From assembly GCA_030595125.1 (NCBI GenBank), contig JAUVDV010000001.1, positions 59,924 through 123,923 on the forward strand: a DNA stretch of 64,000 nucleotides, given 5' to 3'. The DNA is from Deltaproteobacteria bacterium. GTDB taxonomy: Bacteria > Myxococcota_A > Polyangia > JAAYKL01. This document shows, in pieces, positions 1-64,000 of the stretch. Numbering within the stretch: the stretch's first letter is position 1; the number at the start of each line of letters is the position of its first letter. A program made the position numbers and the translations under genes. Under the pieces are notes generated by a model that was given only the letters and a program-made list of their open reading frames with translations, had not been told where the DNA came from and ran no database searches.

Positions 1-34
1 CGAAGTAACATCACGTAATAAAAGAAGAATAAAA

Positions 35-47
35 GTGACTGGCACCG
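35..47 (+). repeat. GTGACTGGCACCG motif, copy 1
   Basis: The 13-base motif GTGACTGGCACCG is preceded by four A residues. The same core recurs at 26841 and 28965, where it bounds an insert that carries a REP-associated-type transposase gene. This copy lies just past the 3' end of the minus-strand gene at 73-801, so it may mark another cassette boundary lying mostly outside the window. The arms GTG and CAC could form a very short hairpin. Confidence 0.6.
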
Positions 48-72
48 TTTCAGGGGGGGGGAACCTGATCGG

Positions 73-801
73 TTAGTCGGGTTTAGAATAGGTCTGGTCC
101 CTTTGCAGATCTTCAGGCAGGTCGGCGGCGTTCTTCTTGATTTCCTTGAAACCGCGGTGGCAAAGCTCCGCCAGACAGCAATCCTCCCCCCGGCGCTCCC
201 TTGTCCCGTTGACGATCACGCGGATGGCGGTGATCTTGGCGGCGTGGTCCATCACCCTCTCGGTCAGCTTGCGGTACATCCCCCAACCAAGCTTCTCCAC
301 CCTGGGGATGATGAAAAACCGATCGATGGAGACCTTTATCAGCGCGACCAGAGCGACAAATCCAGCCAACAAGATAATCGACTGGAGGCCTTTCTCTCCC
401 AAATGGGCGATAGCTGTGACCACGAGAATGAGCGCAACGGAGATCGCGATATCGATAAAAGATATGGCGAAAGACAAAAGTTCATACTTGCGGCCGGTGG
501 CGGTTATGTGTTTGCGCACCCGGTTTCGCATGTCATCGAAGTATTTGTTGTACTCGAGTGGTCTGGGCTGAGCCCTGTCGGACTGCTCGGGCAAATGCTC
601 GGAGAATTCCTTGAAGATACGGGAGGCGTCATTGAACGCCCAGTGCAGGTCATGCTTGGCCCTATCTTCGTAGACCCCGTACAGGTCGCCGAAGATATCC
701 CTGGAGCTATCGATGTACCCCTTTTTGGCCTCGAACAGTTCGTTCGAGTACGTGTCGGGGTATACCTCCTTCGCGAAAGATTTCATGGTGTTGTAGAACA
801 T
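73..801 (-). CDS. Hypothetical two-TM membrane protein
   Basis: I do not recognise the family. The 242-residue product has a charged N-terminal half, two hydrophobic segments at about residues 108-133 and 139-159, and a basic C-terminal tail of about 80 residues containing a Cys pair. This suggests an inner-membrane protein with both ends on the same side. I place the start at the ATG at 801 because GGGAG lies 8 bases upstream; an in-frame GTG at 834 would add 11 residues. The neighbour at 847-1188 is also a two-TM protein on the same strand and probably belongs to the same transcript. Confidence 0.6.
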   Translation of the reverse strand: MFYNTMKSFAKEVYPDTYSNELFEAKKGYIDSSRDIFGDLYGVYEDRAKHDLHWAFNDASRIFKEFSEHLPEQSDRAQPRPLEYNKYFDDMRNRVRKHITATGRKYELLSFAISFIDIAISVALILVVTAIAHLGEKGLQSIILLAGFVALVALIKVSIDRFFIIPRVEKLGWGMYRKLTERVMDHAAKITAIRVIVNGTRERRGEDCCLAELCHRGFKEIKKNAADLPEDLQRDQTYSKPD

Positions 802-846
802 CTTCACGCTCCCGCTATCGATTGATCCTGGCACTGATTCGCGCCA

Positions 847-1188
847 CTAGGGCTCATTTTCAAAGATTGATATGTCTTTCATTACCTTTTTGAACCTGCG
901 AACTCTGGGGACAGAAGCAAACAATCCGACAATTATGCCCACCAGCCCACCGGAAAAAGAGAAAGAAATGACTCTATTACGCATCAATACTTCAGAATAA
1001 GGTTGAACCACCGCCGAATTCAAATCATCCCCTCCTTCCAAACCCGCAGGAGCGCACGGACACATCTCTCTATTTTCCCAAAAGAAATACCAGTACGAGC
1101 CCATTCCTCCCAGGGATACCCCAAGAATGGCCATGAGCCCCAGTGACTTGATCCAATATGAAAGTCCACCTGTCATGGATACAGACAT
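847..1188 (-). CDS. Hypothetical small two-TM membrane protein
   Basis: The product is about 113 residues, with hydrophobic segments at about residues 15-37 and 73-95. Between them is a short loop containing Cys-Pro-Cys (ENREMCPCAPAG), and the C-terminal tail is basic. I do not recognise the family. The start is uncertain: GTG at 1194, ATG at 1188 and ATG at 1176 are all possible and none has a convincing ribosome binding site. It lies immediately upstream of the membrane-protein gene at 73-801 and diverges from the surface-repeat gene at 1277. Confidence 0.5.
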   Translation of the reverse strand: MSVSMTGGLSYWIKSLGLMAILGVSLGGMGSYWYFFWENREMCPCAPAGLEGGDDLNSAVVQPYSEVLMRNRVISFSFSGGLVGIIVGLFASVPRVRRFKKVMKDISIFENEP

Positions 1189-1276
1189 AACCACTATTTT
1201 TCAAATTGCCTTCGTCGAAGCCAAAAGGGCCGTGAATGCGCGGAAACGAGTCAGAGTCTGTTAAAAGAGGTGTTCT

Positions 1277-2074
1277 ATGCATGTGAGAGCGCTGATCATA
1301 GTCATCGGATTTTCTCTGGTCGTGCCGGTCATGGCCGGAGCGAGTGAAGAGGATGGAGACGACCCGCATTCGGTCGGCAGGAACGGATATTTTCTCCAGT
1401 TCGGCTGGGATGCCGGGGCGGATCTGTTTGCTGGCGTCGGCCAGATCGGGCTGCATCGCAGTCGAGCGGACGAGTTTTTCGGCATTTTCCAATTCGCTAT
1501 CTGGCAGAGTTACGCAAGAAACTTCATTGGCCTTCTCCAGATCGGCGCCTGGAACGTGGAGCAGGACCTGTTCATCGGCGTACTCCAGCTCGGCGCGTAC
1601 AACGAGGCACGCCGGGAGCTGTACGCCCTGGCCCAGGTGGGCGTTTACAACGAAGTAACTCGCGCCTATGTGGGAGGTCTGATGATCGGCGTGGTCAACC
1701 GTACCGGCGACGGGGACATTCTGGGTCCGAGCCAGTTTGGGGTGGTCAACATCGCCGACGATATCTACTCCATCCTCGGTCAGTACGGGGTCTACAACAA
1801 GGCCGGCGATAACTTCGTGGGCATTCTCCAGTTCGGGCTCTACAACTTCGCCGGGCGATTCATCGGCATTGCCCAGGTGGGAGTCGTCAATCGCTTCTAC
1901 GAATACGGGGGGCTGTTGCAGGTTGGGGTGGTCAACTTCGCCAGCGAGATAAACGGGGCCCAGATCGGACTCGTCAACCACACCCTGGAGCTGCACGGTT
2001 TCCAGATCGGTCTGGTCAACCTGAGCCGCAAGGGTGGGCTTCCGTTCATGCCGTTCGTAAACGCCGGGTTTTAA
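1277..2074 (+). CDS. Secreted surface-repeat protein (LA_2272-like repeats)
   Basis: The 265-residue protein has a Sec signal peptide (residues 1-21, ending VMAGA). From about residue 36 to the end it is almost wholly made of degenerate repeats of 16-20 residues with the core G-x-x-Q-x-G-x-x-N, for example GLLQIGAWN, GVLQLGAYN, GIAQVGVVN and GFQIGLVN. This pattern resembles the Leptospira LA_2272-type surface repeat. Such proteins are exported and probably form a regular beta structure at the cell surface; their function is unknown. The start is supported by AAGAGG 8 bases upstream of ATG. No catalytic motif is visible. Confidence 0.75.
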   Translation: MHVRALIIVIGFSLVVPVMAGASEEDGDDPHSVGRNGYFLQFGWDAGADLFAGVGQIGLHRSRADEFFGIFQFAIWQSYARNFIGLLQIGAWNVEQDLFIGVLQLGAYNEARRELYALAQVGVYNEVTRAYVGGLMIGVVNRTGDGDILGPSQFGVVNIADDIYSILGQYGVYNKAGDNFVGILQFGLYNFAGRFIGIAQVGVVNRFYEYGGLLQVGVVNFASEINGAQIGLVNHTLELHGFQIGLVNLSRKGGLPFMPFVNAGF

Positions 2075-2175
2075 AATTTGAGCCATGTTCCGCGCCCGTC
2101 GTCTCATCATGTAATGAGAAGTCCAAAAGGAAACTCGAGTGCAAAATTGCGCGCGAATCGAAAGGATCAGGAAAA

Positions 2176-3300
2176 ATGAGATTATTCGTTATGATTATCG
2201 TCTCGTTGCTCGTCGCGGCGGCGGCTCCGGGTTGTGGCGATTCGGACAGAGAAGATAACAGCGACGGCACAGACACGGACACGGACACAGACACAGACAC
2301 GGACACGGACACAGACACGGACACGGACACCGACACAGACACAGACACGGACACAGACACGGACACCAACCCCGATGGCTGCGAGGGGGTCGACTTCCTT
2401 TTCATGGTCGACAACTCCATCTCTATGGAGGATGAGCAGCAGAACCTGATCGACAGTTTCCCCGGCCTGATCTCTGCTATCACCGAAACCCTTCAACTCG
2501 ACGACTTCCACATCATGGTGGTGGATTCCGATTCCATCTACACATCGCCGAGCGAGTGGGAGACCCACGCCTGCACCAGCGCCGGATGCTGCGCCACCTG
2601 GTGTGGCACGGTGCCGGACTATTACGACTGCACAGAGACCGGCGTCGCTCCGTATTACTCCTGCGCCGAGTGGCTCCTGGGCGATACGACCTCACCCGAC
2701 TGCGACTCATTGCTCGGGGCCGGTCACCTCGGCAGCAACACCGGAACCACATGCGTGATCGATGGGGATAATCGCTACCTCATCGAAGGCCAGACCGATC
2801 TGAACGACGCGTTCGCCTGCATCGCGGACGTGGGCACTGACGGCAATGGTAACGAGCGGATGATGGAGGCGATGGTCAACGCGGTCGGCGTATTCAACGA
2901 GCCCGACGGATGTAATGAGGCCTTCATCCGGGACGAGGCAGTGCTCGTCGTGACGTTCATCACCGATGAGGACGAGGCCTGCACCGCAATCGGCGAGGAG
3001 TGCTCACAGGGGAACGCAATGACCTGGAAGCAGGCGCTGGTCGATGCCAAGGGCGGCAACGAGGAGGCCGTCGTGCTGCTGGGAATATTTGGCGATATCG
3101 GGCAACCGGGGGAAATTTGCGATCCGCTCGATCCCTACTCGGGGGCTGGCGCCGAGGCAGCGCCGTTGCTCAACGCCCTGGTCGATTCTTTCGGCGACAG
3201 GGGACACTTCTGCAGCGTCTGCCTGGCCGATTACACTGATTGCTTCCTCGAGGCGGTGAGCATCATCGAGATGGCATGCGATGACCTGGTAATCGAGTGA
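2176..3300 (+). CDS. vWA-domain lipoprotein with Asp-Thr linker
   Basis: The 374-residue protein has a lipoprotein signal (lipobox APGC, Cys20). A linker of about 16 consecutive Asp-Thr pairs follows, encoded by alternating GAC/ACG/ACA codons. From about residue 72 there is a von Willebrand A-type domain: EGVDFLFMVDNSISM carries the MIDAS D-x-S-x-S motif. The later strands include ITDEDEACT, a plausible site for further metal ligands. Many paired cysteines suggest disulfides. It is predicted to be an extracytoplasmic metal-dependent adhesion or ligand-binding lipoprotein. Its stop codon overlaps the GTG of a toxin-antitoxin remnant. Confidence 0.8.
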   Translation: MRLFVMIIVSLLVAAAAPGCGDSDREDNSDGTDTDTDTDTDTDTDTDTDTDTDTDTDTDTDTDTNPDGCEGVDFLFMVDNSISMEDEQQNLIDSFPGLISAITETLQLDDFHIMVVDSDSIYTSPSEWETHACTSAGCCATWCGTVPDYYDCTETGVAPYYSCAEWLLGDTTSPDCDSLLGAGHLGSNTGTTCVIDGDNRYLIEGQTDLNDAFACIADVGTDGNGNERMMEAMVNAVGVFNEPDGCNEAFIRDEAVLVVTFITDEDEACTAIGEECSQGNAMTWKQALVDAKGGNEEAVVLLGIFGDIGQPGEICDPLDPYSGAGAEAAPLLNALVDSFGDRGHFCSVCLADYTDCFLEAVSIIEMACDDLVIE

Positions 3301-3479
3301 CTTTCTCAGAACAGCAAGATCCCGCCAGTTTCGAAGAAATGAAAACCGCACTCACCCTGATGAAACTCATTCATCAGAGCGAAGAAGCTGTTCAAAAAGG
3401 TGAAGTTACCAGCCAGGAAGACGTTTTCGAGGAACTGAAACAGCGACTCGAAAATCGATGTAAAAAACGTACGCGGTAA
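3297..3479 (+). pseudogene. Phd/YefM-type antitoxin, 3' remnant
   Basis: This 60-residue reading frame starts at a GTG that overlaps the previous stop codon. Its residues 10-50 (ALTLMKLIHQSEEAVQKGEV, then VFEELKQRL) match from memory the C-terminal toxin-binding tail of Phd/YefM-family antitoxins. The N-terminal DNA-binding half is absent: the upstream bases belong to the vWA lipoprotein gene and the frame closes at 3282. It is therefore best read as a 5'-truncated antitoxin rather than a functional gene. A fragment of a RelE/ParE-type toxin follows directly. Confidence 0.6.
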
Positions 3480-3649
3480 ACCGTGTTGTTCCCGAATTAT
3501 CAAGACACGGAATTACCGCTTACAGAGAGCTCATTGTTTCTCCGTGGCGCGTAATATATAGAATTGTAGAGGAAAAGGTCTACATCAAGGTCGTAGTGGA
3601 TGGTCGGCGAAATTTGGAGGACCTATTGTTCAGAAGACTGATGCGATAA
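3464..3649 (+). pseudogene. ParE/RelE-type toxin, 3' remnant
   Basis: In the frame beginning at 3464 the sequence reads NRVVPELSRHGITAYRELIV, then SPWRVIYRIVEEKVYI and DGRRNLEDLL, ending at TAA 3647-3649. This is the classic C-terminal half of ParE/RelE toxins (VPEL..YRELIV..YRVIYRI). No ATG, GTG or TTG precedes the homology and a stop lies at 3461-3463, so the N-terminal half is missing. With the antitoxin tail just upstream, this is a decayed type II toxin-antitoxin locus. It was found by translating the gap, since the reading frame is too short to show up as an ordinary ORF. Confidence 0.7.
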
Positions 3650-3684
3650 CAAGCAGTTTGGGGCGCATTACGCCGATTGATTTC

Positions 3685-5010
3685 CTACTCGGGCGGCTCG
3701 TACTCGCCCTCGCAAACGCCAACTTCGAGAATGACGTACAACAGGGCCAGTTCCTGCGGGGTCAGGGTGGCGCTAGCGGCCTGCGAGGTCTCGTACACCG
3801 AGTAGAAGACCTTGCCGCAACCCCAGTTGAAGGTGACCATCAACGGCGCTCCCGGGTAGGCCATGTTGTCGACCACCCAGGTGTAGGGCTTGACCCAGAA
3901 GTTATCCTCTTCGAGGCCCAAACCGTTGTCCACATCGACGGTCTCTTCGATCTTCACGTAGCCGTCTGTGAACGGGAACGAGTTGACGTTCAGCCCGGTG
4001 ACCCCGGACAGCCAGTCGCGCATCTCCGTATCTTGCACGTTGCCCGTCGTTGTGTATGCCACCCAATCGACACGGCCCACGTCGAACACATCGGTGGGAT
4101 CAGTGGTTCCCATGCCGCCGTAGAAGTCGATCGGTACCGGGAACGTGGACTCCAGCCACAGGCTCGCGCAGCATGAGTTGTACATCTTGCCGCCGTTCTC
4201 CACGTAGGTCCGCACCTTCTCGGTCTGGTTGAGGACAAAAGGTACGCCGTTGGCGTTGGACTCGCACGGCATGAACAACATGTGATACGCGTCCAGATCA
4301 TCCTGGGTGGTGAAGAGGGTGGCCGACAACGGATAGCCCCCAGTCTCCGCGTCGTCGTAGGCGTCAAACACCTCGGTGCCGTATTCGAGGTGCCCCTGGA
4401 CATCCACGCTGCCCAATCCGAGCTTGGCCAGCAGGTCCTGGGTCCGGTCCCACACGGCGAGGATCACCGCATAGCGGGGTATTTGATCCAGTCCGTCGCC
4501 CGAGTTCGTTGCGGGCAGGGTGGTGTACTCCTCGGGGATCTCCAGTTCATCCTCCCCGGTGATGGTGACCGTACGCTGCCGCTGGAAGAACCCTTTGCGC
4601 GTCACTATTGTCCACTCTCCATCGGGGACGTCCTCGATGATCCAGGTACCGTCCGCGTTCGAGAGGGTCCAGTCCTTGCCGGTCATGTCGTCGCATTCGT
4701 AGCAGTAGGCTTCGGCCGGGATCACCGGGACATCTTCGGAGGTGAGGTAGATCAGCGCGCCGGAAATCGGGATATCCCCGGTGGGGGACATCACCGTACC
4801 ATTGAGCACGGCGCCCTCTGTCGGATCATCCCCGGTATCGGTATCCGAGCCGGTATCGGTATCCGTATCGGTATCGGTATCCGTGTCGCTACCCGCGTCT
4901 TCTATGGGGTCGTTCACATGCGTATCTTCAGCGCCCGTGCAACCGATAGCCAACACCAAGAAGCAAAGAGCTACCAGTCCGATGGCCATACGCGTAGTAA
5001 TCTTATCCAT
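3685..5010 (-). CDS. Lipoprotein with Asp-Thr linker and CarbD-like domain
   Basis: The 441-residue protein starts at ATG 5010, supported by GGAGG 7 bases upstream; a longer start at 5040 is less likely. The lipobox is AIGC, followed by a (Ser/Thr-Asp)n linker. Residues of about 75-155 (VLNGTVMSPTGDIPISGALI ... DGEWTIVTRKGF) look like a carboxypeptidase-regulatory-like beta-sandwich. The remaining 250 residues, beginning RYAVILAVWDRTQDLLAKLG, resemble a flavodoxin-like or glutamine-amidotransferase-like fold often seen in secreted proteins, but no catalytic residues were assigned. It is the last gene of a three-lipoprotein minus-strand group (7289 to 3685). Confidence 0.65.
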   Translation of the reverse strand: MDKITTRMAIGLVALCFLVLAIGCTGAEDTHVNDPIEDAGSDTDTDTDTDTDTGSDTDTGDDPTEGAVLNGTVMSPTGDIPISGALIYLTSEDVPVIPAEAYCYECDDMTGKDWTLSNADGTWIIEDVPDGEWTIVTRKGFFQRQRTVTITGEDELEIPEEYTTLPATNSGDGLDQIPRYAVILAVWDRTQDLLAKLGLGSVDVQGHLEYGTEVFDAYDDAETGGYPLSATLFTTQDDLDAYHMLFMPCESNANGVPFVLNQTEKVRTYVENGGKMYNSCCASLWLESTFPVPIDFYGGMGTTDPTDVFDVGRVDWVAYTTTGNVQDTEMRDWLSGVTGLNVNSFPFTDGYVKIEETVDVDNGLGLEEDNFWVKPYTWVVDNMAYPGAPLMVTFNWGCGKVFYSVYETSQAASATLTPQELALLYVILEVGVCEGEYEPPE

Positions 5011-5096
5011 TGTCAGTCCTCCTTTTAACGTGAGTTCCATTAAGGAAGAGGCCCGCGGATGACAAAGGAGGTCAAAAAAAAGCAGTAATGATCCTG

Positions 5097-5993
5097 TCAG
5101 AAATTGACGGTTTGATCGGCCATATCCATGAGGGTCTGCGCGTCGATCGAAGATATGCTCGCCGGCCAGTAGGTGACCGCGGTGAAATCTTCACCGGTGA
5201 GTAATGTAAAGAATACGCACGCGGCCAGATACGAGCCGTAGATGGAGGGATGGCTACCGTCGCTGTCATGGAGATCGATGGCCGGATATGCGGCGATAGT
5301 TGCCTCCCAGGCGTCTCCCACCGGCGCGAAGATTCCGCCCGTGTCGTTCGCGGCATTCGTGTACGCGGTCCTCAGGCCTGCCTGCATCGATGTCGGATCA
5401 TAACCCGCCAGATCGGTGGAATAGAGTGTATTGCCGGCCTCCCTGGCCCATGTTTCGAAGAACACGGGCTGGGCTCCCGCTGTGGTGGCAGCGGCACCGA
5501 GGGCAATGGCCGCGTTGTAAAATGTGGTGTAGTCCACGAGAGCCAGATAACTTTGTTCTTGAAGCACGACGTAATCCCATTCGCCGTTTGCGATGGTGTC
5601 CATGGTCGACGCCGTGTTCAAGTGATGTTGTAGCCACATCCCACCACCGGTGATCGTCTGAACCTCGACTTGCGGCGAGTATCCCGCAGAATCCGCAATG
5701 TCCTTGAAGAGTGTATGGAGCGAGTTCGCAGCAGTGTAGCTGTTGCCGATAAAGAGCACACGGTTGCTCGTGTCGCCGCCGTCCGGCCCGCCGTCGTCAT
5801 CTGTGTCAGTATCCGAGTCGGTATCCGAATCGGTGTCCGAGTCAGTATCCGAATCGGTATCGCCGTCCGAATCCGAGTCGGTGTCAGTGTCGGTGGACGC
5901 GTCCAATCCGCCGTCGGAATCTCCATTCGAGCCGTTAGAACAAGCGGACGCTAAAAGCAGAGCAGTAACAACAATTAAAAGTGAATTGTTCAT
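5097..5993 (-). CDS. SGNH-hydrolase-like lipoprotein with Ser/Thr-Asp linker
   Basis: The 298-residue protein has a lipoprotein signal (LLASAC), a (Asp-Ser/Thr)n linker at about residues 30-68, then an SGNH-type esterase fold. RVLFIGNSYTAANSL carries the block I G-N-S nucleophile, DYVVLQEQS resembles block III, and DSDGSHPSIYGSYLAA carries the block V D-x-x-H pair. The organisation resembles DUF4886-type SGNH proteins. It probably acts on acyl or acetyl esters of extracellular carbohydrate, though the substrate is unknown. The ATG is preceded by AGAGG at 7 bases, inside the end of the upstream gene (gap of 9 bases), implying one transcript. Confidence 0.75.
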   Translation of the reverse strand: MNNSLLIVVTALLLASACSNGSNGDSDGGLDASTDTDTDSDSDGDTDSDTDSDTDSDTDSDTDTDDDGGPDGGDTSNRVLFIGNSYTAANSLHTLFKDIADSAGYSPQVEVQTITGGGMWLQHHLNTASTMDTIANGEWDYVVLQEQSYLALVDYTTFYNAAIALGAAATTAGAQPVFFETWAREAGNTLYSTDLAGYDPTSMQAGLRTAYTNAANDTGGIFAPVGDAWEATIAAYPAIDLHDSDGSHPSIYGSYLAACVFFTLLTGEDFTAVTYWPASISSIDAQTLMDMADQTVNF

Positions 5994-6002
5994 GTGTTAC
6001 CT

Positions 6003-7289
6003 CTAAAGGTCGTCGTAGGCCACGCGCGCAGAGATCATTTCTCCGATTTCGCTCATGGCCGGTGACCAGTCGGCGTTGCAGATGGAAGTAACGTAACCGA
6101 GCTCACCGTACATCCCGGCCAGTTCGACCAGCCTGCGCGCTGGATATCCGTTATGGACGGCGGGAATGGAGCAGGCGGGCTCGAAGGTCCAGATATCGCT
6201 TGTATTCTGGGTCTCGACGAACTGCATGGCAGGATCGGCAAGGCAGTCCCCGGCGTCGAAGGTCGATCCCTGGCAGACGTCGATCTGCGGGACTCCGGTG
6301 ATCGCTGCGAACAGCACTGCACCCTCCACCTGGTCCTTGATCGAGGCGAACGCATCGTGAAAGTGGCTGACAGTGTAGAGAAACTCCGGGTGATTGCCGC
6401 CGGCGAGCCAGACCCTGTTCTGGAAATCATCAGTTGCAAACAATCCGGGCCCGTCCTCGATCGAGCCCTCGTGGTCGTCCGTGAACACGATTATGGCCAG
6501 CAGCTTGTTATCGCGAACGAAGTCTGTCTGATCCGGATTCGTGAGCGCCATTTTTGCCGACTGAAGCTGCTGCTTCCAGCTACAGCCATCGCCCACGTTG
6601 GCCAGGCAGGCCGCGTGCAGTGCCAGTTCGCCGCTCGTGGAGCCCGAAGTAGCGGGATCGATCCAGGAGTCGCCCGATCCGTAGAGGCTGACGGGACAGG
6701 CAAGGGAGGTTGCGTCTCCGCTCGGCGCGGCGCAGGCGCCGATTTCGTCCGTTCCAATGTCGGCACACGCCCAACCGGCTGGACACTGGACCTCTGATAT
6801 ATCGCAGGGAATCGCCTCGTCGATCAGCGTCACGTCGCCGTCTCTTGATTCCAGGACGAAGCGCCCCCAGTCGCCCGTCGATCCCCAACTCATGGCCAGA
6901 TTCGGCGGGGCACCATTATCCTCTGTGCATGGGATACCCGCCCATGAGTAGCTCAGATCGGTGGTAACCACGGCCAGGCGCAGGTCGTCGATCGAGTCGT
7001 ACGCGCTTCCCGGCAGCGGGTCGACGATCTGTGTTAGCAGGGAAAAGAGCGAAGTGGCGTGCCGTACGCGCCAGATGTCGGGCGACAAGCCGCTCTCCAC
7101 TACCAGCAGGATATCCACACCGTCGAGTTGATCCAAGGTGCCCGCGTCCGCGCCGCCGTCGACACCGGCATCTACTGTTGCCTTGTCAGCTTTCCCACAG
7201 CCGATCAGGGACGCGCACATCAGCAATGCAACTGTGGTCAAGACAAAACCCGATAACAGCCAACTGCCTTCAAATAGCGATTTCTTCAT
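6003..7289 (-). CDS. vWA-like lipoprotein with degenerate MIDAS
   Basis: The start is ATG 7289 with GGAGCAGG just upstream. The 428-residue protein has a long signal (LMCASLIGC lipobox), then GVDILLVVESGLSPDI at the position where related lipoproteins carry the MIDAS D-x-S-x-S. The motif here has become E-S-G-L-S, so metal binding is doubtful. The rest resembles the vWA lipoprotein at 2176, including FTDDHEGS and several cysteine pairs. It lacks the long Asp-Thr array and has a short Asp/Gly/Ala linker. It heads the minus-strand lipoprotein group 7289-3685. Confidence 0.65.
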   Translation of the reverse strand: MKKSLFEGSWLLSGFVLTTVALLMCASLIGCGKADKATVDAGVDGGADAGTLDQLDGVDILLVVESGLSPDIWRVRHATSLFSLLTQIVDPLPGSAYDSIDDLRLAVVTTDLSYSWAGIPCTEDNGAPPNLAMSWGSTGDWGRFVLESRDGDVTLIDEAIPCDISEVQCPAGWACADIGTDEIGACAAPSGDATSLACPVSLYGSGDSWIDPATSGSTSGELALHAACLANVGDGCSWKQQLQSAKMALTNPDQTDFVRDNKLLAIIVFTDDHEGSIEDGPGLFATDDFQNRVWLAGGNHPEFLYTVSHFHDAFASIKDQVEGAVLFAAITGVPQIDVCQGSTFDAGDCLADPAMQFVETQNTSDIWTFEPACSIPAVHNGYPARRLVELAGMYGELGYVTSICNADWSPAMSEIGEMISARVAYDDL

Positions 7290-7409
7290 CCACCTGCTCC
7301 TACATGCGCATGCCACAATGATTTACCTTATCTACATATAGTAAGTCTTCGGCCACAAGATTGCCGGATTTTTTTTTGTATTGTCTTCATTAAAAAAGCC
7401 GTTGGCTAA

Positions 7410-7425
7410 ATATAATTAATTATAT
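7410..7425. promoter_or_regulatory. 16-bp perfect palindrome, possible operator
   Basis: ATATAATTAATTATAT reads the same on both strands. It ends 2 bases before a -35-like hexamer for the DUF2089 operon and lies in an AT-rich island (about 7320-7460) between two divergent transcription units. The position suggests a binding site for a dimeric regulator, but simple AT-richness can also produce such palindromes. Confidence 0.4.
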
Positions 7426-7427
7426 AG

Positions 7428-7456
7428 TTGACTTTATTTATATTGCGATCAATTAT
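7428..7456 (+). promoter_or_regulatory. Sigma70-like promoter of the DUF2089 operon
   Basis: TTGACT (7428-7433) is followed by a 17-base spacer and AATTAT (7451-7456). Transcription would begin near 7463, which rules out the ATG at 7457 and supports the ATG at 7487 as the start of the first gene. Confidence 0.45.
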
Positions 7457-7486
7457 ATGGCAATACTTGGGGAAAGGATGAAACAA

Positions 7487-7852
7487 ATGTCCAAACTGGT
7501 TACACAATGTCCCGCATGCAAGGACAAGCTCCTGGTGACGCGTCTGAGCTGTACGAGTTGCGATCTACAGCTCGAGGGTCAGTTCGAGATACCCGGATTG
7601 CTGAGTCTGGACCCCGGCGATCTCGATTTTGTTCTCAAATTCGTCAGGGCGTCGGGTAGCCTCAAGGAGATGGCGAGCATCGAGGGGCAGAGTTACCCGA
7701 CGATCCGCGCCCGGCTCAACGATATCATCGCCCGGCTCGACGACGCTCCCAACCCGGCGGAGATGAGGCAACACGAGATCCTCGACGCCATCGCCTCCGG
7801 ATCGATGACGGCCGCTCAGGGAGCAGCCAGATTGAAGGAGGTGAAGCGATGA
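7487..7852 (+). CDS. DUF2089 family protein
   Basis: The 121-residue protein begins with a zinc-ribbon-like unit, CPACKDKLLVTRLSCTSC (two C-x-x-C pairs), followed by a helical domain (LDFVLKFVRASGSLKEMA ... SYPTIRARLNDII) that looks like a helix-turn-helix. This is the architecture of DUF2089 proteins, presumed small transcription factors. I chose ATG 7487 because GGAAAGG lies 9 bases upstream. The C-terminal tail has the short ILDAIASGSMTAAQGAARL motif that also begins the next gene. It overlaps the next gene by 4 bases, so the membrane protein downstream is translationally coupled. Confidence 0.8.
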   Translation: MSKLVTQCPACKDKLLVTRLSCTSCDLQLEGQFEIPGLLSLDPGDLDFVLKFVRASGSLKEMASIEGQSYPTIRARLNDIIARLDDAPNPAEMRQHEILDAIASGSMTAAQGAARLKEVKR

Positions 7853-8535
7853 ACGACGCAAAGAGAAAGGTGCTCGACATGGTCGAGCAGGGCAAGATCT
7901 CGCCCGGCGAGGGGGACTCCCTCCTTTGCGCCATGAGTGACAAAAAGCGGTTTGGTTTCAAGACTCTATTCAATCCCTACGAGCGCGTTGGAACCCTGCC
8001 CGGCATCATTGTGGGGCTTGTTGTGGCGGCAGCTTCGGTGGGCGTGGCCATGTACATGAACGTGCGGTACGACGGCTTCATGGATATCCATATGGGCGCG
8101 GGTCGGGTTGCGGTCGGGGTGGCAATTGTCGACCAGCTGATTGTGTGGCCTGTATCAGCATTGATACTCTGGTTGGTAGCGCTGCCATTCGCACGAAAGA
8201 GCCGGTTCGTCGATTTTTTGGCAGTGCTGGGAATTGCCCGGGTGCTCCAGTTGATCGGCGGCCTCACGCTGCCGCCGTTGACCCCCGACCTTGAAGTGAT
8301 GGCGCGAATGGCGTCGGATCCCATATCAGCTGCGGGGGAGATAACTGGAATGATCCCCATGATCATCGTGGCGGTGGTGATTATCTCATGGTTCATCGCT
8401 ACTCTGGTGTTCGCCTTCCGCCACGCCTCGGGGCTGCGGGGAGGCAAACTGGCCATCGCATTCATCATCGGCATTTTCGTTGCCGAGGCCGTCTCAAAGT
8501 TACTTCTTAACTTCGCCGCCGTTTTGGACGTTTAA
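7849..8535 (+). CDS. Membrane protein with SHOCT-like N-terminus
   Basis: The 228-residue protein starts with VLDMVEQGKISPGEGDSLL, a short SHOCT-like or bicoiled motif, then a basic linker. About five hydrophobic segments follow (starting near residues 49, 85, 102, 165 and 204). The fold resembles Yip1-type membrane proteins but I am not certain. The ATG overlaps the stop of the DUF2089 gene (ATGA). The pairing of a small DNA-binding protein with a membrane partner that has a matching N-terminal motif suggests a signalling or sequestration pair; this is inference. Confidence 0.65.
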   Translation: MNDAKRKVLDMVEQGKISPGEGDSLLCAMSDKKRFGFKTLFNPYERVGTLPGIIVGLVVAAASVGVAMYMNVRYDGFMDIHMGAGRVAVGVAIVDQLIVWPVSALILWLVALPFARKSRFVDFLAVLGIARVLQLIGGLTLPPLTPDLEVMARMASDPISAAGEITGMIPMIIVAVVIISWFIATLVFAFRHASGLRGGKLAIAFIIGIFVAEAVSKLLLNFAAVLDV

Positions 8536-8600
8536 TCATCGGTGGAAAAATCCCCTTTTCCCGGCCTCATTTTGAGGTATAACTTGTGAAGGGGGGAAAT

Positions 8601-8966
8601 ATGGGAGTCACCTACAAGATAGATACCGCCAAGAATATGATCCGTGTAATCGTGTCGGGTAAGACGGATGCGTCCGATTGGATCAACTGTTTTACAGAAC
8701 TCAGAGACCACGAACTCAAAAAAGATGACATGAACATGCTCCTCGATGCCAGGGAACACGAAAGTGTCGTTGATACCAAGACCGTTCTTGCCGTGACAAA
8801 TTTGAGCACCATCAGGGCGACGCCGATCAAGTTGGCCTTTCTGGTTTCAAGAGTTGTGTCCGTGGGAATGGCGAATATGGCCTCCTCCCATCTGGAAAAA
8901 AAGAACATCCATACCAGGATTTTCGAGGACGAGAAGGAAGCCGAGGATTGGTTGCAGGGGGATTAG
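8601..8966 (+). CDS. SpoIIAA/STAS-like protein
   Basis: The 121-residue soluble protein begins MGVTYKIDTAKNMIRVIVSG and has the alternating strand-helix pattern of the SpoIIAA-like (STAS/SEC14-like) family. DMNMLLDAREHESVVDTKTV is a typical central segment and the protein ends EDEKEAEDWLQGD, as many members do. The start is ATG 8601 with a run of six G just upstream; a GTG at 8586 is also in frame. The family is thought to bind lipids or nucleotides or to act in stress signalling; no partner is encoded nearby. Confidence 0.7.
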   Translation: MGVTYKIDTAKNMIRVIVSGKTDASDWINCFTELRDHELKKDDMNMLLDAREHESVVDTKTVLAVTNLSTIRATPIKLAFLVSRVVSVGMANMASSHLEKKNIHTRIFEDEKEAEDWLQGD

Positions 8967-8984
8967 AGGAGGCCGACTCCGGGT

Positions 8985-10157
8985 TCATTTGTCCATCAGG
9001 AACCCGGCCACTGCCAGCAACTGACTGATCTGCTTTCCCGCCCGACCGGTAAGGGCGAGTTTTTTGGGCGTCAGGTTCTCGAAGCGCACGACCTCTTGCA
9101 GATGACCGCACTTGCCCCGGGTCACGTTGGTGTAGATCGCCTTGAGGAAGAAGCCCACCGGCTCACCTCCGACAGTTCGTGAGAAGAGGTCCAGGGTGCT
9201 GCGATTCCATGTGATCAATAGATGATCGGGGTTCGCAAACCGCCGCCAGTCTTTTTTGAAATTCTCGAGATCAACCGCACGGTGAAATTGCTCGCGGCCA
9301 AGCCCCATCAGCTCCAGGCGATCCGCGGTGAAAGTTGCGCCCGGGGGGGGAACGATGAACCGCTCGAATACCTCACCGTCGTCAATGCGGACGGCCGCCC
9401 ACGACACGAGCGCCCGGCCGACTCCCGGATGTGGCACCGACTCACCGTATGCGATGATCACTCGCTTGAGCCCGCCGCGCAGGCCGGCCGGAATCGACTG
9501 ATCTTCTCGTTGCCGGGGCCTCTTTTCTCTTCTGCTCGTGGGATCCTTGCTGCGGGACAGGCAATATTCCACCTGTTCGTCGATCATCGAGTCGAAGACA
9601 TCGATGAGGGATTCGAGGCCCTGGGTCTCCGGCTCCAGTATTTGAAGCGATTGCACGATGGCTTCGATAGTGGAGACTGACTCCGTGCTCGGCTCGGCCC
9701 TTATCCGGTACCTGCTCGGCGCCGTGGGGCTCAGCGAGTATCGGGGAAGTTTCCCCAGCCAGGGGTTGTCTCGCAGAAGATGCCTCGCGTCGGACCAGGA
9801 GCCGTCGAGCACTACCAGCTGATCGGGTCGTTCGTCTTCGCAAACCTGCGATAAATCCCGCGCATCCTCGCCGGGGTATAGCAATCCGGCTCTTCTGAGG
9901 GGAATGGGGGCGCAGGTGAACCGGCCGTTTTCATCCGGCAACACCACCCGCAGATTCACACGGTCCAGGCCGAGGACGGCGATACGCGCCGTGCCGACAG
10001 GATGCAGGTGCTCGCACTTGTGCTGGAGGATGAGAACCTCCGTCTTGTTTTTTACCCGGACCAGGTTTTCGCAGATGCATACGACTTTCGGTTTGAAGCA
10101 ACGGTAGCAGACCTCGCGTGTTTCGATGCCGTCATGTATGCCGTCCTTCGCGTTCAT
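8985..10157 (-). CDS. DTW-domain protein fused to a DnaQ-like remnant
   Basis: Residues 15-200 form a DTW domain: CYRCFKPKVVCIC cysteines, LILQHKCEHLHPVGTARI, and VVLDGSWSDARHL, where the usual D-x-T-W is D-G-S-W. DTW proteins (TapT/DTWD) transfer the aminocarboxypropyl group of SAM to tRNA uridine. After a basic linker, residues of about 228-390 resemble a DEDD-type 3'-5' exonuclease (SWAAVRIDDGEVFERFIVPP, then LELMGLGREQFHRAV), but the first catalytic motif is YGE instead of D-x-E. The extra domain is therefore probably non-catalytic. The start is ATG 10157 without a clear ribosome binding site. Confidence 0.75.
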   Translation of the reverse strand: MNAKDGIHDGIETREVCYRCFKPKVVCICENLVRVKNKTEVLILQHKCEHLHPVGTARIAVLGLDRVNLRVVLPDENGRFTCAPIPLRRAGLLYPGEDARDLSQVCEDERPDQLVVLDGSWSDARHLLRDNPWLGKLPRYSLSPTAPSRYRIRAEPSTESVSTIEAIVQSLQILEPETQGLESLIDVFDSMIDEQVEYCLSRSKDPTSRREKRPRQREDQSIPAGLRGGLKRVIIAYGESVPHPGVGRALVSWAAVRIDDGEVFERFIVPPPGATFTADRLELMGLGREQFHRAVDLENFKKDWRRFANPDHLLITWNRSTLDLFSRTVGGEPVGFFLKAIYTNVTRGKCGHLQEVVRFENLTPKKLALTGRAGKQISQLLAVAGFLMDK

Positions 10158-10210
10158 GATGAGAGCATTACCACGGTTGCGCAGCGCCGTGGAAATGCAT
10201 ATTGGAGCTG

Positions 10211-10264
10211 TTGATAGTTGTGCGCATTCCTCCGATCGGCGAAAATAGATGTACGGAGGAACAA
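10211..10264 (+). promoter_or_regulatory. Conserved lipoprotein leader, copy A
   Basis: The 54 bases before the ATG at 10265 match the 54 bases before the ATG at 17318 (minus strand) without gaps. I count 39 identities. Blocks TTGA-AGTTGTGC, GATCGG-GAAAAT and ATGTACGGAGG are shared. The last block includes the ribosome binding site. TTGATA/TTGACA could be a -35 element, but no good -10 was found. Confidence 0.6.
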
Positions 10265-12259
10265 ATGAAACGAATTATCCCTTTCTCGGTATTGATCATT
10301 TGCTGGGGCTGCAGCAACCCCGCGCCGGACCCTTTCCAGAACGTGGATGGAGGAACGGACACAGATACCGACACGGATACCGACGTTGACACTGATGTAG
10401 ACACGGACACGGACACGGACACCGACACGGACACGGATACCGACACGGATACCGACACGGACACCGACACGGACACAGATACCGACACGGACACCTGCGT
10501 GGATCAGAGTTATCAGCAATGCGGCGCGGACGGCGACGTACACTGGTATGACTCGTGCGATGTCGAGGGCACTGTCGCCGACGATTGTCACGACACCAAC
10601 GGTTTTTGCGTGGACCTCACCACCGCGACGGCGGAGTGTCAGTGCGAGGGGAACTGGGACATCACGACGGGTTGCACCAGCTGCGAGGACCAATGGATCG
10701 ATGCGGGCGACGACTGCGGCACGTGTCCTCCCAACTGGGACGTGTCATCGGGTTGCACCGGTTGTCTCCCCGGATGGGCGGAGGTGGATTGCGAGACCTG
10801 CGTGCGCTACGTCAATCTCGGATCCACAGTGGGCAGCCCCGACGGCACGACATGGGCTCTGGCGTTCACCGAAGTGCAGGCGGGCATCGACGCTGCTGCT
10901 GCTGCCGTGTCGTCCAGCGTGGATATAGACGACTGTGAAGTCTGGGTGGCGCAAGGGGTTTACTACACCTACTCATCGGCGGTAGCCGACACGGTCGCCA
11001 TGGCTTCAAATGTTCATATATACGGCGGTTTTCTGGGGGGTGAGACGCGCAAGTCCCAGCGGGATTTCGAGGTGAACGAAACCGTCCTGAGCGGCTGCGA
11101 CGATCTATCCTGCGCAGATCGTGTCGTTCACGTGGTGACGGGGGCGGACGACGCGACGCTGGACGGCTTCATCGTAGCCGATGGAGATGCGGGGGGCGCC
11201 CATGGGGGTGGGATGTTCAACATAGGGGTATCACCTTCGGTTGCCAACTGCGTATTCGCTCAAAACCTCGCGGACAACCGCGGTGGCGCAGTTTACAGCG
11301 AGAACTCTTCGCTGAGCTTCACCAACTGCATCTTCGCCGGCAACATAAGCAACGAGGGGGGCGCGGTTCAGAACCGCATTGACGGCACCCCCACCTTCTC
11401 GGATTGCGTTTTTTCGGGGAACACCGGGGGACGCGCAGGGGCGGTCTACAACAGGGATAATGTCGTCTCCACTTTCGATAACATCATTTTCGCGGGTAAC
11501 TTCGTGGACGACAGGAGTGGCGGACTCTACAGCGAGGACAATTGCACAACTGTCGTGACGAACGCCGTCTTCACGGGCAACGTGGGGCAAGAAGGCGGCG
11601 GTGTCCAGTACAGGGGAGGCGGTGACAACACCTTCGCCAACTGCACCTTCACGGGAAACTGGTCGAACAACAACGGTGGAGCCATCCATTACCGGGACGC
11701 CGCCACGAACGTAACCGTGACCAATTCAATCTTTTGGAACGACATCCCCGCGGAGCTTTTCGACGACAACGGCGGGGTGATGACGATGACCTACAGCGAC
11801 TTCGACGGCGGGTACACGGGCGTCGGCAACGTCGATGTCGATCCCGATTTCGTGGGGGATGTCCTCGACTCGGGTACATGGCTCACCGTTACGTACGTTG
11901 CCGGTGACTACAAGACCGAGCTTCATGATTCGTCAGCCTCGTGGCCTCCCGGAGAGCTCGACGGCCTCTTCGTCCTTCCCAAGACGGGGGAATACGTGCG
12001 GCTCTGGATCGTGAACAACACCATCGACACCATTTATCTGTGGGGGGACATGACCTCGTTCGTCGGGGGCGGTGATTCCTACGAGATCTACGACCTGCAC
12101 CTCGACGCAGGGTCGGGATGCATCGATATTGCGAACGGGGACGCGGCGCCCACGCTGGATATCGACGGCAACCCCCGCGTCGACGATCCGGCCACTACCG
12201 CTGTCGGAGCAGGCACCCCCGCATACACCGACATGGGCGCCTTCGAGTATCAGATCTAG
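10265..12259 (+). CDS. Beta-helix lipoprotein with Asp-Thr linker
   Basis: The start is ATG 10265, with GGAGG 5 bases upstream. The 664-residue protein has a lipobox (IICWGC), an Asp-Thr/Val linker of about 25 pairs, then Cys-rich EGF-like units (GCTSCEDQW, CGTCPPNW, GCTGCLPGW). From about residue 240 it has right-handed beta-helix repeats of the Pmp-like type (GGAVYSENSSLSFTNCIF, FSGNTGGRAGAVYN, FTGNVGQEGGGVQY). It ends with AFEYQI, a common C-terminus of such proteins. Beta-helix surface proteins usually bind or cleave polysaccharide or mediate adhesion; no catalytic residues could be assigned. The leader and signal peptide are shared with the gene at 16092-17318. Confidence 0.75.
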   Translation: MKRIIPFSVLIICWGCSNPAPDPFQNVDGGTDTDTDTDTDVDTDVDTDTDTDTDTDTDTDTDTDTDTDTDTDTDTDTCVDQSYQQCGADGDVHWYDSCDVEGTVADDCHDTNGFCVDLTTATAECQCEGNWDITTGCTSCEDQWIDAGDDCGTCPPNWDVSSGCTGCLPGWAEVDCETCVRYVNLGSTVGSPDGTTWALAFTEVQAGIDAAAAAVSSSVDIDDCEVWVAQGVYYTYSSAVADTVAMASNVHIYGGFLGGETRKSQRDFEVNETVLSGCDDLSCADRVVHVVTGADDATLDGFIVADGDAGGAHGGGMFNIGVSPSVANCVFAQNLADNRGGAVYSENSSLSFTNCIFAGNISNEGGAVQNRIDGTPTFSDCVFSGNTGGRAGAVYNRDNVVSTFDNIIFAGNFVDDRSGGLYSEDNCTTVVTNAVFTGNVGQEGGGVQYRGGGDNTFANCTFTGNWSNNNGGAIHYRDAATNVTVTNSIFWNDIPAELFDDNGGVMTMTYSDFDGGYTGVGNVDVDPDFVGDVLDSGTWLTVTYVAGDYKTELHDSSASWPPGELDGLFVLPKTGEYVRLWIVNNTIDTIYLWGDMTSFVGGGDSYEIYDLHLDAGSGCIDIANGDAAPTLDIDGNPRVDDPATTAVGAGTPAYTDMGAFEYQI

Positions 12260-12418
12260 TGCCATTTCCATTACTGAAGTGGAAACCGAATTAATCCGCA
12301 GGTCTCTTTGGCGGATAAATCCATTTTCTGTTACCTCATTTGACGATACAATGTCTTCTGGAGGGGCAAATTTGTCGTCGTTCACCGTCGCACCACCGCC
12401 ATTCGTGAGGAGTTCGCC

Positions 12419-13192
12419 ATGAAGGTAACGCTGTATATATCATTGGCACTCGTTGTTTTGTCGTTGAGCAGTATGGCGAAAGCGCAGCCGGCCAAGGTTG
12501 TATACATACCCATCGAGGATGAACAGCCGGTGGAGCCTGAGGAAGATGTTCCCTCCGAAACCGATTCCAAGGACACGGAGAAAAAAGAGCCCAAGGCGCA
12601 AAGCGAAACCAAAGCAGAGGCGGAGACCGAGCCAGCGGTCGAGCCGGCGCCCGTCCATGAGCTGGAACCCGTTGCCGAGCCGGTTGAGCCCAAAAGAGTT
12701 GATAAGGTCGCCGATTCCGAGCCGAAACCCGAGGTTTTGTTTACACCGGTAGCTGGAGAGGAAGTTGTGGACAGGCCATCGGCATGGTCCCCGGGTGAAC
12801 CTCTTCCGGGTACAACGGCGTCGTGCGATCCTTATGACAACGTGGCTTTCTATCTCGGTGATTCGCCAAAGCTGAAAATTCAATACAATGAGTATATTCG
12901 GGAAAACGGTAGTCCGGATGGATTCGCCCTGGCGCTTCAGAGAAAATTTCGCCGTAAACGGGCCGGAGGAACCGTTCTGATGATACCGGCTGTTGCTCTG
13001 ATGCTCGGTTCGTTTGCTCTGGGATTCATGTATGGCTTGACCGAAGAGTTGGAGTTTCTCGCGATCGGTGTCGGGGTCGAGCTGGTAGGAGTGGCCTTTC
13101 TCATTCCTGGGATCATCAATCTTGTTAAGGGAAAGAGGGGCGTCAAACGTATTGAACAGGCACTTGATCGTCAGTGTAGCAATGGTGAATAG
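12419..13192 (+). CDS. Hypothetical exported Glu/Pro-rich protein with two TM segments
   Basis: The 257-residue protein has a Sec signal peptide (SSMAKAQ cleavage region) and an acidic, Glu/Pro/Lys-rich linker at about residues 35-115. After a short globular part come two hydrophobic segments at about residues 182-206 and 214-236. I do not recognise the family. The start has AGGAG 6 bases upstream. It is followed 15 bases later by a lipoprotein gene on the same strand. The low-complexity linker suggests it spans the periplasm. Confidence 0.55.
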   Translation: MKVTLYISLALVVLSLSSMAKAQPAKVVYIPIEDEQPVEPEEDVPSETDSKDTEKKEPKAQSETKAEAETEPAVEPAPVHELEPVAEPVEPKRVDKVADSEPKPEVLFTPVAGEEVVDRPSAWSPGEPLPGTTASCDPYDNVAFYLGDSPKLKIQYNEYIRENGSPDGFALALQRKFRRKRAGGTVLMIPAVALMLGSFALGFMYGLTEELEFLAIGVGVELVGVAFLIPGIINLVKGKRGVKRIEQALDRQCSNGE

Positions 13193-13207
13193 CGAAAGGG
13201 AATTTTC

Positions 13208-13849
13208 ATGAGTGCAATTGTATGTGAACACGAGAATCAGAGGAGTTTCAGGATTTTCATCAGATGTTTGAACGTTGTGATGGCAGCCCTCCTGCTAGGA
13301 GGCAACCTGCTCCTGCTCGGCGGATGTGGATCTGGACTTGACGTATCGAAGCTCTCGACGACACCGATGCCCCAGACGCCGCCAAGCGCTAATCAAGCGC
13401 GCATAGTATTTGTACGTCCCGTGCAGCGGGCCGGCCCCGGTGGGTATGCTGTTTCAGTGTGGGCAGATGGTAGTTTGGTGGCGTTTGTTCGCGCGGGGAA
13501 AAGGGCGTTTGTCGATCTGCCTGCGGGAAAGCACCTCTTGTTGGCAGTTGCGGCAAACGGCGATGTGCTCGAGGCGGATTTGGCTCCGGGGAAAACCTAC
13601 TTCGTTCACACTCGATTGGTGTCCTACTACATGGGCAGCTCGGTCTTTATCGACCCAATGTACCAGGGGCATGAAAATTGGTCTCAGTTGCAGGAATGGC
13701 TCGACAATACCCAGCTTACAGAGCTGATCCCGGCCGAAGCCGACGAATGGACTCGCCGGCATGCCAGTGACAATGCCAGACGTCTTGAACGTTATGAGTC
13801 TCGTCCAATGGCCGATCGCAAATTCATTCGACCGGAATTCGGTATCTAA
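13208..13849 (+). CDS. Lipoprotein with DUF2846-like domain
   Basis: The 213-residue protein has an extended N-terminus before a lipobox (LLLLGGC, Cys40). A domain of about 100 residues follows: ARIVFVRPVQRAGPGGYAVS, then VWADGSLVAFVRAGKRAFVD and LPAGKHLL...LAPGKTYFV. This resembles DUF2846-type periplasmic proteins (a small beta-sandwich). AGGGA lies 7 bases before ATG. It likely forms an operon with the exported protein at 12419. Function unknown. Confidence 0.65.
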   Translation: MSAIVCEHENQRSFRIFIRCLNVVMAALLLGGNLLLLGGCGSGLDVSKLSTTPMPQTPPSANQARIVFVRPVQRAGPGGYAVSVWADGSLVAFVRAGKRAFVDLPAGKHLLLAVAANGDVLEADLAPGKTYFVHTRLVSYYMGSSVFIDPMYQGHENWSQLQEWLDNTQLTELIPAEADEWTRRHASDNARRLERYESRPMADRKFIRPEFGI

Positions 13850-13889
13850 AATAGACACAAGTCGGGTCTTTTGATGGTATTCTTGTTGA

Positions 13890-14576
13890 ATGAATATGAG
13901 TACCGGATTCACAAGAACCGCATTGGTTTCGATGGGGACGCTGGTGCTTACCCTCCTCCTCGTCTCTGCATGCTGCAATGGGGGCTCCATAAGCCTCGGG
14001 AGGATCTCGGCTTTTTTATCCGGGGTGTTCGAGGTGACATTCGAACTGGAGATAGACGGATCTTTCACCTCCAATTACGACGGTGACCCCGGGGGCTGGG
14101 CGCAGATTCCGGCGCTCGACGACACGAGAATAGAGACCGATCTTTCCGCAACCACGTTTTCCGAGAGCCTGGTCAATTACGACGTCGACCTGGATGTAAT
14201 AGATGAGCCCCTCAAGATTCTTCTGGTGCAGGATACGTCCGAAGTCTTTTTCATTCAATGGAGTGGAGACGCATACACGGCGGACAAGGGGGTCTGCTAC
14301 CTGGGCTGGCACGAGTTCGGCGCAGTGAAGATCGCTGCGTCGCATTGTGACGACGAGGTCGGGGTCATGTACTGCAGGATGAACCAGGGAAGCGACGGGC
14401 CGGCCACTTGTATAGGTTGTTATGCTGACGAACCATGTGTGCCCTGTGACATGAAGGAAAGCCTGGGCAAGTGTTTGCCCAGCAGCTCCTCCGGATCTTC
14501 TGTGGATCTGGACGTCGACATAGACATTGACATTGATATCGACATGGATGTCGACCTCGACCCGGAGCTCGGATGA
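13890..14576 (+). CDS. Hypothetical lipoprotein with Asp-Ile/Val tail
   Basis: The 228-residue protein has a lipobox (LLLVSAC, Cys28), an acidic globular region with several cysteines (CIGCYADEPCVPCDMKES), and an unusual C-terminal tail of strictly alternating Asp and Val/Ile/Met/Leu over about 20 residues. No known domain was recognised. Its stop codon overlaps the start of the next gene (ATGA), so the two are coupled. The start codon lacks a good ribosome binding site; ATG 13896 is an alternative. Confidence 0.6.
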   Translation: MNMSTGFTRTALVSMGTLVLTLLLVSACCNGGSISLGRISAFLSGVFEVTFELEIDGSFTSNYDGDPGGWAQIPALDDTRIETDLSATTFSESLVNYDVDLDVIDEPLKILLVQDTSEVFFIQWSGDAYTADKGVCYLGWHEFGAVKIAASHCDDEVGVMYCRMNQGSDGPATCIGCYADEPCVPCDMKESLGKCLPSSSSGSSVDLDVDIDIDIDIDMDVDLDPELG

Positions 14577-15322
14577 CTTTCAGTATCAAAATTCGCCTTC
14601 TTGCCCCTACGATCTTGATCCTCCTGTTGTTCCCGACAGTGGTGTCCGGGCAGGGCGTCGCGCCGGATCCGACTCTCATGTCGTCGCCCCCGCCGGTGAA
14701 GGATCCCGTCGAAGATCCGGTAGACCTCGGCGACCCCGATGAAGACTTCGAAGAAGAAGGCTATGAGGAGGACCACGAGGGATTGTTTTTCCGGTTTGTT
14801 CTGGGGCTGGGATGGGGCTGGGTGGAGGGTGATGGCACCATGCCGCCCTCCAAGGGGATCGAGTTAATAAGCGATCCCTCCCACCACTCGCCGGTCTTCA
14901 ATATGGCCATGAGCCTTGGAGCTGGTTTCCTCAACTTTGCTGTGCATCTCGGCGTGGTAATGGAGCGGATGATCATGCGGGCGGACGATCCCACCTCAAT
15001 GGGGTACACGCTGTGGGGGATTGGCGGTGGGCTTACATACTACTTCACCGACCATGATTTCTTTGTCACAGCACAGATGCGCTACATGGCGATGCTGCTG
15101 TTCATGAAGGGCGTCATCTGCACCGATTACAACGAGGACAAGTACGAATGGTACAAGGGACCGGGCATCGCCGCCACCCTGGGCAAGGAGTGGTACAAGG
15201 AAGGCAAGGACGGGGGTGTGGGGATCGGGCTGCAGTTCAACTACGCCCGCCTGAAACACGACGGGGGCTTCTCATTCGATTACATGAGTGTTTTGCTGCT
15301 TCTCACCCTCACCCATTTTTAG
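14573..15322 (+). CDS. Exported beta-barrel-like protein
   Basis: The 249-residue protein has a signal peptide (FPTVVSGQG cleavage region) and an acidic linker at residues 35-66. The C-terminal 180 residues alternate in the manner of outer-membrane beta-barrel strands (FFRFVLGLGWGWVEG, AGFLNFAVHLGVVMERM, VGIGLQFNYARLKH). It ends in ...LTLTHF with a terminal Phe, as expected for BAM-assembled barrels. It is coupled to the lipoprotein at 13890. Its stop overlaps the stop of the convergent DUF72 gene by 4 bases. Confidence 0.65.
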   Translation: MTFSIKIRLLAPTILILLLFPTVVSGQGVAPDPTLMSSPPPVKDPVEDPVDLGDPDEDFEEEGYEEDHEGLFFRFVLGLGWGWVEGDGTMPPSKGIELISDPSHHSPVFNMAMSLGAGFLNFAVHLGVVMERMIMRADDPTSMGYTLWGIGGGLTYYFTDHDFFVTAQMRYMAMLLFMKGVICTDYNEDKYEWYKGPGIAATLGKEWYKEGKDGGVGIGLQFNYARLKHDGGFSFDYMSVLLLLTLTHF

Positions 15323-16095
15323 CCTGCATAATTCGCCAATAGACCGGCCAGCGCCTTTGCGCCGTCCACGGCTTTTGCCTGGAAGTGGTTGTTGAAAAAG
15401 ACGAGCACCTTGTCCACCTTGTTTTCCAGGTCCAGTATTTTAGGCACCCATTCCTTCAACTCGCTGGTCGCGTAACGGTAGTCGTAGCGTTCATGGGGTT
15501 GGTTGTGCTCGTACCACTTGGCGGCGTTGCGGCCGTGAAAGCGAACATAGGCCGGGGAGGCAGTGGCGTCCGCGATGGGCGGCATCAGACCCTTCACTTT
15601 CGGCTCGTCAACGCAGCAGTACCCCACGTCGATCTTGGCGAGCCAGCTTCTTATGGGATCTGCGGCCCACTCCTGTCGCCTCAGCTCCACAACAAGAGGC
15701 GGCCCGATGCGATCCGCCATGCGCTTGAGATAGGAGCGGTTCTCCTGATTTTGATTGAAGGAGTAGGGAAACTGGGCCAGCACGGCTCCGAGCATGCCCG
15801 CCTCCCTCAAAGGAGAGATCGCGTCCGTGAACTCCTTGTAATCGAGTTCGCCGGCCGTGCGATCGTGGGTCATGGAGCGATGGGTCTTTATGGAGAACTC
15901 CACCTTTCCGTCCGTGCGCTCGATCATCGAGTTGATCTGACGGGAAGAGGGCATGCGGTAGTAGCTGAAGTTGAGTTCCAGGGCCTTGAATTGATGTGCG
16001 TAGTAGGTGAGGAACTCGGATTTTGGAAGATCGTCCGGGTAGAAAAAGCCGCGCCAGTCGTCGTAGTCGAACCCGCTCGTACCGATGGAGATCAC
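15319..16095 (-). CDS. DUF72 (YecE-like) protein
   Basis: The 258-residue protein begins MISIGTSGFDYDDWRGFFYP and contains FSIKTHRSMTHDR, LAQFPYSFN, YVRFHGRNA and YDYRYATSEL, all diagnostic of the DUF72/YecE TIM-barrel family. Cellular role and reaction are unknown; a nuclease role has been suggested in the literature for some relatives. The start is GTG at 16095, overlapping the TGA stop of the upstream lipoprotein gene (GTGA), so it is co-translated with it. Its length is normal for the family. Confidence 0.85.
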   Translation of the reverse strand: MISIGTSGFDYDDWRGFFYPDDLPKSEFLTYYAHQFKALELNFSYYRMPSSRQINSMIERTDGKVEFSIKTHRSMTHDRTAGELDYKEFTDAISPLREAGMLGAVLAQFPYSFNQNQENRSYLKRMADRIGPPLVVELRRQEWAADPIRSWLAKIDVGYCCVDEPKVKGLMPPIADATASPAYVRFHGRNAAKWYEHNQPHERYDYRYATSELKEWVPKILDLENKVDKVLVFFNNHFQAKAVDGAKALAGLLANYAG

Positions 16096-17318
16096 GGGGT
16101 GAGAGTGTCCGGGTCCGGCGGGGTGAACGAGCTGTCGTTGGTTATATAGACATAGCCGATAATGGGATAGTTACTGCCGTCGTAGGTGTCGCCGAAGAGA
16201 GAGAAAGTGTGAGTTCCCGGCCCCAGATCCCAGGTCCATGGGGAGCTCGGGGCGTCAACCACCAGGGTCCAGGAGTAGCCCGTGGTCGTTGGAATGGGGG
16301 TGCTGTCGTCGATGTCCCAGATATCCGGGTTGTCCCAGTCGATGAGGTCCATGGTCAGGCCGAAAGAGTGACCCGTGTTCGAGGTGTTCGTGAGACCCCA
16401 CACGTACCATGTGTCCAGGCACGGCAGGTCGAAGGAATGGATAGCGTATCCCTGGTAGGCCGAGTGGGTGTGGAGCCAGTCCATCCCGACGTAGGAGCTC
16501 GAGTCGTGGTTGAACATGGGATCCTGGACGATGTCCGCGTCGTCCCAGTGGAAGTACAGATCATGATTGGAGGTGCATGACGAAACCGTCGATCCGTCGT
16601 AGCAGATGCCCGACTGCGGGTTGGAGATGGTCATATCCAGAGTGAATGGTCCCTGGCCGCTCGCGGAGGTGTAGAACGAGTCGACGATCACGTAATGCCA
16701 GCCGTTCGCCGTGGCCTCCCACGAGAAGTGTTCCTCCCCGGGGCCCGAGTCATTGTCCACGCACGCGGCCACGGTTTTGCTTTCGCAGGTTAGTCCCGAG
16801 GAGACGCCGTCGTAAACGAGGGCCAGGGACAAATCCGCAGCGGCGGCGTTCATCGAGGCGTTTAAAATCTCCCCGGCGTGCAGGTACACCCGGTACACAA
16901 CGTCGTTGCCGTTCTGGGGGAATGTGCTGCAGGTGAGGGTAACGTCTGCGGCGAATGAGGTGTTGTTTCCGTTGATGGTTGTCGCCATTTCATCCCGGCC
17001 GATTTTCATGGCGTTGGCGCAGATTTCCGCAGCCTCGGTGCCGGAGCTGCATATGTCTTCGCCGGTATCCGTATCGGTATCCGAGTCGGTGTCCGAGTCG
17101 GTGTCCGAGTCGGTATCCGAGTCGGTGTCCGAATCGGTGTCCGAGTCGGTGTCCGAGTCGGTGTCCGAATCAGTGTCCGAATCGGCGTCCGAATCGGTGT
17201 CCGAATCCGAGTCTGAATCCGAGTCCCCACTTGCGTCCGGGTCCTGGAAAGGGGTCGGCGCGTAGTTGGTGCATCCCAGGCAAATTATCCATACCGATAA
17301 AAGGAAAATGCGTTTCAT
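16092..17318 (-). CDS. PPC-type lipoprotein with Ser-Asp linker
   Basis: The start is ATG 17318, with GGAGG 5 bases upstream. The 408-residue protein has a lipobox (IICLGC), an (Asp-Ser/Thr)n linker of about 55 residues, and then a pre-peptidase C-terminal-like beta-sandwich (YRVYLHAGEILNASMNAAAA ... WHYVIVDSF). A further beta-rich region ending in GTHTFSLFGDTYDGSN follows. It is likely to be anchored in the outer membrane. Its leader and signal peptide are clearly homologous to the beta-helix lipoprotein at 10265, although the C-terminal domains are unrelated. It is coupled to the DUF72 gene downstream. Confidence 0.7.
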   Translation of the reverse strand: MKRIFLLSVWIICLGCTNYAPTPFQDPDASGDSDSDSDSDTDSDADSDTDSDTDSDTDSDTDSDTDSDTDSDTDSDTDSDTDTDTGEDICSSGTEAAEICANAMKIGRDEMATTINGNNTSFAADVTLTCSTFPQNGNDVVYRVYLHAGEILNASMNAAAADLSLALVYDGVSSGLTCESKTVAACVDNDSGPGEEHFSWEATANGWHYVIVDSFYTSASGQGPFTLDMTISNPQSGICYDGSTVSSCTSNHDLYFHWDDADIVQDPMFNHDSSSYVGMDWLHTHSAYQGYAIHSFDLPCLDTWYVWGLTNTSNTGHSFGLTMDLIDWDNPDIWDIDDSTPIPTTTGYSWTLVVDAPSSPWTWDLGPGTHTFSLFGDTYDGSNYPIIGYVYITNDSSFTPPDPDTLTP

Positions 17319-17372
17319 CTGAACCTCCGTACATTCATTTTCACCGATCAAGCAGATCTGCACAACTGTCAA
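17319..17372 (-). promoter_or_regulatory. Conserved lipoprotein leader, copy B
   Basis: Read on the minus strand, these 54 bases begin TTGACAGTTGTGC and end with GTACGGAGG plus five bases before the ATG at 17318. They align without gaps to 10211-10264. Confidence 0.6.
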
Positions 17373-17440
17373 AAGCACGGTCGAGTTGTTCCTGCCCTTG
17401 ACGGTTTCAGTATAGACTTGCGTGCAGGGAGGAGCATTGG

Positions 17441-18625
17441 ATGAAGTGGTTACTCGGAATAATGTTGAACGTATTGGCGGCCGTGTCGATCATGGCTTGC
17501 GACCCGCCGGTTTCCGACGATACCTGGATTCCGCCGTTCCAGAGCTGCCAGATCTTCGATCCCGTTACTGCTGACATAGTCTTGGCGGAGGACGGAGCGT
17601 TCGTCATTGAGGGCGTCGAGATCATCCCCCACGGCATCAACAGCTATCCGCTGCTACAGCACGTGGGAAATGGTGACCTCGAGAGCCTCCACGACATTTT
17701 CGGCCAGACCGTATCGCTGGGGCGATCCGTGCTGCGAACAAATGCCTTCATGGACGGAGGCGAAAACCCGGCGAGAATTCGAGACCAAGACGGTACGATC
17801 AGGGAGGAGGGACTTGCTGCGTTGGACCGGGTCGTGGCCGAGGCGGCGGACGCAGGCGTGAGACTGGTCCTGTTGCTGACCAATAACTGGGAGGACTTCG
17901 GTGGCGCGCAGGCGGTGGTGGACGCTGTCGCCCCCGGTGAAGGGCTACCCAAGGACGCGTTCTGGTCCGAACCAAGAGCGGTCGAGGCTCAGCTTGAGTA
18001 CATCCAGACGATCGTGAGCAGGACAAACAGCATCACCAGCCATGTGTACTCAGATGATCCGACCGTCTTCGCCTGGGAACTGGTCAACGAGGCGCGTTGT
18101 GACGCCCCTGATTGGTGCGACTCCGAAACACTTGTGAACTGGGCGAACGAGATGTCCAACGCGGTGCGACAGGCTGGTGCGATTGCGCCGGTGTTCTGGG
18201 GCGGTGCCGGCTATCTCGGGGAGCATGGTGAGGACTTGCGGAAGATTGGCGAGCACGGCGGTGTCGATGTATTGACGCTGCATCTCTACCTGAATCACAG
18301 CCATCCATACCTCTGGTATTATCCCCCGTCGCAACGCGTGCAGGAGGCCATCGACATCGGCGCGCAGATCATCCGCAGCCGAGTGGATGTCGCGCTTGAA
18401 GTGGGTCTTCCTCTCGTGATCGAGGAGTTGGGTTGGAGCGCACCCCAGGGCGTGGATCGTGACGCAGAGCGCGCGGCGGTTTTTGAGGGATGGTTATCCG
18501 TTGCCCACGATGAGGGTGTCGCCACCATGCCCTGGATGATCGGCGAGACAGACCGTGAAGACTATGACGGACTGCTCATCCGCCCGGACGACCTGAAAAC
18601 GTGGGAAGTCATATCGTGTCATTAG
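17441..18625 (+). CDS. GH5-like glycoside hydrolase lipoprotein (mannanase-like)
   Basis: The 394-residue protein has a lipobox (SIMAC, Cys20) and a glycoside hydrolase family 5-like TIM barrel. The early block is HGINSYPLLQ, the acid/base is E217 in FAWELVNEARC, and the nucleophile is probably E329 in LPLVIEELGWS. LLTNNWEDFGGA and LTLHLYLNH are further barrel strands seen in endo-beta-mannanase-like members. It is predicted to cleave a beta-linked polysaccharide at the cell surface; the exact substrate cannot be told. GGAGG is 8 bases before the ATG. It stands alone. Confidence 0.75.
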   Translation: MKWLLGIMLNVLAAVSIMACDPPVSDDTWIPPFQSCQIFDPVTADIVLAEDGAFVIEGVEIIPHGINSYPLLQHVGNGDLESLHDIFGQTVSLGRSVLRTNAFMDGGENPARIRDQDGTIREEGLAALDRVVAEAADAGVRLVLLLTNNWEDFGGAQAVVDAVAPGEGLPKDAFWSEPRAVEAQLEYIQTIVSRTNSITSHVYSDDPTVFAWELVNEARCDAPDWCDSETLVNWANEMSNAVRQAGAIAPVFWGGAGYLGEHGEDLRKIGEHGGVDVLTLHLYLNHSHPYLWYYPPSQRVQEAIDIGAQIIRSRVDVALEVGLPLVIEELGWSAPQGVDRDAERAAVFEGWLSVAHDEGVATMPWMIGETDREDYDGLLIRPDDLKTWEVISCH

Positions 18626-18718
18626 CGGGGGGAGGGCACCTTTTGCGCGAAGAACAAACCTGCTATTATTTCAGAACACGTCATTAATGTCGGATCACTG
18701 ACCCAGGGGGATAACCGG

Positions 18719-19828
18719 ATGATCGCCGAGAACACAAAGCACATTTTGCTGTTGGTTGCGATTTCGCTGGCGGTGTCGTTGATCGTAACCGGGTCAGTAC
18801 ACGCACAGGAAAGCAGGGTGAGGGTTGAGGTTCTGGATCTGCAGAATTCGGCATCTATCAAGGACCAGGAAATAGAGGTTCTCTCAAAAGTAGTACGTTC
18901 GGTGTTCGCCGAGTTGCCGCGCGAGCGCTTCGTTACATCTTCAGCCGAACCCATCGACGATCCGGTTTGTGAAGATGAGTGCCAGTTGGAAGCCAGTCGA
19001 CAACGTTTGATGGAGATGGTCGTACTCGGTTCGGTCAGTATCTTCGGCGAGGGATATTTGGCATCGTTACAGTTATACGACTTATCAGACGGGCAGCTAC
19101 TCGCCAGTTCGACCACCGATTCCAGGGCTTCGCTGGAGGAGATGATCGATACACTGAGAACTGCAGCAATAGAGTTGAGGGAAAAACTCGAACCAGAGGC
19201 GGCGCAGCAACCATCGCATCTGATCGCCCCTATCGTGAATACTCCGGAACCTCAACCCCAGCCGTTACTGCCGCAGCGTTCTGTTGTGCCCGTGGGCATC
19301 GCGGTTGGAAAGCTGAAGGTTACGTCATCTCCTTCTGGAGCGCGTGTTTTCATTCATAGAAAGTACTCCGGCATTACTCCGCTGGAGATAGAACTGGCCA
19401 CACTTTCGTACAGATTAGAAGTCCGGATGGCCAAACACAAATCAGTGCACAGGAGAGTGCGCATCGATCCCGGGAGGACCGAAAAACGCCACGTTATCTT
19501 ACAGCGCATCTACCCGATGAACCCGTACAAGAAAGCGGGTCACGCATTTTTCTGGCCCGGCGCCCTTACGACTGCTTTTGGTTTCATCTCAATGAGTATG
19601 GCCATGGAAAACGCAGATGAGTACCAGTATGACCTTGATTCCGAGGCAGAGCGTAGTGCCAGAGTCTGGACCGGCGCAATGTGGGGCGGCTTTTCAGTGG
19701 GTGCAATATTTATCGTTACTGCCATCGTGTGCTGGTCCAGGTCGCCCGGTGACAAGGAGTATTTCGAACTCCACGGCTCAGCGGCTGCGCTTCGTCTGGG
19801 TGAACGTGGTATGATAGTGACTTTCTAG
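18719..19828 (+). CDS. Exported PEGA-domain protein
   Basis: The 369-residue protein has a signal peptide (VTGSVHAQ), then a region like the TolB-N/curli-assembly type regulators (VRVEVLDLQNSASIKDQEIE ... VVLGSVSIFGEGYLASLQLY). A PEGA domain follows at about residues 197-262 (GKLKVTSSPSGARVFIHRKY, then YRLEVRMAKHKSV). Two hydrophobic segments occur near residues 270-350. PEGA modules bind surface polymers or serve as structural spacers. This arrangement is common in myxobacterial envelope proteins. A Cys-rich lipoprotein gene follows 12 bases later. Confidence 0.7.
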   Translation: MIAENTKHILLLVAISLAVSLIVTGSVHAQESRVRVEVLDLQNSASIKDQEIEVLSKVVRSVFAELPRERFVTSSAEPIDDPVCEDECQLEASRQRLMEMVVLGSVSIFGEGYLASLQLYDLSDGQLLASSTTDSRASLEEMIDTLRTAAIELREKLEPEAAQQPSHLIAPIVNTPEPQPQPLLPQRSVVPVGIAVGKLKVTSSPSGARVFIHRKYSGITPLEIELATLSYRLEVRMAKHKSVHRRVRIDPGRTEKRHVILQRIYPMNPYKKAGHAFFWPGALTTAFGFISMSMAMENADEYQYDLDSEAERSARVWTGAMWGGFSVGAIFIVTAIVCWSRSPGDKEYFELHGSAAALRLGERGMIVTF

Positions 19829-19840
19829 GGGAGGTCTTCG

Positions 19841-20737
19841 ATGAGATGGAACAGTCTGTTCGTGTCTATACTGGCGACCGTTCTTCTGCCCTGTTGCGAC
19901 GTCTTTCTATCGGACATCGGAGGACTGAATGAACAGTGTGCCGGCAACGGCGACTGCATGGACGACCTGGTATGCAACTTCGGCAATTGCGGAGAACCGC
20001 AAGGATTGGATGAAACCTGCGACGAAAAGGCCCAACATATTGGCCCGGTCTGCAAAGACGGGCTGGCGTGCATCAACGGCGCTTGTGTTCCAGCAGGCCA
20101 AGAAGGCGAGCCCTGTATGCCGGCGTATGCATGGATCGGAGATCAGATATGTGAAGGGGACCTGCACTGCATCGATGGGATCTGCAGCGAGGCAGGTGGC
20201 GAGGGTGAGCCGTGTATAGATGATGACGACTATGCCGAGACCGGCACCTGCGACGCAGGGCTCAGGTGTGTCGATGAGATCTGCACCCCTTCCGCGCCGG
20301 ACGAGGTAGCCCAGCCGAATTCCCAGCTTTCGTGGCTCAGGTGTGCGATCGGGTCTGTTTGGGATGGATGGGAGTGCGATTACGTCGATGGTTTAGCTGA
20401 GACATATTACAACTGGGATGAAGTCAAGATCGCCTGCCCTAGCGGGTTCAGATTGCCGAGCCGACAGGAGATGATCAACTTACTCGACGATTGCGATAGC
20501 TCGGTATTATCCGGCGATCAAGGTTCCTGTTCTTCCTGTTACGAGAGTGAAGTTTGCAACGCGATGTTCGGAAACGCGATGAGCAGCGAGCGCGATTATT
20601 GGACCTCAGCAATCGACTACGGTTCCTCCTCCTCGTCCTATGACGACAGGCACTGGATTGTTTCTTTCTATGACGGCGAAGTGAAATTGCAGTACCCATC
20701 GCAGGCACAGACAGATCGCGTTCGCTGCGTACATTAG
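19841..20737 (+). CDS. Cys-rich lipoprotein with DUF1566-like C-terminus
   Basis: The 298-residue protein has a lipobox (TVLLPCC), then four or so Cys-rich repeats of the form G-x-x-C-x-D/G-x-x-C (CAGNGDCMDDLVCNFGNC, CKDGLACINGACVP, CEGDLHCIDGICSE). These resemble Dickkopf-N or EGF-like units. Residues of about 170-298 form a DUF1566/Lcl-C-like domain: GFRLPSRQEMINLLDDC ... YWTSAID ... DRVRCVH at the extreme C-terminus. GGGGAGG lies 6-7 bases before ATG. It is probably displayed on the surface; binding partner unknown. Confidence 0.7.
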   Translation: MRWNSLFVSILATVLLPCCDVFLSDIGGLNEQCAGNGDCMDDLVCNFGNCGEPQGLDETCDEKAQHIGPVCKDGLACINGACVPAGQEGEPCMPAYAWIGDQICEGDLHCIDGICSEAGGEGEPCIDDDDYAETGTCDAGLRCVDEICTPSAPDEVAQPNSQLSWLRCAIGSVWDGWECDYVDGLAETYYNWDEVKIACPSGFRLPSRQEMINLLDDCDSSVLSGDQGSCSSCYESEVCNAMFGNAMSSERDYWTSAIDYGSSSSSYDDRHWIVSFYDGEVKLQYPSQAQTDRVRCVH

Positions 20738-20759
20738 CTACACCGCTTTTCCCTATATT

Positions 20760-21737
20760 TCACACCGGAAGCTGGTCGAGGAGGTGGGAGAATGCTTCGG
20801 CGTCGACGGCTTCTCCGAGTCGTTTTCGAAAAGCGGCGGCTCCGTCGAAGCCCCTAAGATACCAGCAGGCGTGCTTTCTCATCTCCAGTACGGCGCGCTG
20901 TTCGCCGGACCACTCGATGTACAGATCCAGATGCCTGCGGCACGTTTCCACCCTGCCCGCAAGGTCGGGAGCGCCCTCGCCTCCTGCTAGCTCTCTGAAA
21001 ATCCACGGGTTGCCCTTTGCGCCCTGACCTACCGCCACACGGGCGCATCCGGATTGTGCGATCATTTCCGTTGCGTCGGCCGGTCCCGCGATTCCGCCGT
21101 TTCCGACAACCGGGATATTCACCGCGTCCACTATCTCGGCAAGCAGCGCAAAATCCACGGGACCGCTGTGCCCCTGATCCTTCGTGCGAGCGTGGATGGT
21201 GATAAGCGATACGCCGCTATCCTCCAGGATTTTTGCTATCTGCACACCGTTGCGGTCATCGGCCGAATAGCCCAGTCGTGTCTTGGCGGTCACCGGAACG
21301 CGCACGGAGTCCACCACCTGCGCGGTGATCTCGCCGAGGGTTTGCGGATCGCGCATCAACGCCGCGCCGCATCCAAGTCCGTTTTTGACAACCTTGCGCG
21401 CGGGGCAACCGAAATTGAGATCTATGATGTCCGCTCCATCCGCCTCGACGATGCGAGCCGCCTGCGCCATCACCTCCGGATCCCGGCCGTAGAGCTGCAC
21501 TACGAAAGGCGACTCCCCGGGGAACTTGTCCATCAGCGCGAGGGTCTTCGATCCGTGCTTGCGCTTCCGATTCCCGGACTTCTTGTCCAGATAAACCACG
21601 GCGTGACAGGAGACCAGCTCCGTGACCGCCAGGATCGCTCCCAGCTCGTGACACAGTCGCCGAAAGGGTGGATTGGTGATCCCCGCCATGGGCGCAAGCA
21701 CGGCTCCGCGGCCGATCTCGTACGGACCCAGTTTCAC
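20760..21737 (-). CDS. dusB: tRNA-dihydrouridine synthase (DusB-like)
   Basis: The 325-residue protein has the family signature GAVLAPMAGITNPPFRRLCH at the N-terminus, NFGCPARKVVKNG (Cys111, the expected catalytic cysteine), and VTAKTRLGYSADD. The FMN-binding segments IPVVGNGGIAGP and RVAVGQGAKGNPWIF are also present. It reduces specific uridines of tRNA with FMN and NADPH. Length and motif order match DusB. It is followed 6 bases upstream (on the same strand) by the aminotransferase gene at 21744-23246, so both may share a transcript. Confidence 0.93.
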   Translation of the reverse strand: MKLGPYEIGRGAVLAPMAGITNPPFRRLCHELGAILAVTELVSCHAVVYLDKKSGNRKRKHGSKTLALMDKFPGESPFVVQLYGRDPEVMAQAARIVEADGADIIDLNFGCPARKVVKNGLGCGAALMRDPQTLGEITAQVVDSVRVPVTAKTRLGYSADDRNGVQIAKILEDSGVSLITIHARTKDQGHSGPVDFALLAEIVDAVNIPVVGNGGIAGPADATEMIAQSGCARVAVGQGAKGNPWIFRELAGGEGAPDLAGRVETCRRHLDLYIEWSGEQRAVLEMRKHACWYLRGFDGAAAFRKRLGEAVDAEAFSHLLDQLPV

Positions 21738-21743
21738 GAGTGA

Positions 21744-23246
21744 CTAGTCATTCTTGGGAAACGGTATATTCAGAGGGGTGAATTGCTCTTTGAAATCCTC
21801 GCCTGCCCACAGGAACTCGCCCATCTGATCTTGCTTGTACCTGTCCGCGTAATCCCTCCAGTCCCTTCCTATGGTATCCAGGGCGTCCAGCAGGAAGTCC
21901 AGATCCTCCGCGCTGGTGGCGGGGGACAGGGAGATCCTCACCCATCCGGGCTTGGACCACAAATCGCCGTCGTCGAGGGCCCGGCGGATTTCCTCGGAGT
22001 CCTCCTGTTCTATCCCCAGAAGCTCGTGGCCGTATGTTCCCGCGCACATGCACCCGGCGCGCACCTGGATGCCGAATCGATCGTTGAGCAGGCGAACGGC
22101 CAGGTTGTGGTGTAGCTCGCCGTCGTGGAAGATGATGGAGAACACCCCCAGCCTGTCCACCTCCGGGTTTCCCAGGAGAGTGATGGCGTCGTTGGCCAGA
22201 AGTCGTGTCGTCGCGTGTTTGACGAGCGCGTGCTCGGTCCTGTCGAGGAGTTCTTCGCCAAGGTATCTCTTGAGTTCGAAGACCAGCCCCGCGCGGATGA
22301 TCTGCACGATGGGCGGTGTGCCCCCCATCTCCCGTGACCGGAGATCCCCGAGGTACTGATGATCCCACTGGGAAGTGTACAGGACTGTGCCGCCGCCTGG
22401 CTCCACAGGAACACTGCTGGTGAACAATTTTTTGGAGGCCGCCAGGATTCCGGGGGTCTGGGGTCCGCCGGTGAACTTGTGAGTGGAGATGAACAGCGCG
22501 TCCCTTCTCTTCCCTTCTCCTTCGCCGGGGTGCATGTCGATGGGCACGTAGGGCGCCGCCGCCGCATAGTCGAATAACGCGACTCCTTCGTGCTCGTGCA
22601 TGACCTCGCAAAGGGCGTCCACGTCGTTGAGGATGCCGGTGACGTTGGAAGCGGCGGAGAAGGTGCCGATCTTCTGAGCGCGTTCCCGCACTTCCGGCAG
22701 CTTGAGCCTGCGCTCAAGATCCCGCCAGTCGATGCGACCGGCCTTGTCGAAGCCCACGAACATTGTGTGGCCCACGGTTTCCCGCCAGGCGATATCGTTG
22801 GAGTGGTGCTCCATCATGGACCGAAAGATGATCGGCCGACACTCTTGCGGCAGCTTGTCGCCGCAGCCGCAAACGGCGGATATCTGTTCGGGGATTCGTA
22901 AACCCATCGCCAGGATCAGCTTGTTGATCGCGGAGGTGGAGCCCGCGCCTGTGAAGATTATTACGTCGTCATCGGTGGCGCCGATGGCATCGGACACGCT
23001 CTGATAAGCCCGATCCACGAGGTAGGTCATCTGCCGCCCGGAGAAGTTGCTCTCCGCGTGGGTGTTCGCCATGTGGGGCAAGACCTTACTGGTGATCAGG
23101 TCTTCTATTGGCTCGAAGGGCAGACCGGCGGCGATGTAGTCGAAGTAGATCCGCCGTTTTTCGCCGAACGGTGTTGCGATGGTCGTGTTGCCGCCCATCA
23201 GGTTTTCTCTCAGGTAGCGCAGGCGCCTGTCGTCGAGGATATCCAT
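21744..23246 (-). CDS. Class V aminotransferase-fold PLP enzyme
   Basis: The 500-residue protein has the fold-type I class V (cysteine desulfurase-like) pattern: IYFDYIAAGLPFEPI at the N-terminus, FTGAGSTSAINKLI, SMMEHHSNDIAWRE, and ALFISTHKFTGGPQTPG with the PLP lysine in S-T-H-K. The C-terminal VRAGCMCAGTYGHELLG carries cysteines at the position of the SufS/IscS mobile-loop cysteine. Compared with SufS (about 405 residues) it is longer by some 90 residues. A cysteine desulfurase or selenocysteine lyase activity is plausible but not proven. No Fe-S assembly genes flank it; dusB follows. Confidence 0.8.
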   Translation of the reverse strand: MDILDDRRLRYLRENLMGGNTTIATPFGEKRRIYFDYIAAGLPFEPIEDLITSKVLPHMANTHAESNFSGRQMTYLVDRAYQSVSDAIGATDDDVIIFTGAGSTSAINKLILAMGLRIPEQISAVCGCGDKLPQECRPIIFRSMMEHHSNDIAWRETVGHTMFVGFDKAGRIDWRDLERRLKLPEVRERAQKIGTFSAASNVTGILNDVDALCEVMHEHEGVALFDYAAAAPYVPIDMHPGEGEGKRRDALFISTHKFTGGPQTPGILAASKKLFTSSVPVEPGGGTVLYTSQWDHQYLGDLRSREMGGTPPIVQIIRAGLVFELKRYLGEELLDRTEHALVKHATTRLLANDAITLLGNPEVDRLGVFSIIFHDGELHHNLAVRLLNDRFGIQVRAGCMCAGTYGHELLGIEQEDSEEIRRALDDGDLWSKPGWVRISLSPATSAEDLDFLLDALDTIGRDWRDYADRYKQDQMGEFLWAGEDFKEQFTPLNIPFPKND

Positions 23247-23312
23247 GGAACTCCCGTTTGCGATCCCGGCAACAAGACGGCGGGTCGCAGTAGTAGTAAT
23301 CCGGCGATGAGT

Positions 23313-24659
23313 TTAGCGACGGCGGTGAGGATTGTCGATATTGAGCTTCTTCATTTTTCGCCAGAGGGTCGTTGGCGAGAGACCGAGTGTATCGGCAGCC
23401 TGGTCGGTGGTGTCGTTGTGAACCAGGGCCGCCCGGATGGCCTGGCGTTCCGCTGCGGCGACGATATCCTCCAGGGTCTGGTTGTCGGGTATTCCACCGT
23501 CACCGGGTTCGAGCAGGTCTACTATTTGCATTTCGCCGCCCACTGTGAGAGCGACGCCCTGTTCCATAAGGTTCTCGAGTTCGCGTACGTTCCCCGGGAA
23601 GTTGTAGGCGGTCAACCGCTCCAGCGCTCCCTTGCCGAGCCGTACGGGGCGGTCCATCTTTTTCGAGTACTTGTTTATGAAGTGCTCCACCAGTAACGGA
23701 ATATCCTCGGGGCGCTCTTTCAGGGGAGGGATCCAGAAGCGCGCCACCGCGAGACGGTAGTATAGATCCTGGCGAAAACGCTTTTCGTTGATGGCCGTTT
23801 GCAGATCCTGGTTGGTGGCGGCGATGAGGCGGATGTCCACAGAAATGGACTTGTTGTCGCCCACCCGGCGGATCTCCTTTTCCTGGATGGCTCTCAGGAG
23901 TTTGGCCTGAAGGGCCGGCGAGGTTTCGCTGATCTCGTCGAAGAAGAACGTGCCGCCCTCGGCCTCCTCGAACAGGCCCCTGCGAGTGCTTACCGCTCCT
24001 GTGAACGCCCCCCGGGTGTGGCCGAATAGTTCGCTCTCCAGGAGCGTTTCGCTTATGGCGGCGCAGTTGACCGGGACGAAGGGCCGGTTCGAGCGCGAGG
24101 AGTTGGCGTGAATGGCCTTGGCGATGAGCTCCTTGCCGGTACCGCTTTCACCGGTGATGAGCACGGTGGTGTCAGTGGGTGCGATCTTGATGATGCGGGT
24201 GAGTATTTCCCTCATGGACTGGGATCGTCCGATGATATTTTCGAACTTGTAGCGCTCCTTGAACTCCTGAGTGAGCAAGGAGACCTCCCCGGAGAGCCAG
24301 CGCCGCTCGAGCGCCTTGCCCACCTTGATGGTGAGTTCATCTTCGGAGAAAGGCTTTTGAATGTAGTCCCACGCGCCCAGTCTCATGGCCTCCACCGCGG
24401 TCTCGATGGTGCCATACGCGGTCATCACAATTGACTCGGTGAGGGGTGAAACCTCGCGGATGTGCCGAAGCACAGCTATCCCGTCCAGCTTTCCCATCCG
24501 AAGATCGGTGATAACCAGATCGTATGCTTCGTCGTCGATGGCTTCACAGGCTTCAGAGCCGTCCTTGGCCTCCGCCACGTCGTGTCCCAAGCTGCGCAAC
24601 ATGATGGACAGCGTGGTGCGCATGTTTTTTTGATCGTCGACGATGAGAATGTGCGCCAC
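23313..24659 (-). CDS. NtrC-type sigma-54 response regulator
   Basis: The 448-residue protein starts at GTG 24659 with AGAGGAG upstream. It has a receiver domain (residues 1-120; phospho-acceptor D52 in YDLVITDLRMG), an AAA+ sigma-54 interaction domain (Walker A GESGTGKE, the GAFTGA loop, FFFDEISE), and a C-terminal Fis-type helix-turn-helix (TDQAADTLGLSPTTLWRKMK). It activates sigma-54 promoters when phosphorylated. No histidine kinase is encoded in the window. It diverges from dnaK, but no -24/-12 promoter was seen between them, so its targets are elsewhere or unknown. Confidence 0.92.
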   Translation of the reverse strand: MAHILIVDDQKNMRTTLSIMLRSLGHDVAEAKDGSEACEAIDDEAYDLVITDLRMGKLDGIAVLRHIREVSPLTESIVMTAYGTIETAVEAMRLGAWDYIQKPFSEDELTIKVGKALERRWLSGEVSLLTQEFKERYKFENIIGRSQSMREILTRIIKIAPTDTTVLITGESGTGKELIAKAIHANSSRSNRPFVPVNCAAISETLLESELFGHTRGAFTGAVSTRRGLFEEAEGGTFFFDEISETSPALQAKLLRAIQEKEIRRVGDNKSISVDIRLIAATNQDLQTAINEKRFRQDLYYRLAVARFWIPPLKERPEDIPLLVEHFINKYSKKMDRPVRLGKGALERLTAYNFPGNVRELENLMEQGVALTVGGEMQIVDLLEPGDGGIPDNQTLEDIVAAAERQAIRAALVHNDTTDQAADTLGLSPTTLWRKMKKLNIDNPHRRR

Positions 24660-24764
24660 TTTGCACTCCTCTGAAGAAATAAAAATTTGGTGACTTCATC
24701 CTGTATACCAGCCGGATCGATAGGCCACAACCCGAGCTATTTTTTCATTAGAGGATAGCGTTAC

Positions 24765-24792
24765 TTGACTTGCATTCAGCCGTGGATACATT
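24765..24792 (+). promoter_or_regulatory. dnaK promoter (sigma70-like)
   Basis: TTGACT (24765-24770), a 16-base spacer and TACATT (24787-24792) lie 54 bases before the dnaK ATG. No CIRCE inverted repeat was seen between the two divergent genes. Confidence 0.5.
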
Positions 24793-24846
24793 GAGGCCAC
24801 TTCAGGAGGGGCGAAAGGCCTTTTCGGGGTTCTTAGGAGGAGCAAA

Positions 24847-26769
24847 ATGGGCAAGACAATAGGAATCGATCTTGGAACGACAAACAGTGTTGTTGCGGTC
24901 ATCGAGGGCAAGGATCCGGTGATCATCTCCAATGAGGAGGGCGGGCGCACCACACCGTCGGTTGTGGCCTGGGACGACCAGGGCGAGATCCTCGTCGGCC
25001 AGATCGCCAAGCGACAGGCGATCACCAACCCCGAAAACACGGTTTATTCCATCAAGCGTTTCATGGGTCGCAAGCAAGCCGAGGTCGGCGAAGAGATGTC
25101 CATGGTCCCCTACGACGTGACAAAGACGGCCAACGGGGATGCACACGTAAAAATCAAGGATCGGGACTATGCCCCGCCCGAGATCGCCGCCCGTATTCTC
25201 ATGAAGCTCAAGAAAGCGGCTGAGGAGTACCTGGGCGAGCCGGTGACCGATGCGGTGCTCACCGTACCGGCCTACTTCAACGACTCCCAGCGTCAGGCCA
25301 CCAAGGACGCGGGCAAGATCGCCGGCCTGGAGATCAAGCGCATAGTGAACGAGCCCACCGCGGCAGCGCTCGCCTACGGCCTCGACAAGAAGGCCGATGA
25401 AATCATCATTGTGTACGATTTCGGCGGCGGCACCTTCGATGTTTCCGTCCTGGAGGTCGGGGACAACGTGGTGCAGGTCATCTCCACCAACGGAGACACC
25501 CACCTGGGCGGCGACAATATCGATCAGATAATCATCGAGTACCTGGTGGCGGAGTTTAAAAAGGATCAGGGCATTGATGTGTCCGGGGACAAGATGGTAT
25601 TGCAGCGGCTCAAGGAAGCCGCTGAGAAGGCAAAGATCGACCTGAGCTCCCTGATGGAGACGCAGATCAATCTCCCCTTCCTCACCGCCGACGCCTCCGG
25701 GCCCAAACACCTCAACCTGCGTCTTTCCAGAGCCAAATTCGAGTCGATGATCGGCGACGTTGTGGAGCGAACCCTCGCGCCGTGCCGCAGGGCCCTCGAG
25801 GACGGCAACAAACGGCCCGGAGATATAGATCAAGTGGTGCTCGTGGGCGGCTCAACGCGCATCCCGCTGGTGCAGCAGGCGGTGACCAAGTTCTTCGGCA
25901 AGGATCCCCACAAGGGTGTCAACCCGGACGAGGTGGTCGCCCTTGGTGCGGCAATCCAGGCCGGCGTGCTCTCCGGAGACGTCAAAGATCTGCTTTTGCT
26001 GGATGTGACGCCCCTGTCCCTAGGCGTGGAGACTCTCGGCGGGGTAATGACAACCATGATCACGCGCAACACCACCATCCCCGCAAAGAAGTCGGAGGTC
26101 TACTCTACCGCGGCGGACAGCCAGACCTCCGTGGAGATTCACGTCCTCCAGGGGGAGCGGAGCATGGCCAAGGACAACAGGACCCTCGGGCGCTTTCACC
26201 TGGAGGGCATCATGCCGGCTCCACGGGGAGTCCCAAAGGTCGAGGTTACCTTCGATATCGACGCCAATGGGATTGTCAACGTTTCGGCCAAGGATATGGC
26301 CACGGGCAAGGAGCAGAAGATCACAATCACGGCCTCCTCGGGCCTGAAAGACGGGGAGATCGATAACATGGTCCAGGACGCCGAGAAGTACAAGGCGGAG
26401 GACGAGCAGCGCAAGAAGGATATCGAAACCAGGAACAAGGCCGAGCAGCTCGCCTACGCCACCGAGAAGACCCTCGAGGAGCACAGGGACAAGCTCCCGC
26501 AAGAGGAAGTGGCGAAGGTCGAGGGGGCCATCAAATCCCTGCGGGAGGTCATCGATTCCAACGACGCGTCGCGGATAGAGTCGGAAATGGAGAACCTCAC
26601 CAAGGCGTCTCACAAGCTCGCGGAGCTGATGTATCAGGCGGCGGGAGCGAGCGTCGCCCCCGGAGCGGATCCCACGGACGGCGCCCCGGATCCGGGAGCT
26701 CCCGATCAGGCTGAAGAAGAGGGTGACAGCGACGTCATCGACGCCGAGTTCGAGGAGAACAAACAGTAG
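24847..26769 (+). CDS. dnaK: Chaperone DnaK (Hsp70)
   Basis: The 640-residue protein has all Hsp70 signatures: [17 protein letters not shown] at the N-terminus, [33 protein letters not shown], and the substrate-binding domain with [17 protein letters not shown]. The acidic C-terminus ends [12 protein letters not shown], the usual DnaK tail. It folds and disaggregates proteins with DnaJ and GrpE, neither of which is encoded next to it. AGGAGG precedes the ATG by 6 bases. The last 51 coding bases plus 20 bases of flank are duplicated at 28986-29056 beyond an inserted segment. Confidence 0.97.
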
Positions 26770-26789
26770 CCCGCAGCATCCCCTGCCCG
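26719..26789 (+). repeat. 71-bp direct repeat of dnaK 3' end, proximal copy
   Basis: It begins at GAGGGTGACAGC inside the last codons of dnaK and runs 20 bases past the stop. The distal copy at 28986-29056 matches at 69 of 71 positions. The single difference in coding sequence (AAC/AAT, Asn) is synonymous; the other lies after the stop. Confidence 0.9.
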
Positions 26790-26833
26790 TACTTCAAAAG
26801 AACCCCCCAATAATTCCGGTGAGTCGTTCTGAT

Positions 26834-26857
26834 AAAAAAAGTGACTGGCACCGAAAA
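26834..26857 (+). repeat. 24-bp boundary repeat with GTGACTGGCACCG, copy 2
   Basis: Seven A, GTGACTGGCACCG, then AAAA. An identical 24-base stretch occurs at 28958-28981. The two copies bracket the phosphatase and transposase genes. It lies 44 bases beyond the proximal dnaK-tail repeat. Confidence 0.8.
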
Positions 26858-26876
26858 TGAAGAGAAAATGGGGGAA

Positions 26877-27878
26877 ATGGTAGATCCTAACGTTGAAAGA
26901 ATGTTCGACGCGTTTTCAGTGCTGATCCTGGTTTCCGTGCTGTGTACCTTCGGATGTGCCAGTAAGGGCGCCGACGATGACTCCGACAGTGGGACTTCAG
27001 ACAGTGATTCGGATACGGGCGATGTGCCTCCAAAGCGTATAGTCGCAATCGGCGACAATCACGCCGATCTTTCCCAGGCGCTCAAGGCTTTGCAAATAGG
27101 TGGAGTTATCGACCAGTCTCTCAACTGGATAGGTGGAGACACTATCGTGGTTCAGACAGGCGATATTCTAGATCGCGGCGTTGAGGAGTGGGAAGTCATC
27201 GATTTCTACGAGAACCTGAGACCCGAGGCCGAGGCGGCCGGCGGGCAAGTTGTCAATATGAACGGAAACCACGAGATCATGACCGCCTACGAGGATTATC
27301 GCTACTTTCAGGAAGAGGCGTGCGCAGCGTTCTCCGATCTTACCGGCCTCGATACCAGCAACCCGGCGTTCGACGAGTTCACTGATGAAAATTGCAAATT
27401 GCGTGCGGCTGCATTCTGGCCCGGAGGCCCATACGCACAGATAATAGCCAACTGGCTCATGGTTGCGGTGGTTCAGGACACGGTCTTCGTTCACGGCGGG
27501 GTTCACCAGAAGCACCTCGACTATGGAATCGATGAGATCAACGCCATGACCAGGGCCTGGCTGATGGGGGAGGGAAATCTGGATTACAACCAAGTCGGCG
27601 GGGGTCCGGATGTGTTCTCGGTGGACTGGGACCGCACCTACAGCGATGACGAAATTCCTCCGACAGCGGACCAATGCGACGATCTTGCCAGTGTTCTTGA
27701 GCAATTAGGAGTTGTGCGCATGGTCGTCGGTCACACGGTTCAGAGTCATATCAACACTGTCTGCGACGATATGGCGTGGCGCATCGATACGGGCATGGCC
27801 GTGTACTACGGTGGCGTGGTCGAGGTCATTGAAATTCTGGACGGAAACGTCAACGTATTGGTCGATTTGGCAGAATAG
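26877..27878 (+). CDS. PPP-type (Shewanella-like) metallophosphatase lipoprotein
   Basis: The protein has a lipobox (VLCTFGC), a short Ser/Asp linker, and then a calcineurin-type phosphoesterase domain: IGDNHADLSQALKAL (G-D-x-H), VVQTGDILDRGVEEW (G-D-x-x-D-R) and NMNGNHEIMTAY (G-N-H-E), followed by FVHGGVHQKHL and VGHTVQSHI. The spacing matches PPP-family Shewanella-like phosphatases. It is predicted to dephosphorylate phosphoproteins or other phosphoesters outside the cytoplasm. The start is uncertain (ATG 26877, ATG 26868 or ATG 26901); an upstream GTG at 26841 falls in the repeat motif and is unlikely. It is cargo of the insert bounded by the repeats at 26834 and 28958. Confidence 0.8.
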   Translation: MVDPNVERMFDAFSVLILVSVLCTFGCASKGADDDSDSGTSDSDSDTGDVPPKRIVAIGDNHADLSQALKALQIGGVIDQSLNWIGGDTIVVQTGDILDRGVEEWEVIDFYENLRPEAEAAGGQVVNMNGNHEIMTAYEDYRYFQEEACAAFSDLTGLDTSNPAFDEFTDENCKLRAAAFWPGGPYAQIIANWLMVAVVQDTVFVHGGVHQKHLDYGIDEINAMTRAWLMGEGNLDYNQVGGGPDVFSVDWDRTYSDDEIPPTADQCDDLASVLEQLGVVRMVVGHTVQSHINTVCDDMAWRIDTGMAVYYGGVVEVIEILDGNVNVLVDLAE

Positions 27879-27967
27879 TTTTTACGCAATTGTGAATTGG
27901 CCTGATTGCTCCGAGATCTCCACGGTGCGAAGAAGTTTGTTATTGAGTGACTTACGACCGCCGGCGG

Positions 27968-28903
27968 TCAGGCCGCGAGCTTGAATTTCGTGACAAGCGG
28001 CGGCCGGAACGTGCCCGGCGGGAACTCCACATCAAAACATCCAGATCGAAAAGCCGCTGACGCTATGCGATGGGCCTTCACGATCTCCTTGTATTCCGCC
28101 TCGTACGCCTTGTAATCCTCTACTGTGTCAGCGTGACAAAGAGGTTGGGGTGTCCGCTCCCGGGGAAGGATCGGCTTTGAGAATGGGCTCTCCTTTTCGA
28201 TTCGCGCCATTCCTTTGATGTTCGTTATCCCCTCTGCCCTACGCTCTTTACGCGCCAGTTCTTCGTGATTGCGCACGATGTCGCGAAACCGCGCATGACG
28301 CGCGTCCTGGGAGAGATCCGTCCAACCGGGCAGCGGGTGAAGAACAACCTCTGTGTTCTTTGTGTATTTCGACGGGTCGATATCGTGGCGGTCAGCGCCG
28401 TTTTTCCACCAGAGGGTCCGGTCCACGTACTTGAACACGAGTCGGCCTCCGCGAGAGAGCACCTCGGTCGTTGAGAAACCCTTCCACTGGTTCGCCTTTT
28501 CCACGAGGCCGTCCTTGACCACGTTGCACGCTCCGTAACCGAGCAGTTTCTCCGCCTTGTTGTCGCTTGTTATCTCCTCGACCCGTACACGGCCTGCCCA
28601 GAAGTGCCCCTCTCGTCCGTAGAACCGGTTGAGATCTCTGGCCGCGCGCCCGGCGAACTCGCGTAAAAACGGGCTGACGTTGTCGGCCTGTCCCTCTCCG
28701 ATGGAGAAGATGAGTTCCAGGTGGTTGATGTTGGTGGTTGCGCTATGCAGCAGGATCGGGTGCAGCTTCAGGGCCCTTCCCAGGCTCGAACCTATGATGT
28801 TGTTGACCTTTTTCGACGGCTTCAGGAGAAACATTCTGTCTGCGCAATTGAGTGTTGCGTGATACATTCCATTTTCTTTCCAGATTCTGATTCTTCGCGC
28901 CAT
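27968..28903 (-). CDS. REP-associated tyrosine transposase-like protein, variant HUH
   Basis: The 311-residue protein has the layout of Y1/IS200-like RAYT transposases: RIRIWKENGMYHATLNCADR at the N-terminus, then INHLELIF where RAYTs carry N-H-x-H-L-L, and LLGYGACNVVKDGLVEK where they carry the catalytic Tyr (Y123) followed by N-P-x-x-A-G-L. The second His of the HUH metal-binding motif is Glu (H61-L-E63). It has a C-terminal extension of about 130 residues, longer than usual. GGGAG lies just before ATG. The gene sits inside the repeat-bounded insert and points towards the phosphatase gene (convergent). Activity is uncertain. Confidence 0.7.
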   Translation of the reverse strand: MARRIRIWKENGMYHATLNCADRMFLLKPSKKVNNIIGSSLGRALKLHPILLHSATTNINHLELIFSIGEGQADNVSPFLREFAGRAARDLNRFYGREGHFWAGRVRVEEITSDNKAEKLLGYGACNVVKDGLVEKANQWKGFSTTEVLSRGGRLVFKYVDRTLWWKNGADRHDIDPSKYTKNTEVVLHPLPGWTDLSQDARHARFRDIVRNHEELARKERRAEGITNIKGMARIEKESPFSKPILPRERTPQPLCHADTVEDYKAYEAEYKEIVKAHRIASAAFRSGCFDVEFPPGTFRPPLVTKFKLAA

Positions 28904-28957
28904 ACTCCCTTAATCGGTCGCTCGACGGAAAAGTTGCCGAAATTCGTCCGCCGAGTG

Positions 28958-28981
28958 AAAAAAAGTGACTGGCACCGAAAA
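28958..28981 (+). repeat. 24-bp boundary repeat with GTGACTGGCACCG, copy 3
   Basis: Identical to 26834-26857 over 24 bases and separated by only four bases from the distal dnaK-tail copy. Confidence 0.8.
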
Positions 28982-28985
28982 AGGG

Positions 28986-29056
28986 GAGGGTGACAGCGAC
29001 GTCATCGACGCCGAGTTCGAGGAGAATAAACAGTAGCCCGCAACATCCCCTGCCCG
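28986..29056 (+). repeat. 71-bp direct repeat of dnaK 3' end, distal copy
   Basis: It repeats the last 17 codons of dnaK, including the stop codon, plus 20 bases of flank with two changes. It has no start codon and is not a gene. It lies 7 bases before the 3' end of the convergent heme lipoprotein gene. Confidence 0.9.
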
Positions 29057-29063
29057 CGTGAGC

Positions 29064-29501
29064 CTACCAGGTAATGGGTCCTCCACCGTGGCAACTCATT
29101 CCGGTGCAGGTCTGAGTTGAGGTGTCGTAGCTTCCGCTCCCTCCTGGAGCGATGTCCGGATTCTCATCCGTATGGGCCGTCTGGTCGGTTATCGAACCGG
29201 AACTGTCTACCATCGTATGACAGGTACTACAGCCCATGGAGTGATCGCTATGGGAACCCGTATTGGGTGGATTTCCGTGACATGAATCACAGCCCAGATC
29301 GGTATCAGTGTCCGTATCAGTGTCCGTATCCGAATCGGTATCGCTGTCCGAATCGCTGTCTGAATCCGAGTCACCGTCCGAATCGGAGTCGCTGTCCGAA
29401 TCGGTATCGCTGATGATGTCATCATCATCTCCACAACCGGGTACAAAAACCAATCCAGGTGCCAGTAGTGTGGCCACAAATATGATCATCCATTTTCCCA
29501 T
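29064..29501 (-). CDS. Small c-type-heme lipoprotein with Asp-Ser linker
   Basis: The 145-residue protein has a signal with VFVPGC lipobox, an (Asp-Ser/Thr)n linker at about residues 30-67, then CDSCHGNPP and CSTCHTMVD (two C-x-x-C-H heme motifs) and CTGMSCHGGG (the C-x4-C-H variant typical of Geobacter-type multiheme cytochromes). It is predicted to be a small outer-membrane-anchored electron-transfer protein. It is very short compared with multiheme relatives, as if only one repeat unit is kept. AGGAGG lies upstream of the ATG. Confidence 0.75.
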   Translation of the reverse strand: MGKWMIIFVATLLAPGLVFVPGCGDDDDIISDTDSDSDSDSDGDSDSDSDSDSDTDSDTDTDTDTDTDLGCDSCHGNPPNTGSHSDHSMGCSTCHTMVDSSGSITDQTAHTDENPDIAPGGSGSYDTSTQTCTGMSCHGGGPITW

Positions 29502-29591
29502 GAGAGCCTCCTTGAGACTATAAAAGAAGTAGACATTGCATTATTGCACAGTTTTTGGGGTTTGCAAGCCGAGCAAGCGCGATGGCGAGAT

Positions 29592-30365
29592 CTATATTTT
29601 CGAAAAGGAAGCTTCGATGATCTCTGCGAGTTGTTCCGTGGATTCCCACTGGGGCATGTGTCCAACCCCGGGAAGGACAACCAGGCGGGCTCCTCGGATC
29701 TCCCTGGCAAGTTCCTTGCCTTTGTCAATAGAGGCAACCCGGTCTTCCGATCCGTGGACCACGGTGCAGGGACAGGAGATCTCGTGCAGTCTGGAACCAA
29801 AGTCGAAGCGTCCACACGCAGCACGTTGACCGGCAATTCCTCGGCCCGTCGCCCGCCGTTCGATCCGTTCCGCGACAAGTGTCTCAAAATCATCTGCGCG
29901 ATCCGAGCAGAAATACTCACCAACGCATACGGCGAGAGTCTCGCGAACGATTTCCTCAACCGGGCCTCTCGTGCGCCCCATGGCTGCAATCGCGTCCGGA
30001 GTTGATCCCAGGGCGTCGGATCGCCCGCCGCGCGCGGTACTCAGGAGGAGGAGCCCACTAACGGCTTCGGGGAAATCCGCAGCGATTTGCAACGCGATCA
30101 GCCCGCCCATGGAGTGTCCCACAACCCCAAATCGATCCATGTGGAGGGCTCTCGCCAGTCCAATGGTATCCGCAGCCATTTTCTCGATAGTGTACGGACC
30201 GTCGGGGGCGTCGCTCTTGCCGGAACCCCGGTTGTCCACCAACACGCATGTAAACCGATCCCGAAGGAGCGTCGCGAGCGGGTTCCAGACGGTCAGGTCC
30301 AATCCCAGTCCGGCCAGGAAAATCAAAGGTGGTCCGTTACCGCTCACCTCGTGGTTGATCGTCAA
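29592..30365 (-). CDS. Alpha/beta hydrolase
   Basis: The 257-residue protein is a complete alpha/beta-hydrolase: FLAGLGLDLTVWNPL (oxyanion region), VLVDNRGSGKSDAPDGPYTI, VVGHSMGGLIALQ (nucleophile elbow G-H-S-M-G), HGSEDRVASIDKGKEL (acid) and PGVGHMPQWEST (His). It resembles 3-oxoadipate enol-lactone hydrolase-like esterases, but the substrate is unknown. It starts at TTG 30365 immediately after the stop codon of the HTH-receiver gene, so the pair is probably co-translated. Confidence 0.85.
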   Translation of the reverse strand: MTINHEVSGNGPPLIFLAGLGLDLTVWNPLATLLRDRFTCVLVDNRGSGKSDAPDGPYTIEKMAADTIGLARALHMDRFGVVGHSMGGLIALQIAADFPEAVSGLLLLSTARGGRSDALGSTPDAIAAMGRTRGPVEEIVRETLAVCVGEYFCSDRADDFETLVAERIERRATGRGIAGQRAACGRFDFGSRLHEISCPCTVVHGSEDRVASIDKGKELAREIRGARLVVLPGVGHMPQWESTEQLAEIIEASFSKI

Positions 30366-31199
30366 CTAGTGACCACTTCGCAAGTTCCGCAGCAGTCTGC
30401 CGAGGGGTCGAGAACGCAAGGGGCGTTCGAGGATCTCCGATGCGCCGCTCCCCTTTGCCGCGCGAACCACCTCCGGGGCCATGGTCAGGCTGGTGGCGAC
30501 CACCTCGGTGGCGCTGGTGGCTTCGCTGGTGGTGAGGCTGCGGACAGCCGCGAATCCGTCAGCCTGACCCATGAAGAGGTCCAGGATGACGAGCCGGGGA
30601 TGGAGCTGGCCGGCAACTATCAGAGCCTCCGGAATGGAGCGCGCCACGACACCGGCGATGCCGGTTCCCTCTCCGGAGAGGTTGGTGAAGACGTCTATGG
30701 TGGTGTCGTCGTCGTCCGCGAGCAATACCACTACGTCGCGGCCGTCCTCGGTCAGTCGGCGGGAGGAAGAGCCCCGCCTGAACAACCGCTCGTGCTTGAG
30801 CGCAGTACGCCTCGCGACTCTAGCCTCGGATCCGTCAGACGACACCAGGGTCATTGACTGACCGTTGGCCGGAAGGACGAGCTGCTCGCCAATGAAGCGC
30901 ACGAACTCTCTCTCCTTGGACATGAGCTCCAGAGCCTCGCTCGCTGTCAGGTAGCCGGCGGCCACGTGTGACAGCACCGATATGTCGATGCCGAGGGACA
31001 GGGATAGGGCGAGAAGCCGGGCCGCGTCGTTGACCGCGATCTGACCGTGCTTCCAGCGACTCGTTCTGGCGCTCTCAAGTCCGATCATCCTTCCGAGTTC
31101 GGCGTCGCTCATCTTTTCGGATGTATCCAGATCGTCCGCCACGGTCCGCACCAGGAGAAACAGCTCCAGACTGCTCGGAAATAGTGGGATCTTGCTCAA
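30366..31199 (-). CDS. HTH-receiver fusion regulator
   Basis: The 277-residue protein begins at TTG 31199 with AGGAG 6 bases upstream. Its N-terminus resembles an XRE-like helix-turn-helix (DAELGRMIGLESARTSRWKH). After a linker, residues of about 155-277 form a receiver-like domain: VVVLLADDDDTTIDVF (acidic pocket), LVILDLFMGQADGFAA (phospho-acceptor Asp) and EVVATSLTMAPEV. Most response regulators carry the output domain after the receiver, so this order is reversed. No kinase is adjacent. It diverges from the oxidoreductase operon at 31327 and is a candidate regulator of it. Confidence 0.7.
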   Translation of the reverse strand: MSKIPLFPSSLELFLLVRTVADDLDTSEKMSDAELGRMIGLESARTSRWKHGQIAVNDAARLLALSLSLGIDISVLSHVAAGYLTASEALELMSKEREFVRFIGEQLVLPANGQSMTLVSSDGSEARVARRTALKHERLFRRGSSSRRLTEDGRDVVVLLADDDDTTIDVFTNLSGEGTGIAGVVARSIPEALIVAGQLHPRLVILDLFMGQADGFAAVRSLTTSEATSATEVVATSLTMAPEVVRAAKGSGASEILERPLRSRPLGRLLRNLRSGH

Positions 31200-31326
31200 C
31201 GGGTGCTCCTAAAAAAAGGTTACGTCGATGTTAAGGGTTCTAGAAGAACTATTTACTGTTGCAAAGTGGAAAATTAAAAGCGAGAAAGAGCCGGCGAGGG
31301 CTTTATTGTCGTAGAGGAACAAACCT

Positions 31327-32463
31327 ATGGCCGGCCGCAAGCGTGTAGCTGAAACAACAGAGGTTCTCCTTCAGGGCAACGTGGCCGTGGCGGAAGCCGC
31401 CATTGCCGTGGGATGCCGGTTCTTCGGCGGTTATCCGATCACTCCTTCGAGCGAGATCATGGTTCGCATGGCCGAGTTGTTGCGCGCTGATGACGGCGTG
31501 TTCATACAAATGGAGGACGAGCTGGCCTCCATCTGCGCCGTGATCGGAGCTTCATGGAGCGGCGCAAAGTCGATGACAGCCACCTCCGGACCGGGCTTGA
31601 GCCTGATGCAGGAGGCCCTCGGCTACGCCTACTTCACCGAAACCCCGCTTGTGTTGGTGGATATCCAGCGAGCCGGGCCCGCCACGGGACAGGCGACCCA
31701 CGTGGGCCAGGGCGATATGATGCAGTTCAAGTACGGATCCCACGGAGATGTGTTCCCCGTGGCTCTGGTCCCCTGGTCGGTGCAGGAGTGCTACGATCTC
31801 ACCATCCGCGCGTTTAATCTCTCGGAGAAGTTCAGGGTGCCCGTCTTCCTCGCAGCCGACGAGGCCGTGGGACACCTGCGTGAGAACGTGGTGTTGCACA
31901 GGAATTTCGAGGTTGTGGATAGGATAAAAGAAGGAGCGGGCGATCCGTTCGGCTCACCGTTGCCGGATGGAGTTCCGATCATGCCGGCTTTTGGGGATGG
32001 CGGGCGCCTGATGGTGACCGGCTCAACCCATGACGGTCGGGGATTTCGAAAAGTGGACGATCCGGAAATACACGACACTCTCGTAACACGGTTGATGCGA
32101 AAGACTCTGGATCACGTGGACGAGATCGTGGAGGTCGAGGAATACATGCTCGACGATGCCGAGATTGCCTTTTTCGCGTACGGAGTCTCCGCCCGATCGG
32201 CGTTGGCGGCGGCGAAACGACTGCGCTCGAAGGGTGTCAAGGCCGGGCTGTTGCGGGCTCTGACCATCTGGCCGTTCCCGGAGAAACAGGTGACACAGCT
32301 CGGTGCGAGGGTGAAGACCATCGTGGTTCCAGAGCTGAACAAGGGTATGATAACCGGGGTGGCCCGGGGGTTCACCGGCACGCCGGTGCACGCTTTTGCG
32401 CAGACCAACGGGAAAATCATAGAGCCCGATAGCCTGGTGAAATTCGTGGAAGGGCTTCCATGA
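31327..32463 (+). CDS. korA: 2-oxoacid:acceptor oxidoreductase, alpha subunit (KorA-like)
   Basis: The 378-residue protein has the pyrimidine-binding domain of 2-oxoacid:ferredoxin oxidoreductases: GCRFFGGYPITPSSEIMVRM, QMEDELASICAVIGASWSGA, TATSGPGLSLMQEALGYAYF and GPATGQATHVGQGDMMQFKY. The C-terminal transketolase-like part contains IWPFPEKQV and VPELNKGMI. The closest type is 2-oxoglutarate or branched-chain 2-oxoacid enzyme alpha subunits without a fused gamma domain. It forms one complex with the next two genes and decarboxylates a 2-oxoacid to acyl-CoA, passing electrons to ferredoxin. It is first of six genes with short overlaps. Confidence 0.9.
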   Translation: MAGRKRVAETTEVLLQGNVAVAEAAIAVGCRFFGGYPITPSSEIMVRMAELLRADDGVFIQMEDELASICAVIGASWSGAKSMTATSGPGLSLMQEALGYAYFTETPLVLVDIQRAGPATGQATHVGQGDMMQFKYGSHGDVFPVALVPWSVQECYDLTIRAFNLSEKFRVPVFLAADEAVGHLRENVVLHRNFEVVDRIKEGAGDPFGSPLPDGVPIMPAFGDGGRLMVTGSTHDGRGFRKVDDPEIHDTLVTRLMRKTLDHVDEIVEVEEYMLDDAEIAFFAYGVSARSALAAAKRLRSKGVKAGLLRALTIWPFPEKQVTQLGARVKTIVVPELNKGMITGVARGFTGTPVHAFAQTNGKIIEPDSLVKFVEGLP

Positions 32464-33218
32464 CGCGCGATATGAACAAGTACCTGCGCGACGGGTTGCC
32501 CGGAACGCGCTTCTGTCCGGGGTGTGGGCATGGAATTCTCATGGGCGCGATCCTCAGGGCGGTCGACCGACTCGACGTGGCTCTGGACGATCTGCTGTTT
32601 GTCTCCGGAATCGGGTGCGCGGCGTGGATCCCCAGCCCCAACATAGGAACCGATACGCTCCATACGTTGCACGGGCGTGCGCTGGCTTTTGCCACCGGCG
32701 CCAAGCTCGCCAACCCGAAATTGACCACAATAGTTGCGTCGGGGGACGGGGATCTGACATCCATCGGGGGGAACCACCTTATTCACTCCGCGCGGCGCAA
32801 CCTGGACGTCACCGTCATCTGCGCGAACAATCTGATCTACGGAATGACCGGCGGTCAAACAGCGTCAACCACACCGGTGGGAGCGCGCACATCCACCGAT
32901 CCCGACGGGAACAATTTTCGGCCCTTTGATATCTGCAACCTGGTGATGGCGTCCGGAGCCAGGTACGCCGCTCGTTTCCCGGTGACTCGCCCGAAGCAAC
33001 TGATCGACGCCATCGAGAAGGCTCTGCGAATCGAGGGCTTCACCTTCGTAGAGGCGGTGAGTCCGTGTCCGACCCAGTTCGGACGCCGTAACTCGACGGC
33101 GGAAATCTCCGCGTTGTACGACAGCGTGGATTCCCAGTGTATCTCCCGGGCGGAGGCACAGACCATGGATGAGGACGAGCGATTGCGCCATTTCGTCGTT
33201 GGAGAGTTCGAACCATGA
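32460..33218 (+). CDS. korB: 2-oxoacid:acceptor oxidoreductase, beta subunit (TPP)
   Basis: The 252-residue subunit binds thiamine diphosphate: FCPGCGHGILMGAI, SGIGCAAWIPSPNIGTDTLH, and the G-D-G-D motif in VASGDGDLTSIGGNHLIHSA, followed by ICANNLIYGMTGGQTASTTP. It joins the alpha and gamma subunits. The ATG overlaps the stop of the alpha gene by 4 bases. The cysteines in the N-terminal CPGC and in SPCPTQFG may ligate an Fe-S cluster as in other enzymes of this class. It has no separate ferredoxin domain. Confidence 0.92.
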   Translation: MTRDMNKYLRDGLPGTRFCPGCGHGILMGAILRAVDRLDVALDDLLFVSGIGCAAWIPSPNIGTDTLHTLHGRALAFATGAKLANPKLTTIVASGDGDLTSIGGNHLIHSARRNLDVTVICANNLIYGMTGGQTASTTPVGARTSTDPDGNNFRPFDICNLVMASGARYAARFPVTRPKQLIDAIEKALRIEGFTFVEAVSPCPTQFGRRNSTAEISALYDSVDSQCISRAEAQTMDEDERLRHFVVGEFEP

Positions 33219-33775
33219 ACCACGCCATGAACAGATCTCCGGTTCAGGTGCGCATTGGCGGCGAGGCGGGCCAGGGCGTGATTCTCGCCGGCGTCATGCT
33301 GGCACAGGCGGCCATCGGGGATGGTCGCAAAGTGGCTCAATCCGCGCGTTACGGCGCAGCGGTTCGCGGTGGTGAGGCGACTGCGGATCTGGTTATCTCC
33401 GATACGCCTATCGATTATCCCCACGTGGAGACTCCGGACATCCTAGTGGTCTTTTCCCAGCAGACTTACGACAAATTCGCGCCGGCCGGGACCGGAGATA
33501 CAAAAGTGTTCTACGATCCGTTTTTCGTCACGCCGTCGAAGACCGCCGGGGGCAGCCTCTGGGAGATCTCCGCCACCGAGATGGCCATCGAGAAGTTCGG
33601 CAAGAGCACCTCTTCCAATCTGATCGTCCTGGGTTTCATCGCACAGCTCACGGAGGTGGTATCGGAGGAAAGCCTGCTCGCCGCTATCGAGCAAAACCTC
33701 CCGTCCAGGCACCGCGCTGCGGGTCTCGAGGCGCTTGCGATGGGAAAAAAGGCGGCTGTGGAGGCAGGTGCATGA
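33215..33775 (+). CDS. korC: 2-oxoacid:acceptor oxidoreductase, gamma subunit
   Basis: The 186-residue subunit contains VRIGGEAGQGVILAGVMLAQ and QSARYGAAVRGGEATADLVI, the defining motifs of the gamma (CoA-binding) domain. It completes the alpha-beta-gamma catalytic core. It overlaps both neighbours by 4 bases, which supports stoichiometric translation. Confidence 0.9.
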   Translation: MNHAMNRSPVQVRIGGEAGQGVILAGVMLAQAAIGDGRKVAQSARYGAAVRGGEATADLVISDTPIDYPHVETPDILVVFSQQTYDKFAPAGTGDTKVFYDPFFVTPSKTAGGSLWEISATEMAIEKFGKSTSSNLIVLGFIAQLTEVVSEESLLAAIEQNLPSRHRAAGLEALAMGKKAAVEAGA

Positions 33776-35127
33776 GCGGCGGCAGGACCCACAGGCCACA
33801 ACGCGATTCGGCCAAATGCATGGTCTGCGGCGGGTGCACGTGGCAGTGCCCGGCAACGGTTTTTCCCAGCCTGAGGAGCGAGGAGGGATCTCTGAGGGGT
33901 GAGATCTACAGCTCAAAAGAGTTTCCCGGCGAGATGGCCGACCGTCCTCCCTGCGTGATGGCGTGCCCCCTGGGTCAGGATGTCCCGGGATATATCAGCG
34001 CCATAGCGCGGAATGACGTGGACGAGGCTGCAATTATTGTTCGCAGGACCAACGCCCTGCCATCCGTGTGCGGCCGTGTCTGCATCGCCTCCTGCATGAG
34101 GGCCTGCACAAGGGCGAGAATCGACATGGGCGTGGACATTCGCTCGCTGAAACGCTTTGCCGTGCACGTGGCCGCGGAGGCGCAAGTTGAAACGAATGTC
34201 GGGGCCGGCTCGGTGGCGATTATCGGATCCGGCCCGGCAGGTCTGGCGGCGGCCCACAGATTGAACCAGCTGGGTGTTCGATCGGTGGTGTTCGATGCGG
34301 GCTCGACTCCGGGTGGTTCAATGACGGACACGGTGCCGCGATTCGTTCTGCCCCGTGAGATGGTGGCAAAGGACGCGGCCCGCCTGGTACGGATGGGTGT
34401 CGATATTCGTTCGGGAACTCGCATCGGGGAGGACATATCCTTTTGCGACCTGGAGTCTTCATATGAGGCCGTGCTGGTAGCTACCGGGGCGCGACGGGAT
34501 CTGGCGGCTGCGTTTCGAGGATCAGAGCTGAAGAATATTGTCGGCGCTGCGGAGTACTGCCGAAACGAACGGAAGATGGACGGCGTGGTGGTTGTGAACG
34601 GTGGTGGTCCGTCGGCGGTGCAGGCGGCCCGATTGGCCGTGCGGCTCGGCGCCCGGAGCGTATCAGTGATCCACCCTGCGCCCCTGGAACAGTGGCCGGC
34701 GGGGGATCACGCCCTTGGGCTTGCGCGCGAAGAAGGTGTTGAGGTTCGCCCCACGCATCGAATAGTGGAAGCGCAGGGTCAAGACGGGATCCTCACGGCG
34801 GTGATGGTGAAGGCCGTCAAGGCCGATAACGCGGACGAGGTTGGCAGGTACAAGCTCGCTTCCCGCGGCGCGGTCGAGCAGCTGGAGGCGGGGCTCCTGA
34901 TCGTGGCCGGCGAGCGGAGATCATCGACCGAGGACCTGCCCGATCTCGACGGCATTACACGCGGGGTACTCGGTAATCTACTGATCGACGAAGAGTATCG
35001 CCTCGGGCGGGAGCGCTGGTACGCGGCCGGCGAGTGTGCGACCGGAGCAGCCACGGTGGTCGATTCAATGGCCACCGGGAGGCTTGCGGCCGAGACTATT
35101 CATCGCGATCTCGAGTTGGGAAAGTAA
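33772..35127 (+). CDS. GltD/NfnB-like FAD/NAD(P) oxidoreductase with Fe-S sites
   Basis: The 451-residue protein begins with a ferredoxin-like stretch (AKCMVCGGCTWQCPATVF) and the GltD-type N-terminal cluster region (CVMACPLGQDVPGYI ... VCGRVCIASCMRACT). A dinucleotide-binding flavin domain follows (VAIIGSGPAGLAAAHRLNQL) and a second Rossmann motif (VVVNGGGPSAVQAARLAVRL). It ends with GEWYAAGECATG-like FAD contact (WYAAGECATGAATVVDSMAT). It is predicted to move electrons between NAD(P)H and the oxidoreductase ferredoxin centres. The coupled start (4-base overlap) supports membership of the complex. Confidence 0.85.
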   Translation: MSGGRTHRPQRDSAKCMVCGGCTWQCPATVFPSLRSEEGSLRGEIYSSKEFPGEMADRPPCVMACPLGQDVPGYISAIARNDVDEAAIIVRRTNALPSVCGRVCIASCMRACTRARIDMGVDIRSLKRFAVHVAAEAQVETNVGAGSVAIIGSGPAGLAAAHRLNQLGVRSVVFDAGSTPGGSMTDTVPRFVLPREMVAKDAARLVRMGVDIRSGTRIGEDISFCDLESSYEAVLVATGARRDLAAAFRGSELKNIVGAAEYCRNERKMDGVVVVNGGGPSAVQAARLAVRLGARSVSVIHPAPLEQWPAGDHALGLAREEGVEVRPTHRIVEAQGQDGILTAVMVKAVKADNADEVGRYKLASRGAVEQLEAGLLIVAGERRSSTEDLPDLDGITRGVLGNLLIDEEYRLGRERWYAAGECATGAATVVDSMATGRLAAETIHRDLELGK

Positions 35128-35130
35128 CCG

Positions 35131-35910
35131 ATGGCCATTTCACTCACCATAGACGGCGAACAGGTAACGGCGAAAGAGGGACAGAGCCTTCTTGCCGTTG
35201 CCCGGGCAGCCGGGGCCATGATCCCGTCCCTGTGTGCCCATCCCCATCTCAAGCCTTACGGCGCCTGCCGCATGTGCCTGGTGGAGGTGACGAGGAACGG
35301 GCGGACTCGGATCACCACATCGTGTAATTACGAAGTGCTCGACGGGATAGAGGTGAGAACCGACACGGAGGAAGTCCGGCGACATCGGAAGATGGTGCTT
35401 CGCCTGTTGCTCGGCATTGCGCCACAGGCCTCCGCGATCGTGGGGATGGCGAAAGCCAACGGTGTCGATGAGTCGACATTCACACCTTGGGAGCCGCCGG
35501 CGGGACGGGAAAACTGCATACTGTGCGGATTGTGCGCCCGCGTCTGTGAGGAGGTGGTGGGAGCTTGCGCCCTGACCCTGAGTGGTCGGGGCGACAGGAG
35601 AGGGTTGGAGGTGCCGTACGCGCAGCGGGTGGCGGAGTCGTGCATCGGATGCGGAGCCTGCGCTGCGGTTTGCCCCACGGGCGCGGTGGAGGAGGAGAGC
35701 ATCAAGGTGGAGGTGCTGCGAAAACGTCCTGCCACGGAAAGAAAGTGCCGGTACAACATGATGGGCCTGATGCCCGGCGCCCTGTGTCCAAATAACTACG
35801 ACTGCGCCGCCTGTGAAGTTGATCAACGGTTTGTCGAGGCGTGTCGCCCACACCACCCGATATTCGCCGCGAAGGGCCTCATTTCTCCGAAGGGTTGGGA
35901 GAGTAAATGA
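35131..35910 (+). CDS. HoxU/NuoG-like 2Fe-2S and 4Fe-4S electron-transfer subunit
   Basis: The 259-residue protein has an N-terminal plant-type 2Fe-2S ferredoxin domain (MIPSLCAHPHLKPYGACRMC, then TSCNYEV), a segment with EVRRHRKMVLRLLLG typical of NuoG-N/HoxU, and two 4Fe-4S motifs (CILCGLCARVCEEVVG and CIGCGACAAVCPTGAVEEE). Such subunits link NAD(P)H dehydrogenase or hydrogenase modules. Here it lies between the flavoprotein and a small ferredoxin, so it probably carries electrons in the 2-oxoacid oxidoreductase complex. The next gene overlaps by 4 bases. Confidence 0.85.
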   Translation: MAISLTIDGEQVTAKEGQSLLAVARAAGAMIPSLCAHPHLKPYGACRMCLVEVTRNGRTRITTSCNYEVLDGIEVRTDTEEVRRHRKMVLRLLLGIAPQASAIVGMAKANGVDESTFTPWEPPAGRENCILCGLCARVCEEVVGACALTLSGRGDRRGLEVPYAQRVAESCIGCGACAAVCPTGAVEEESIKVEVLRKRPATERKCRYNMMGLMPGALCPNNYDCAACEVDQRFVEACRPHHPIFAAKGLISPKGWESK

Positions 35911-36230
35911 CTACGCGTTCTGACGTATGCACGGTGAAGGGGGAAAAACGCGTAAGCCCGGCGATGGCGAGCGGAGCGCAACGTGTAAAGAGCTTCGACG
36001 AGGTGGAGCCGACCCTGACCCTGGCCGAGGCATCCTACGAAGCGCTTCGATGCACCGTATCGAGCCCGTGCCTGTACTGTGACGTCTGTCAGCTCATGTG
36101 CCCTGATCTGGCCATCACCCGCGATCCCAAATCGGGAGAGATCATTATTGATCTGGATTTCTGCAAGGGCTGCGGATTGTGCGCCCACTACTGCCCGCGC
36201 GGGGCCATCGACATGGTCCTGGACGAATAA
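35907..36230 (+). CDS. Ferredoxin-like delta subunit (2 x 4Fe-4S)
   Basis: The 107-residue protein carries two 4Fe-4S motifs, CLYCDVCQLMCPDLAI and CKGCGLCAHYCPRGAIDM, in the usual KorD/PorD arrangement, with an N-terminal extension of about 50 residues. It is expected to accept electrons from the catalytic core. It is the last gene of the operon and converges on the hsp20 genes 10 bases later. No terminator hairpin was recognised in that gap. Confidence 0.85.
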   Translation: MTTRSDVCTVKGEKRVSPAMASGAQRVKSFDEVEPTLTLAEASYEALRCTVSSPCLYCDVCQLMCPDLAITRDPKSGEIIIDLDFCKGCGLCAHYCPRGAIDMVLDE

Positions 36231-36240
36231 CCTGCCAAAG

Positions 36241-36654
36241 TTACGCGGCCTTCACTAACACCTTCCTGGGTTTGAGGGCGTCCGCCTTTGGTAGCCGCAC
36301 GGTGAGAACGCCGTTCACGAGTTTCGCTTCGATCCCGCTCTGGTCGATCTTGTCGCTCAGGGTAAACCGCCGGGTGTACCCGCCGATGCCGTACTCCCGA
36401 TATCGGAGCTTCCAGTCGGAGTCCGGCTCGTCCACTTTGCCCGTGACGGTGAGGACCGAGTCCTCGAGATCCACGTTCAAATCTCCGGGCGCCACCCCGG
36501 GCATGTCCGCGACGATGACAAGATCCTCTTCGGTCTGGAAGATATCAACAGCCGGTGAATAGAAGACACCCGGACGGGTGGGCTCTCCCGCTTGGCTGGA
36601 GATGGGCTGTTTCTCTTTTGGAACCAATTCCGTTTTTTCTTTTCGCCTGGTCAT
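36241..36654 (-). CDS. Hsp20/alpha-crystallin small heat shock protein
   Basis: The 137-residue chaperone has the alpha-crystallin domain: YSPAVDIFQTEEDLVIVADM, PGVAPGDLNVDLEDSVLTVTG and the terminal GVLTVRLPKADALKPRKV. Small Hsps hold unfolded proteins until DnaK refolds them. AAGGAG precedes the ATG. The paralogue at 36676 lies 21 bases upstream, so the two form an operon. Confidence 0.9.
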   Translation of the reverse strand: MTRRKEKTELVPKEKQPISSQAGEPTRPGVFYSPAVDIFQTEEDLVIVADMPGVAPGDLNVDLEDSVLTVTGKVDEPDSDWKLRYREYGIGGYTRRFTLSDKIDQSGIEAKLVNGVLTVRLPKADALKPRKVLVKAA

Positions 36655-36675
36655 ATCGATTCTCCTTCCACGATG

Positions 36676-37113
36676 TCAGTTCTTGACGGTGATCTGCCTG
36701 GGCAAGGCATGTGCGGCCCTGGGCAAGACGATTTCCAGGACACCGTTCTCGAACCGGGCGTCAATCTTGTCCGGGTCGATGGGCTGTCCCAGATCGATGG
36801 TGCGGTTGAAGCTTCCGTGATCTCGCTCTGCACGATGATAGCTTCTGTCGGCGATATCGTTGTTGGGACTTCGTTCACCTTTCAGGGTCAGCTGCGTCGC
36901 CGTGGCGGTGATGTCCAGATCGTCCAGAGAGATCCCCGGGATCTCGGCTAGGACGATGTACGATTCGCCGTTGTCGTAGGTGTTGATCGGCGGAAAGACA
37001 CCGCAGGCGTTTTTTGAATAGTCCCGCTCGCCGAACAGGTCGCCCATGTGTTGTTGCCACCGGTTCATCTCCTGCCAGATGTCGTTGAAACGATGTGTTC
37101 TCAAAACTGTCAT
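36676..37113 (-). CDS. Hsp20/alpha-crystallin small heat shock protein
   Basis: The start is ATG 37113, with GGAGG 6 bases upstream; a longer frame to 37239 is a by-chance extension. The 145-residue protein begins TVLRTHRFNDIWQEMNRW and has FPPINTYDNGESYIVLAEIP, SLDDLDITATATQLTLKGE and GVLEIVLPRAAHALPRQITV. It is first gene of the hsp20 pair. The leader contains a stable-looking hairpin and an anti-Shine-Dalgarno candidate, compatible with an RNA thermometer. Confidence 0.9.
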   Translation of the reverse strand: MTVLRTHRFNDIWQEMNRWQQHMGDLFGERDYSKNACGVFPPINTYDNGESYIVLAEIPGISLDDLDITATATQLTLKGERSPNNDIADRSYHRAERDHGSFNRTIDLGQPIDPDKIDARFENGVLEIVLPRAAHALPRQITVKN

Positions 37114-37133
37114 TGCTCGCCTCCAAATCTTTG

Positions 37134-37152
37134 CCGGGGTTTTCGTCCCCGG
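37134..37152 (-). promoter_or_regulatory. Hairpin in the hsp20 leader
   Basis: CCGGGG, a 7-base loop and CCCCGG form a perfect 6-bp inverted repeat about 21 bases before the hsp20 start codon, in the transcribed leader. A further stretch CCCTCCC (37219-37225 on the plus strand as GGGAGGG) could pair with the ribosome binding site GGAGG. Leaders of small heat-shock genes often hold RNA thermometers, so this is a candidate. Confidence 0.4.
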
Positions 37153-37302
37153 GTTTTCTCTTCGCAATGCAATGTGGGCACCGTTTTTGTGCGGTAAAGC
37201 CCGGGTTGTGTTTTTTTTGGGAGGGAAAAAACCGATCATGGAAAGGACGTTTTATAGTGTCGTCGATCACAAGCGGGGTAAAATGGTGTTCAGGAGGACG
37301 CC

Positions 37303-37770
37303 GTGAAGAGAATCTCAATATTGACGATATGCATTGGCGTGTTGGCTGTGACATTCACCTGGAGTGGCTGTGACGACGAGGGCGGCACGGACGAGTTTTC
37401 GGAAGCACGCCAGAGGTGCGTGCAGAAGATCAATGATTTTCGCGCCACCGAGGGGATACCTGCCCTGGCCCGCTGGTACAGCGGAGAACCCTGCGCCGAC
37501 GACGAGGCAAAGCAGGACGCCCAGGCGGGGCAGTCTCACAGCGCTTTTGGACAGTGCGGCGAGGCGGCCCAGAACGAGTGCCCGAGCTGGCCCTCGGTGG
37601 ACGACATCATCGACGGATGCCTCCAGAGCATGTGGGACGAGGGACCGGGCGCTGACTACAGCGTTCACGGACACTATATCAACATGAGCAGCACCAGTTA
37701 CGAAAAGGTAGCCTGCGGGTTCTACAGGACGTCCGCCGGTGACATCTGGTCTGTGCAGAATTTCAAATAG
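37303..37770 (+). CDS. CAP-domain (SCP/PR-1-like) lipoprotein
   Basis: The 155-residue protein starts at GTG 37303 with AGGAGG 5 bases upstream. It has a lipobox (TWSGC) and then a CAP-type alpha-beta-alpha domain: RCVQKINDFRATEGIPALAR, DAQAGQSHSAFGQCG and GHYINMSSTSYEKVACGFYR. The last matches the conserved G-H-Y ... V-x-C-G block of the family. Bacterial CAP proteins are secreted and of mostly unknown function. It diverges from the hsp20 pair. Confidence 0.85.
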   Translation: MKRISILTICIGVLAVTFTWSGCDDEGGTDEFSEARQRCVQKINDFRATEGIPALARWYSGEPCADDEAKQDAQAGQSHSAFGQCGEAAQNECPSWPSVDDIIDGCLQSMWDEGPGADYSVHGHYINMSSTSYEKVACGFYRTSAGDIWSVQNFK

Positions 37771-37787
37771 TCCCCAAAAAGACAGGT

Positions 37788-38711
37788 GTGAGATTGCGAC
37801 ACGATAAACCGTCCCGCAGAAAGTTTTTCGGCGATTGCGCCGTCGCGGTGGCCGCCGTCGGGGTGGGCGCGGCAGTGGGTTGTGCGGGGGAGACCGACCG
37901 GGCAAAAGCGGAGGCTCCGGGGACCCATCACGAGCCGGGTGAATGGTGGACCGAGGGCCGTTACGTGGTTCACCGAACGGTCGATGCATCCAGGCTCAAT
38001 GATGGTCTGTTGAGAGCCAGAATCGACGGCTCCTGGCGTGACGTATCGGTGGTGAACCTTCCGGACAGGTTTGTGCGATGGAGTTTCGAGGAGAGGATAG
38101 CCCGCCTTGCAAAGCTGGCCGCCGTGGGGTTCGATACCAGAGATCTGGACGGGCCCCACAACGCGTGCGTGGCCACATACGGAGGCTGGAGTCGCGACTC
38201 GGCGTTCTCCCTCAACACAGCCTACAAGGGGATGGGGTTCACGCCTACCGAGGAGAGGCTTCCGGGCACTCTCGACGAACTTGGGGAAGAGTCGGAGCGG
38301 ATCCGCAGGGCGTCCAGGGGCGATTTCATGGCCGACATGCGTGAGAAGATCAAGTTTCTGGCCGGTCTCTACAACGACGCGAGCCGCTTCGATATGACCA
38401 GGCAGGTCTCCCTCGAGCTCTTTACGGAGCCGGGATATGCCACGCACACTTTTCTGAACATGATGGCCAACCCCATCGTCTCCGCGTCGTTCCTGGCCTA
38501 TCCGACCTTTGAGATACGGGCGGTTCCGCAGCTCCTGCACCCGGAAAACCCCGCGCTCACGCCTCACGAGCGGAACGTTGTTCGCTACACGAACGCGATT
38601 CACGATTTCGTTCACGGTGGTACGGGGGATCGGATGACCTGCATCTACCACATTTGCGAGGTGTTCGACGACACGCCTAACAAGGGTGGAGCGGGCACGC
38701 GGCTTGTCTGA
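37788..38711 (+). CDS. Hypothetical Tat-exported protein
   Basis: The 307-residue product starts at GTG 37788 and has a twin-arginine signal (SRRKFFGDCAVAVAAVG) with a nearby Cys (VGCAG) that could be a lipobox. The rest, with ARIDGSWRDVSVVNLP, FDTRDLDGPHNACVAT and ERNVVRYTNAIHDFVHGG, belongs to no family I can name with confidence. Tat export suggests it folds, possibly with a cofactor, before translocation. The last 56 coding bases plus 30 bases of flank are duplicated at 40354-40439 on the far side of the radical SAM gene. Confidence 0.6.
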   Translation: MRLRHDKPSRRKFFGDCAVAVAAVGVGAAVGCAGETDRAKAEAPGTHHEPGEWWTEGRYVVHRTVDASRLNDGLLRARIDGSWRDVSVVNLPDRFVRWSFEERIARLAKLAAVGFDTRDLDGPHNACVATYGGWSRDSAFSLNTAYKGMGFTPTEERLPGTLDELGEESERIRRASRGDFMADMREKIKFLAGLYNDASRFDMTRQVSLELFTEPGYATHTFLNMMANPIVSASFLAYPTFEIRAVPQLLHPENPALTPHERNVVRYTNAIHDFVHGGTGDRMTCIYHICEVFDDTPNKGGAGTRLV

Positions 38712-38741
38712 CGTCATGTGACAAGTGATGGGTATTGACCC
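38656..38741 (+). repeat. 86-bp direct repeat of host gene 3' end, proximal copy
   Basis: It runs from GCGAGGTGTTCG in the last codons of the 37788 gene to GGGTATTGACCC, 30 bases past the stop. The distal copy at 40354-40439 has 4 differences in 86. Both coding differences (GCG/GCT Ala and CTT/CTC Leu) are synonymous. The end of each copy has a GGGT-ATTG-ACCC-like hairpin, intact in this copy only. Confidence 0.9.
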
Positions 38742-40353
38742 CTTTCCTTTCCGGATAGAAGCGGGTTACTAATTCAGGGATCTCTGCGTCCATTCAGTTT
38801 CATCATTGCCAAATGAGCGGCCCTGAACCACCGGGGGGTTCTTAAGTGGGCTTCGCGGATGGAGGGTGTTGTCAGAAACGACTTATCGATGAAGTTTCGA
38901 GCTTCTTCCCGGGGAGAGATACCGCCGCATGTAAAAGGGCGATACAAATGAATGACGTCTTCGTTGCCGGGATAGTCTCCCATCATTATCTCAAATTCTT
39001 CGGCCCGTTGTGCAAGTTCGCAGTACTTGGGAAGGTTGAACAACGACAGGTTCATGAAATCCACATCGGAGGAGTTGCTTTCAATGAGATCGAGAGTCGC
39101 TTGCCGGTGCTCAGACGTTTCGCCCGGTAAGCCGAACAAAAGATACAGATAAGTACGGATACCCGCGGCTGCAGCTTGTCGAATTGTTTCTGCCGATTCT
39201 TTTGCGCGTAGCCCTTTATCGAAACGGTCGAGCAAATTGTCGCTTCCACCCTCTACACCCAATTGCAGCATCAACAATCCGGCCTCAGCGGCATCTTCGA
39301 GCAGCCCGTCTCGCGTGAGTTCTTCAGAGGGCCGAGCGAATCCGTAGAACTTTACTCCGTACTCACGGGCCGCAGGAAGAAATTGTCGTAGTCTTTTGGG
39401 GGGAATTGCCGAGTCCAGCAAATGAACGATGGGTCTGCGTTCAATAATGTCATTGGGTATGGAACTCAGGAATTGTGTGTACGATGATTCGGGCACTTTG
39501 ACGAAGGGCATCTCCCTGTCCGGGCAAAAAAGGCAGCGGCGCCAGTAACAACCAGTGGACAGGGTGAATGGAACAACGGGGTGGGCACTCAGGTAGGGCA
39601 GACTGCTTACAAGCGTAGGCCAGGAGATTCTATCCCAAAAACCCAGTTCGTTTTGATTGGGGATCAGTGATGCCCCGTTGGACAAATCGATTGTTCCAAG
39701 TACTTTATGAAGCGCATCGAGTCCATGCCCGGTCGTAGCGAGGCTGCGAGGGAGTGATCCTCCAATTATGGGTTCAATACCTCTCTGTTTGAGAAATGAA
39801 ACCAAGTCGATTGTTGAAGCCAGCTGTGACAGATATGCCAATGAGATAAGAACATGTTTGGGCTTTATCTCATTGAGCACTGGTTCCAGGCGTTCCTCCC
39901 ATAGTTGTGAAAATGGGTTGGCACCGTTGGAAAGCCGGTCGGCTAGTGCAGACGGATCGTGTACGTGTTCCGGCGAAGTAATGTCCATGAAAGTGAGTTT
40001 CCAGCCGGAATTGATGTTCGAATACTGTTTGAGTTGCTTGTGCAATGAGCCGGCTGCGGTTCTGTGCCGCATCGGGTCGTATCCGGTTTTCATGTTCAGC
40101 AGATACTGCACCGAGTTTTCAACAGCCGCAGTTTTTATTTCGGGATGATCGAGGGTTTGATGAAAGAACTCCAGCGAGAGATCAAAAAGGCCGGCGTCAT
40201 AGCCGTTTCCGGTCAAACCCGCTGCCAGTATGAAAGCTCCGGAAGGGGGTTCTGCCGGAGTGCACACAGGTCCGGAGAGTACAAGATACTCCATTTGGGG
40301 AAACTACATTGCCTGCACAAGGTGCTCAACAATAATTCTCATCCTTAGAAAAA
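38742..40353. mobile_element. Insert between duplicated host-gene tails (radical SAM gene)
   Basis: This 1612-base segment carries one complete gene (radical SAM, minus strand) and is bracketed by the 86-bp direct repeat. It reads as visibly AT-richer than its neighbours, with more TTG, AAT, GAA and TAT codons. No recombinase is encoded inside. The pre-insertion order would be the Tat protein gene followed by the gene at 40491. Confidence 0.6.
38774..40294 (-). CDS. B12-binding-type radical SAM protein
   Basis: The 506-residue protein starts MEYLVLSGPVCTPAEPPSGA and its first 220 residues look like a cobalamin-binding-like domain. The radical SAM cluster motif is STGCYWRRCLFCPDREMPFV, in the form C-x4-C-x2-C instead of C-x3-C-x2-C. 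PIVHLLDSAIPPKRLRQFLP, LMLQLGVEGGSDNLLDRFDKG and YLYLLFGLPGETSEHRQAT are typical radical SAM core strands. Substrate unknown; related proteins methylate RiPP precursors, lipids or hopanoids. No precursor peptide was recognised nearby. The start lacks a strong ribosome binding site. Confidence 0.8.
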   Translation of the reverse strand: MEYLVLSGPVCTPAEPPSGAFILAAGLTGNGYDAGLFDLSLEFFHQTLDHPEIKTAAVENSVQYLLNMKTGYDPMRHRTAAGSLHKQLKQYSNINSGWKLTFMDITSPEHVHDPSALADRLSNGANPFSQLWEERLEPVLNEIKPKHVLISLAYLSQLASTIDLVSFLKQRGIEPIIGGSLPRSLATTGHGLDALHKVLGTIDLSNGASLIPNQNELGFWDRISWPTLVSSLPYLSAHPVVPFTLSTGCYWRRCLFCPDREMPFVKVPESSYTQFLSSIPNDIIERRPIVHLLDSAIPPKRLRQFLPAAREYGVKFYGFARPSEELTRDGLLEDAAEAGLLMLQLGVEGGSDNLLDRFDKGLRAKESAETIRQAAAAGIRTYLYLLFGLPGETSEHRQATLDLIESNSSDVDFMNLSLFNLPKYCELAQRAEEFEIMMGDYPGNEDVIHLYRPFTCGGISPREEARNFIDKSFLTTPSIREAHLRTPRWFRAAHLAMMKLNGRRDP

Positions 40354-40439
40354 GCGAGGTGTTCGACGACACGCCTAACAAGGGTGGAGCTGGCACGCGG
40401 CTCGTCTGACGTTATGTGACAAGTGATGAGTATTGACCC
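40354..40439 (+). repeat. 86-bp direct repeat of host gene 3' end, distal copy
   Basis: A second copy of the last 18 codons plus stop of the 37788 gene and 30 bases of flank, with four substitutions. It has no start codon and no gene function of its own. It lies 51 bases before the TTG start of the next gene. Confidence 0.9.
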
Positions 40440-40490
40440 TGTGGTCCTGTAATGCGGCCTATGTGCTTTCCGCAGACTGAGGAGGGTTTT

Positions 40491-40919
40491 TTGGAAACTT
40501 CGTCTTTGCCAAAAGACAGAGCCTTTGCGCACAACGGCGTATTGCTCGCGATGTTTTCCGCCTCATCAGTCATGATCTGGGTGGCGGCTGTGATGAATTT
40601 CATCCAGCACAAACAGTTCCTCCCCTACTTCTTGATCGCGGTTGCATTGCTCCAGACCATTATAGTCTTCTTCTACGCGAGTGCCCCTGTCGTGCGCATC
40701 GAATCGGGCATTTTAAAGTATCGACCAGCTCTTCTGCGCTACGCCCAGATCGGTGATCTGAGCAAGATTACCAGCTTGGACGTGCGAAAGAATAAGGTGA
40801 TAGTCCAGTTTCAATCCGGTCAAACCATAAAGATCGACTTCTTCGGATTGAGCAAATTCGATCGACCGGCCTTGATAGAACTACTATACCAATGGAAATA
40901 TGGGACGTTGTTAACTTGA
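40491..40919 (+). CDS. Small membrane protein with PH-like domain
   Basis: The start is the TTG at 40491, with GGAGGG 4 bases upstream; ATG 40452 is an in-frame alternative. The 142-residue protein has two hydrophobic helices near residues 19-58, followed by a bacterial PH-like or DUF304-type domain (VVRIESGILKYRPALLRYAQ ... VIVQFQSGQTIKIDFFGL). Such proteins are presumed membrane anchors. It stands alone after the distal host-tail repeat. Confidence 0.6.
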   Translation: METSSLPKDRAFAHNGVLLAMFSASSVMIWVAAVMNFIQHKQFLPYFLIAVALLQTIIVFFYASAPVVRIESGILKYRPALLRYAQIGDLSKITSLDVRKNKVIVQFQSGQTIKIDFFGLSKFDRPALIELLYQWKYGTLLT

Positions 40920-41050
40920 TGAACTTGATCGTTGGAACGAAAAGCGCGTCGGCGGATGACATATCTTAATGCCTGTGCGTTTTCGCATGCGCACGAGCCA
41001 ACACACTCATAGTGATCGCAGCAGCACAGTAACAGAAAGCTTCGAAGGGC

Positions 41051-41380
41051 TCACCAGGTCTCGCTCTGGTCGTATCCGCATACGGCGTAGGTGTCGTCGT
41101 TGTCGTCTCTTTTTTCAACGCATGTTTTGTCGATGTCGGCGCAGTCGTAGTCCTCTTCCGGATAGGAACCGTTCCCGTTCACCGTATCGATGAAGTCCAG
41201 GAGATCGCAGAAGAAACCACAGCTGTCATCGTAGTCGTCTTCCCAGTAATCATCGTCATCGCTGACACATAGAATGATCACATCACCATCGCACCAGGTC
41301 TCACCGACGTCGCATCCGCTGTCGCATCCGCCGGCCGTGAACATCCCCAATACAAGGAGTTTGACGGCCAGGAATTTCAT
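41051..41380 (-). CDS. Small acidic Cys-rich lipoprotein
   Basis: The 109-residue protein has a lipobox (MFTAGGC), a Cys-rich body (CDVGETWC, VIILC, CGFFCDL, CADIDKTC) and a very acidic DDDDYWEDDYDD stretch. I do not recognise the family. The ATG (minus strand, 41380) overlaps the stop of alr by 4 bases, so it is translationally coupled to alanine racemase. It ends YAVCGYDQSETW. It is shorter than the open frame on that strand, which merely runs on into the racemase gene. Confidence 0.6.
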   Translation of the reverse strand: MKFLAVKLLVLGMFTAGGCDSGCDVGETWCDGDVIILCVSDDDDYWEDDYDDSCGFFCDLLDFIDTVNGNGSYPEEDYDCADIDKTCVEKRDDNDDTYAVCGYDQSETW

Positions 41381-42522
41381 GGGACGAGGATCCTCGGTGA
41401 ACCCGGCGCCGCCCGGGTGACGATTTCGTAGTTGATGGTGTCCGCGAGTCGGGCCAGATCTTCCGCGCTGACGGACTCGTCCCCCACAGATCCGAGGAGG
41501 ACGACCTCGTCGCCCGCGCGGGCCTGCGCGACATCGGTGACATCCACCATGGTGAGGTTCATGCAAATACGCCCCACCACGGGAGCACGAGTCCCGCGCA
41601 CCAGGGTGTGAGCGCCGCCGGACAGTTTTCGATCGTAGCCATCTGCGTACCCCACCGGGAGAACCGCTATGCGTGTGGGACGGGTCGCGCGGAATGTCCG
41701 CCCGTAGCCGACATACTCTCCCGTGGGAACGTCCTTGATCTGTGCGATGCGGGTCTTCCAGGTCATGACGGGTCGAAGATCCAGGTCGTTGCGCTCCAGT
41801 GCGGCCGCCGAGACCTGGGTCTCCCTGGAGGGCCACAACCCGAACAGGCCGATGCCAACCCGGACCATTTGAAAGTGCGTGTCCGAAAAAAGGATTGTCG
41901 CTGCGGTACAGGCAGTGTGTGGAATGGGTACGGTCACGTCCATCTGTTCGAGGAGCGCTGTGAACCGGTCGATCTGGCCGGCGGCGAAGATGTGATCGGT
42001 GGTGTCTTCGATATCCGCGAAGTGGGTGTACGCGCCCTCGATAGTCACGCCGCCGCCCGCGAGGAGCGAGACGGCTTGCGGCAGCTGGGCGCCTACCAGT
42101 CCCTGTCGATTTGTTCCGGTCTCCAGTTTCAGATGCACCGGGACCCGGGCGCATGAGGGATGGTCCAGAAGATCTTTCACCCCCCTTGTAGACATGATCG
42201 ACAACCTCAAACCCGCCTCGACGGCGCAGTCGATCTGATCTCGAGAGGTGGCTCCGAGGACCAGGATCGGAACGGTGATTCCCGCTTCGCGAAGGGCCAG
42301 TCCCTCGGCCGCCGTGAAGACCCCAAACCAATCGGCGCAGGATTCTTCGATGGTTTTGGCCACCGGAAGCATGCCGTGTCCGTAGGCGTTCGCCTTGACC
42401 ACCGCCATGAACGCGAGGTCACGCCCGATGAGTCGGCGAAACAGGGTCGCGTTGTGAAGGAGGGCCGAACTGGACAACTCGATCCAGTTGTTTGCCTGTT
42501 CAATGTCGCGATGGTCGGTCAT
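41377..42522 (-). CDS. alr: Alanine racemase
   Basis: The 381-residue enzyme has AFMAVVKANAYGHGMLPVAK with the PLP lysine, VPIPHTACTAATIL, VRVGIGLFGLWP and GRICMNLTMVDVT, the family landmarks. The catalytic Tyr is expected in VGYGRTFRATRPTRIA. It interconverts L- and D-alanine for peptidoglycan synthesis. Length is normal. A small acidic lipoprotein gene is translationally coupled downstream. Confidence 0.95.
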   Translation of the reverse strand: MTDHRDIEQANNWIELSSSALLHNATLFRRLIGRDLAFMAVVKANAYGHGMLPVAKTIEESCADWFGVFTAAEGLALREAGITVPILVLGATSRDQIDCAVEAGLRLSIMSTRGVKDLLDHPSCARVPVHLKLETGTNRQGLVGAQLPQAVSLLAGGGVTIEGAYTHFADIEDTTDHIFAAGQIDRFTALLEQMDVTVPIPHTACTAATILFSDTHFQMVRVGIGLFGLWPSRETQVSAAALERNDLDLRPVMTWKTRIAQIKDVPTGEYVGYGRTFRATRPTRIAVLPVGYADGYDRKLSGGAHTLVRGTRAPVVGRICMNLTMVDVTDVAQARAGDEVVLLGSVGDESVSAEDLARLADTINYEIVTRAAPGSPRILVP

Positions 42523-42590
42523 CTCAGTTTGATGCAGTACGTAGTTTGGAGTTTTCAGTCAATAAAGAGCAACGATCGATCGACCCGGGA

Positions 42591-43547
42591 TTATTCCGGA
42601 TCCTTGCAGCACCGGAAGCCGGCAAAGAGGCTGGTCCAACCGGCGGTATAACCGCACTGCAGGCGCGAATCCGGGCCCGCGCAGTTGAACGCGCCTCCGC
42701 GGATTTCCCAGGATGTTGATGTCAGGGCGATTTCCCATACGTTTCCACCGATGTCAAAGGTACCCAGGGTATTGGTGCACTGGGGAAAGTCACCCGTCGG
42801 GAGGATCTCGTAGCAGCCATAGGTATAGCCGCAGTTGTAGCTCAAGTCGCAGCTGCCCATGGGTATGCTGTGGCTCAAGCACCACTCATCGCACAGGGCG
42901 CCGACGCTGTTACAGAGGTTTTGATCGAAAGCATTGCCGAATACATACACGAAATCGCTCTCGCCGGAGCACGCCTCGAACCATTCCTCGGATTGGCAGA
43001 GCCGTTTGCCCGCCGCAGCACACGCCGCCTGGAAAGTACCGACGTGGGTGGTGTTGATGGGATTGTTCCACCAGGGTTGTTTCCCCGGAACGGAGTGGGC
43101 GATGCTGGTGGCAATGCCCTGACTCGTGCTGGTGGCGTCGTCTCGTGACGCCTCGTATTTGTCGATGCAATACGATTGATAAACCCCCGGCACCGAAGCA
43201 GAAGAAACGAAGACCATATCCGACGGGCATCCTCCGTCCAGGAACGGATCCCCACCGTCCACGGATCCCGCGTCCACCTCGGCGCCGGTGCCGGTATCGG
43301 TGACGCTGCCCGTGTCCGTGCAGCCGCCCTCATCTTCGGTTTCGCTGTCCGTATCCGAATCGGAATCGGAATCCGCGTCCGTGTCGGAATCGGAATCCGT
43401 GTCCGTGTCGGAATCGGAATCCGTGTCGCCATCGGCCCCGGCGTCCATGTCCAGCGAGGCCCAGTAGTCGTAAGTGTCAGGAGAGCAGGCGATCGCAAGG
43501 ATCACCACAAAAAAGCACAGAATAGGGCAAAGGTTTTGATGAAGCAT
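42591..43547 (-). CDS. FGE-sulfatase-domain lipoprotein with Asp-Ser linker
   Basis: The 318-residue protein has a signal with VILAIAC lipobox, an (Asp-Ser/Thr)n linker of about 35 residues, and a formylglycine-generating-enzyme-like (SUMF1) domain: MVFVSSASVPGVYQSYCIDK, ACAAAGKRLCQSEEWFEAC, GTFDIGGNVWEIAL and FAGFRCCKDPE. In myxobacteria this domain is common on secreted proteins and often binds copper or works as a non-enzymatic fold. It diverges from a second FGE-like lipoprotein at 43616. Confidence 0.8.
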   Translation of the reverse strand: MLHQNLCPILCFFVVILAIACSPDTYDYWASLDMDAGADGDTDSDSDTDTDSDSDTDADSDSDSDTDSETEDEGGCTDTGSVTDTGTGAEVDAGSVDGGDPFLDGGCPSDMVFVSSASVPGVYQSYCIDKYEASRDDATSTSQGIATSIAHSVPGKQPWWNNPINTTHVGTFQAACAAAGKRLCQSEEWFEACSGESDFVYVFGNAFDQNLCNSVGALCDEWCLSHSIPMGSCDLSYNCGYTYGCYEILPTGDFPQCTNTLGTFDIGGNVWEIALTSTSWEIRGGAFNCAGPDSRLQCGYTAGWTSLFAGFRCCKDPE

Positions 43548-43615
43548 CTCATCACTATGATAACCGCGAACAATGTAAAATGGAGAAAAAATAATAGGCG
43601 TTATGATATAGAGCC

Positions 43616-44950
43616 ATGATGTGCGTTCGGGTCACTTTTCTGGCTTTCGTGGCTGTAATTTCTTTCGGTTGTGACGAACCGGAAGAGATTTCCGTAAGAG
43701 TGGATGCGGGGCCGGGTTTGAAAGAACCTGACGCATCGGCGATTTTGGCACCGCTTTCCAACCCTTCAAAACCCCAGGATGATCCCGACGGGGTTGTGAA
43801 AATGCTGGACACTGCCCGGCCGCCGTCCAACAAGAAGAGCGAGCCCATGCTCGAGCGACCATCGTTCCCGATGCCCGCCGCCGGCACTTCTATCAAAATC
43901 CCGGGTGGAACCCTGTCACGGGGCAGCGCGCCGAATGATCCGCTGAGAGATCAATATGCTGAGAACGACAATGTCCCCACCACCATAACGCCTTTCGAGA
44001 TCGATGCTCTTCCATTTCCCAACGATCCGGCCCTTCCATTCCTCACTGGTTTGATCCGTGCAGATGCGGAAGCTAAATGCGCCGAGCAGGGAAAGAGATT
44101 GTGTACGGAGGTGGAGTGGGAGTGGGCTTGTCGAGGTGATGACGGTTGTCGTTATCCCGGCGGAAACAAATACCACGATTCGGAATATGCCTCGTCAGAT
44201 CCGATCTCGCCGCCATCGCCATTCGGTGTTTTTGCCATGGGAAGGGTCCTGGAGTGGACCGCGAGTCGATGGGGCTCGGACGCGGATCAAGTAGAGCGGA
44301 GTGCGGTGCGCGGATATTCAAAGGGAGAGCTTTCTGCGGGCAAGCTTCTGTCGGAGCGAAATGGAAGGCGCTGCGCCAAGCGCTGGCATCGCATGCCCGA
44401 AACCTCGGCGGCAAACCTGAGCTTCAGGTGCTGCAGCGGGAAGGTTAACGAAGGCGTTTGCTTCATAGAGGGAACCCGACCCGCCGTAAGCATCTACAAC
44501 AACATGAAGCCCGACAAATTCGCTGAAGTCATCAAGAGTATCCCCGAGATCTCAATGATCCACGACAACCCTCACATGTTCAGCGACGCGGATGTGAGAG
44601 CAGTTCTGGCCCGGCGAACCAGCGACCGCAAGGAGCTGGCGCGGCAGGGGATACATTTTCGCTGGAAGCCGTTGCGCTGGATTCCGCGACAGGGGATGGA
44701 GCTATGGGTTGCCGTCGGACGTTCCAACCGCCACTCGTTCGTGGTCGCCTTTCACGAGATAGAGGACAACGAAAAATACGTGTATGCGTCTAGCGTAATC
44801 CTGTGGAATCAACCGATACCACTCGCCCTGGTATACCGAGAGGGTCACAGAGATCAGCTCTTCTGGGCGCCCTGCTGGGGGTGTCGCGATGGGGGCACCG
44901 TCGAATTTGATGACAAGAAGAACGAGATCATAATCACGTACAAATGGTAG
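43616..44950 (+). CDS. FGE-sulfatase-like lipoprotein with C-terminal extension
   Basis: The 444-residue protein has a lipobox (VISFGC) and an FGE-like region (SIKIPGGTLSRGSAPNDPLR, then AKCAEQGKRLCTEVEWEWAC, GRVLEWTASRWG and LSFRCCSG). Compared with the 42591 protein it lacks the Asp-Ser linker. It carries an extra C-terminal region of about 150 residues beginning after residue 290 (SIYNNMKPDKFAEVIKSIPE) and ending EIIITYKW. This extension is not recognised. The genes are divergent with a 68-base gap, so a shared regulatory region is likely. Confidence 0.7.
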   Translation: MMCVRVTFLAFVAVISFGCDEPEEISVRVDAGPGLKEPDASAILAPLSNPSKPQDDPDGVVKMLDTARPPSNKKSEPMLERPSFPMPAAGTSIKIPGGTLSRGSAPNDPLRDQYAENDNVPTTITPFEIDALPFPNDPALPFLTGLIRADAEAKCAEQGKRLCTEVEWEWACRGDDGCRYPGGNKYHDSEYASSDPISPPSPFGVFAMGRVLEWTASRWGSDADQVERSAVRGYSKGELSAGKLLSERNGRRCAKRWHRMPETSAANLSFRCCSGKVNEGVCFIEGTRPAVSIYNNMKPDKFAEVIKSIPEISMIHDNPHMFSDADVRAVLARRTSDRKELARQGIHFRWKPLRWIPRQGMELWVAVGRSNRHSFVVAFHEIEDNEKYVYASSVILWNQPIPLALVYREGHRDQLFWAPCWGCRDGGTVEFDDKKNEIIITYKW

Positions 44951-44995
44951 CGTCCCGCAAGACTGAAATAAAAGGAAACTATGGAGGGGGGGTTG

Positions 44996-45175
44996 CTAGC
45001 GAAGCTCGGCGAGGCGCCGATCGAGATCGTTGAGGCGTGCCACGAACTGACGGGTCCGTTGTGCTGCCCTGCGTTTTCTGAGATGATCGAGTATTCCGTC
45101 GTCCTTCATTTCAGATTCCTCACCCAGGAATAACCGTTTTTGAAAATCAGAGACGATGTTGTTCAACCAGTTCAT
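44996..45175 (-). CDS. Hypothetical small basic protein
   Basis: A 59-residue protein that starts at ATG 45175 with GGAGG about 7 bases upstream; the longer in-frame start at 45229 is less likely. It has MNWLNNIVSDFQKRLFLGEE, then a Lys/Arg-rich helical C-terminus (LRKRRAAQRTRQFVARLNDL). It is probably cytoplasmic and helical. Family not recognised. Confidence 0.5.
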   Translation of the reverse strand: MNWLNNIVSDFQKRLFLGEESEMKDDGILDHLRKRRAAQRTRQFVARLNDLDRRLAELR

Positions 45176-45527
45176 GCGAACCTCCTTGCCCCACCCTGGA
45201 TACGTGCAAATGTCTTGCCAAATTGCCACAATTCACTGATTGTCGTTTGTTTTCCTATATTTAAGTGGGGATATCCGGATTGTCGAAAAGGGGGTAGCGC
45301 GAAGCTGATCACCCGGTTTTGCAGCATAATCAGGCTAATCCAGTGTCGCCAGGCCAGTCAAATGCAATAGTTTCGGGCAGATAAGTTGGTGCGATTTGTT
45401 TTTCGCACCATATTGGCTCCGATCCTGCGAAAGTAGCGAAAACAATTTGGCGGTTTTCCTATAGTGGCTGTGTGGACTATAATTCGATGCCACTTGAGGT
45501 CGTGCAAATTCAAGGAGGAGGATCGGG
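45176..45527. other. Intergenic region with inverted repeat and promoter-like -10
   Basis: This 352-base gap lies between two divergent genes. It contains an 8-bp perfect inverted repeat (TGGTGCGA ... TCGCACCA, 45387-45410) and a TATAAT at 45478-45483 facing the lipoprotein gene, 44 bases before its ATG. No open reading frame or RNA gene was recognised in it. Confidence 0.5.
45387..45410 (+). promoter_or_regulatory. 8-bp perfect inverted repeat
   Basis: TGGTGCGA, an 8-base loop (TTTGTTTT) and TCGCACCA. It could be a hairpin or a dimer-binding operator. It lies 68 bases before the -10 element of the lipoprotein gene. No U-tract follows the hairpin on the plus strand, but the loop is T-rich. 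Confidence 0.45.
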
Positions 45528-46415
45528 ATGAAGATTTCCATTGGATACATGCTTATGTCGTTGTTTGTTTTTGTGTTTGCCGCAGGCTGCGGAGGCGCGT
45601 CCCCGGGCTCGGCAATAAATGACTCGAGTTCCGTGCGTGGCGACGCGGTGGAGTTGTGGGCCACTTCGGGCGGTGAAGAGTTGTCCATCTACAGGGTGGA
45701 AGGACGCAACTACCTCCTGGGGAGGATGGGTAACGAGTATCAAATCTGGGTAGCCAATCGCACAGAGGCGCGAATAGAAGTGGTGATCTCGGTGGACGGA
45801 CGTGATGTCATCTCTGGAAGAAGCGCTAATTACGTGGAAGACAGGGGATACGTGTTGTCGCCCGGGGAGGAGATTCGCGTGGAGGGGTTCAGGAAGAGCC
45901 TGCGGCAGGTGGCGGCGTTCGAGTTTTCGTCGGTGGAGGAATCATACGGCGCGCGGATGGGTGACGAATTGAGTGTCGGCGTCATCGGCCTTGCGGTGTT
46001 CGATGAGGAAGAGGGGGGAGACTACGACAGGCCTGTACCAATAGCATCCGGAGATGACCCTCGCGACTACGAGGAGTCGGAGATGCCCTCTGGCCGTCCG
46101 GCGGCCTCGCCACATGGAAAGAGCGTGGCCATGCAGCCGATGGACGATCAGTCATCCCCGGGGTTGGGTACGAAATACGGAGACGAGAAAAGCTCGCAGG
46201 CTGAGATCGTTCCCTTCAGGCGTCGGGATCCGGACAGGCCCATGGGTTTGATGGCTCTGTACTACGATGATCGCGAAGGGCTGGAGCGAATGGGCGTGGT
46301 CTTCCCCGAGGATCCTCCCGTGGATGATTTCTGTTCCGGACCCAATCCCTTTCCCGGTGTGGAGTGCGATAGTACATACGCCCCGCCGCCGCCGCCCCTG
46401 AAACAAGGTCGGTAA
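45528..46415 (+). CDS. Hypothetical lipoprotein
   Basis: The 295-residue protein has a lipobox (VFVFAAGC) and a domain (RTEARIEVVISVDGRDVISG, then GYVLSPGEEIRVEGFRKSLR and MGDELSVGVIGLAVFDEEE) seen in some secreted proteobacterial proteins. A low-complexity Pro/Ser/Gly-rich C-terminus ends in YAPPPPPLKQGR. AAGGAGGAGG lies just upstream of the ATG, and a TATAAT at 45478-45483 suits the transcription start. Function unknown. A nucleoside kinase gene begins 5 bases after its stop. Confidence 0.65.
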   Translation: MKISIGYMLMSLFVFVFAAGCGGASPGSAINDSSSVRGDAVELWATSGGEELSIYRVEGRNYLLGRMGNEYQIWVANRTEARIEVVISVDGRDVISGRSANYVEDRGYVLSPGEEIRVEGFRKSLRQVAAFEFSSVEESYGARMGDELSVGVIGLAVFDEEEGGDYDRPVPIASGDDPRDYEESEMPSGRPAASPHGKSVAMQPMDDQSSPGLGTKYGDEKSSQAEIVPFRRRDPDRPMGLMALYYDDREGLERMGVVFPEDPPVDDFCSGPNPFPGVECDSTYAPPPPPLKQGR

Positions 46416-46419
46416 AATT

Positions 46420-48114
46420 TTGTCGCGAAAAAAGGATGAAAACCGCGCCAGTATGATCGGTGACCCCGCAAAGATCGAGTACCGGGGCAAGACGCTGGAC
46501 GTGGACAGGGGAACGACGGTCGAACAACTCATGAAGATCCATCCCCACGAGGGAGATGATCAGATCGTCGCAGCTGTGATCAACAACCGCGTCGTGTCGC
46601 TATCCGCCCAGATCCTCAGATCCGGCACGGTTGAGCCGGTGTCGGTCAAGTCCCACTTCGGTGCTCGCATCTACCGGCGTCATGTGACGATGATGCTATA
46701 CGAAGTGTTTCATCGTTTGTTTCCGAAGGCGCATATATTCGTGGGGCAGGCCATCTCCGAGGGTTATTACTTCGAAGTGACCGGGGTCGAGGTAGACGAC
46801 AAGTTTCTGAGTGAGATTACTCGAGAGATGAAGGTTCTTGTCGCAAAAAAGGATCCGTTCGTCTTCTACAGAACCCCGGTCGAGGAAGCTCGGCGCCTGT
46901 TCGCGCGGAAGGGAGAGTCGGTGAAGAGGTTGGTTCTGGATAGGTGGCAGTCCTCTCACGTGGGAATCATGAGCCTCGGGAAAACGGTGGATTTCTGCCT
47001 CGGACCGGTGGCTCCCCATACCGGGTATTTCGGTGAATTCGAGTTGTTTCAGCTGGGTGACGATTTCGTCCTCCAGTTTCCAAACATGTTGCGCCCGGAC
47101 ATTGTGAGAAACGAGGGTCCCCAGACCAAGCTCTACCAGACCCACAAGGAGGCCAGGGAGTGGAGCCGGCGGCTCGGCGTGGCCCACGTGGCCGATCTGA
47201 ACAACGCATGCATCGACGGGAGCATCCGCGAGATCATCAAGGTGGTGGAGGGATTGCACGAGAAGCGCATCTCCGACATCGCAGATCTGATCGTCACGAA
47301 CCGGGACCGCAAGTTGGTGTTCGTGTCCGGGCCTTCGTCGGCGGGAAAGACCACCTTCGCCAAGCGGATCTCCATTCAACTAAAGGTGGCGGGGATCCGC
47401 CCCACGGCGTTGTCCCTCGACAACTATTATGTCGATCGCCATCAGACGCCCAGGGACGATTCGGGGGAGTTCGATTTCGAGGCGCTCGAGGCCATCGATC
47501 TCGAGAGGTTCAACAGGGACCTTCGCAGCATCCTTGATGGCCAGGAGGTGCTCACGCCGGTCTACAACTTCCAGAGCGGAAAGCGGGCGCACGAGGACAA
47601 GTGGATCCCCATAAAGCTCCACGACGACGAGGTATTGATCATCGAGGGTATTCACGGACTGAATGATGCCCTCGCACCTGCCATTCCGGCATCGGAGAAG
47701 TTCCGAATCTACATCAACGCGCTCAACCCTCTGGCCATAGACGAGCACAACAGACTACACACCTCCGACACCAGGCTCATCCGAAGGCTCGTTCGAGATC
47801 GCCATTATCGTGGATACTCTGCCGCGCAGACCATCAAGATCTGGCAGTCAGTGCGCAGGGGAGAGAGACGACATATCTTCCCGTTCCAGGAGTCGGCGGA
47901 TGTCATCTTCGACACTTCGTTGATCTACGAGTTCTCGGTGCTCAAGATTTTCGCGGAACGCTATCTCCTGGAAGTTCCCCGTACGAGCCCTTCGTTTGCG
48001 GAAGCCTACAGGCTGAGGGAATTTCTCTCGATGTTCATACCGGTCATGCCCGGAGATGTGCCGCAGACTTCATTAATGCGTGAGTTCATCGGAGGATCCA
48101 GCTTCTCGTATTAA
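46420..48114 (+). CDS. Nucleoside (uridine-type) kinase with N-terminal TGS-like domain
   Basis: The 564-residue protein has an N-terminal region like TGS/ThrRS-N (IEYRGKTLDVDRGTTVEQLM ... LYEVFHRLFPKAHIFVGQAI), a middle domain, then a uridine-kinase-like P-loop domain at about residues 295-510: VSGPSSAGKTTFAKR (Walker A), LSLDNYYVDRHQTPRDDSGE and LIIEGIHGLNDALAP. It probably phosphorylates a nucleoside; some members of this family are annotated as uridine kinases. The start is uncertain (TTG 46420, ATG 46453). Confidence 0.85.
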   Translation: MSRKKDENRASMIGDPAKIEYRGKTLDVDRGTTVEQLMKIHPHEGDDQIVAAVINNRVVSLSAQILRSGTVEPVSVKSHFGARIYRRHVTMMLYEVFHRLFPKAHIFVGQAISEGYYFEVTGVEVDDKFLSEITREMKVLVAKKDPFVFYRTPVEEARRLFARKGESVKRLVLDRWQSSHVGIMSLGKTVDFCLGPVAPHTGYFGEFELFQLGDDFVLQFPNMLRPDIVRNEGPQTKLYQTHKEAREWSRRLGVAHVADLNNACIDGSIREIIKVVEGLHEKRISDIADLIVTNRDRKLVFVSGPSSAGKTTFAKRISIQLKVAGIRPTALSLDNYYVDRHQTPRDDSGEFDFEALEAIDLERFNRDLRSILDGQEVLTPVYNFQSGKRAHEDKWIPIKLHDDEVLIIEGIHGLNDALAPAIPASEKFRIYINALNPLAIDEHNRLHTSDTRLIRRLVRDRHYRGYSAAQTIKIWQSVRRGERRHIFPFQESADVIFDTSLIYEFSVLKIFAERYLLEVPRTSPSFAEAYRLREFLSMFIPVMPGDVPQTSLMREFIGGSSFSY

Positions 48115-48118
48115 TGCG

Positions 48119-49489
48119 TTACCAGAGGCAGATGTCGATGTCGGGCAGATAGTGACTATTGAAACCGTCGCCCACCCAGATGTAGTAGGTTGTGCTGGGT
48201 GTAACTGCGATCGATCCATTATCGTTCGGATCTCCATAAGTGGAATGACAATATTCCGATGCGCCTGCGGGATTGCAGGGTGATCCAGTGATTTCTATTG
48301 CCAGATAGCCGTTGCCGGAAGAAGTGCTGTAGTTGGATACGGAAGCGTCGAAGTTGAGCTGGGTCTGAGATGATCCGGTTGTGTACTCGATCACCATGTC
48401 CCCTCCGGTACCCCCTCCATCGCAAGTAAACGAGTGATCAGTCGTGGTATTCAGATTGTCCGCTAGCCACCACCAGCAATCCTCTCCCAGGGTGTCCACG
48501 TAGTGGTTGGAAGAGGTGACATCGGCCGGAGATGAACAATCGTCTCCGGTGAAAACCGTGACCAGGAATTCGGCGGAGGAGAAATCGTTACTGCCTGTCT
48601 CGGCGATGGCCTTCATGTAAAACACGTCCCCCACAGTTGGATGGTAGAAGAAGGAATCGGCGCTGCTTGTAGTGTTGTGACAGAATAACTCCGTGCCCAC
48701 CGCCGGATCGCAGTCTCCAAGGAAAATCTCATAGTTTCTCCACAGATCGGTGCCGTCCGTGACATTCACGTTGCTCCACGAGAACTCCAGCGGATCATCT
48801 GTCGTGGCGGTATAGGAGGCGATGATATCGGCGCCGTTCTCCGTCCAGCAGGAGCCGGAGCCGGAGTTGGTGGTATCCCCCGTCGGTAGCGTCGGCGGGG
48901 AAGCGACAACTCCCGCAGTCAGTGTTCCGAACTCCGTGCAGCTGGTCCAATCGTATGGCGTTATCCAGAAATGAACGTTGTTGTCCCCGGATATGGAGGC
49001 TCCGCAGGTGTCCTCCACTCCAGGAGAGATGGTGATGGTGTACTCGTCTCCTGCATAGACTCCCGAGAAATCAATGGTGTAGGTGCTGCCATCCACGCTG
49101 GTGATGCTGTCCATGGTTCCGCCTCCGATGTCTTGAGTCCAGGTGACATTGGTGGTGTTCACATTGAACACATCCTCACTGAAGGTCAGAGAGTACGTGC
49201 CGGATGTGGTTGGCGGAGGGAAAGTCCAGTCAGTTGAAGTGACTGTGGGATCACCGGCAACCGGATCGATGCACGAGCCGGTGTCTGTATCGGTGTCTGT
49301 ATCGGAGTCTGTATCGGAGTCTGTATCGGAATCCGTATCAGAGTCTGTATCAGAGTCTGTATCGGTGTCTGTATCAGTGTCCGCATCGGTGTCTGCGCTT
49401 GCGAAAGGAGCCGCTTCGTTGGCGCAGCCGGGTTGAGCCAGCGCCGCAGAAACGACTGCCGCCAACAGAAATGATGAAAATCGTGCCAT
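48119..49489 (-). CDS. Big_5/PPC-type lipoprotein with Asp-Thr linker
   Basis: The 456-residue protein has a signal with LAQPGC lipobox and an (Asp-Thr/Ser)n linker. Then come an SbsA-like Ig domain (SLTFSEDVFNVNTTNVTWTQ ... DEYTITISPGVEDTCG) and PPC-like beta-sandwich repeats (GTLTAGVVASPPTLPTGDTT; NHYVDTLGEDCWWWLADNLN; SNYSTSSGNGYLAIEITGSP) ending in a tail with D-I-C-L-W. It resembles other secreted proteins of this window. A TATAAT-like -10 (49560-49565, minus strand) lies upstream. Confidence 0.7.
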   Translation of the reverse strand: MARFSSFLLAAVVSAALAQPGCANEAAPFASADTDADTDTDTDTDSDTDSDTDSDTDSDTDSDTDTDTDTGSCIDPVAGDPTVTSTDWTFPPPTTSGTYSLTFSEDVFNVNTTNVTWTQDIGGGTMDSITSVDGSTYTIDFSGVYAGDEYTITISPGVEDTCGASISGDNNVHFWITPYDWTSCTEFGTLTAGVVASPPTLPTGDTTNSGSGSCWTENGADIIASYTATTDDPLEFSWSNVNVTDGTDLWRNYEIFLGDCDPAVGTELFCHNTTSSADSFFYHPTVGDVFYMKAIAETGSNDFSSAEFLVTVFTGDDCSSPADVTSSNHYVDTLGEDCWWWLADNLNTTTDHSFTCDGGGTGGDMVIEYTTGSSQTQLNFDASVSNYSTSSGNGYLAIEITGSPCNPAGASEYCHSTYGDPNDNGSIAVTPSTTYYIWVGDGFNSHYLPDIDICLW

Positions 49490-49559
49490 TGCAGGATCTT
49501 TCCTTTGTTTTGGGACCGACGCGAATGCCGCGAAAGTCTACTTGTTGTTGCGCAGACGA

Positions 49560-49565
49560 ATTATA
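49560..49565 (-). promoter_or_regulatory. -10 element of the 48119 lipoprotein gene
   Basis: On the minus strand this reads TATAAT, about 70 bases before the ATG at 49489. A good -35 was not found. Confidence 0.4.
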
Positions 49566-49715
49566 CCACGTGCGGTGAAAGCAGTTACATATTCTCTGTC
49601 ATGGTCCGGGATCCTCGGTCCATGAAGGTGGTGATTTGGTATTGAGGTCTTGTGTATGGGCACCAGGTTCTAAAAGAAAACTATGCGTATGAGAAACAGT
49701 TGCTCAAGCAGCAGG

Positions 49716-49855
49716 TTATTTCATCAGGTTCGAGGGCTGAACCGGTAGGGGTGGCGGCGGCAACGGAAGCGTTTTTCGCTTCAGCGACGTGCCTTTTTTC
49801 TTTGGGGCAGCTTTTTTCTTGGCGGCCGGTTTTTTCTTGGCCGTCGCCTTCTTGA
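49716..49855 (-). pseudogene. Out-of-frame 3' part of the histone H1-like gene
   Basis: If one A is added to the A10 run at 49865-49874, reading continues in a new frame as KVVKKATAKKKPAAKKKAAP, then KKKGTSLKRKTLP and a Pro-rich end, stopping at TAA 49716-49718. The same Lys/Ala repeat pattern resumes after the shift, so this is a genuine coding tail that has been separated by a homopolymer change. Confidence 0.7.
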
Positions 49856-50137
49856 CTACCTTAATTTTTTTTTTACGACCTTTTTCTTGGCCGGTTTTTT
49901 CTTGGCGGCGACCTTTTTCTTTACGACCTTCTTCTTGGCCGGTTTTTTCTTGGCAGCGACCTTCTTCTTCACGACTTTTTTCTTGGCCGGTTTTTTCTTG
50001 GCGGCGACCTTCTTTTTCGCGACCTTCTTCTTGGCGGCGGGCTTCTTCTTGGCGGCGGTCTTCTTCTTGACTACCTTCTTCTTGGCGGCCGGTTTTTTCT
50101 TGGCAACGGGTTTCTTTGCTTTTTTAGCGATAGCCAT
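49856..50137 (-). CDS. Histone H1-like Lys/Ala-rich DNA-binding protein, frameshifted
   Basis: The start is ATG 50137 with GGAGG 7 bases upstream; the frame to 50212 is spurious. The 93-residue in-frame product consists almost only of KKPAAKKKVVKK-type repeats, like the C-terminal domains of histone H1 and of bacterial H1-like proteins. It should bind DNA and compact the nucleoid. The frame stops just after an A10 run, and the same repeat pattern continues in another frame to 49716, so full length would be about 140 residues. It lies upstream of gyrB on the opposite strand. Confidence 0.75.
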   Translation of the reverse strand: MAIAKKAKKPVAKKKPAAKKKVVKKKTAAKKKPAAKKKVAKKKVAAKKKPAKKKVVKKKVAAKKKPAKKKVVKKKVAAKKKPAKKKVVKKKLR

Positions 50138-50569
50138 TTGGATCCTCCCTGGTGGCTGACTTTGATTTGGATTATCAAGCCATACCCGACCGATGTCAAC
50201 ATAAATAATCAAAATTTAGATATAACTTAGGTGTCTATTAGATGATGTTACCGCTAATTGACGCATAGTTACCGGTCAATATTCGAAAATCCCCTTTGTT
50301 TACAAGAAGATACATCTACATCAAAAATCAAGGTAGAAATTGCAAACCCAGGTCATGATTCACTTTTTTCCCCAAACAGATGCGGAATGACCTGATACGG
50401 AGGAAACTCGCCACATCTGACCGGTTATCCATATCGGGAGGATTGCCCGACTTGCCCACAAATAATGAAAACGAGTCCAGGAGATTTTGACGAGATTTAG
50501 CTGCACATGCGGTCATGCTTGCCGACCCCCTCCCCATGGGAAGGAATAGGCTTATTTGATGTAATGTCA

Positions 50570-53087
<2,518 letters not shown>

Positions 53088-53128
53088 AGTCGGCCGCCAT
53101 CATCATCGGGACCACCGATCACCAAATG

Positions 53129-54052
53129 CTATTCGTTGGCGGCGACAGGACGGCGTTCCATACGCGTCACATACATGCCGCAATTGGAACCTATTTCGTT
53201 CTCGTCGAGCTCGCCGATGCTCAGGATCGTGTCGTAGCCGAGTCGTTCGAAGCGCTCCGCTATTGATCGGTTGAGATCCTCATCGGCCGGATCTATGAGG
53301 CCGGTCAGATCATTCCTTTGCGAGGCGAATGTGGGGTTGATGGGCGTCAACTTGACAGCGAAGCGCTGTGGTGAAAACAGCGGCGCGAGCACCTGCGGAT
53401 CGAGCTGAAACCCGACCGCCGGCGCGAAATTGAGGGTAATCTTGCGATCCCCTTCCTCGAAGAAGCGGTCTCCAAAAGAAGCCATTTTTTTTAAATCCCA
53501 GGTCTTGATTGGAATCAACTTTCTCCTGGCGGCTTCGTCGGTGGAGTGAATCGAGAATTGCATCTGAAACCTTCCGCCGCCGTACAGCTCGTGCTTGATC
53601 TGAGCGAGTTCCTCCATGAAGTCGTCCCGGCCAAACGGCGCCACGGTAGAGAAGCAGGGCAGAAGGCCGGGCAGATCCAATAGCCCGGGAAGCTTCCGAA
53701 GAACGGTGATCATGTGGTCGTTGAGAGCGGGATCCCCCATCCGCGCGAACTGGACCTTGAGCTTGGGCACCGGGCATCTGCCGTCTCGGTACCGGCGGCG
53801 GACCAGATACTCCACCTGGGCCAAGATCTCCTCCGAGGTGAGTGTTCCGCGATAATCCCCGCCCGCGTCGCAGATGGGACAACCCACAGGGCAGCCCTTG
53901 AGCGTGGAGACGATAAGCACCCACTTTTCATCTCTGCTGTGTGGAGGCTGAATAGACTCGACGAACTCTATCGGGGAGCCGTCCGCTGTCCGCGCCACGA
54001 ATACCCTGGCCAGATCGTCGTTCCCCGCAGTGTAAACCATCTCGAGCGTCAA
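53129..54052 (-). CDS. RlmN-like radical SAM protein
   Basis: The 307-residue protein has the cluster motif CPVGCPIC (C-x3-C-x2-C) in WVLIVSTLKGCPVGCPICDA, MGDPALNDHMITVLRKL (compare G-E-P in RlmN), QFSIHSTDEAARRKLIPIK and a late Cys in IGSNCGMYV, at the position of the methylated Cys of RlmN. It lacks the N-terminal HhH domain of RlmN, which makes rRNA specificity doubtful. The ATG overlaps the stop of the FAD reductase gene by 4 bases. Confidence 0.75.
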   Translation of the reverse strand: MTLEMVYTAGNDDLARVFVARTADGSPIEFVESIQPPHSRDEKWVLIVSTLKGCPVGCPICDAGGDYRGTLTSEEILAQVEYLVRRRYRDGRCPVPKLKVQFARMGDPALNDHMITVLRKLPGLLDLPGLLPCFSTVAPFGRDDFMEELAQIKHELYGGGRFQMQFSIHSTDEAARRKLIPIKTWDLKKMASFGDRFFEEGDRKITLNFAPAVGFQLDPQVLAPLFSPQRFAVKLTPINPTFASQRNDLTGLIDPADEDLNRSIAERFERLGYDTILSIGELDENEIGSNCGMYVTRMERRPVAANE

Positions 54053-54945
54053 TTGACCTTCTCCCGGATTGCCAGCTTGACGGCCATGGCGGCGGTGGCG
54101 AGTCCGTCTCCCACCGCGATTCCCACCTGTCCAAGCCCGTCCGACCTTGCGTCGCCGCAGATAAACAACCCGGGCGCGTGTGTCAAGCTCGACGGATCCG
54201 GGGAAGAGATGATGAGAGGGGCGGTGCTCTTTCTGCCCACTGCAGCGAGGAGCGCGTCGGCCGGGCGATGGCTTTCACAATTCGCCGAGATCACGGTTGC
54301 TGCCACACCTCCATCGGTCTTTTTGAGAGTGACGAGTCTCGTATTGAGCTCCACGGAGATCTCCGGGTGGTTCATCACCATTTCTCCGAGCCTGCCGCGC
54401 GCTCTCACCCGATCAGATCGCACCAGGAGCGAGATCGAGGCGCCTGCGTTTGCCAGGGAGAGCGAATAGTCGAAGGAAGCCTCCCCTCCGCCCACGACGA
54501 TAATTTTTTTGGGCGATGGTATCTTCGCCAGAAGATCCCGCACCTCGTAGAAGAGCACAGTTGAGACGAGATCCCGTTCCTTGGGGATCGACAGGGGCCG
54601 GGGCACGGTCCCGGTGGCCAGGATCACGCATCGTGCGCGAACGTGTTGCCCGTCTGTACGGACAATCCACCCGTGGGAATCGGGCTCCACCCGCGAAACG
54701 GTTTGTGCGGTTATCGTAACGTCGAACCGGGCGAGATGTTCGGCCAATCGACCGGCGAACACCTCCCCGGTGAGGGGTTTCTCCAGACCGGGGTAGTTCT
54801 CCACGAGGAAGGCGTTGGCCACCAATCCGCCGGCTTTCCCGGACGAGTCGAGCAACAGTGGCCTGACTCCCAGCCGTGCACACTGGACGGCTGCGGAGCA
54901 TCCGGCGGGGCCGGCGCCAACTATGACTATTTGTTCTTCTCCCAA
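54049..54945 (-). CDS. Thioredoxin-reductase-fold FAD oxidoreductase without the redox CxxC
   Basis: The 298-residue protein probably starts at TTG 54945, inside the end of the isochorismatase gene; the longer open frame to 55077 is the shadow of that gene. It has EEQIVIVGAGPAGCSAAVQC (FAD), VILATGTVPRPL and KIIVVGGGEASFDYSLSLA (NAD(P)), and FICGDARSDGLGQVGIAVGD. The C-x-x-C active-site disulfide of thioredoxin reductase is absent. It could be a ferredoxin-NADP reductase-like or YpdA-like enzyme. It is coupled to its neighbours on both sides. Confidence 0.75.
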   Translation of the reverse strand: MGEEQIVIVGAGPAGCSAAVQCARLGVRPLLLDSSGKAGGLVANAFLVENYPGLEKPLTGEVFAGRLAEHLARFDVTITAQTVSRVEPDSHGWIVRTDGQHVRARCVILATGTVPRPLSIPKERDLVSTVLFYEVRDLLAKIPSPKKIIVVGGGEASFDYSLSLANAGASISLLVRSDRVRARGRLGEMVMNHPEISVELNTRLVTLKKTDGGVAATVISANCESHRPADALLAAVGRKSTAPLIISSPDPSSLTHAPGLFICGDARSDGLGQVGIAVGDGLATAAMAVKLAIREKVN

Positions 54946-55598
54946 AGCTTCAGAACCTCGTCGGTGCGTAACACAACCGCCACAGCGTCTGCCATGGCCA
55001 TGAGCGAGGCCAGGTGTCGCTCCTCGCAGTTCGATGCGGTAGCGTCCACCGGCACGTAAACCTCGAACCCCCGGCAAAACGCAGAGCGGGCGGTGGTCTC
55101 ACAGCACATGTGCGTCAGCACGCCGGTTACCAGCACCTGCTCCATCCTCTCCTTTTTGAGATATTCCTCGAGATCGGTGCCGATGAAGGCGTCGTATGTG
55201 GTCTTGTTGAAGACCCGTTCGCCATCCAGGGGCTCCAGCATTTCTATTATCTGCGAGTCCGGTTCCCCGCAGGCTATGTGATCCGAAAAGAACCGCCCGA
55301 GCATGCCCAGGTCGTGCTCGCCTTCGTGACAATGTCGGGTAAAGACAACCGTCCCACCGTTGCGGCGCCACGCGTCGAGCAGGGATTGAATCTGCGGGGC
55401 GATACCCGCAGAAGCGGGCAGGAAACACCTCCCATTTGGCGACGCGAAGTAACGAAGCATGTCCACCACAACCAGGGCGCAAATTGAAGGGCTCACCTGC
55501 AAGTGCGGTCTCGGTGTGACAGAACCCCTCACCGCGTCGAGCCAACGGCGCGCCTTCTCGTTCAGGGTCTTCTCGGTGGCGTATTCGTCCGTTCTCAT
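54927..55598 (-). CDS. Isochorismatase-like cysteine hydrolase
   Basis: The 223-residue protein has the family triad: D46 in LVVVDMLRYF, K132 in FNKTTYDAFIGT and C165 in TGVLTHMCCETTAR. The cis-peptide motif and TRHCHEGEHD are typical. It hydrolyses an amide or vinyl-ether substrate not identified here. I place the start at ATG 55598 because it overlaps the stop of the CotH gene (ATGA); ATG 55631 is an in-frame alternative. The stop overlaps the next gene. Confidence 0.82.
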   Translation of the reverse strand: MRTDEYATEKTLNEKARRWLDAVRGSVTPRPHLQVSPSICALVVVDMLRYFASPNGRCFLPASAGIAPQIQSLLDAWRRNGGTVVFTRHCHEGEHDLGMLGRFFSDHIACGEPDSQIIEMLEPLDGERVFNKTTYDAFIGTDLEEYLKKERMEQVLVTGVLTHMCCETTARSAFCRGFEVYVPVDATASNCEERHLASLMAMADAVAVVLRTDEVLKLWEKNK

Positions 55599-58111
55599 GA
55601 TCCAGGTGTAGGCATCGTCATCGATCCCCATTGTTCCGCACCATTGCTCGTTCTACCATATGACTCGCCGGGGTTTTGAGACGAATAGAAAACCACGTCG
55701 TAAACGGTGCATCCCTCTTCGCCCTCTTCCCCTTCGCCCTCACCTTGGAAGTAGAGACCGATCTCTCCTCCATCCGGATTCACCGTGAAGCCCAGGTGCA
55801 GATCGCCCTGATCCGGTTGAGCGTCCGCAAAAAGAACCAGAACCTGCCCCGGCCCGATCACCGCCACGTCCCCGAAACAGTGCGCTCCTTCGCCGTTGCG
55901 CAGATCGGTGGTGAGGCAGATCCCCGCCAGTTCCATCGGGTCGTTTCCGCGATTGTAAAGTTCGATCCAGGGATCCTCCTGCCCAAACTCATCCGTTATC
56001 TGCCCCGTGTTTTGTAACTGAAACTCGTTGATAACCAGCGGTCCATGGATCGATTGCATCGCGGCGATCTCCCCGTTCATGAACGCAGTTCTTTGAGACG
56101 CGAAATCCTCAATTGCGGGAACCACGTCGTTCGCGAACGATTGATCTCTCTCCCACGCGACCATCCACGGATCCAGAGCAACGTCAACAGCGGCGCTCTG
56201 CACCGCAGTGTTGCACAGCTCGACGATCTTTTCGCTGCTCAAGACACCAGAGATGAGGGCCTCGATCCGCGCGAGCAGTCGCGTCCGCAGATCCGTATTT
56301 GTCATCACCCGCGTGATGGAGTTGAACCACCATGGATTGTCCATCCCCGCGCCGTAAACGGTCATCGTGGTCAGCGGGAGGCCGGTGTCCGCAAATGTGC
56401 CGTTGTTGTAGTCCCAGGGAATGTGGTGCCACTCATCGAGCAGGGTGTCGTGATACATGTACTGATTTCCGTCGATCATGTCGTAATTGGCGATGAGGGC
56501 ATTTACAGCCAGAAAATCAATGTACTCATCCGAGGCGAACTGCTGGTCGAACCATCCCGCGAACAGGTGCTCCTCGGTTCCGCCGAGATCTTCTGTTAGC
56601 TTGATGATATCCAAGTATCCGGCGGGATCGCTCTCGTTGGTCTTCTTTTCGTAGGTTTCCTCGTACTGGCCGTCACTGGGGAGGACATTCAACATGCCGG
56701 TCCCCATCCGGTAGAGGTTCCCCTCATCGGAGATCCCGTTGTCCAGGAAGAACAGCTTGTCCACCTCTTGAATCTCCGTGTAGACGCCCATGTATCTCCC
56801 CGCCCACGAGAGATGAATGTAGCTCGCGTTTGGAGCGAGGGAATCGGATTCGTTGAACATGTCGTAAGCAAGCTTCTCGCTGATCATGGTTTCATCAACC
56901 ACTTCGGAGTTGAGCTTGAAGCCGTTTCGCCCCTGATACTCCGCATTGTTTTTTAGCCGAATCTTGAAATTCGGTTTTGACAGGTACCTTGTAGATGCTC
57001 CCCTGTTGCGCGCTTCCACCGCGTACGCCTGACCGTCTATCGTCAGCGTCGCGGGGACGTACGTGTCCGAACTCACGTCTTTTGTCATGCCGATTATCGC
57101 TTCGGGCGACATATCCAGTTGAAAAACTCTAAGAGAAGATTGGGAGTGGTTCAGTATTGTCACCGGGCCGACCTCAACTCCCTTCGATTCGTTGCAGAAT
57201 ATATCCTCGGACGTCACCTTGTACGAGTAACTCTTCCCCGCCTGCGCGCCGTGATCCACAAAGTGCGCAACCGCGACCCCCCTGGGGTTCACCCGCGTCC
57301 ACGGCTCCTTTTCCTGTTCCCGCCTCCACACGTTCACGCCGCGAAGATCATTGTCAGGAGAGTTGCGCCAGCTCAGTATCGCTTGCTCGTATCCCCCTCG
57401 GGCGATGAGTTCCGTCACCTCCGCCGGGGCGCTGTCGTCAGGATCGATCGTCTTTACCTCGAGGCCAGAGAGGATCGGGGATTCCCCGGTGCCCAGAGGT
57501 TCAAGTGCGATGTCCAGATGGCCGTCTTCGATTTTTGCAACTGCCTTCGCGGTCACCATGAAGCGGTTTCCCACCTCCTCGAAAATGTCATAGTCGGCAA
57601 AGACCGTCTCCCCTTCCAGGACGAGATCGGTTCTTCTGAAACCACTCCAGTGCTGGGTCTTTTCAATGAAGTGAAACGCTACTAAATAGACACCGTTTTG
57701 AATGTCGAAGCGATATCCATAGAAACCCTCACGCCCGGAAAGACAAATCGAGGCGTTCCCCTCACCTCCGTACGGCCACGCCGAGAGGCTCCAGCCGGGA
57801 TCGACAGCCACCTCCCCTTGCGCGCCGACGTATCCGAAACCGTCTCCGGGTGTGTACTCGCGGTCCAGCTCGAATGGGCTCGTATCGACGGGCTCATCGT
57901 CTTCCCATTCGTCTTCCTGCTCGCCGGTGTTACCCACGTCCACTTGTTTGAGGTATTCAAACCCGTTGGGGCCTTCGTCTCCTGAAAGCATCGTTTCGCA
58001 AACCTCGAAGCCGTCCGGGATGATGTGACTCTTCGCGGACGCGCGCTGACATGCGCCGCAGGCCAGAATTGCCCCGACGAGAACGAGCGCGTCCATTGTT
58101 TGTCGAACCAT
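55595..58111 (-). CDS. CotH-kinase-type lipoprotein with fibronectin and lamin-tail domains
   Basis: The start is ATG 58111; the open frame to 58222 is longer. The 838-residue protein has a lipobox near ILACGAC, an N-terminal beta domain, a fibronectin III-like section (DPDDSAPAEVTELIARGGYE, then VNVWRREQEKEPW), a CotH-type protein-kinase-like domain (RNRGASTRYLSKPNFKIRLK ... IPWDYNNGTFADTGLPL) and a C-terminal lamin-tail domain (PLVINEFQLQNTGQITDEFG ... WIELYNRGNDPMELAG). CotH kinases phosphorylate secreted proteins. It heads the four-gene coupled operon. Confidence 0.82.
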   Translation of the reverse strand: MVRQTMDALVLVGAILACGACQRASAKSHIIPDGFEVCETMLSGDEGPNGFEYLKQVDVGNTGEQEDEWEDDEPVDTSPFELDREYTPGDGFGYVGAQGEVAVDPGWSLSAWPYGGEGNASICLSGREGFYGYRFDIQNGVYLVAFHFIEKTQHWSGFRRTDLVLEGETVFADYDIFEEVGNRFMVTAKAVAKIEDGHLDIALEPLGTGESPILSGLEVKTIDPDDSAPAEVTELIARGGYEQAILSWRNSPDNDLRGVNVWRREQEKEPWTRVNPRGVAVAHFVDHGAQAGKSYSYKVTSEDIFCNESKGVEVGPVTILNHSQSSLRVFQLDMSPEAIIGMTKDVSSDTYVPATLTIDGQAYAVEARNRGASTRYLSKPNFKIRLKNNAEYQGRNGFKLNSEVVDETMISEKLAYDMFNESDSLAPNASYIHLSWAGRYMGVYTEIQEVDKLFFLDNGISDEGNLYRMGTGMLNVLPSDGQYEETYEKKTNESDPAGYLDIIKLTEDLGGTEEHLFAGWFDQQFASDEYIDFLAVNALIANYDMIDGNQYMYHDTLLDEWHHIPWDYNNGTFADTGLPLTTMTVYGAGMDNPWWFNSITRVMTNTDLRTRLLARIEALISGVLSSEKIVELCNTAVQSAAVDVALDPWMVAWERDQSFANDVVPAIEDFASQRTAFMNGEIAAMQSIHGPLVINEFQLQNTGQITDEFGQEDPWIELYNRGNDPMELAGICLTTDLRNGEGAHCFGDVAVIGPGQVLVLFADAQPDQGDLHLGFTVNPDGGEIGLYFQGEGEGEEGEEGCTVYDVVFYSSQNPGESYGRTSNGAEQWGSMTMPTPGS

Positions 58112-58202
58112 CTTCACAATTCCCTTCAGCCGATACTCACCTTTGTCTTTTCGTAGAAAGCCTACACCATTATGGTAGTATGCGTTCTTCAAAGGTCGAT
58201 GA

Positions 58203-59948
58203 ATGAGAATTACGCAAAGCACATCCTTCTGGATTGTTTGTCTCTGCCTTCTGGCGGCTCGAAGCGCGTCGGCCGAAGAGGGAGATGCCCTGATCGACTA
58301 CAACCTGGGACTCGTGGCCACAGGGGAGGGTGACGAGGACGGAGCCTACAAGCTTTACCGAAAAGCCTGCATGGCCGAAGACGGCGTGGTCGACGCGTGT
58401 CTCGCGTGGGGTGAGATGGCCGCGGCGAGGGAAAACACCAGGGACGTCAAGCGGGCGCTCAGCTCGGCCATCATGTTCGATCCGCAGGATATCCGAAGCC
58501 GTTATTCTCTCGCCCTGAGTCTCATGGAGCGAAAGGACTGGATCTGGGCCATCGAGCACCTGGAGGCGGCCGTTCCAAATGCGAAGACCGTGGAGGACGC
58601 CTCGCTGATACGCTACTATCTGGGTTATTCCAGGTACAAAAACGGCGAACTCGAGGAGGCGTCCAGGCAGTTTGCCATGGCGAGTCGGAGCCTTCCGCCC
58701 CTGCTTGATCAGCGCAGCAGCTTCTACCGGGGGCTGGTAGCGCGGGAGCTGGGGAAGAACGAGAAGGCCCAGGCGTTGATGGATCGCGTGACAGAGGGTC
58801 CCAACGAGGATCTGTCGGAGGCGGCTACAGCTCGAATCAGTTCGTGGAGCTCGTTTCCGAGGGTGGAGGGTTTTGCGGGGCAGGTCATCGGTTCCTTCGG
58901 ATACAACTCCCATCCCACGTCGTCGTTCATGGACGACGCGAGCCTCGGCGACCACAGTGCGCTGGAGAGTATCTTCAGGGGCGACGTTATCTTCGGCGCC
59001 GGGGGATACCACCACGGTTTTCAGGGCAATTTCACCGCGTACCGGGATCAGTACTGGACGGAGCTGGGCGGTTCTTCTTCGGAGAGTGAGTTCGAGCTGC
59101 GGGATTTCAATACCACGCTCTTCATGCTTCAGCTGGCGTATATCGGCAGAGGCCGGGCCGGCGGGTTGGAGCACGAACTGAGGGTCGGTTTTGATACGGA
59201 ACTCGCCTACATGGATCACATGCCGGAGAAACAGGGAGAGGAGTGGTTACGCGGCGAGGACACCTTCAGCATGATGGGATGGGCCATGGGTGGAAGGGTG
59301 TGGTGGTCCATGGCAAGGGATCCGTCGTCCGTCTGGTCCGTTCGCTTCAAGCTCGAGGTGCGGCCCAACTACATGGAGGACGACCGGAGCACCATGAGAA
59401 CCCGCCTGCGGATCATGAACAATCGGTGGTTTCTGGACCATACTCTTCAGCTGAAAATGCTTGTGGGCGGACGTTACGACCGGGCCTACCGTGATCCCCT
59501 GGTGATCAAGTACGATCGACTTCTCCCGGAGGCATGGCTCGATCTCAAGTGGATCACCCCCGTGCCGCGACTGTCCGGGCTGGTTGGGGGAAAGCTCAAG
59601 TACAACTGGTACATGAACTCCAAAAAGAACGGCAAAAACTCTTTTCGTCCGGCGTATCTGTCAAACCCCCAGTTCAGCGAGGAAGAGAACCTGCAGTTCG
59701 AGCAGGACTACTACAAGCTCACCCGACACGACTTCGAGTGGGAGGTCATGGTGGAGGCCCAGGTGAGCCTGTGGGAAAGGGCTGCCCTGGGACTGAGGTA
59801 CATTCACCGCAAACGGTATTCCAACCTGGACGGCGCTCCGGTTCCTTTTATCATGAACGAGGAAACGGGGGAGTACGCGCGCATGGAGACAACCGATATC
59901 GGGTATGGTCAGGACATGGTGGTGCTCGAGCTGAAACAGCGTTTCTAG
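58203..59948 (+). CDS. TPR and outer-membrane beta-barrel protein
   Basis: The 581-residue protein has a signal peptide (ARSASAEE). Residues 30-220 form TPR-like helical repeats (DYNLGLVATGEGDEDGAYKL, then YSLALSLMERKDWIWAIEHL and YLGYSRYKNGELEEASRQF). The C-terminal 350 residues alternate in beta-strands (GQVIGSFGYNSHPT, VGFDTELAYMDHM, YIHRKRYSNLDGAPV), ending MVVLELKQRF with terminal Phe. It is probably an outer-membrane protein with a periplasmic TPR domain. It diverges from the CotH operon. Confidence 0.72.
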   Translation: MRITQSTSFWIVCLCLLAARSASAEEGDALIDYNLGLVATGEGDEDGAYKLYRKACMAEDGVVDACLAWGEMAAARENTRDVKRALSSAIMFDPQDIRSRYSLALSLMERKDWIWAIEHLEAAVPNAKTVEDASLIRYYLGYSRYKNGELEEASRQFAMASRSLPPLLDQRSSFYRGLVARELGKNEKAQALMDRVTEGPNEDLSEAATARISSWSSFPRVEGFAGQVIGSFGYNSHPTSSFMDDASLGDHSALESIFRGDVIFGAGGYHHGFQGNFTAYRDQYWTELGGSSSESEFELRDFNTTLFMLQLAYIGRGRAGGLEHELRVGFDTELAYMDHMPEKQGEEWLRGEDTFSMMGWAMGGRVWWSMARDPSSVWSVRFKLEVRPNYMEDDRSTMRTRLRIMNNRWFLDHTLQLKMLVGGRYDRAYRDPLVIKYDRLLPEAWLDLKWITPVPRLSGLVGGKLKYNWYMNSKKNGKNSFRPAYLSNPQFSEEENLQFEQDYYKLTRHDFEWEVMVEAQVSLWERAALGLRYIHRKRYSNLDGAPVPFIMNEETGEYARMETTDIGYGQDMVVLELKQRF

Positions 59949-59949
59949 C

Positions 59950-60501
59950 ATGACAAGAGTCGTATTTGCGCATGGCCTTGAGGGAAGCCCCGACGGAAAC
60001 AAGGCTGTCTACCTCCGCGACAAGTTGGGCGCTGTCACTCCCTGGTTGGGAGAGTTCAATCTGGACGAGCAGGTCGGCGCGCTTGAAAAGGAAATTCCGC
60101 AAGGATCCGACGCCGTTGTTGTGGGCTCCAGCTTGGGCGGGCTGGCAGCGCTGGGATTTGCGGTTCGCCACACCGGGCGGATTCGACATCTGGTGTTGCT
60201 CGCGCCGGCGGTGGGAATGCATCGTTACGCGTCCATCAGCCCGGAAGTGGAACAAAAGAGACCGGGCCTGTTTGAACAGAGTAAGAAATTCGGCGCACTT
60301 TCGGTTCCCCTATCGATCCGGACCACGGTGATCCATGGTTTGCAAGACGATGTTATCGACAAAGACGACGTCATCGCCCTGGTGGAACGATCGCCATCCG
60401 CGACTCTCCTGCTGGTGCACGACGACCACACGCTGTCCGGGAGCCGCGAACTCATCCTCCATGTCGTCGAACGCGCCGTGAGTGGTAAATTAGTGGTATA
60501 A
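59950..60501 (+). CDS. YqiA-like alpha/beta hydrolase
   Basis: The 183-residue protein has RVVFAHGLEGSPDGNKAVYL, the nucleophile elbow VVVGSSLGGLAALGFA (G-S-S-L-G), VIHGLQDDVIDKDDV (acid) and VHDDHTLSGSREL (His). It matches the compact YqiA/YcfP type of esterase. Substrate unknown. It begins one base after the stop of the beta-barrel protein gene, so it is probably co-transcribed with it. Confidence 0.85.
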   Translation: MTRVVFAHGLEGSPDGNKAVYLRDKLGAVTPWLGEFNLDEQVGALEKEIPQGSDAVVVGSSLGGLAALGFAVRHTGRIRHLVLLAPAVGMHRYASISPEVEQKRPGLFEQSKKFGALSVPLSIRTTVIHGLQDDVIDKDDVIALVERSPSATLLLVHDDHTLSGSRELILHVVERAVSGKLVV

Positions 60502-60502
60502 T
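60497..60502 (+). promoter_or_regulatory. -10 element of the LRR-like lipoprotein gene
   Basis: TATAAT overlaps the stop codon of the hydrolase gene, 26 bases before the ATG at 60529. No clear -35 was found. Confidence 0.35.
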
Positions 60503-60528
60503 CGTTTCCCGAATGGAGGGGAAAGACG

Positions 60529-62037
60529 ATGAAAAGAGTACATTTCTTTGTGCTGATGGTCGCATTCGTGTACGCCGCCGGGTGCTCACCCGGCTCGTCT
60601 AGTAGTGACAGTGGCACAACCGACTCCGATTCGGACTCCGACACGGATACGGATATCGATACGGACACGGATATCGATACGGACACGGATACCGATACCG
60701 ACACGGACACCGGTACAAATACAGACACTGATTGTCCTCAAGGAGAATACATTGGCGATTTTGAGATCCTCGATCAATCGGATGTTGCAACTCTCTCGGG
60801 ATACACGTCGATCTCGGGATACCTGGATATCAACTGTCCTTCGTGCATCGACCTGAGCGAATTGATTTGTCTTACCTCGGTGGGTGAGCACCTGTACATC
60901 TACTATAACGAAGTTCTCACCGACCTGGCCGGGCTTGATACTCTCACCTCAGTGGGTTCGTATTTGTCCATCTACTACAACAACGCCCTCACCGATCTGA
61001 CCGGGCTGAGCGCTCTCACTTCGGTGGGCGGGGACATTGACATTGGGAGCAACGACGCCCTGACCAACCTGAATGGGCTTGGTGCCCTCGCCTCACTGGG
61101 CGGGGACTTTTCTATAAATGGCAACGACACCCTCGCCAATGTGGATGGACTTGGAGCCCTCACCTCTATGAGCGAGGACATGAATATTTGGAGCAACATC
61201 GCCCTGACGAACCTGGCTGGCTTGAGCGCCCTCACCTCGGTAGGGGGGGAATTGTCGATTCAATGGAACGGCCTCCTCACCAACATGGATGGGTTGAGCG
61301 CTCTCACTTCGGTGGGTGGGGTGAACATCAACTATAACCCAGCCCTCACCAACTTGGACGGGCTTGGCGCCCTTACCTCGGTGACCGGGACATTGCAGCT
61401 TATCAATAACGATTCCCTGACAAACCTGGACGGTCTGAGCGGGATAACCTCTTTGGGTTGGTACTTGAACATCAACGACAACGACTCCCTCACCAACCTG
61501 AATGGGTTGTCCAACATCACCACGGTGGGGATGAGCTTGATGATACAAAATAATATTGCCCTCACCAACTTGAATGGCCTGAGCGGAATCACCTCGATTG
61601 TCGCGTTCCTGAACATTAGAGAAAACAGCGCCCTGACAAACCTGGACGGTTTGAACGCTCTCACCTCGGTGGGGAATACCCTGATAATCTACAACAACGA
61701 CGTCCTGACAAACCTGGACGGTCTGAGCGCTCTCACCTCGGTGGGTGGGGACTTTTACATCTACGAGAACGACACCCTCACCAACATGAGTGGTTTTGAC
61801 GCCCTTCTCTCGGTGAACGGGGATTTCTACATTTACCAGAATTACACGCTCACCGACCTGAGTGGTTTGGGTGCCCTTCTATTGGTTGGCGGATACTTGA
61901 ATATCCACGAAAACACCGCCATGCCCGATTGTGAGGCGTGCGATCTTCTGGACCAGTTCGTCAGCGCACCTACATGGATAAATGTCCACGACAACTTCGA
62001 CGACACGTGCACGCCGGTTCCGGCGAATTGTCCGTAG
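60529..62037 (+). CDS. Receptor-L/LRR-like lipoprotein with Asp-Thr/Ile linker
   Basis: The 502-residue protein has a lipobox (VYAAGC), an Asp-Thr/Ile/Ser linker of about 45 residues, then about 15 repeats of 23-24 residues with the core L-T-(S/N)-x-x-G-L-x-x-L-T-S-V-G, for example ALTNLNGLGALASLGGDFSI and TLTNMSGFDALLSVNGDFYI. They resemble the receptor L-domain and leucine-rich repeats of internalin-like proteins. It ends with a Cys-containing cap (CEACDLLDQFV). It probably mediates binding at the surface. The DNA repeats are strongly alike. Confidence 0.75.
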   Translation: MKRVHFFVLMVAFVYAAGCSPGSSSSDSGTTDSDSDSDTDTDIDTDTDIDTDTDTDTDTDTGTNTDTDCPQGEYIGDFEILDQSDVATLSGYTSISGYLDINCPSCIDLSELICLTSVGEHLYIYYNEVLTDLAGLDTLTSVGSYLSIYYNNALTDLTGLSALTSVGGDIDIGSNDALTNLNGLGALASLGGDFSINGNDTLANVDGLGALTSMSEDMNIWSNIALTNLAGLSALTSVGGELSIQWNGLLTNMDGLSALTSVGGVNINYNPALTNLDGLGALTSVTGTLQLINNDSLTNLDGLSGITSLGWYLNINDNDSLTNLNGLSNITTVGMSLMIQNNIALTNLNGLSGITSIVAFLNIRENSALTNLDGLNALTSVGNTLIIYNNDVLTNLDGLSALTSVGGDFYIYENDTLTNMSGFDALLSVNGDFYIYQNYTLTDLSGLGALLLVGGYLNIHENTAMPDCEACDLLDQFVSAPTWINVHDNFDDTCTPVPANCP

Positions 62038-62048
62038 TATTTGCAAAT

Positions 62049-62058
62049 ACTGTACAGT
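62049..62058. promoter_or_regulatory. 10-bp palindrome ACTGTACAGT
   Basis: A perfect palindrome lies 12 bases after the stop of the LRR-like gene and 141 bases before the ECF sigma gene. Nearby TTCGTCCAC is repeated at 62067-62075 and 62086-62094. It might be an operator; no regulator is known. Confidence 0.3.
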
Positions 62059-62198
62059 CCATTTCGTCCACCGAAGTCCACTTCGTCCACACTCGACTCT
62101 GAACACTTGACGCGGTAGTTATGCGAACAGAACCTCATTGCAGAAAAAAATGCTGAAACTGTCATATCAATTCGGCCCCCGCACCACAGGTTTGTGAG

Positions 62199-62714
62199 AT
62201 GGGCGATACGGAAACAGCGGCTGCGCTGGCTGCCGAACATCACGACAGCCTCTTCCGCTGGGCTCGAGCCCTGGCGAACTGGGACCGCGAGGAGGCCATG
62301 GAAATCGTACAGCAGACATACATGGAGGTAGTCGAGGGTCGAGCCGATCTTAAGGCGGCCGACGATCCCAAACGGTTCCTTTTCGGCGTGGCCAGGAGAG
62401 TGGCCGCTTCCCGAAGACGCAGGCGATCGATCTGGGGACGCGTATTGAGAATGCAGATCGATGCTCCACAACCCGCCGCAACTTTTCCGGATCCCGAAAG
62501 CTCGGCAGATCTCGGCGAGCGCTCCGCAAGAGTGAAAGAGGCTCTTGCGAAATTGCCGGATCGCCAGGCGCAGGCGATGTCACTCGTGTTCATGGAAGGG
62601 CTCACGGTGGAGGAGTCGGCCCGGGTAATGAATGTATCGGTCGGTTCAGCGCGCACTCACTACCATCGTGCAAAGAAGAAACTCAAGGAACTGCTGTCAG
62701 GAGATATCAGATGA
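62199..62714 (+). CDS. ECF-type RNA polymerase sigma factor
   Basis: The 171-residue protein has region 2 (HHDSLFRWARALANWDREEA ... VQQTYMEVVEG) and region 4 (ALAKLPDRQAQAMSLVFMEG, then LTVEESARVMNVSVGSARTH). Length fits ECF sigma factors. It directs RNA polymerase to a specific regulon, which here should include the two genes downstream. It overlaps the anti-sigma-like gene by 4 bases. The start has only a weak ribosome binding site. Confidence 0.88.
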   Translation: MGDTETAAALAAEHHDSLFRWARALANWDREEAMEIVQQTYMEVVEGRADLKAADDPKRFLFGVARRVAASRRRRRSIWGRVLRMQIDAPQPAATFPDPESSADLGERSARVKEALAKLPDRQAQAMSLVFMEGLTVEESARVMNVSVGSARTHYHRAKKKLKELLSGDIR

Positions 62715-63163
62715 AACCCGGTGATGAAAAACTGCAGCGGATACTGAAAGAGATCGACGCAAAAGAATCGGCGCCTCAGTTCGACATCGTGTGGACGAGG
62801 GCTCGGGCTCGCGCCTCTTCAAGCGGAACAGGAGATGCCTGGAGATGGGCGCTCTTGCCCGGTCTCGTTGCGATGTCGGCCGTCGCGCTGGTGCTGGTGT
62901 TCTCCCAACAGTCGAGAAACACAGCGTCGCCGGAGATGATCGCCTCCCTCGAAACCCTCGCCGAACTCGATGCCGGGACCATGCCGTTCGACTACCTGTT
63001 CGAGAGCGACACGGACTACGCGGACGATGAAGAAGTCGCGGGCGAAGAACTGGCATACGAGGACGGGGTTGTAGGAGAGGGGCTGTTTGTCGGAGAGACG
63101 GATTTTTTACTGGAAATTGAGATTCCATCCTGGGATCAGGACGAAGAAAGGAACCTGTTATGA
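62711..63163 (+). CDS. Anti-sigma-factor-like membrane protein
   Basis: The 150-residue protein has a cytoplasmic N-terminus of about 40 residues, one hydrophobic segment at about residues 46-64 (WALLPGLVAMSAVALVLVF) and an acidic periplasmic part. It has no recognisable ZAS motif. Position after an ECF sigma gene with 4-base overlaps on both sides makes an anti-sigma role probable. Confidence 0.6.
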   Translation: MKPGDEKLQRILKEIDAKESAPQFDIVWTRARARASSSGTGDAWRWALLPGLVAMSAVALVLVFSQQSRNTASPEMIASLETLAELDAGTMPFDYLFESDTDYADDEEVAGEELAYEDGVVGEGLFVGETDFLLEIEIPSWDQDEERNLL

Positions 63164-63762
63164 AAAAGTTAGTCATATTATCAATAGTCGCTTTTGCGAT
63201 GGTGCTGGCTCCCGAGGCGTTCGCACAGAGACCGGGTCGCGGTCCGGGTCCGGGGATGGGTCAGGGTCCGGGCATGAGCATGGGTCAGGGCCCGGGGATG
63301 GGCCAGGGTCCGGGGATGGGCCCCGGCGGCATGAGGTTCGCCCTCAAGAAGCACGTCTACCCCATAGAGATGGTGCGAAGGCACGCGGACGAGTTGAATC
63401 TGACCGACGCGCAGATCGCAAAACTGCGCAAGGTGGTCACGGATGTGAACACGGAGGTAGAGCAGCTCAAGTGGGATCTCTCGACGCAGACGCGCGTGCT
63501 GGTCAAACTTGTAGAGAAAGGCGCCTCCAAGGACGATATCTACACTCAGATGGATCAGGTGTTCAAGTACGAGAACAAGATCAAGAAAAAGCACCTCGGG
63601 CTGATGATCGTCATTCGCGACATCCTGACTAAAAAGCAGAAGAAATACCTCGATGACATCAAGGAAAAGTTCATCAAGGAGGGGTACTTCAATGAAGGTC
63701 GTAGAGGAACAAGAAGCAATGCAAAACGCCCCCTCCGCGGCGGCCCCAGCCAACCCTTCTGA
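63160..63762 (+). CDS. Spy/CpxP-like periplasmic protein
   Basis: The 200-residue protein has a signal peptide (APEAFAQ), a Gly/Pro/Met-rich repeat (GPGMGQGPG) at residues 25-60, then LNLTDAQIAKLRKVV and a second ILTKKQKKYLDDIKE, matching the LTxxQ-type helical hairpin of Spy/CpxP/CnrX-like proteins. Such proteins sense metals or act as ATP-independent chaperones. It is the probable target or effector of the ECF sigma/anti-sigma pair. A basic tail follows. Confidence 0.78.
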   Translation: MKKLVILSIVAFAMVLAPEAFAQRPGRGPGPGMGQGPGMSMGQGPGMGQGPGMGPGGMRFALKKHVYPIEMVRRHADELNLTDAQIAKLRKVVTDVNTEVEQLKWDLSTQTRVLVKLVEKGASKDDIYTQMDQVFKYENKIKKKHLGLMIVIRDILTKKQKKYLDDIKEKFIKEGYFNEGRRGTRSNAKRPLRGGPSQPF

Positions 63763-63932
63763 TCCGATCCTTTCGGAATCCTCCACCAAATTCAGTTTAT
63801 TTTCCCGGTCGACTTTTTACGGAACCATCCCGTACACTCCCCCCAGGCGGATTTTGAAGACCCCATCCCGGCCCCGCCTTCGCCAAGGAGGGTGTCGCTT
63901 TTCTACCCGAAGCATAGTTTGAAGTATATGGC

Positions 63933-64000
63933 ATGTGTGGTATATTGGTCTGCATGAGCAACTCAAGAAGTTATCCCAAGAAGAGACCATCGAAGAAACT
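63933..64000 (+). CDS. Probable class II glutamine amidotransferase, N-terminus only
   Basis: The frame begins MCGILVCMSNSRSYPKKRPS. M-C-G-I with Cys2 is the signature of N-terminal nucleophile amidotransferases such as asparagine synthetase, GlmS and PurF. The window ends after 22 codons, so nothing further can be said. No strong ribosome binding site is seen. Confidence 0.4.
   Translation, partial: MCGILVCMSNSRSYPKKRPSKK

Follow-up and report, generated by a model that had tools for sequence, protein, structure and literature searches.

The window analysed here, 64,000 nt of draft assembly from an uncultured deltaproteobacterium, contains two genes whose 3′ ends occur twice. At dnaK (site 1) and at the TAT-signal gene G (site 2) the host gene is intact and a second copy of its tail lies downstream, which raises the question of how the additional gene ends came to be there. 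An earlier note on this DNA put forward the hypothesis of cassettes that target gene 3′ ends and rebuild the host gene end, for instance with an incoming element supplying a new tail while the old one is displaced. Throughout, T1 denotes the tail of the intact host gene and T2 the second, displaced copy downstream, with X standing for the genes between T1 and T2 and Y for the genes after T2.

Duplicated Tails at dnaK and G

Both duplications in that note are borne out (Table 1). They span 76 nt at site 1 (pair D3) and 86 nt at site 2 (pair D2), each at 95% identity and with the second copy approximately 2 kb downstream. The codon differences are AAC/AAT at dnaK (17 codons) and GCG/GCT and CTT/CTC at G (18 codons), stop codons included, and our codon-by-codon comparison agrees that all three are synonymous. 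The DNA between the sites (29609–36229) has a conserved gene order unrelated to the duplications.

Table 1. Features of the two sites, in window coordinates
Feature	Coordinates	Strand	Family match or relation
Intact dnaK (640 aa), site 1 host gene	24847..26769	+	NF001413 / TIGR02350, over cut-off
dnaK tail T1, including the stop codon and a 20-nt 3′ flank	26714..26789	+	
REP-like motif AAAAAAAGTGACTGGCACCGAAAA, first copy	26834..26857	+	
Calcineurin-like phosphoesterase (M)	26841..27878	+	PF00149
RAYT-like element	27923..28981	-	same stretch at G001 C397 and G002 C125, 88–90% identity
RAYT-like protein, 311 aa	27968..28903	-	NF047646, E 3.7e-9
REP-like motif, second copy, 5′ side of RAYT-like gene	28958..28981	+	
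dnaK tail T2, begins at end of RAYT-like element	28981..29056	+	
Ser/Asp-rich CxxCH lipoprotein-like gene (S), follows T2	29064..29501	-	
Alpha/beta hydrolase (H), conserved gene on the right of site 1	29592..30365	-	PF00561
Intact TAT-signal protein gene (G), site 2 host gene	37788..38711	+	TIGR01409, over cut-off
G tail T1, REP-like motif behind stop	38656..38741	+	
Second REP-like motif, around TGACAAGTGATGGGTATTGACCC, behind both G tails	38715..38744	+	
Radical SAM gene between both G tails	38774..40294	-	PF04055
G tail T2, same REP-like motif	40354..40439	+	
155-aa ORF after T2	40452..40919	+	no Pfam family
Alanine racemase and the end of a lipoprotein-like gene, conserved on the right of site 2	41051..42522	-	

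The intervals behind dnaK and G carry different genes in each of three sister species, the present one and the comparison genomes G001 and G002. At site 1, the dnaK orthologues of both sisters have nearly the same tail, and phosphoesterase M (the true start of which is probably downstream of the listed GTG) occupies the same position between dnaK and the hydrolase at 90–92% identity. M is thus an ancestral dnaK neighbour and not cargo, which rules out a single cassette spanning T1 to T2. The same interval holds a 587-aa surface protein in G001 and a 341-aa lipoprotein in G002, neither of which is found in the dnaK interval of the present genome. The matches of gene S in the sister species are confined to low-complexity repeats, and hydrolase H has a C-terminus unlike that of both sisters.

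At site 2, G orthologues are present in both sisters. G002 is an empty site, with the right flank 42 bp after G. In the present genome G is followed by the radical SAM gene (best NCBIfam match TIGR04479, far under its cut-off) and the 155-aa ORF, which we take as the neighbour gene of the second allele. In G001, an IS200-like transposase gene (PF01797, Y1_Tnp, over cut-off; 73 bits against the RAYT family cut-off of 80) stands behind G, and across a contig gap there is a second G tail of approximately 178 coding nt with another gene. The two contigs appear to face each other, and on its contig the T2 joint is 135 nt from the end.

Recurrence at Other Genes

The survey covered 1.08 Mb (20%) of the same genome, the sister species G001, 271 kb of another sister and 400 kb each from two more distant genomes. 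All genomes compared are draft assemblies, and the sister records carry k119/k127 contig names. In the stretches of at least 5 kb sampled from the present genome, the search returned 36 direct pairs (minimum 40 nt, minimum 80% identity), the majority being repeats internal to genes. Three local shuffles gave no comparable pair, so the tail repeats are not due to chance.

As the earlier note had anticipated, further gene-end duplications exist in the lineage. Eight loci were counted, six in the present genome (the two window sites, C67, C101, C3 and C55) and two in G001 (C397 and site 2). C67 was not flagged by the survey program, as its match stops before the stop codon, and was classed by eye; C3 and C101 are included although both may be paralogous C-termini. 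No tail duplication was recognised in the 271 kb of the other sister or in the 400 kb from either distant genome. Joints fall approximately 40–180 nt before the stop at all eight loci, and head duplications are few or none.

The remaining pairs were set aside. In the present genome, inspection removed surface-protein domain repeats (including C3:235, with a stop in one copy), Leu-rich repeats, multihaem paralogues, a low-complexity repeat within one ORF (C173:109736), REP-like or dispersed repeats (C173:57320/59907, C167:22458/22948, C167:33677/36145, C14:56970/64684 and C26:42715/51822), a 54-nt intergenic repeat between divergent genes (C167:43550/46665) and an intergenic pair (C18:29025/29295). 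C167:73694/74810, by eye a duplicated transposase 5′ end, is head-type but a transposon remnant. In G002, only the stop codon aligns at C60:5079/6499, and the remaining pairs were judged from the survey table only; G001 C207:2367/4360 was left aside. In G055, a repeat included a stop codon at three places, all of them excluded: L207:1104 (only 12 nt of an uncertain ORF, which by eye falls within an opposite-strand gene), L207:5364 (a dispersed element of 106 nt) and L221:2089 (a copy of a tRNA-Ala end).

These loci do not support a class of 3′-end-targeting cassettes. Each has a different gene tail, and cargo, borders and adjoining motifs vary as well. Since every gene has its own tail, no roaming element could have brought the tails to all loci. 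A site-specific integrative element that restores the gene end was likewise rejected, as there is no constant attachment site and no integrase among the 11 between-tail proteins scanned (all with Pfam, 9 also with NCBIfam; small ORFs lay outside the scan). Transposase genes (RAYT/Y1) occur at three of the eight loci, with none among the scanned between-tail proteins at the other five.

Tail Copies That Look Like Alleles

At the four loci with clean tails, all 11 codon differences are synonymous (1, 2, 3 and 5 per locus, one of them in a stop codon), an outcome with a probability of about 5e-7 under unselected change. Both copies thus look like real C-termini, as the note had proposed. Across the seven loci compared, the ratio is 16 synonymous to 8 nonsynonymous, so that the bias does not extend to every locus: C101 stands at 1:4 and C3 at 0:2, an excess that fits decay or paralogy there. 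C101 is without a clear orthologous site in the comparison, and changes at C55 cannot be polarised because it has no DNA match in G001 or G002.

The differences might also be assumed to lie in the displaced copy. At G001 C397, where G002 is an empty site with one tail, T1 instead carries three private synonymous changes and T2 only one. Most private changes therefore sit in the intact tail, and synonymy alone is no proof of selection on the displaced copy. Nor does this pattern fit one duplicated sequence with an unselected T2. Between the two G tails of G001 there are 7 differences in 178 nt, against 6, 6 and 8 between the intact genes of the three species, and both amino-acid differences are states found in orthologues; these tail copies are as divergent as species alleles.

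These comparisons bear on a long target duplication, in which an element or end-joining event copies 50–180 bp of the gene end as foreign DNA enters, leaving tails that are initially identical. The structure formally matches, and G002 has empty or single-tail sites for C397, C67 and site 2. Long, variable duplications of this type are described for Helicobacter pylori, where the insert lies between long direct repeats copied from the target (Nobusato 2000, as related in PMC1643837 and PMC3031569). In those accounts the link is to restriction-modification, of which there is none in the 11 proteins scanned here. The tails moreover differ by 4–5%, mostly synonymously; at C397 private changes are fewer in the copy free of selection than in the one under selection; and the G001 C397 and G tails diverge as alleles rather than as copies of single origin. 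We consider a target duplication unlikely.

A Tract of Sister-Species Identity at C67

At C67, the DNA to the right of T2 is 98.7% identical to G002 over 2.2 kb, against a background of 89%, and G002 has a single tail. The first 250-bp window is at 89% and contains a 19-nt gap and five substitutions adjoining the tail; the windows beyond it are 97–100% identical until approximately 53,027, after which identity falls to 91–93%. To the left of T1 it is 92.5%. The 89 background windows of 500 bp average 89.3% and peak at 95.2%, so that all stay below 97%. The isocitrate dehydrogenase gene in the tract shows 2.8 synonymous differences per 100 codons, compared with 8.8–22.6 in ten other gene comparisons (with G002 or G001). 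The displaced tail and the DNA following it thus look like the imported side. This runs against the order given as an example in the earlier note, in which the incoming DNA supplied the new tail and the old one was displaced; that order is one of two possible directions. The tract could also be a separate exchange of isocitrate dehydrogenase, since it ends near the start codon of this gene, which was not found in G001.

A Probable Stacking of Imported Alleles

Taken together, the second tails are best explained as scars of DNA imported from relatives, paired homologously on one side and joined to non-matching DNA on the other, so that the neighbours of two alleles became stacked; we put the probability of this reading at roughly 0.62. 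The mechanism would be homology-facilitated illegitimate recombination at variable spots behind conserved genes, with the gene tail left as a scar. The order host gene, T1 and X, then T2, Y and flank corresponds to gene-T-X and gene-T-Y joined end to inside. One allele may have arrived as a linear fragment, by transformation or another route, with a homologous crossover at one end and the other end joined within the 3′ end of the donor's or the recipient's gene. Only short tail repeats would survive, because recombination between long direct repeats would excise the insert and because promoter and gene would be spared when the joint falls in the 3′ tail. More speculatively, at two loci, where the joint coincides with one end of a RAYT-like element, this element may itself have produced the joint.

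The DNA left of each T2 examined is unrelated to the gene upstream of the tail, as expected of a non-homologous joint, and a homologous foreign tract at one end is seen at C67 alone. The window sites have flanks of ordinary identity to G001 and G002 and no visible donor tract, so import there is read from the pattern. At site 1, T1 and T2 share 20 nt of 3′ flank absent from both sisters, and the donor would thus be a close, unsampled lineage. This type of recombination depends on RecA and on DNA uptake. The families sought, ComEC and DprA, are present in all three genomes of the genus, which allows DNA uptake but does not prove it, as they also match in 10 and 11 of 14 control genomes. Against stacking, plain random joining predicts neither the 40–180-nt range of the joints nor the scarcity of head duplications, and the C101 and C3 differences are mostly nonsynonymous.

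The RAYT-like Element and the Remaining Alternatives

The earlier note saw no recognisable recombinase in the cassettes, which does not hold at site 1. There, the RAYT-like protein matches NF047646 at 36.6 bits, below the family cut-off of 80, with no match in the Pfam scan, and appears from sequence comparison to be a divergent relative of the REP-associated tyrosine transposases. Its own genome holds two full-length paralogues at 37–38% identity and two fragments. Tyr-123, which we take to be the catalytic position, is kept in four of four aligned proteins; at what is presumably the HUH position, the site 1 protein has NHLE and its paralogues NTMQ. RAYTs are normally the keepers of REP repeats. 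The 17-base core of the AAAAAAAGTGACTGGCACCGAAAA motif (at most one mismatch) occurs 33 times in the same genome, against 0 for the reversed control, which links the element to dispersed REP-like repeats. A transposase-like gene with its own motif and many dispersed motif copies resembles the RAYT/REP systems described in PMC2817692 and PMC3116915. The site 1 protein departs from RAYTs in its sub-cut-off score and the lack of an intact HUH motif at the presumed position. The TGACAAGTGATGGGTATTGACCC motif (at most three mismatches) is found at 5 places in the present genome, 12 in G001, and 0 in G002 and the control.

That RAYT-like transposases are the joining enzyme of allele stacking, cutting their own end behind a gene and ligating it to a homologous incoming 3′ tail, appears quite unlikely. 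We regard as very unlikely the corresponding alternative that RAYT-like transposition accounts for the joints, a cut element end having been joined one-ended to a homologous gene tail so as to link two alleles. Site 1 and G001 C397 share the same element, and in both T2 starts no more than approximately 10 nt from the same element end, while the remainder of the gene does not continue beyond the opposite end. The G001 site 2 tails have an IS200-like transposase gene between them, and visual inspection shows GACCCC(C)TTTTCTT both after T1 and ahead of T2; in the present genome, REP-like motifs follow both G tails. Nonetheless, transposase genes are confined to three of the eight loci and element-end joints to two, the expected HUH is replaced as given above, and no common target sequence is seen at the ends of five copies, across which an apparent CCT preference failed. 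The element also occurs alone at other loci of both sister species, and could have entered a pre-existing scar.

Tandem duplication of the tail and its neighbours within one genome, followed by differential gene loss from each copy, is highly unlikely. The arrangement dnaK-T1-M / T2-S-H is derivable from a duplicated T-S-M with deletions, and the C67 cargo segments are permuted in G001, but several losses would be needed at every locus, and neither the species-level tail differences nor the G002-like C67 tract would result. Merging by the assembler of strain variants of one population is extremely improbable, for although all are draft metagenome assemblies and strain mixtures contain such alleles, the window sites have no identical run longer than 41 nt, the product of a repeat-driven misjoin would be gene-T-Y and not gene-T-X-T-Y, and the joints lie inside contigs at seven of eight loci in two species.

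Relation to Known Systems

The proposed allele stacking resembles several known systems. Minimal mobile elements are different genes between shared conserved genes, exchanged through recombination in the flanks. Homology-facilitated illegitimate recombination, as presented by de Vries and Wackernagel 2002, Prudhomme 2002, Meier and Wackernagel 2003 and PMC3240628, combines one homologous anchor and one non-homologous joint with a gain of foreign DNA, and the C67 tract has the same shape. There the event was shown experimentally; here it is deduced from sequence, recurs at gene 3′ ends and leaves a tail scar. In the sequential displacement described for Vibrio cholerae T6SS effector genes (Kirchberger 2017, PMC5361080), a new module likewise stands behind a conserved anchor, the old downstream gene is retained and the displaced effector 3′ end is shifted back in the array, with the same mechanism proposed. 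By that account the effector end is replaced and the immunity gene kept, whereas our loci keep the same C-terminus with unrelated neighbours. Gene-turnover hotspots (Oliveira 2017, PMC5635113) also hold different genes between the same conserved genes, exchanged by flank recombination, but the proposal there is double homologous recombination at both flanking core genes; at our loci homology is lacking at one joint and one allele is added to another.

The type of event is therefore already known; what is new is its recurrence at 3′ ends and the RAYT/Y1 transposase genes at three of eight loci. Half-homologous import is known mainly from selection experiments. If tail scars are its natural record, they could be counted in any genome, and would give the locus, the joint, the co-imported neighbours and sometimes the donor, making the rate of gene gain by this route measurable. 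In that case such import would also account for hotspots expanding through addition instead of replacement, with no integrase involved. Were RAYT-like transposases indeed the joining enzyme, this genus would add gene variants behind its core genes while the core genes themselves are never broken.

Duplicated gene tails in the window and beyond

Two genes of the window, dnaK (site 1) and the TAT-signal gene G (site 2), are followed by a second copy of their own 3′ end, and both repeat pairs were recovered at the coordinates reported in an earlier note. At each site the intact gene ends with the first tail copy (T1), and the displaced copy (T2) lies downstream. All coding differences between the copies are synonymous, as had been claimed: codon comparison gives one in dnaK (AAC/AAT) and two in G (GCG/GCT and CTT/CTC). 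At these three codons the intact T1 matches the tails of the sister species G001 and G002, which places the changes at both sites on the T2 side; one of them (CTC) is also present in the second G tail of G001. Sampled stretches of at least 5 kb from this genome contain 36 direct pairs of like quality, mostly intragenic repeats, versus none in three local shuffles, which rules out a chance origin for such pairs.

The earlier note had also proposed collecting further doubled 3′ ends. A direct-repeat scan (spacing up to 10 kb) covered 1.083 Mb of this genome, 271 kb of G002, 400 kb each of G006 (same family) and G055 (same class), and 86 kb of G001, the last a biased sample of stretches chosen from earlier hits. 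It yielded four more loci in this genome, for a total of six including both window sites, as well as contig C397 in G001, which adds to the doubled gene G tail of that species; none was recognised in the stretches of G002, G006 or G055. The tails are all short, at ~40 to 178 coding nt. No host gene with only its 5′ end duplicated was seen in this genome, except for a transposon remnant on contig C167. With the window sites left out, the excess of tails over heads is only suggestive, as it amounts to four versus none (two-sided binomial, 0.125; 0.03 with the window sites). Among other repeats, the ORF groups bordered by repeats ending in AAAAGTGACTGGCACCGTTT are possible REP-bounded mini-cassettes.

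Features in the window (plain numbers) and on other contigs
Feature	Position	Description
dnaK tail repeat (site 1)	26714-26789 / 28981-29056	direct, 95% identity
G tail repeat (site 2)	38656-38741 / 40354-40439	direct, 95% identity
dnaK–phosphoesterase interval	26770-26840	each sister species has its own, different Ser/Asp-rich surface gene here
Calcineurin-like phosphoesterase gene	26841-27878	site 1, between T1 and T2
RAYT-like unit	27923-28981	separate unit; elsewhere in G001 (C397) and G002 (C125), 88-90% identity
RAYT-like family member	27968-28903	with paralogues: NHLE/NTMQ for HUH; tyrosine and C-terminal half conserved
Hydrolase C-terminus	29592-29620	EASFSKI here, GDFLATLPD... in both sisters
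C55 tail		986-aa surface protein host; 104-nt match; methyltransferase gene inside; 3 synonymous differences
C67 tail		40-nt match; DEAD-box helicase inside
C67 isocitrate dehydrogenase (monomeric) gene	C67:50793-53027	98.7% identity to G002 amid 89-92%
C101 tail		500-aa host gene; 268-nt match extending into next gene's head; 1 synonymous, 4 nonsynonymous differences
C3 tail		54-nt match; 0 synonymous, 2 nonsynonymous differences
G001 C397 tail		5 synonymous differences, stop included
Repeats ending in AAAAGTGACTGGCACCGTTT	31-47; C173:57320-59980; C167:22458-23014	direct, 67-74 nt; border small ORF groups lying behind other genes (a 126-aa ORF; a pair of 389 and 467 aa)
Dispersed repeat AACCCCATCCCGGCCTTCCCCTGC..AGGGGAAGGGGAAG	C167:33677; C14:56970, 64684; C26:42715, 51822	on several contigs
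106-nt element	G055 C1:5364-17427	four copies within 12 kb, 97-100% identity; unrelated to tail duplications

Synonymous differences and the origin of the second tail

The synonymous bias recurs. At sites 1 and 2, C55 and C397, a set that leaves out C101, C3 and G001 G, every one of the 11 codon differences is synonymous (chance ~5e-7 if unselected; 2e-7 to 1e-6 for transition weights of 1 to 4). Across all seven comparable loci (C67 is not comparable) there are 16 synonymous versus 8 nonsynonymous differences, with a chance of 9e-5 at 28% synonymous. The earlier note had read such synonymy as selection on both copies; the bias itself holds up, but selection will filter the changes in an intact copy regardless, which leaves a gap in that test. 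At C397, polarised with G002 and the orthologue in this genome (contig C95), the intact tail has three changes of its own and the displaced tail has one. A single change in the 93-nt displaced tail, where many would be expected over the time of the intact gene's three synonymous changes, suggests that the two tails probably did not begin as one sequence.

Gene G has two tails in G001 as well, the second of ~178 coding nt. They lie on two contigs, C468 and C164, and the outer flanks of these follow the order seen at site 2 of this genome; we infer that the contigs face each other across an unsequenced gap. T1 is followed by a transposase gene of IS200-like type (above the PF01797 cut-off; 73 bits with the REP-transposase model, against a cut-off of 80), and T2 by a Leu-rich-repeat-like gene. 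Of 178 positions, 7 differ between the tails, compared with 6, 6 and 8 between the intact genes of the three species; the two amino-acid differences between the tails are states found in orthologues. This species-like divergence, along with the ortholog-state residues, fits an allele of another lineage rather than a decaying duplicate. At site 2 of this genome a radical SAM gene lies between the tails, and T2 is followed by a 155-aa ORF; the site is empty in G002, with the conserved flank 42 bp behind G.

A possible donor tract at C67

At the C67 locus, G002 has a single tail with the isocitrate dehydrogenase gene directly behind it. Here, the host gene shares 92.5% identity with its G002 counterpart, and T1 is followed by 2.2 kb with the helicase gene; parts of this DNA between the tails occur in G001 in another order after the same host gene tail. 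To the right of T2, identity to G002 in 250-bp windows stays at 97-100% until ~53,027 and drops to 91-93% thereafter, with an exception beside the tail (a 19-nt gap and five substitutions). The tract has 30 substitutions in 2,235 positions, whereas the highest identity among 89 background windows (500 bp each) is 95.2%. The dehydrogenase shows 2.8 synonymous differences per 100 codons versus 8.8-22.6 in ten other comparisons. Its gene, at 98.7% identity to G002 and with no match in G001, is read as a recent exchange. Such a pattern would be the expected trace of an imported G002-like fragment that recombined by homology on its right and was joined without homology, at the gene tail, on its left. 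An independent exchange of the dehydrogenase gene is a possible alternative, since the tract ends near the start codon of this gene and no match to the gene was found in G001.

Genes behind dnaK

The phosphoesterase gene occupies the same dnaK–hydrolase interval in both sister species, where it overlaps the end of the hydrolase gene, and is therefore an old neighbour of dnaK. The gap between dnaK and this gene holds a 587-aa surface protein gene in G001 and a 341-aa lipoprotein gene in G002; here it consists of 44 nt after T1 and a REP-like motif, with nothing else. The RAYT-like unit is followed by T2, a Ser/Asp-rich CxxCH gene, for which sister-species matches are confined to the low-complexity part, and the hydrolase gene, whose C-terminus differs from both sisters.

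The product of the RAYT-like unit resembles REP-associated tyrosine transposases (RAYTs), with a score under the family cut-off. Elsewhere in this genome are two paralogues of full length, along with two fragments. Its HUH motif, at what we presume to be the corresponding position, looks degenerate, and RAYT-like proteins without an intact HUH may form a new transposase-like family.

Half-homologous import as a model

Taken from sequence comparison, we regard the tail-duplication loci as probable half-homologous imports, with both window sites read by analogy with the better documented C67, C397 and G001 G. Starting from alleles gene-T-X-flank and gene-T-Y-flank, in which X and Y are variable neighbour genes, one side would recombine by homology and the other would be joined near the gene end, giving gene-T-X-T-Y-flank. 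No target sequence common to the joints was seen, and sequence does not account for the joint. RAYT-like or wider-family transposases may have a role in making it: site 1 and C397 share one RAYT-like element, and at both T2 starts within ~10 nt of the same element end, while in G001 the G tails have a wider-family transposase between them. Each of the three genus genomes has DNA uptake genes of the ComEC and DprA families, which also occur in 10 and 11, respectively, of the 14 control genomes.

The process proposed here is homology-facilitated illegitimate recombination. Earlier work describes related events: at T6SS effector loci, the stacking of genes downstream together with displacement of a 3′ end, as Kirchberger and others proposed, and orphaned 3′ regions at Rhs loci (PMC5361080); long direct repeats bordering inserts in H. 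pylori, read as insertion with long target duplication (as reported in PMC1643837 and PMC3031569); hotspot growth through recombination in flanking core genes (PMC5635113); a scheme in which one end is homologous and the other illegitimate (PMC2884548); and tandem duplications arising from transformation (PMC3784515). A literature search of limited scope found no paper in which gene-tail scars carrying synonymous differences serve as a genome-wide record. The earlier note had correctly seen a real, recurrent pattern, although its idea of special cassettes that rebuild gene ends is unsupported. The tail duplications are a known kind of event, unusual in number and position.
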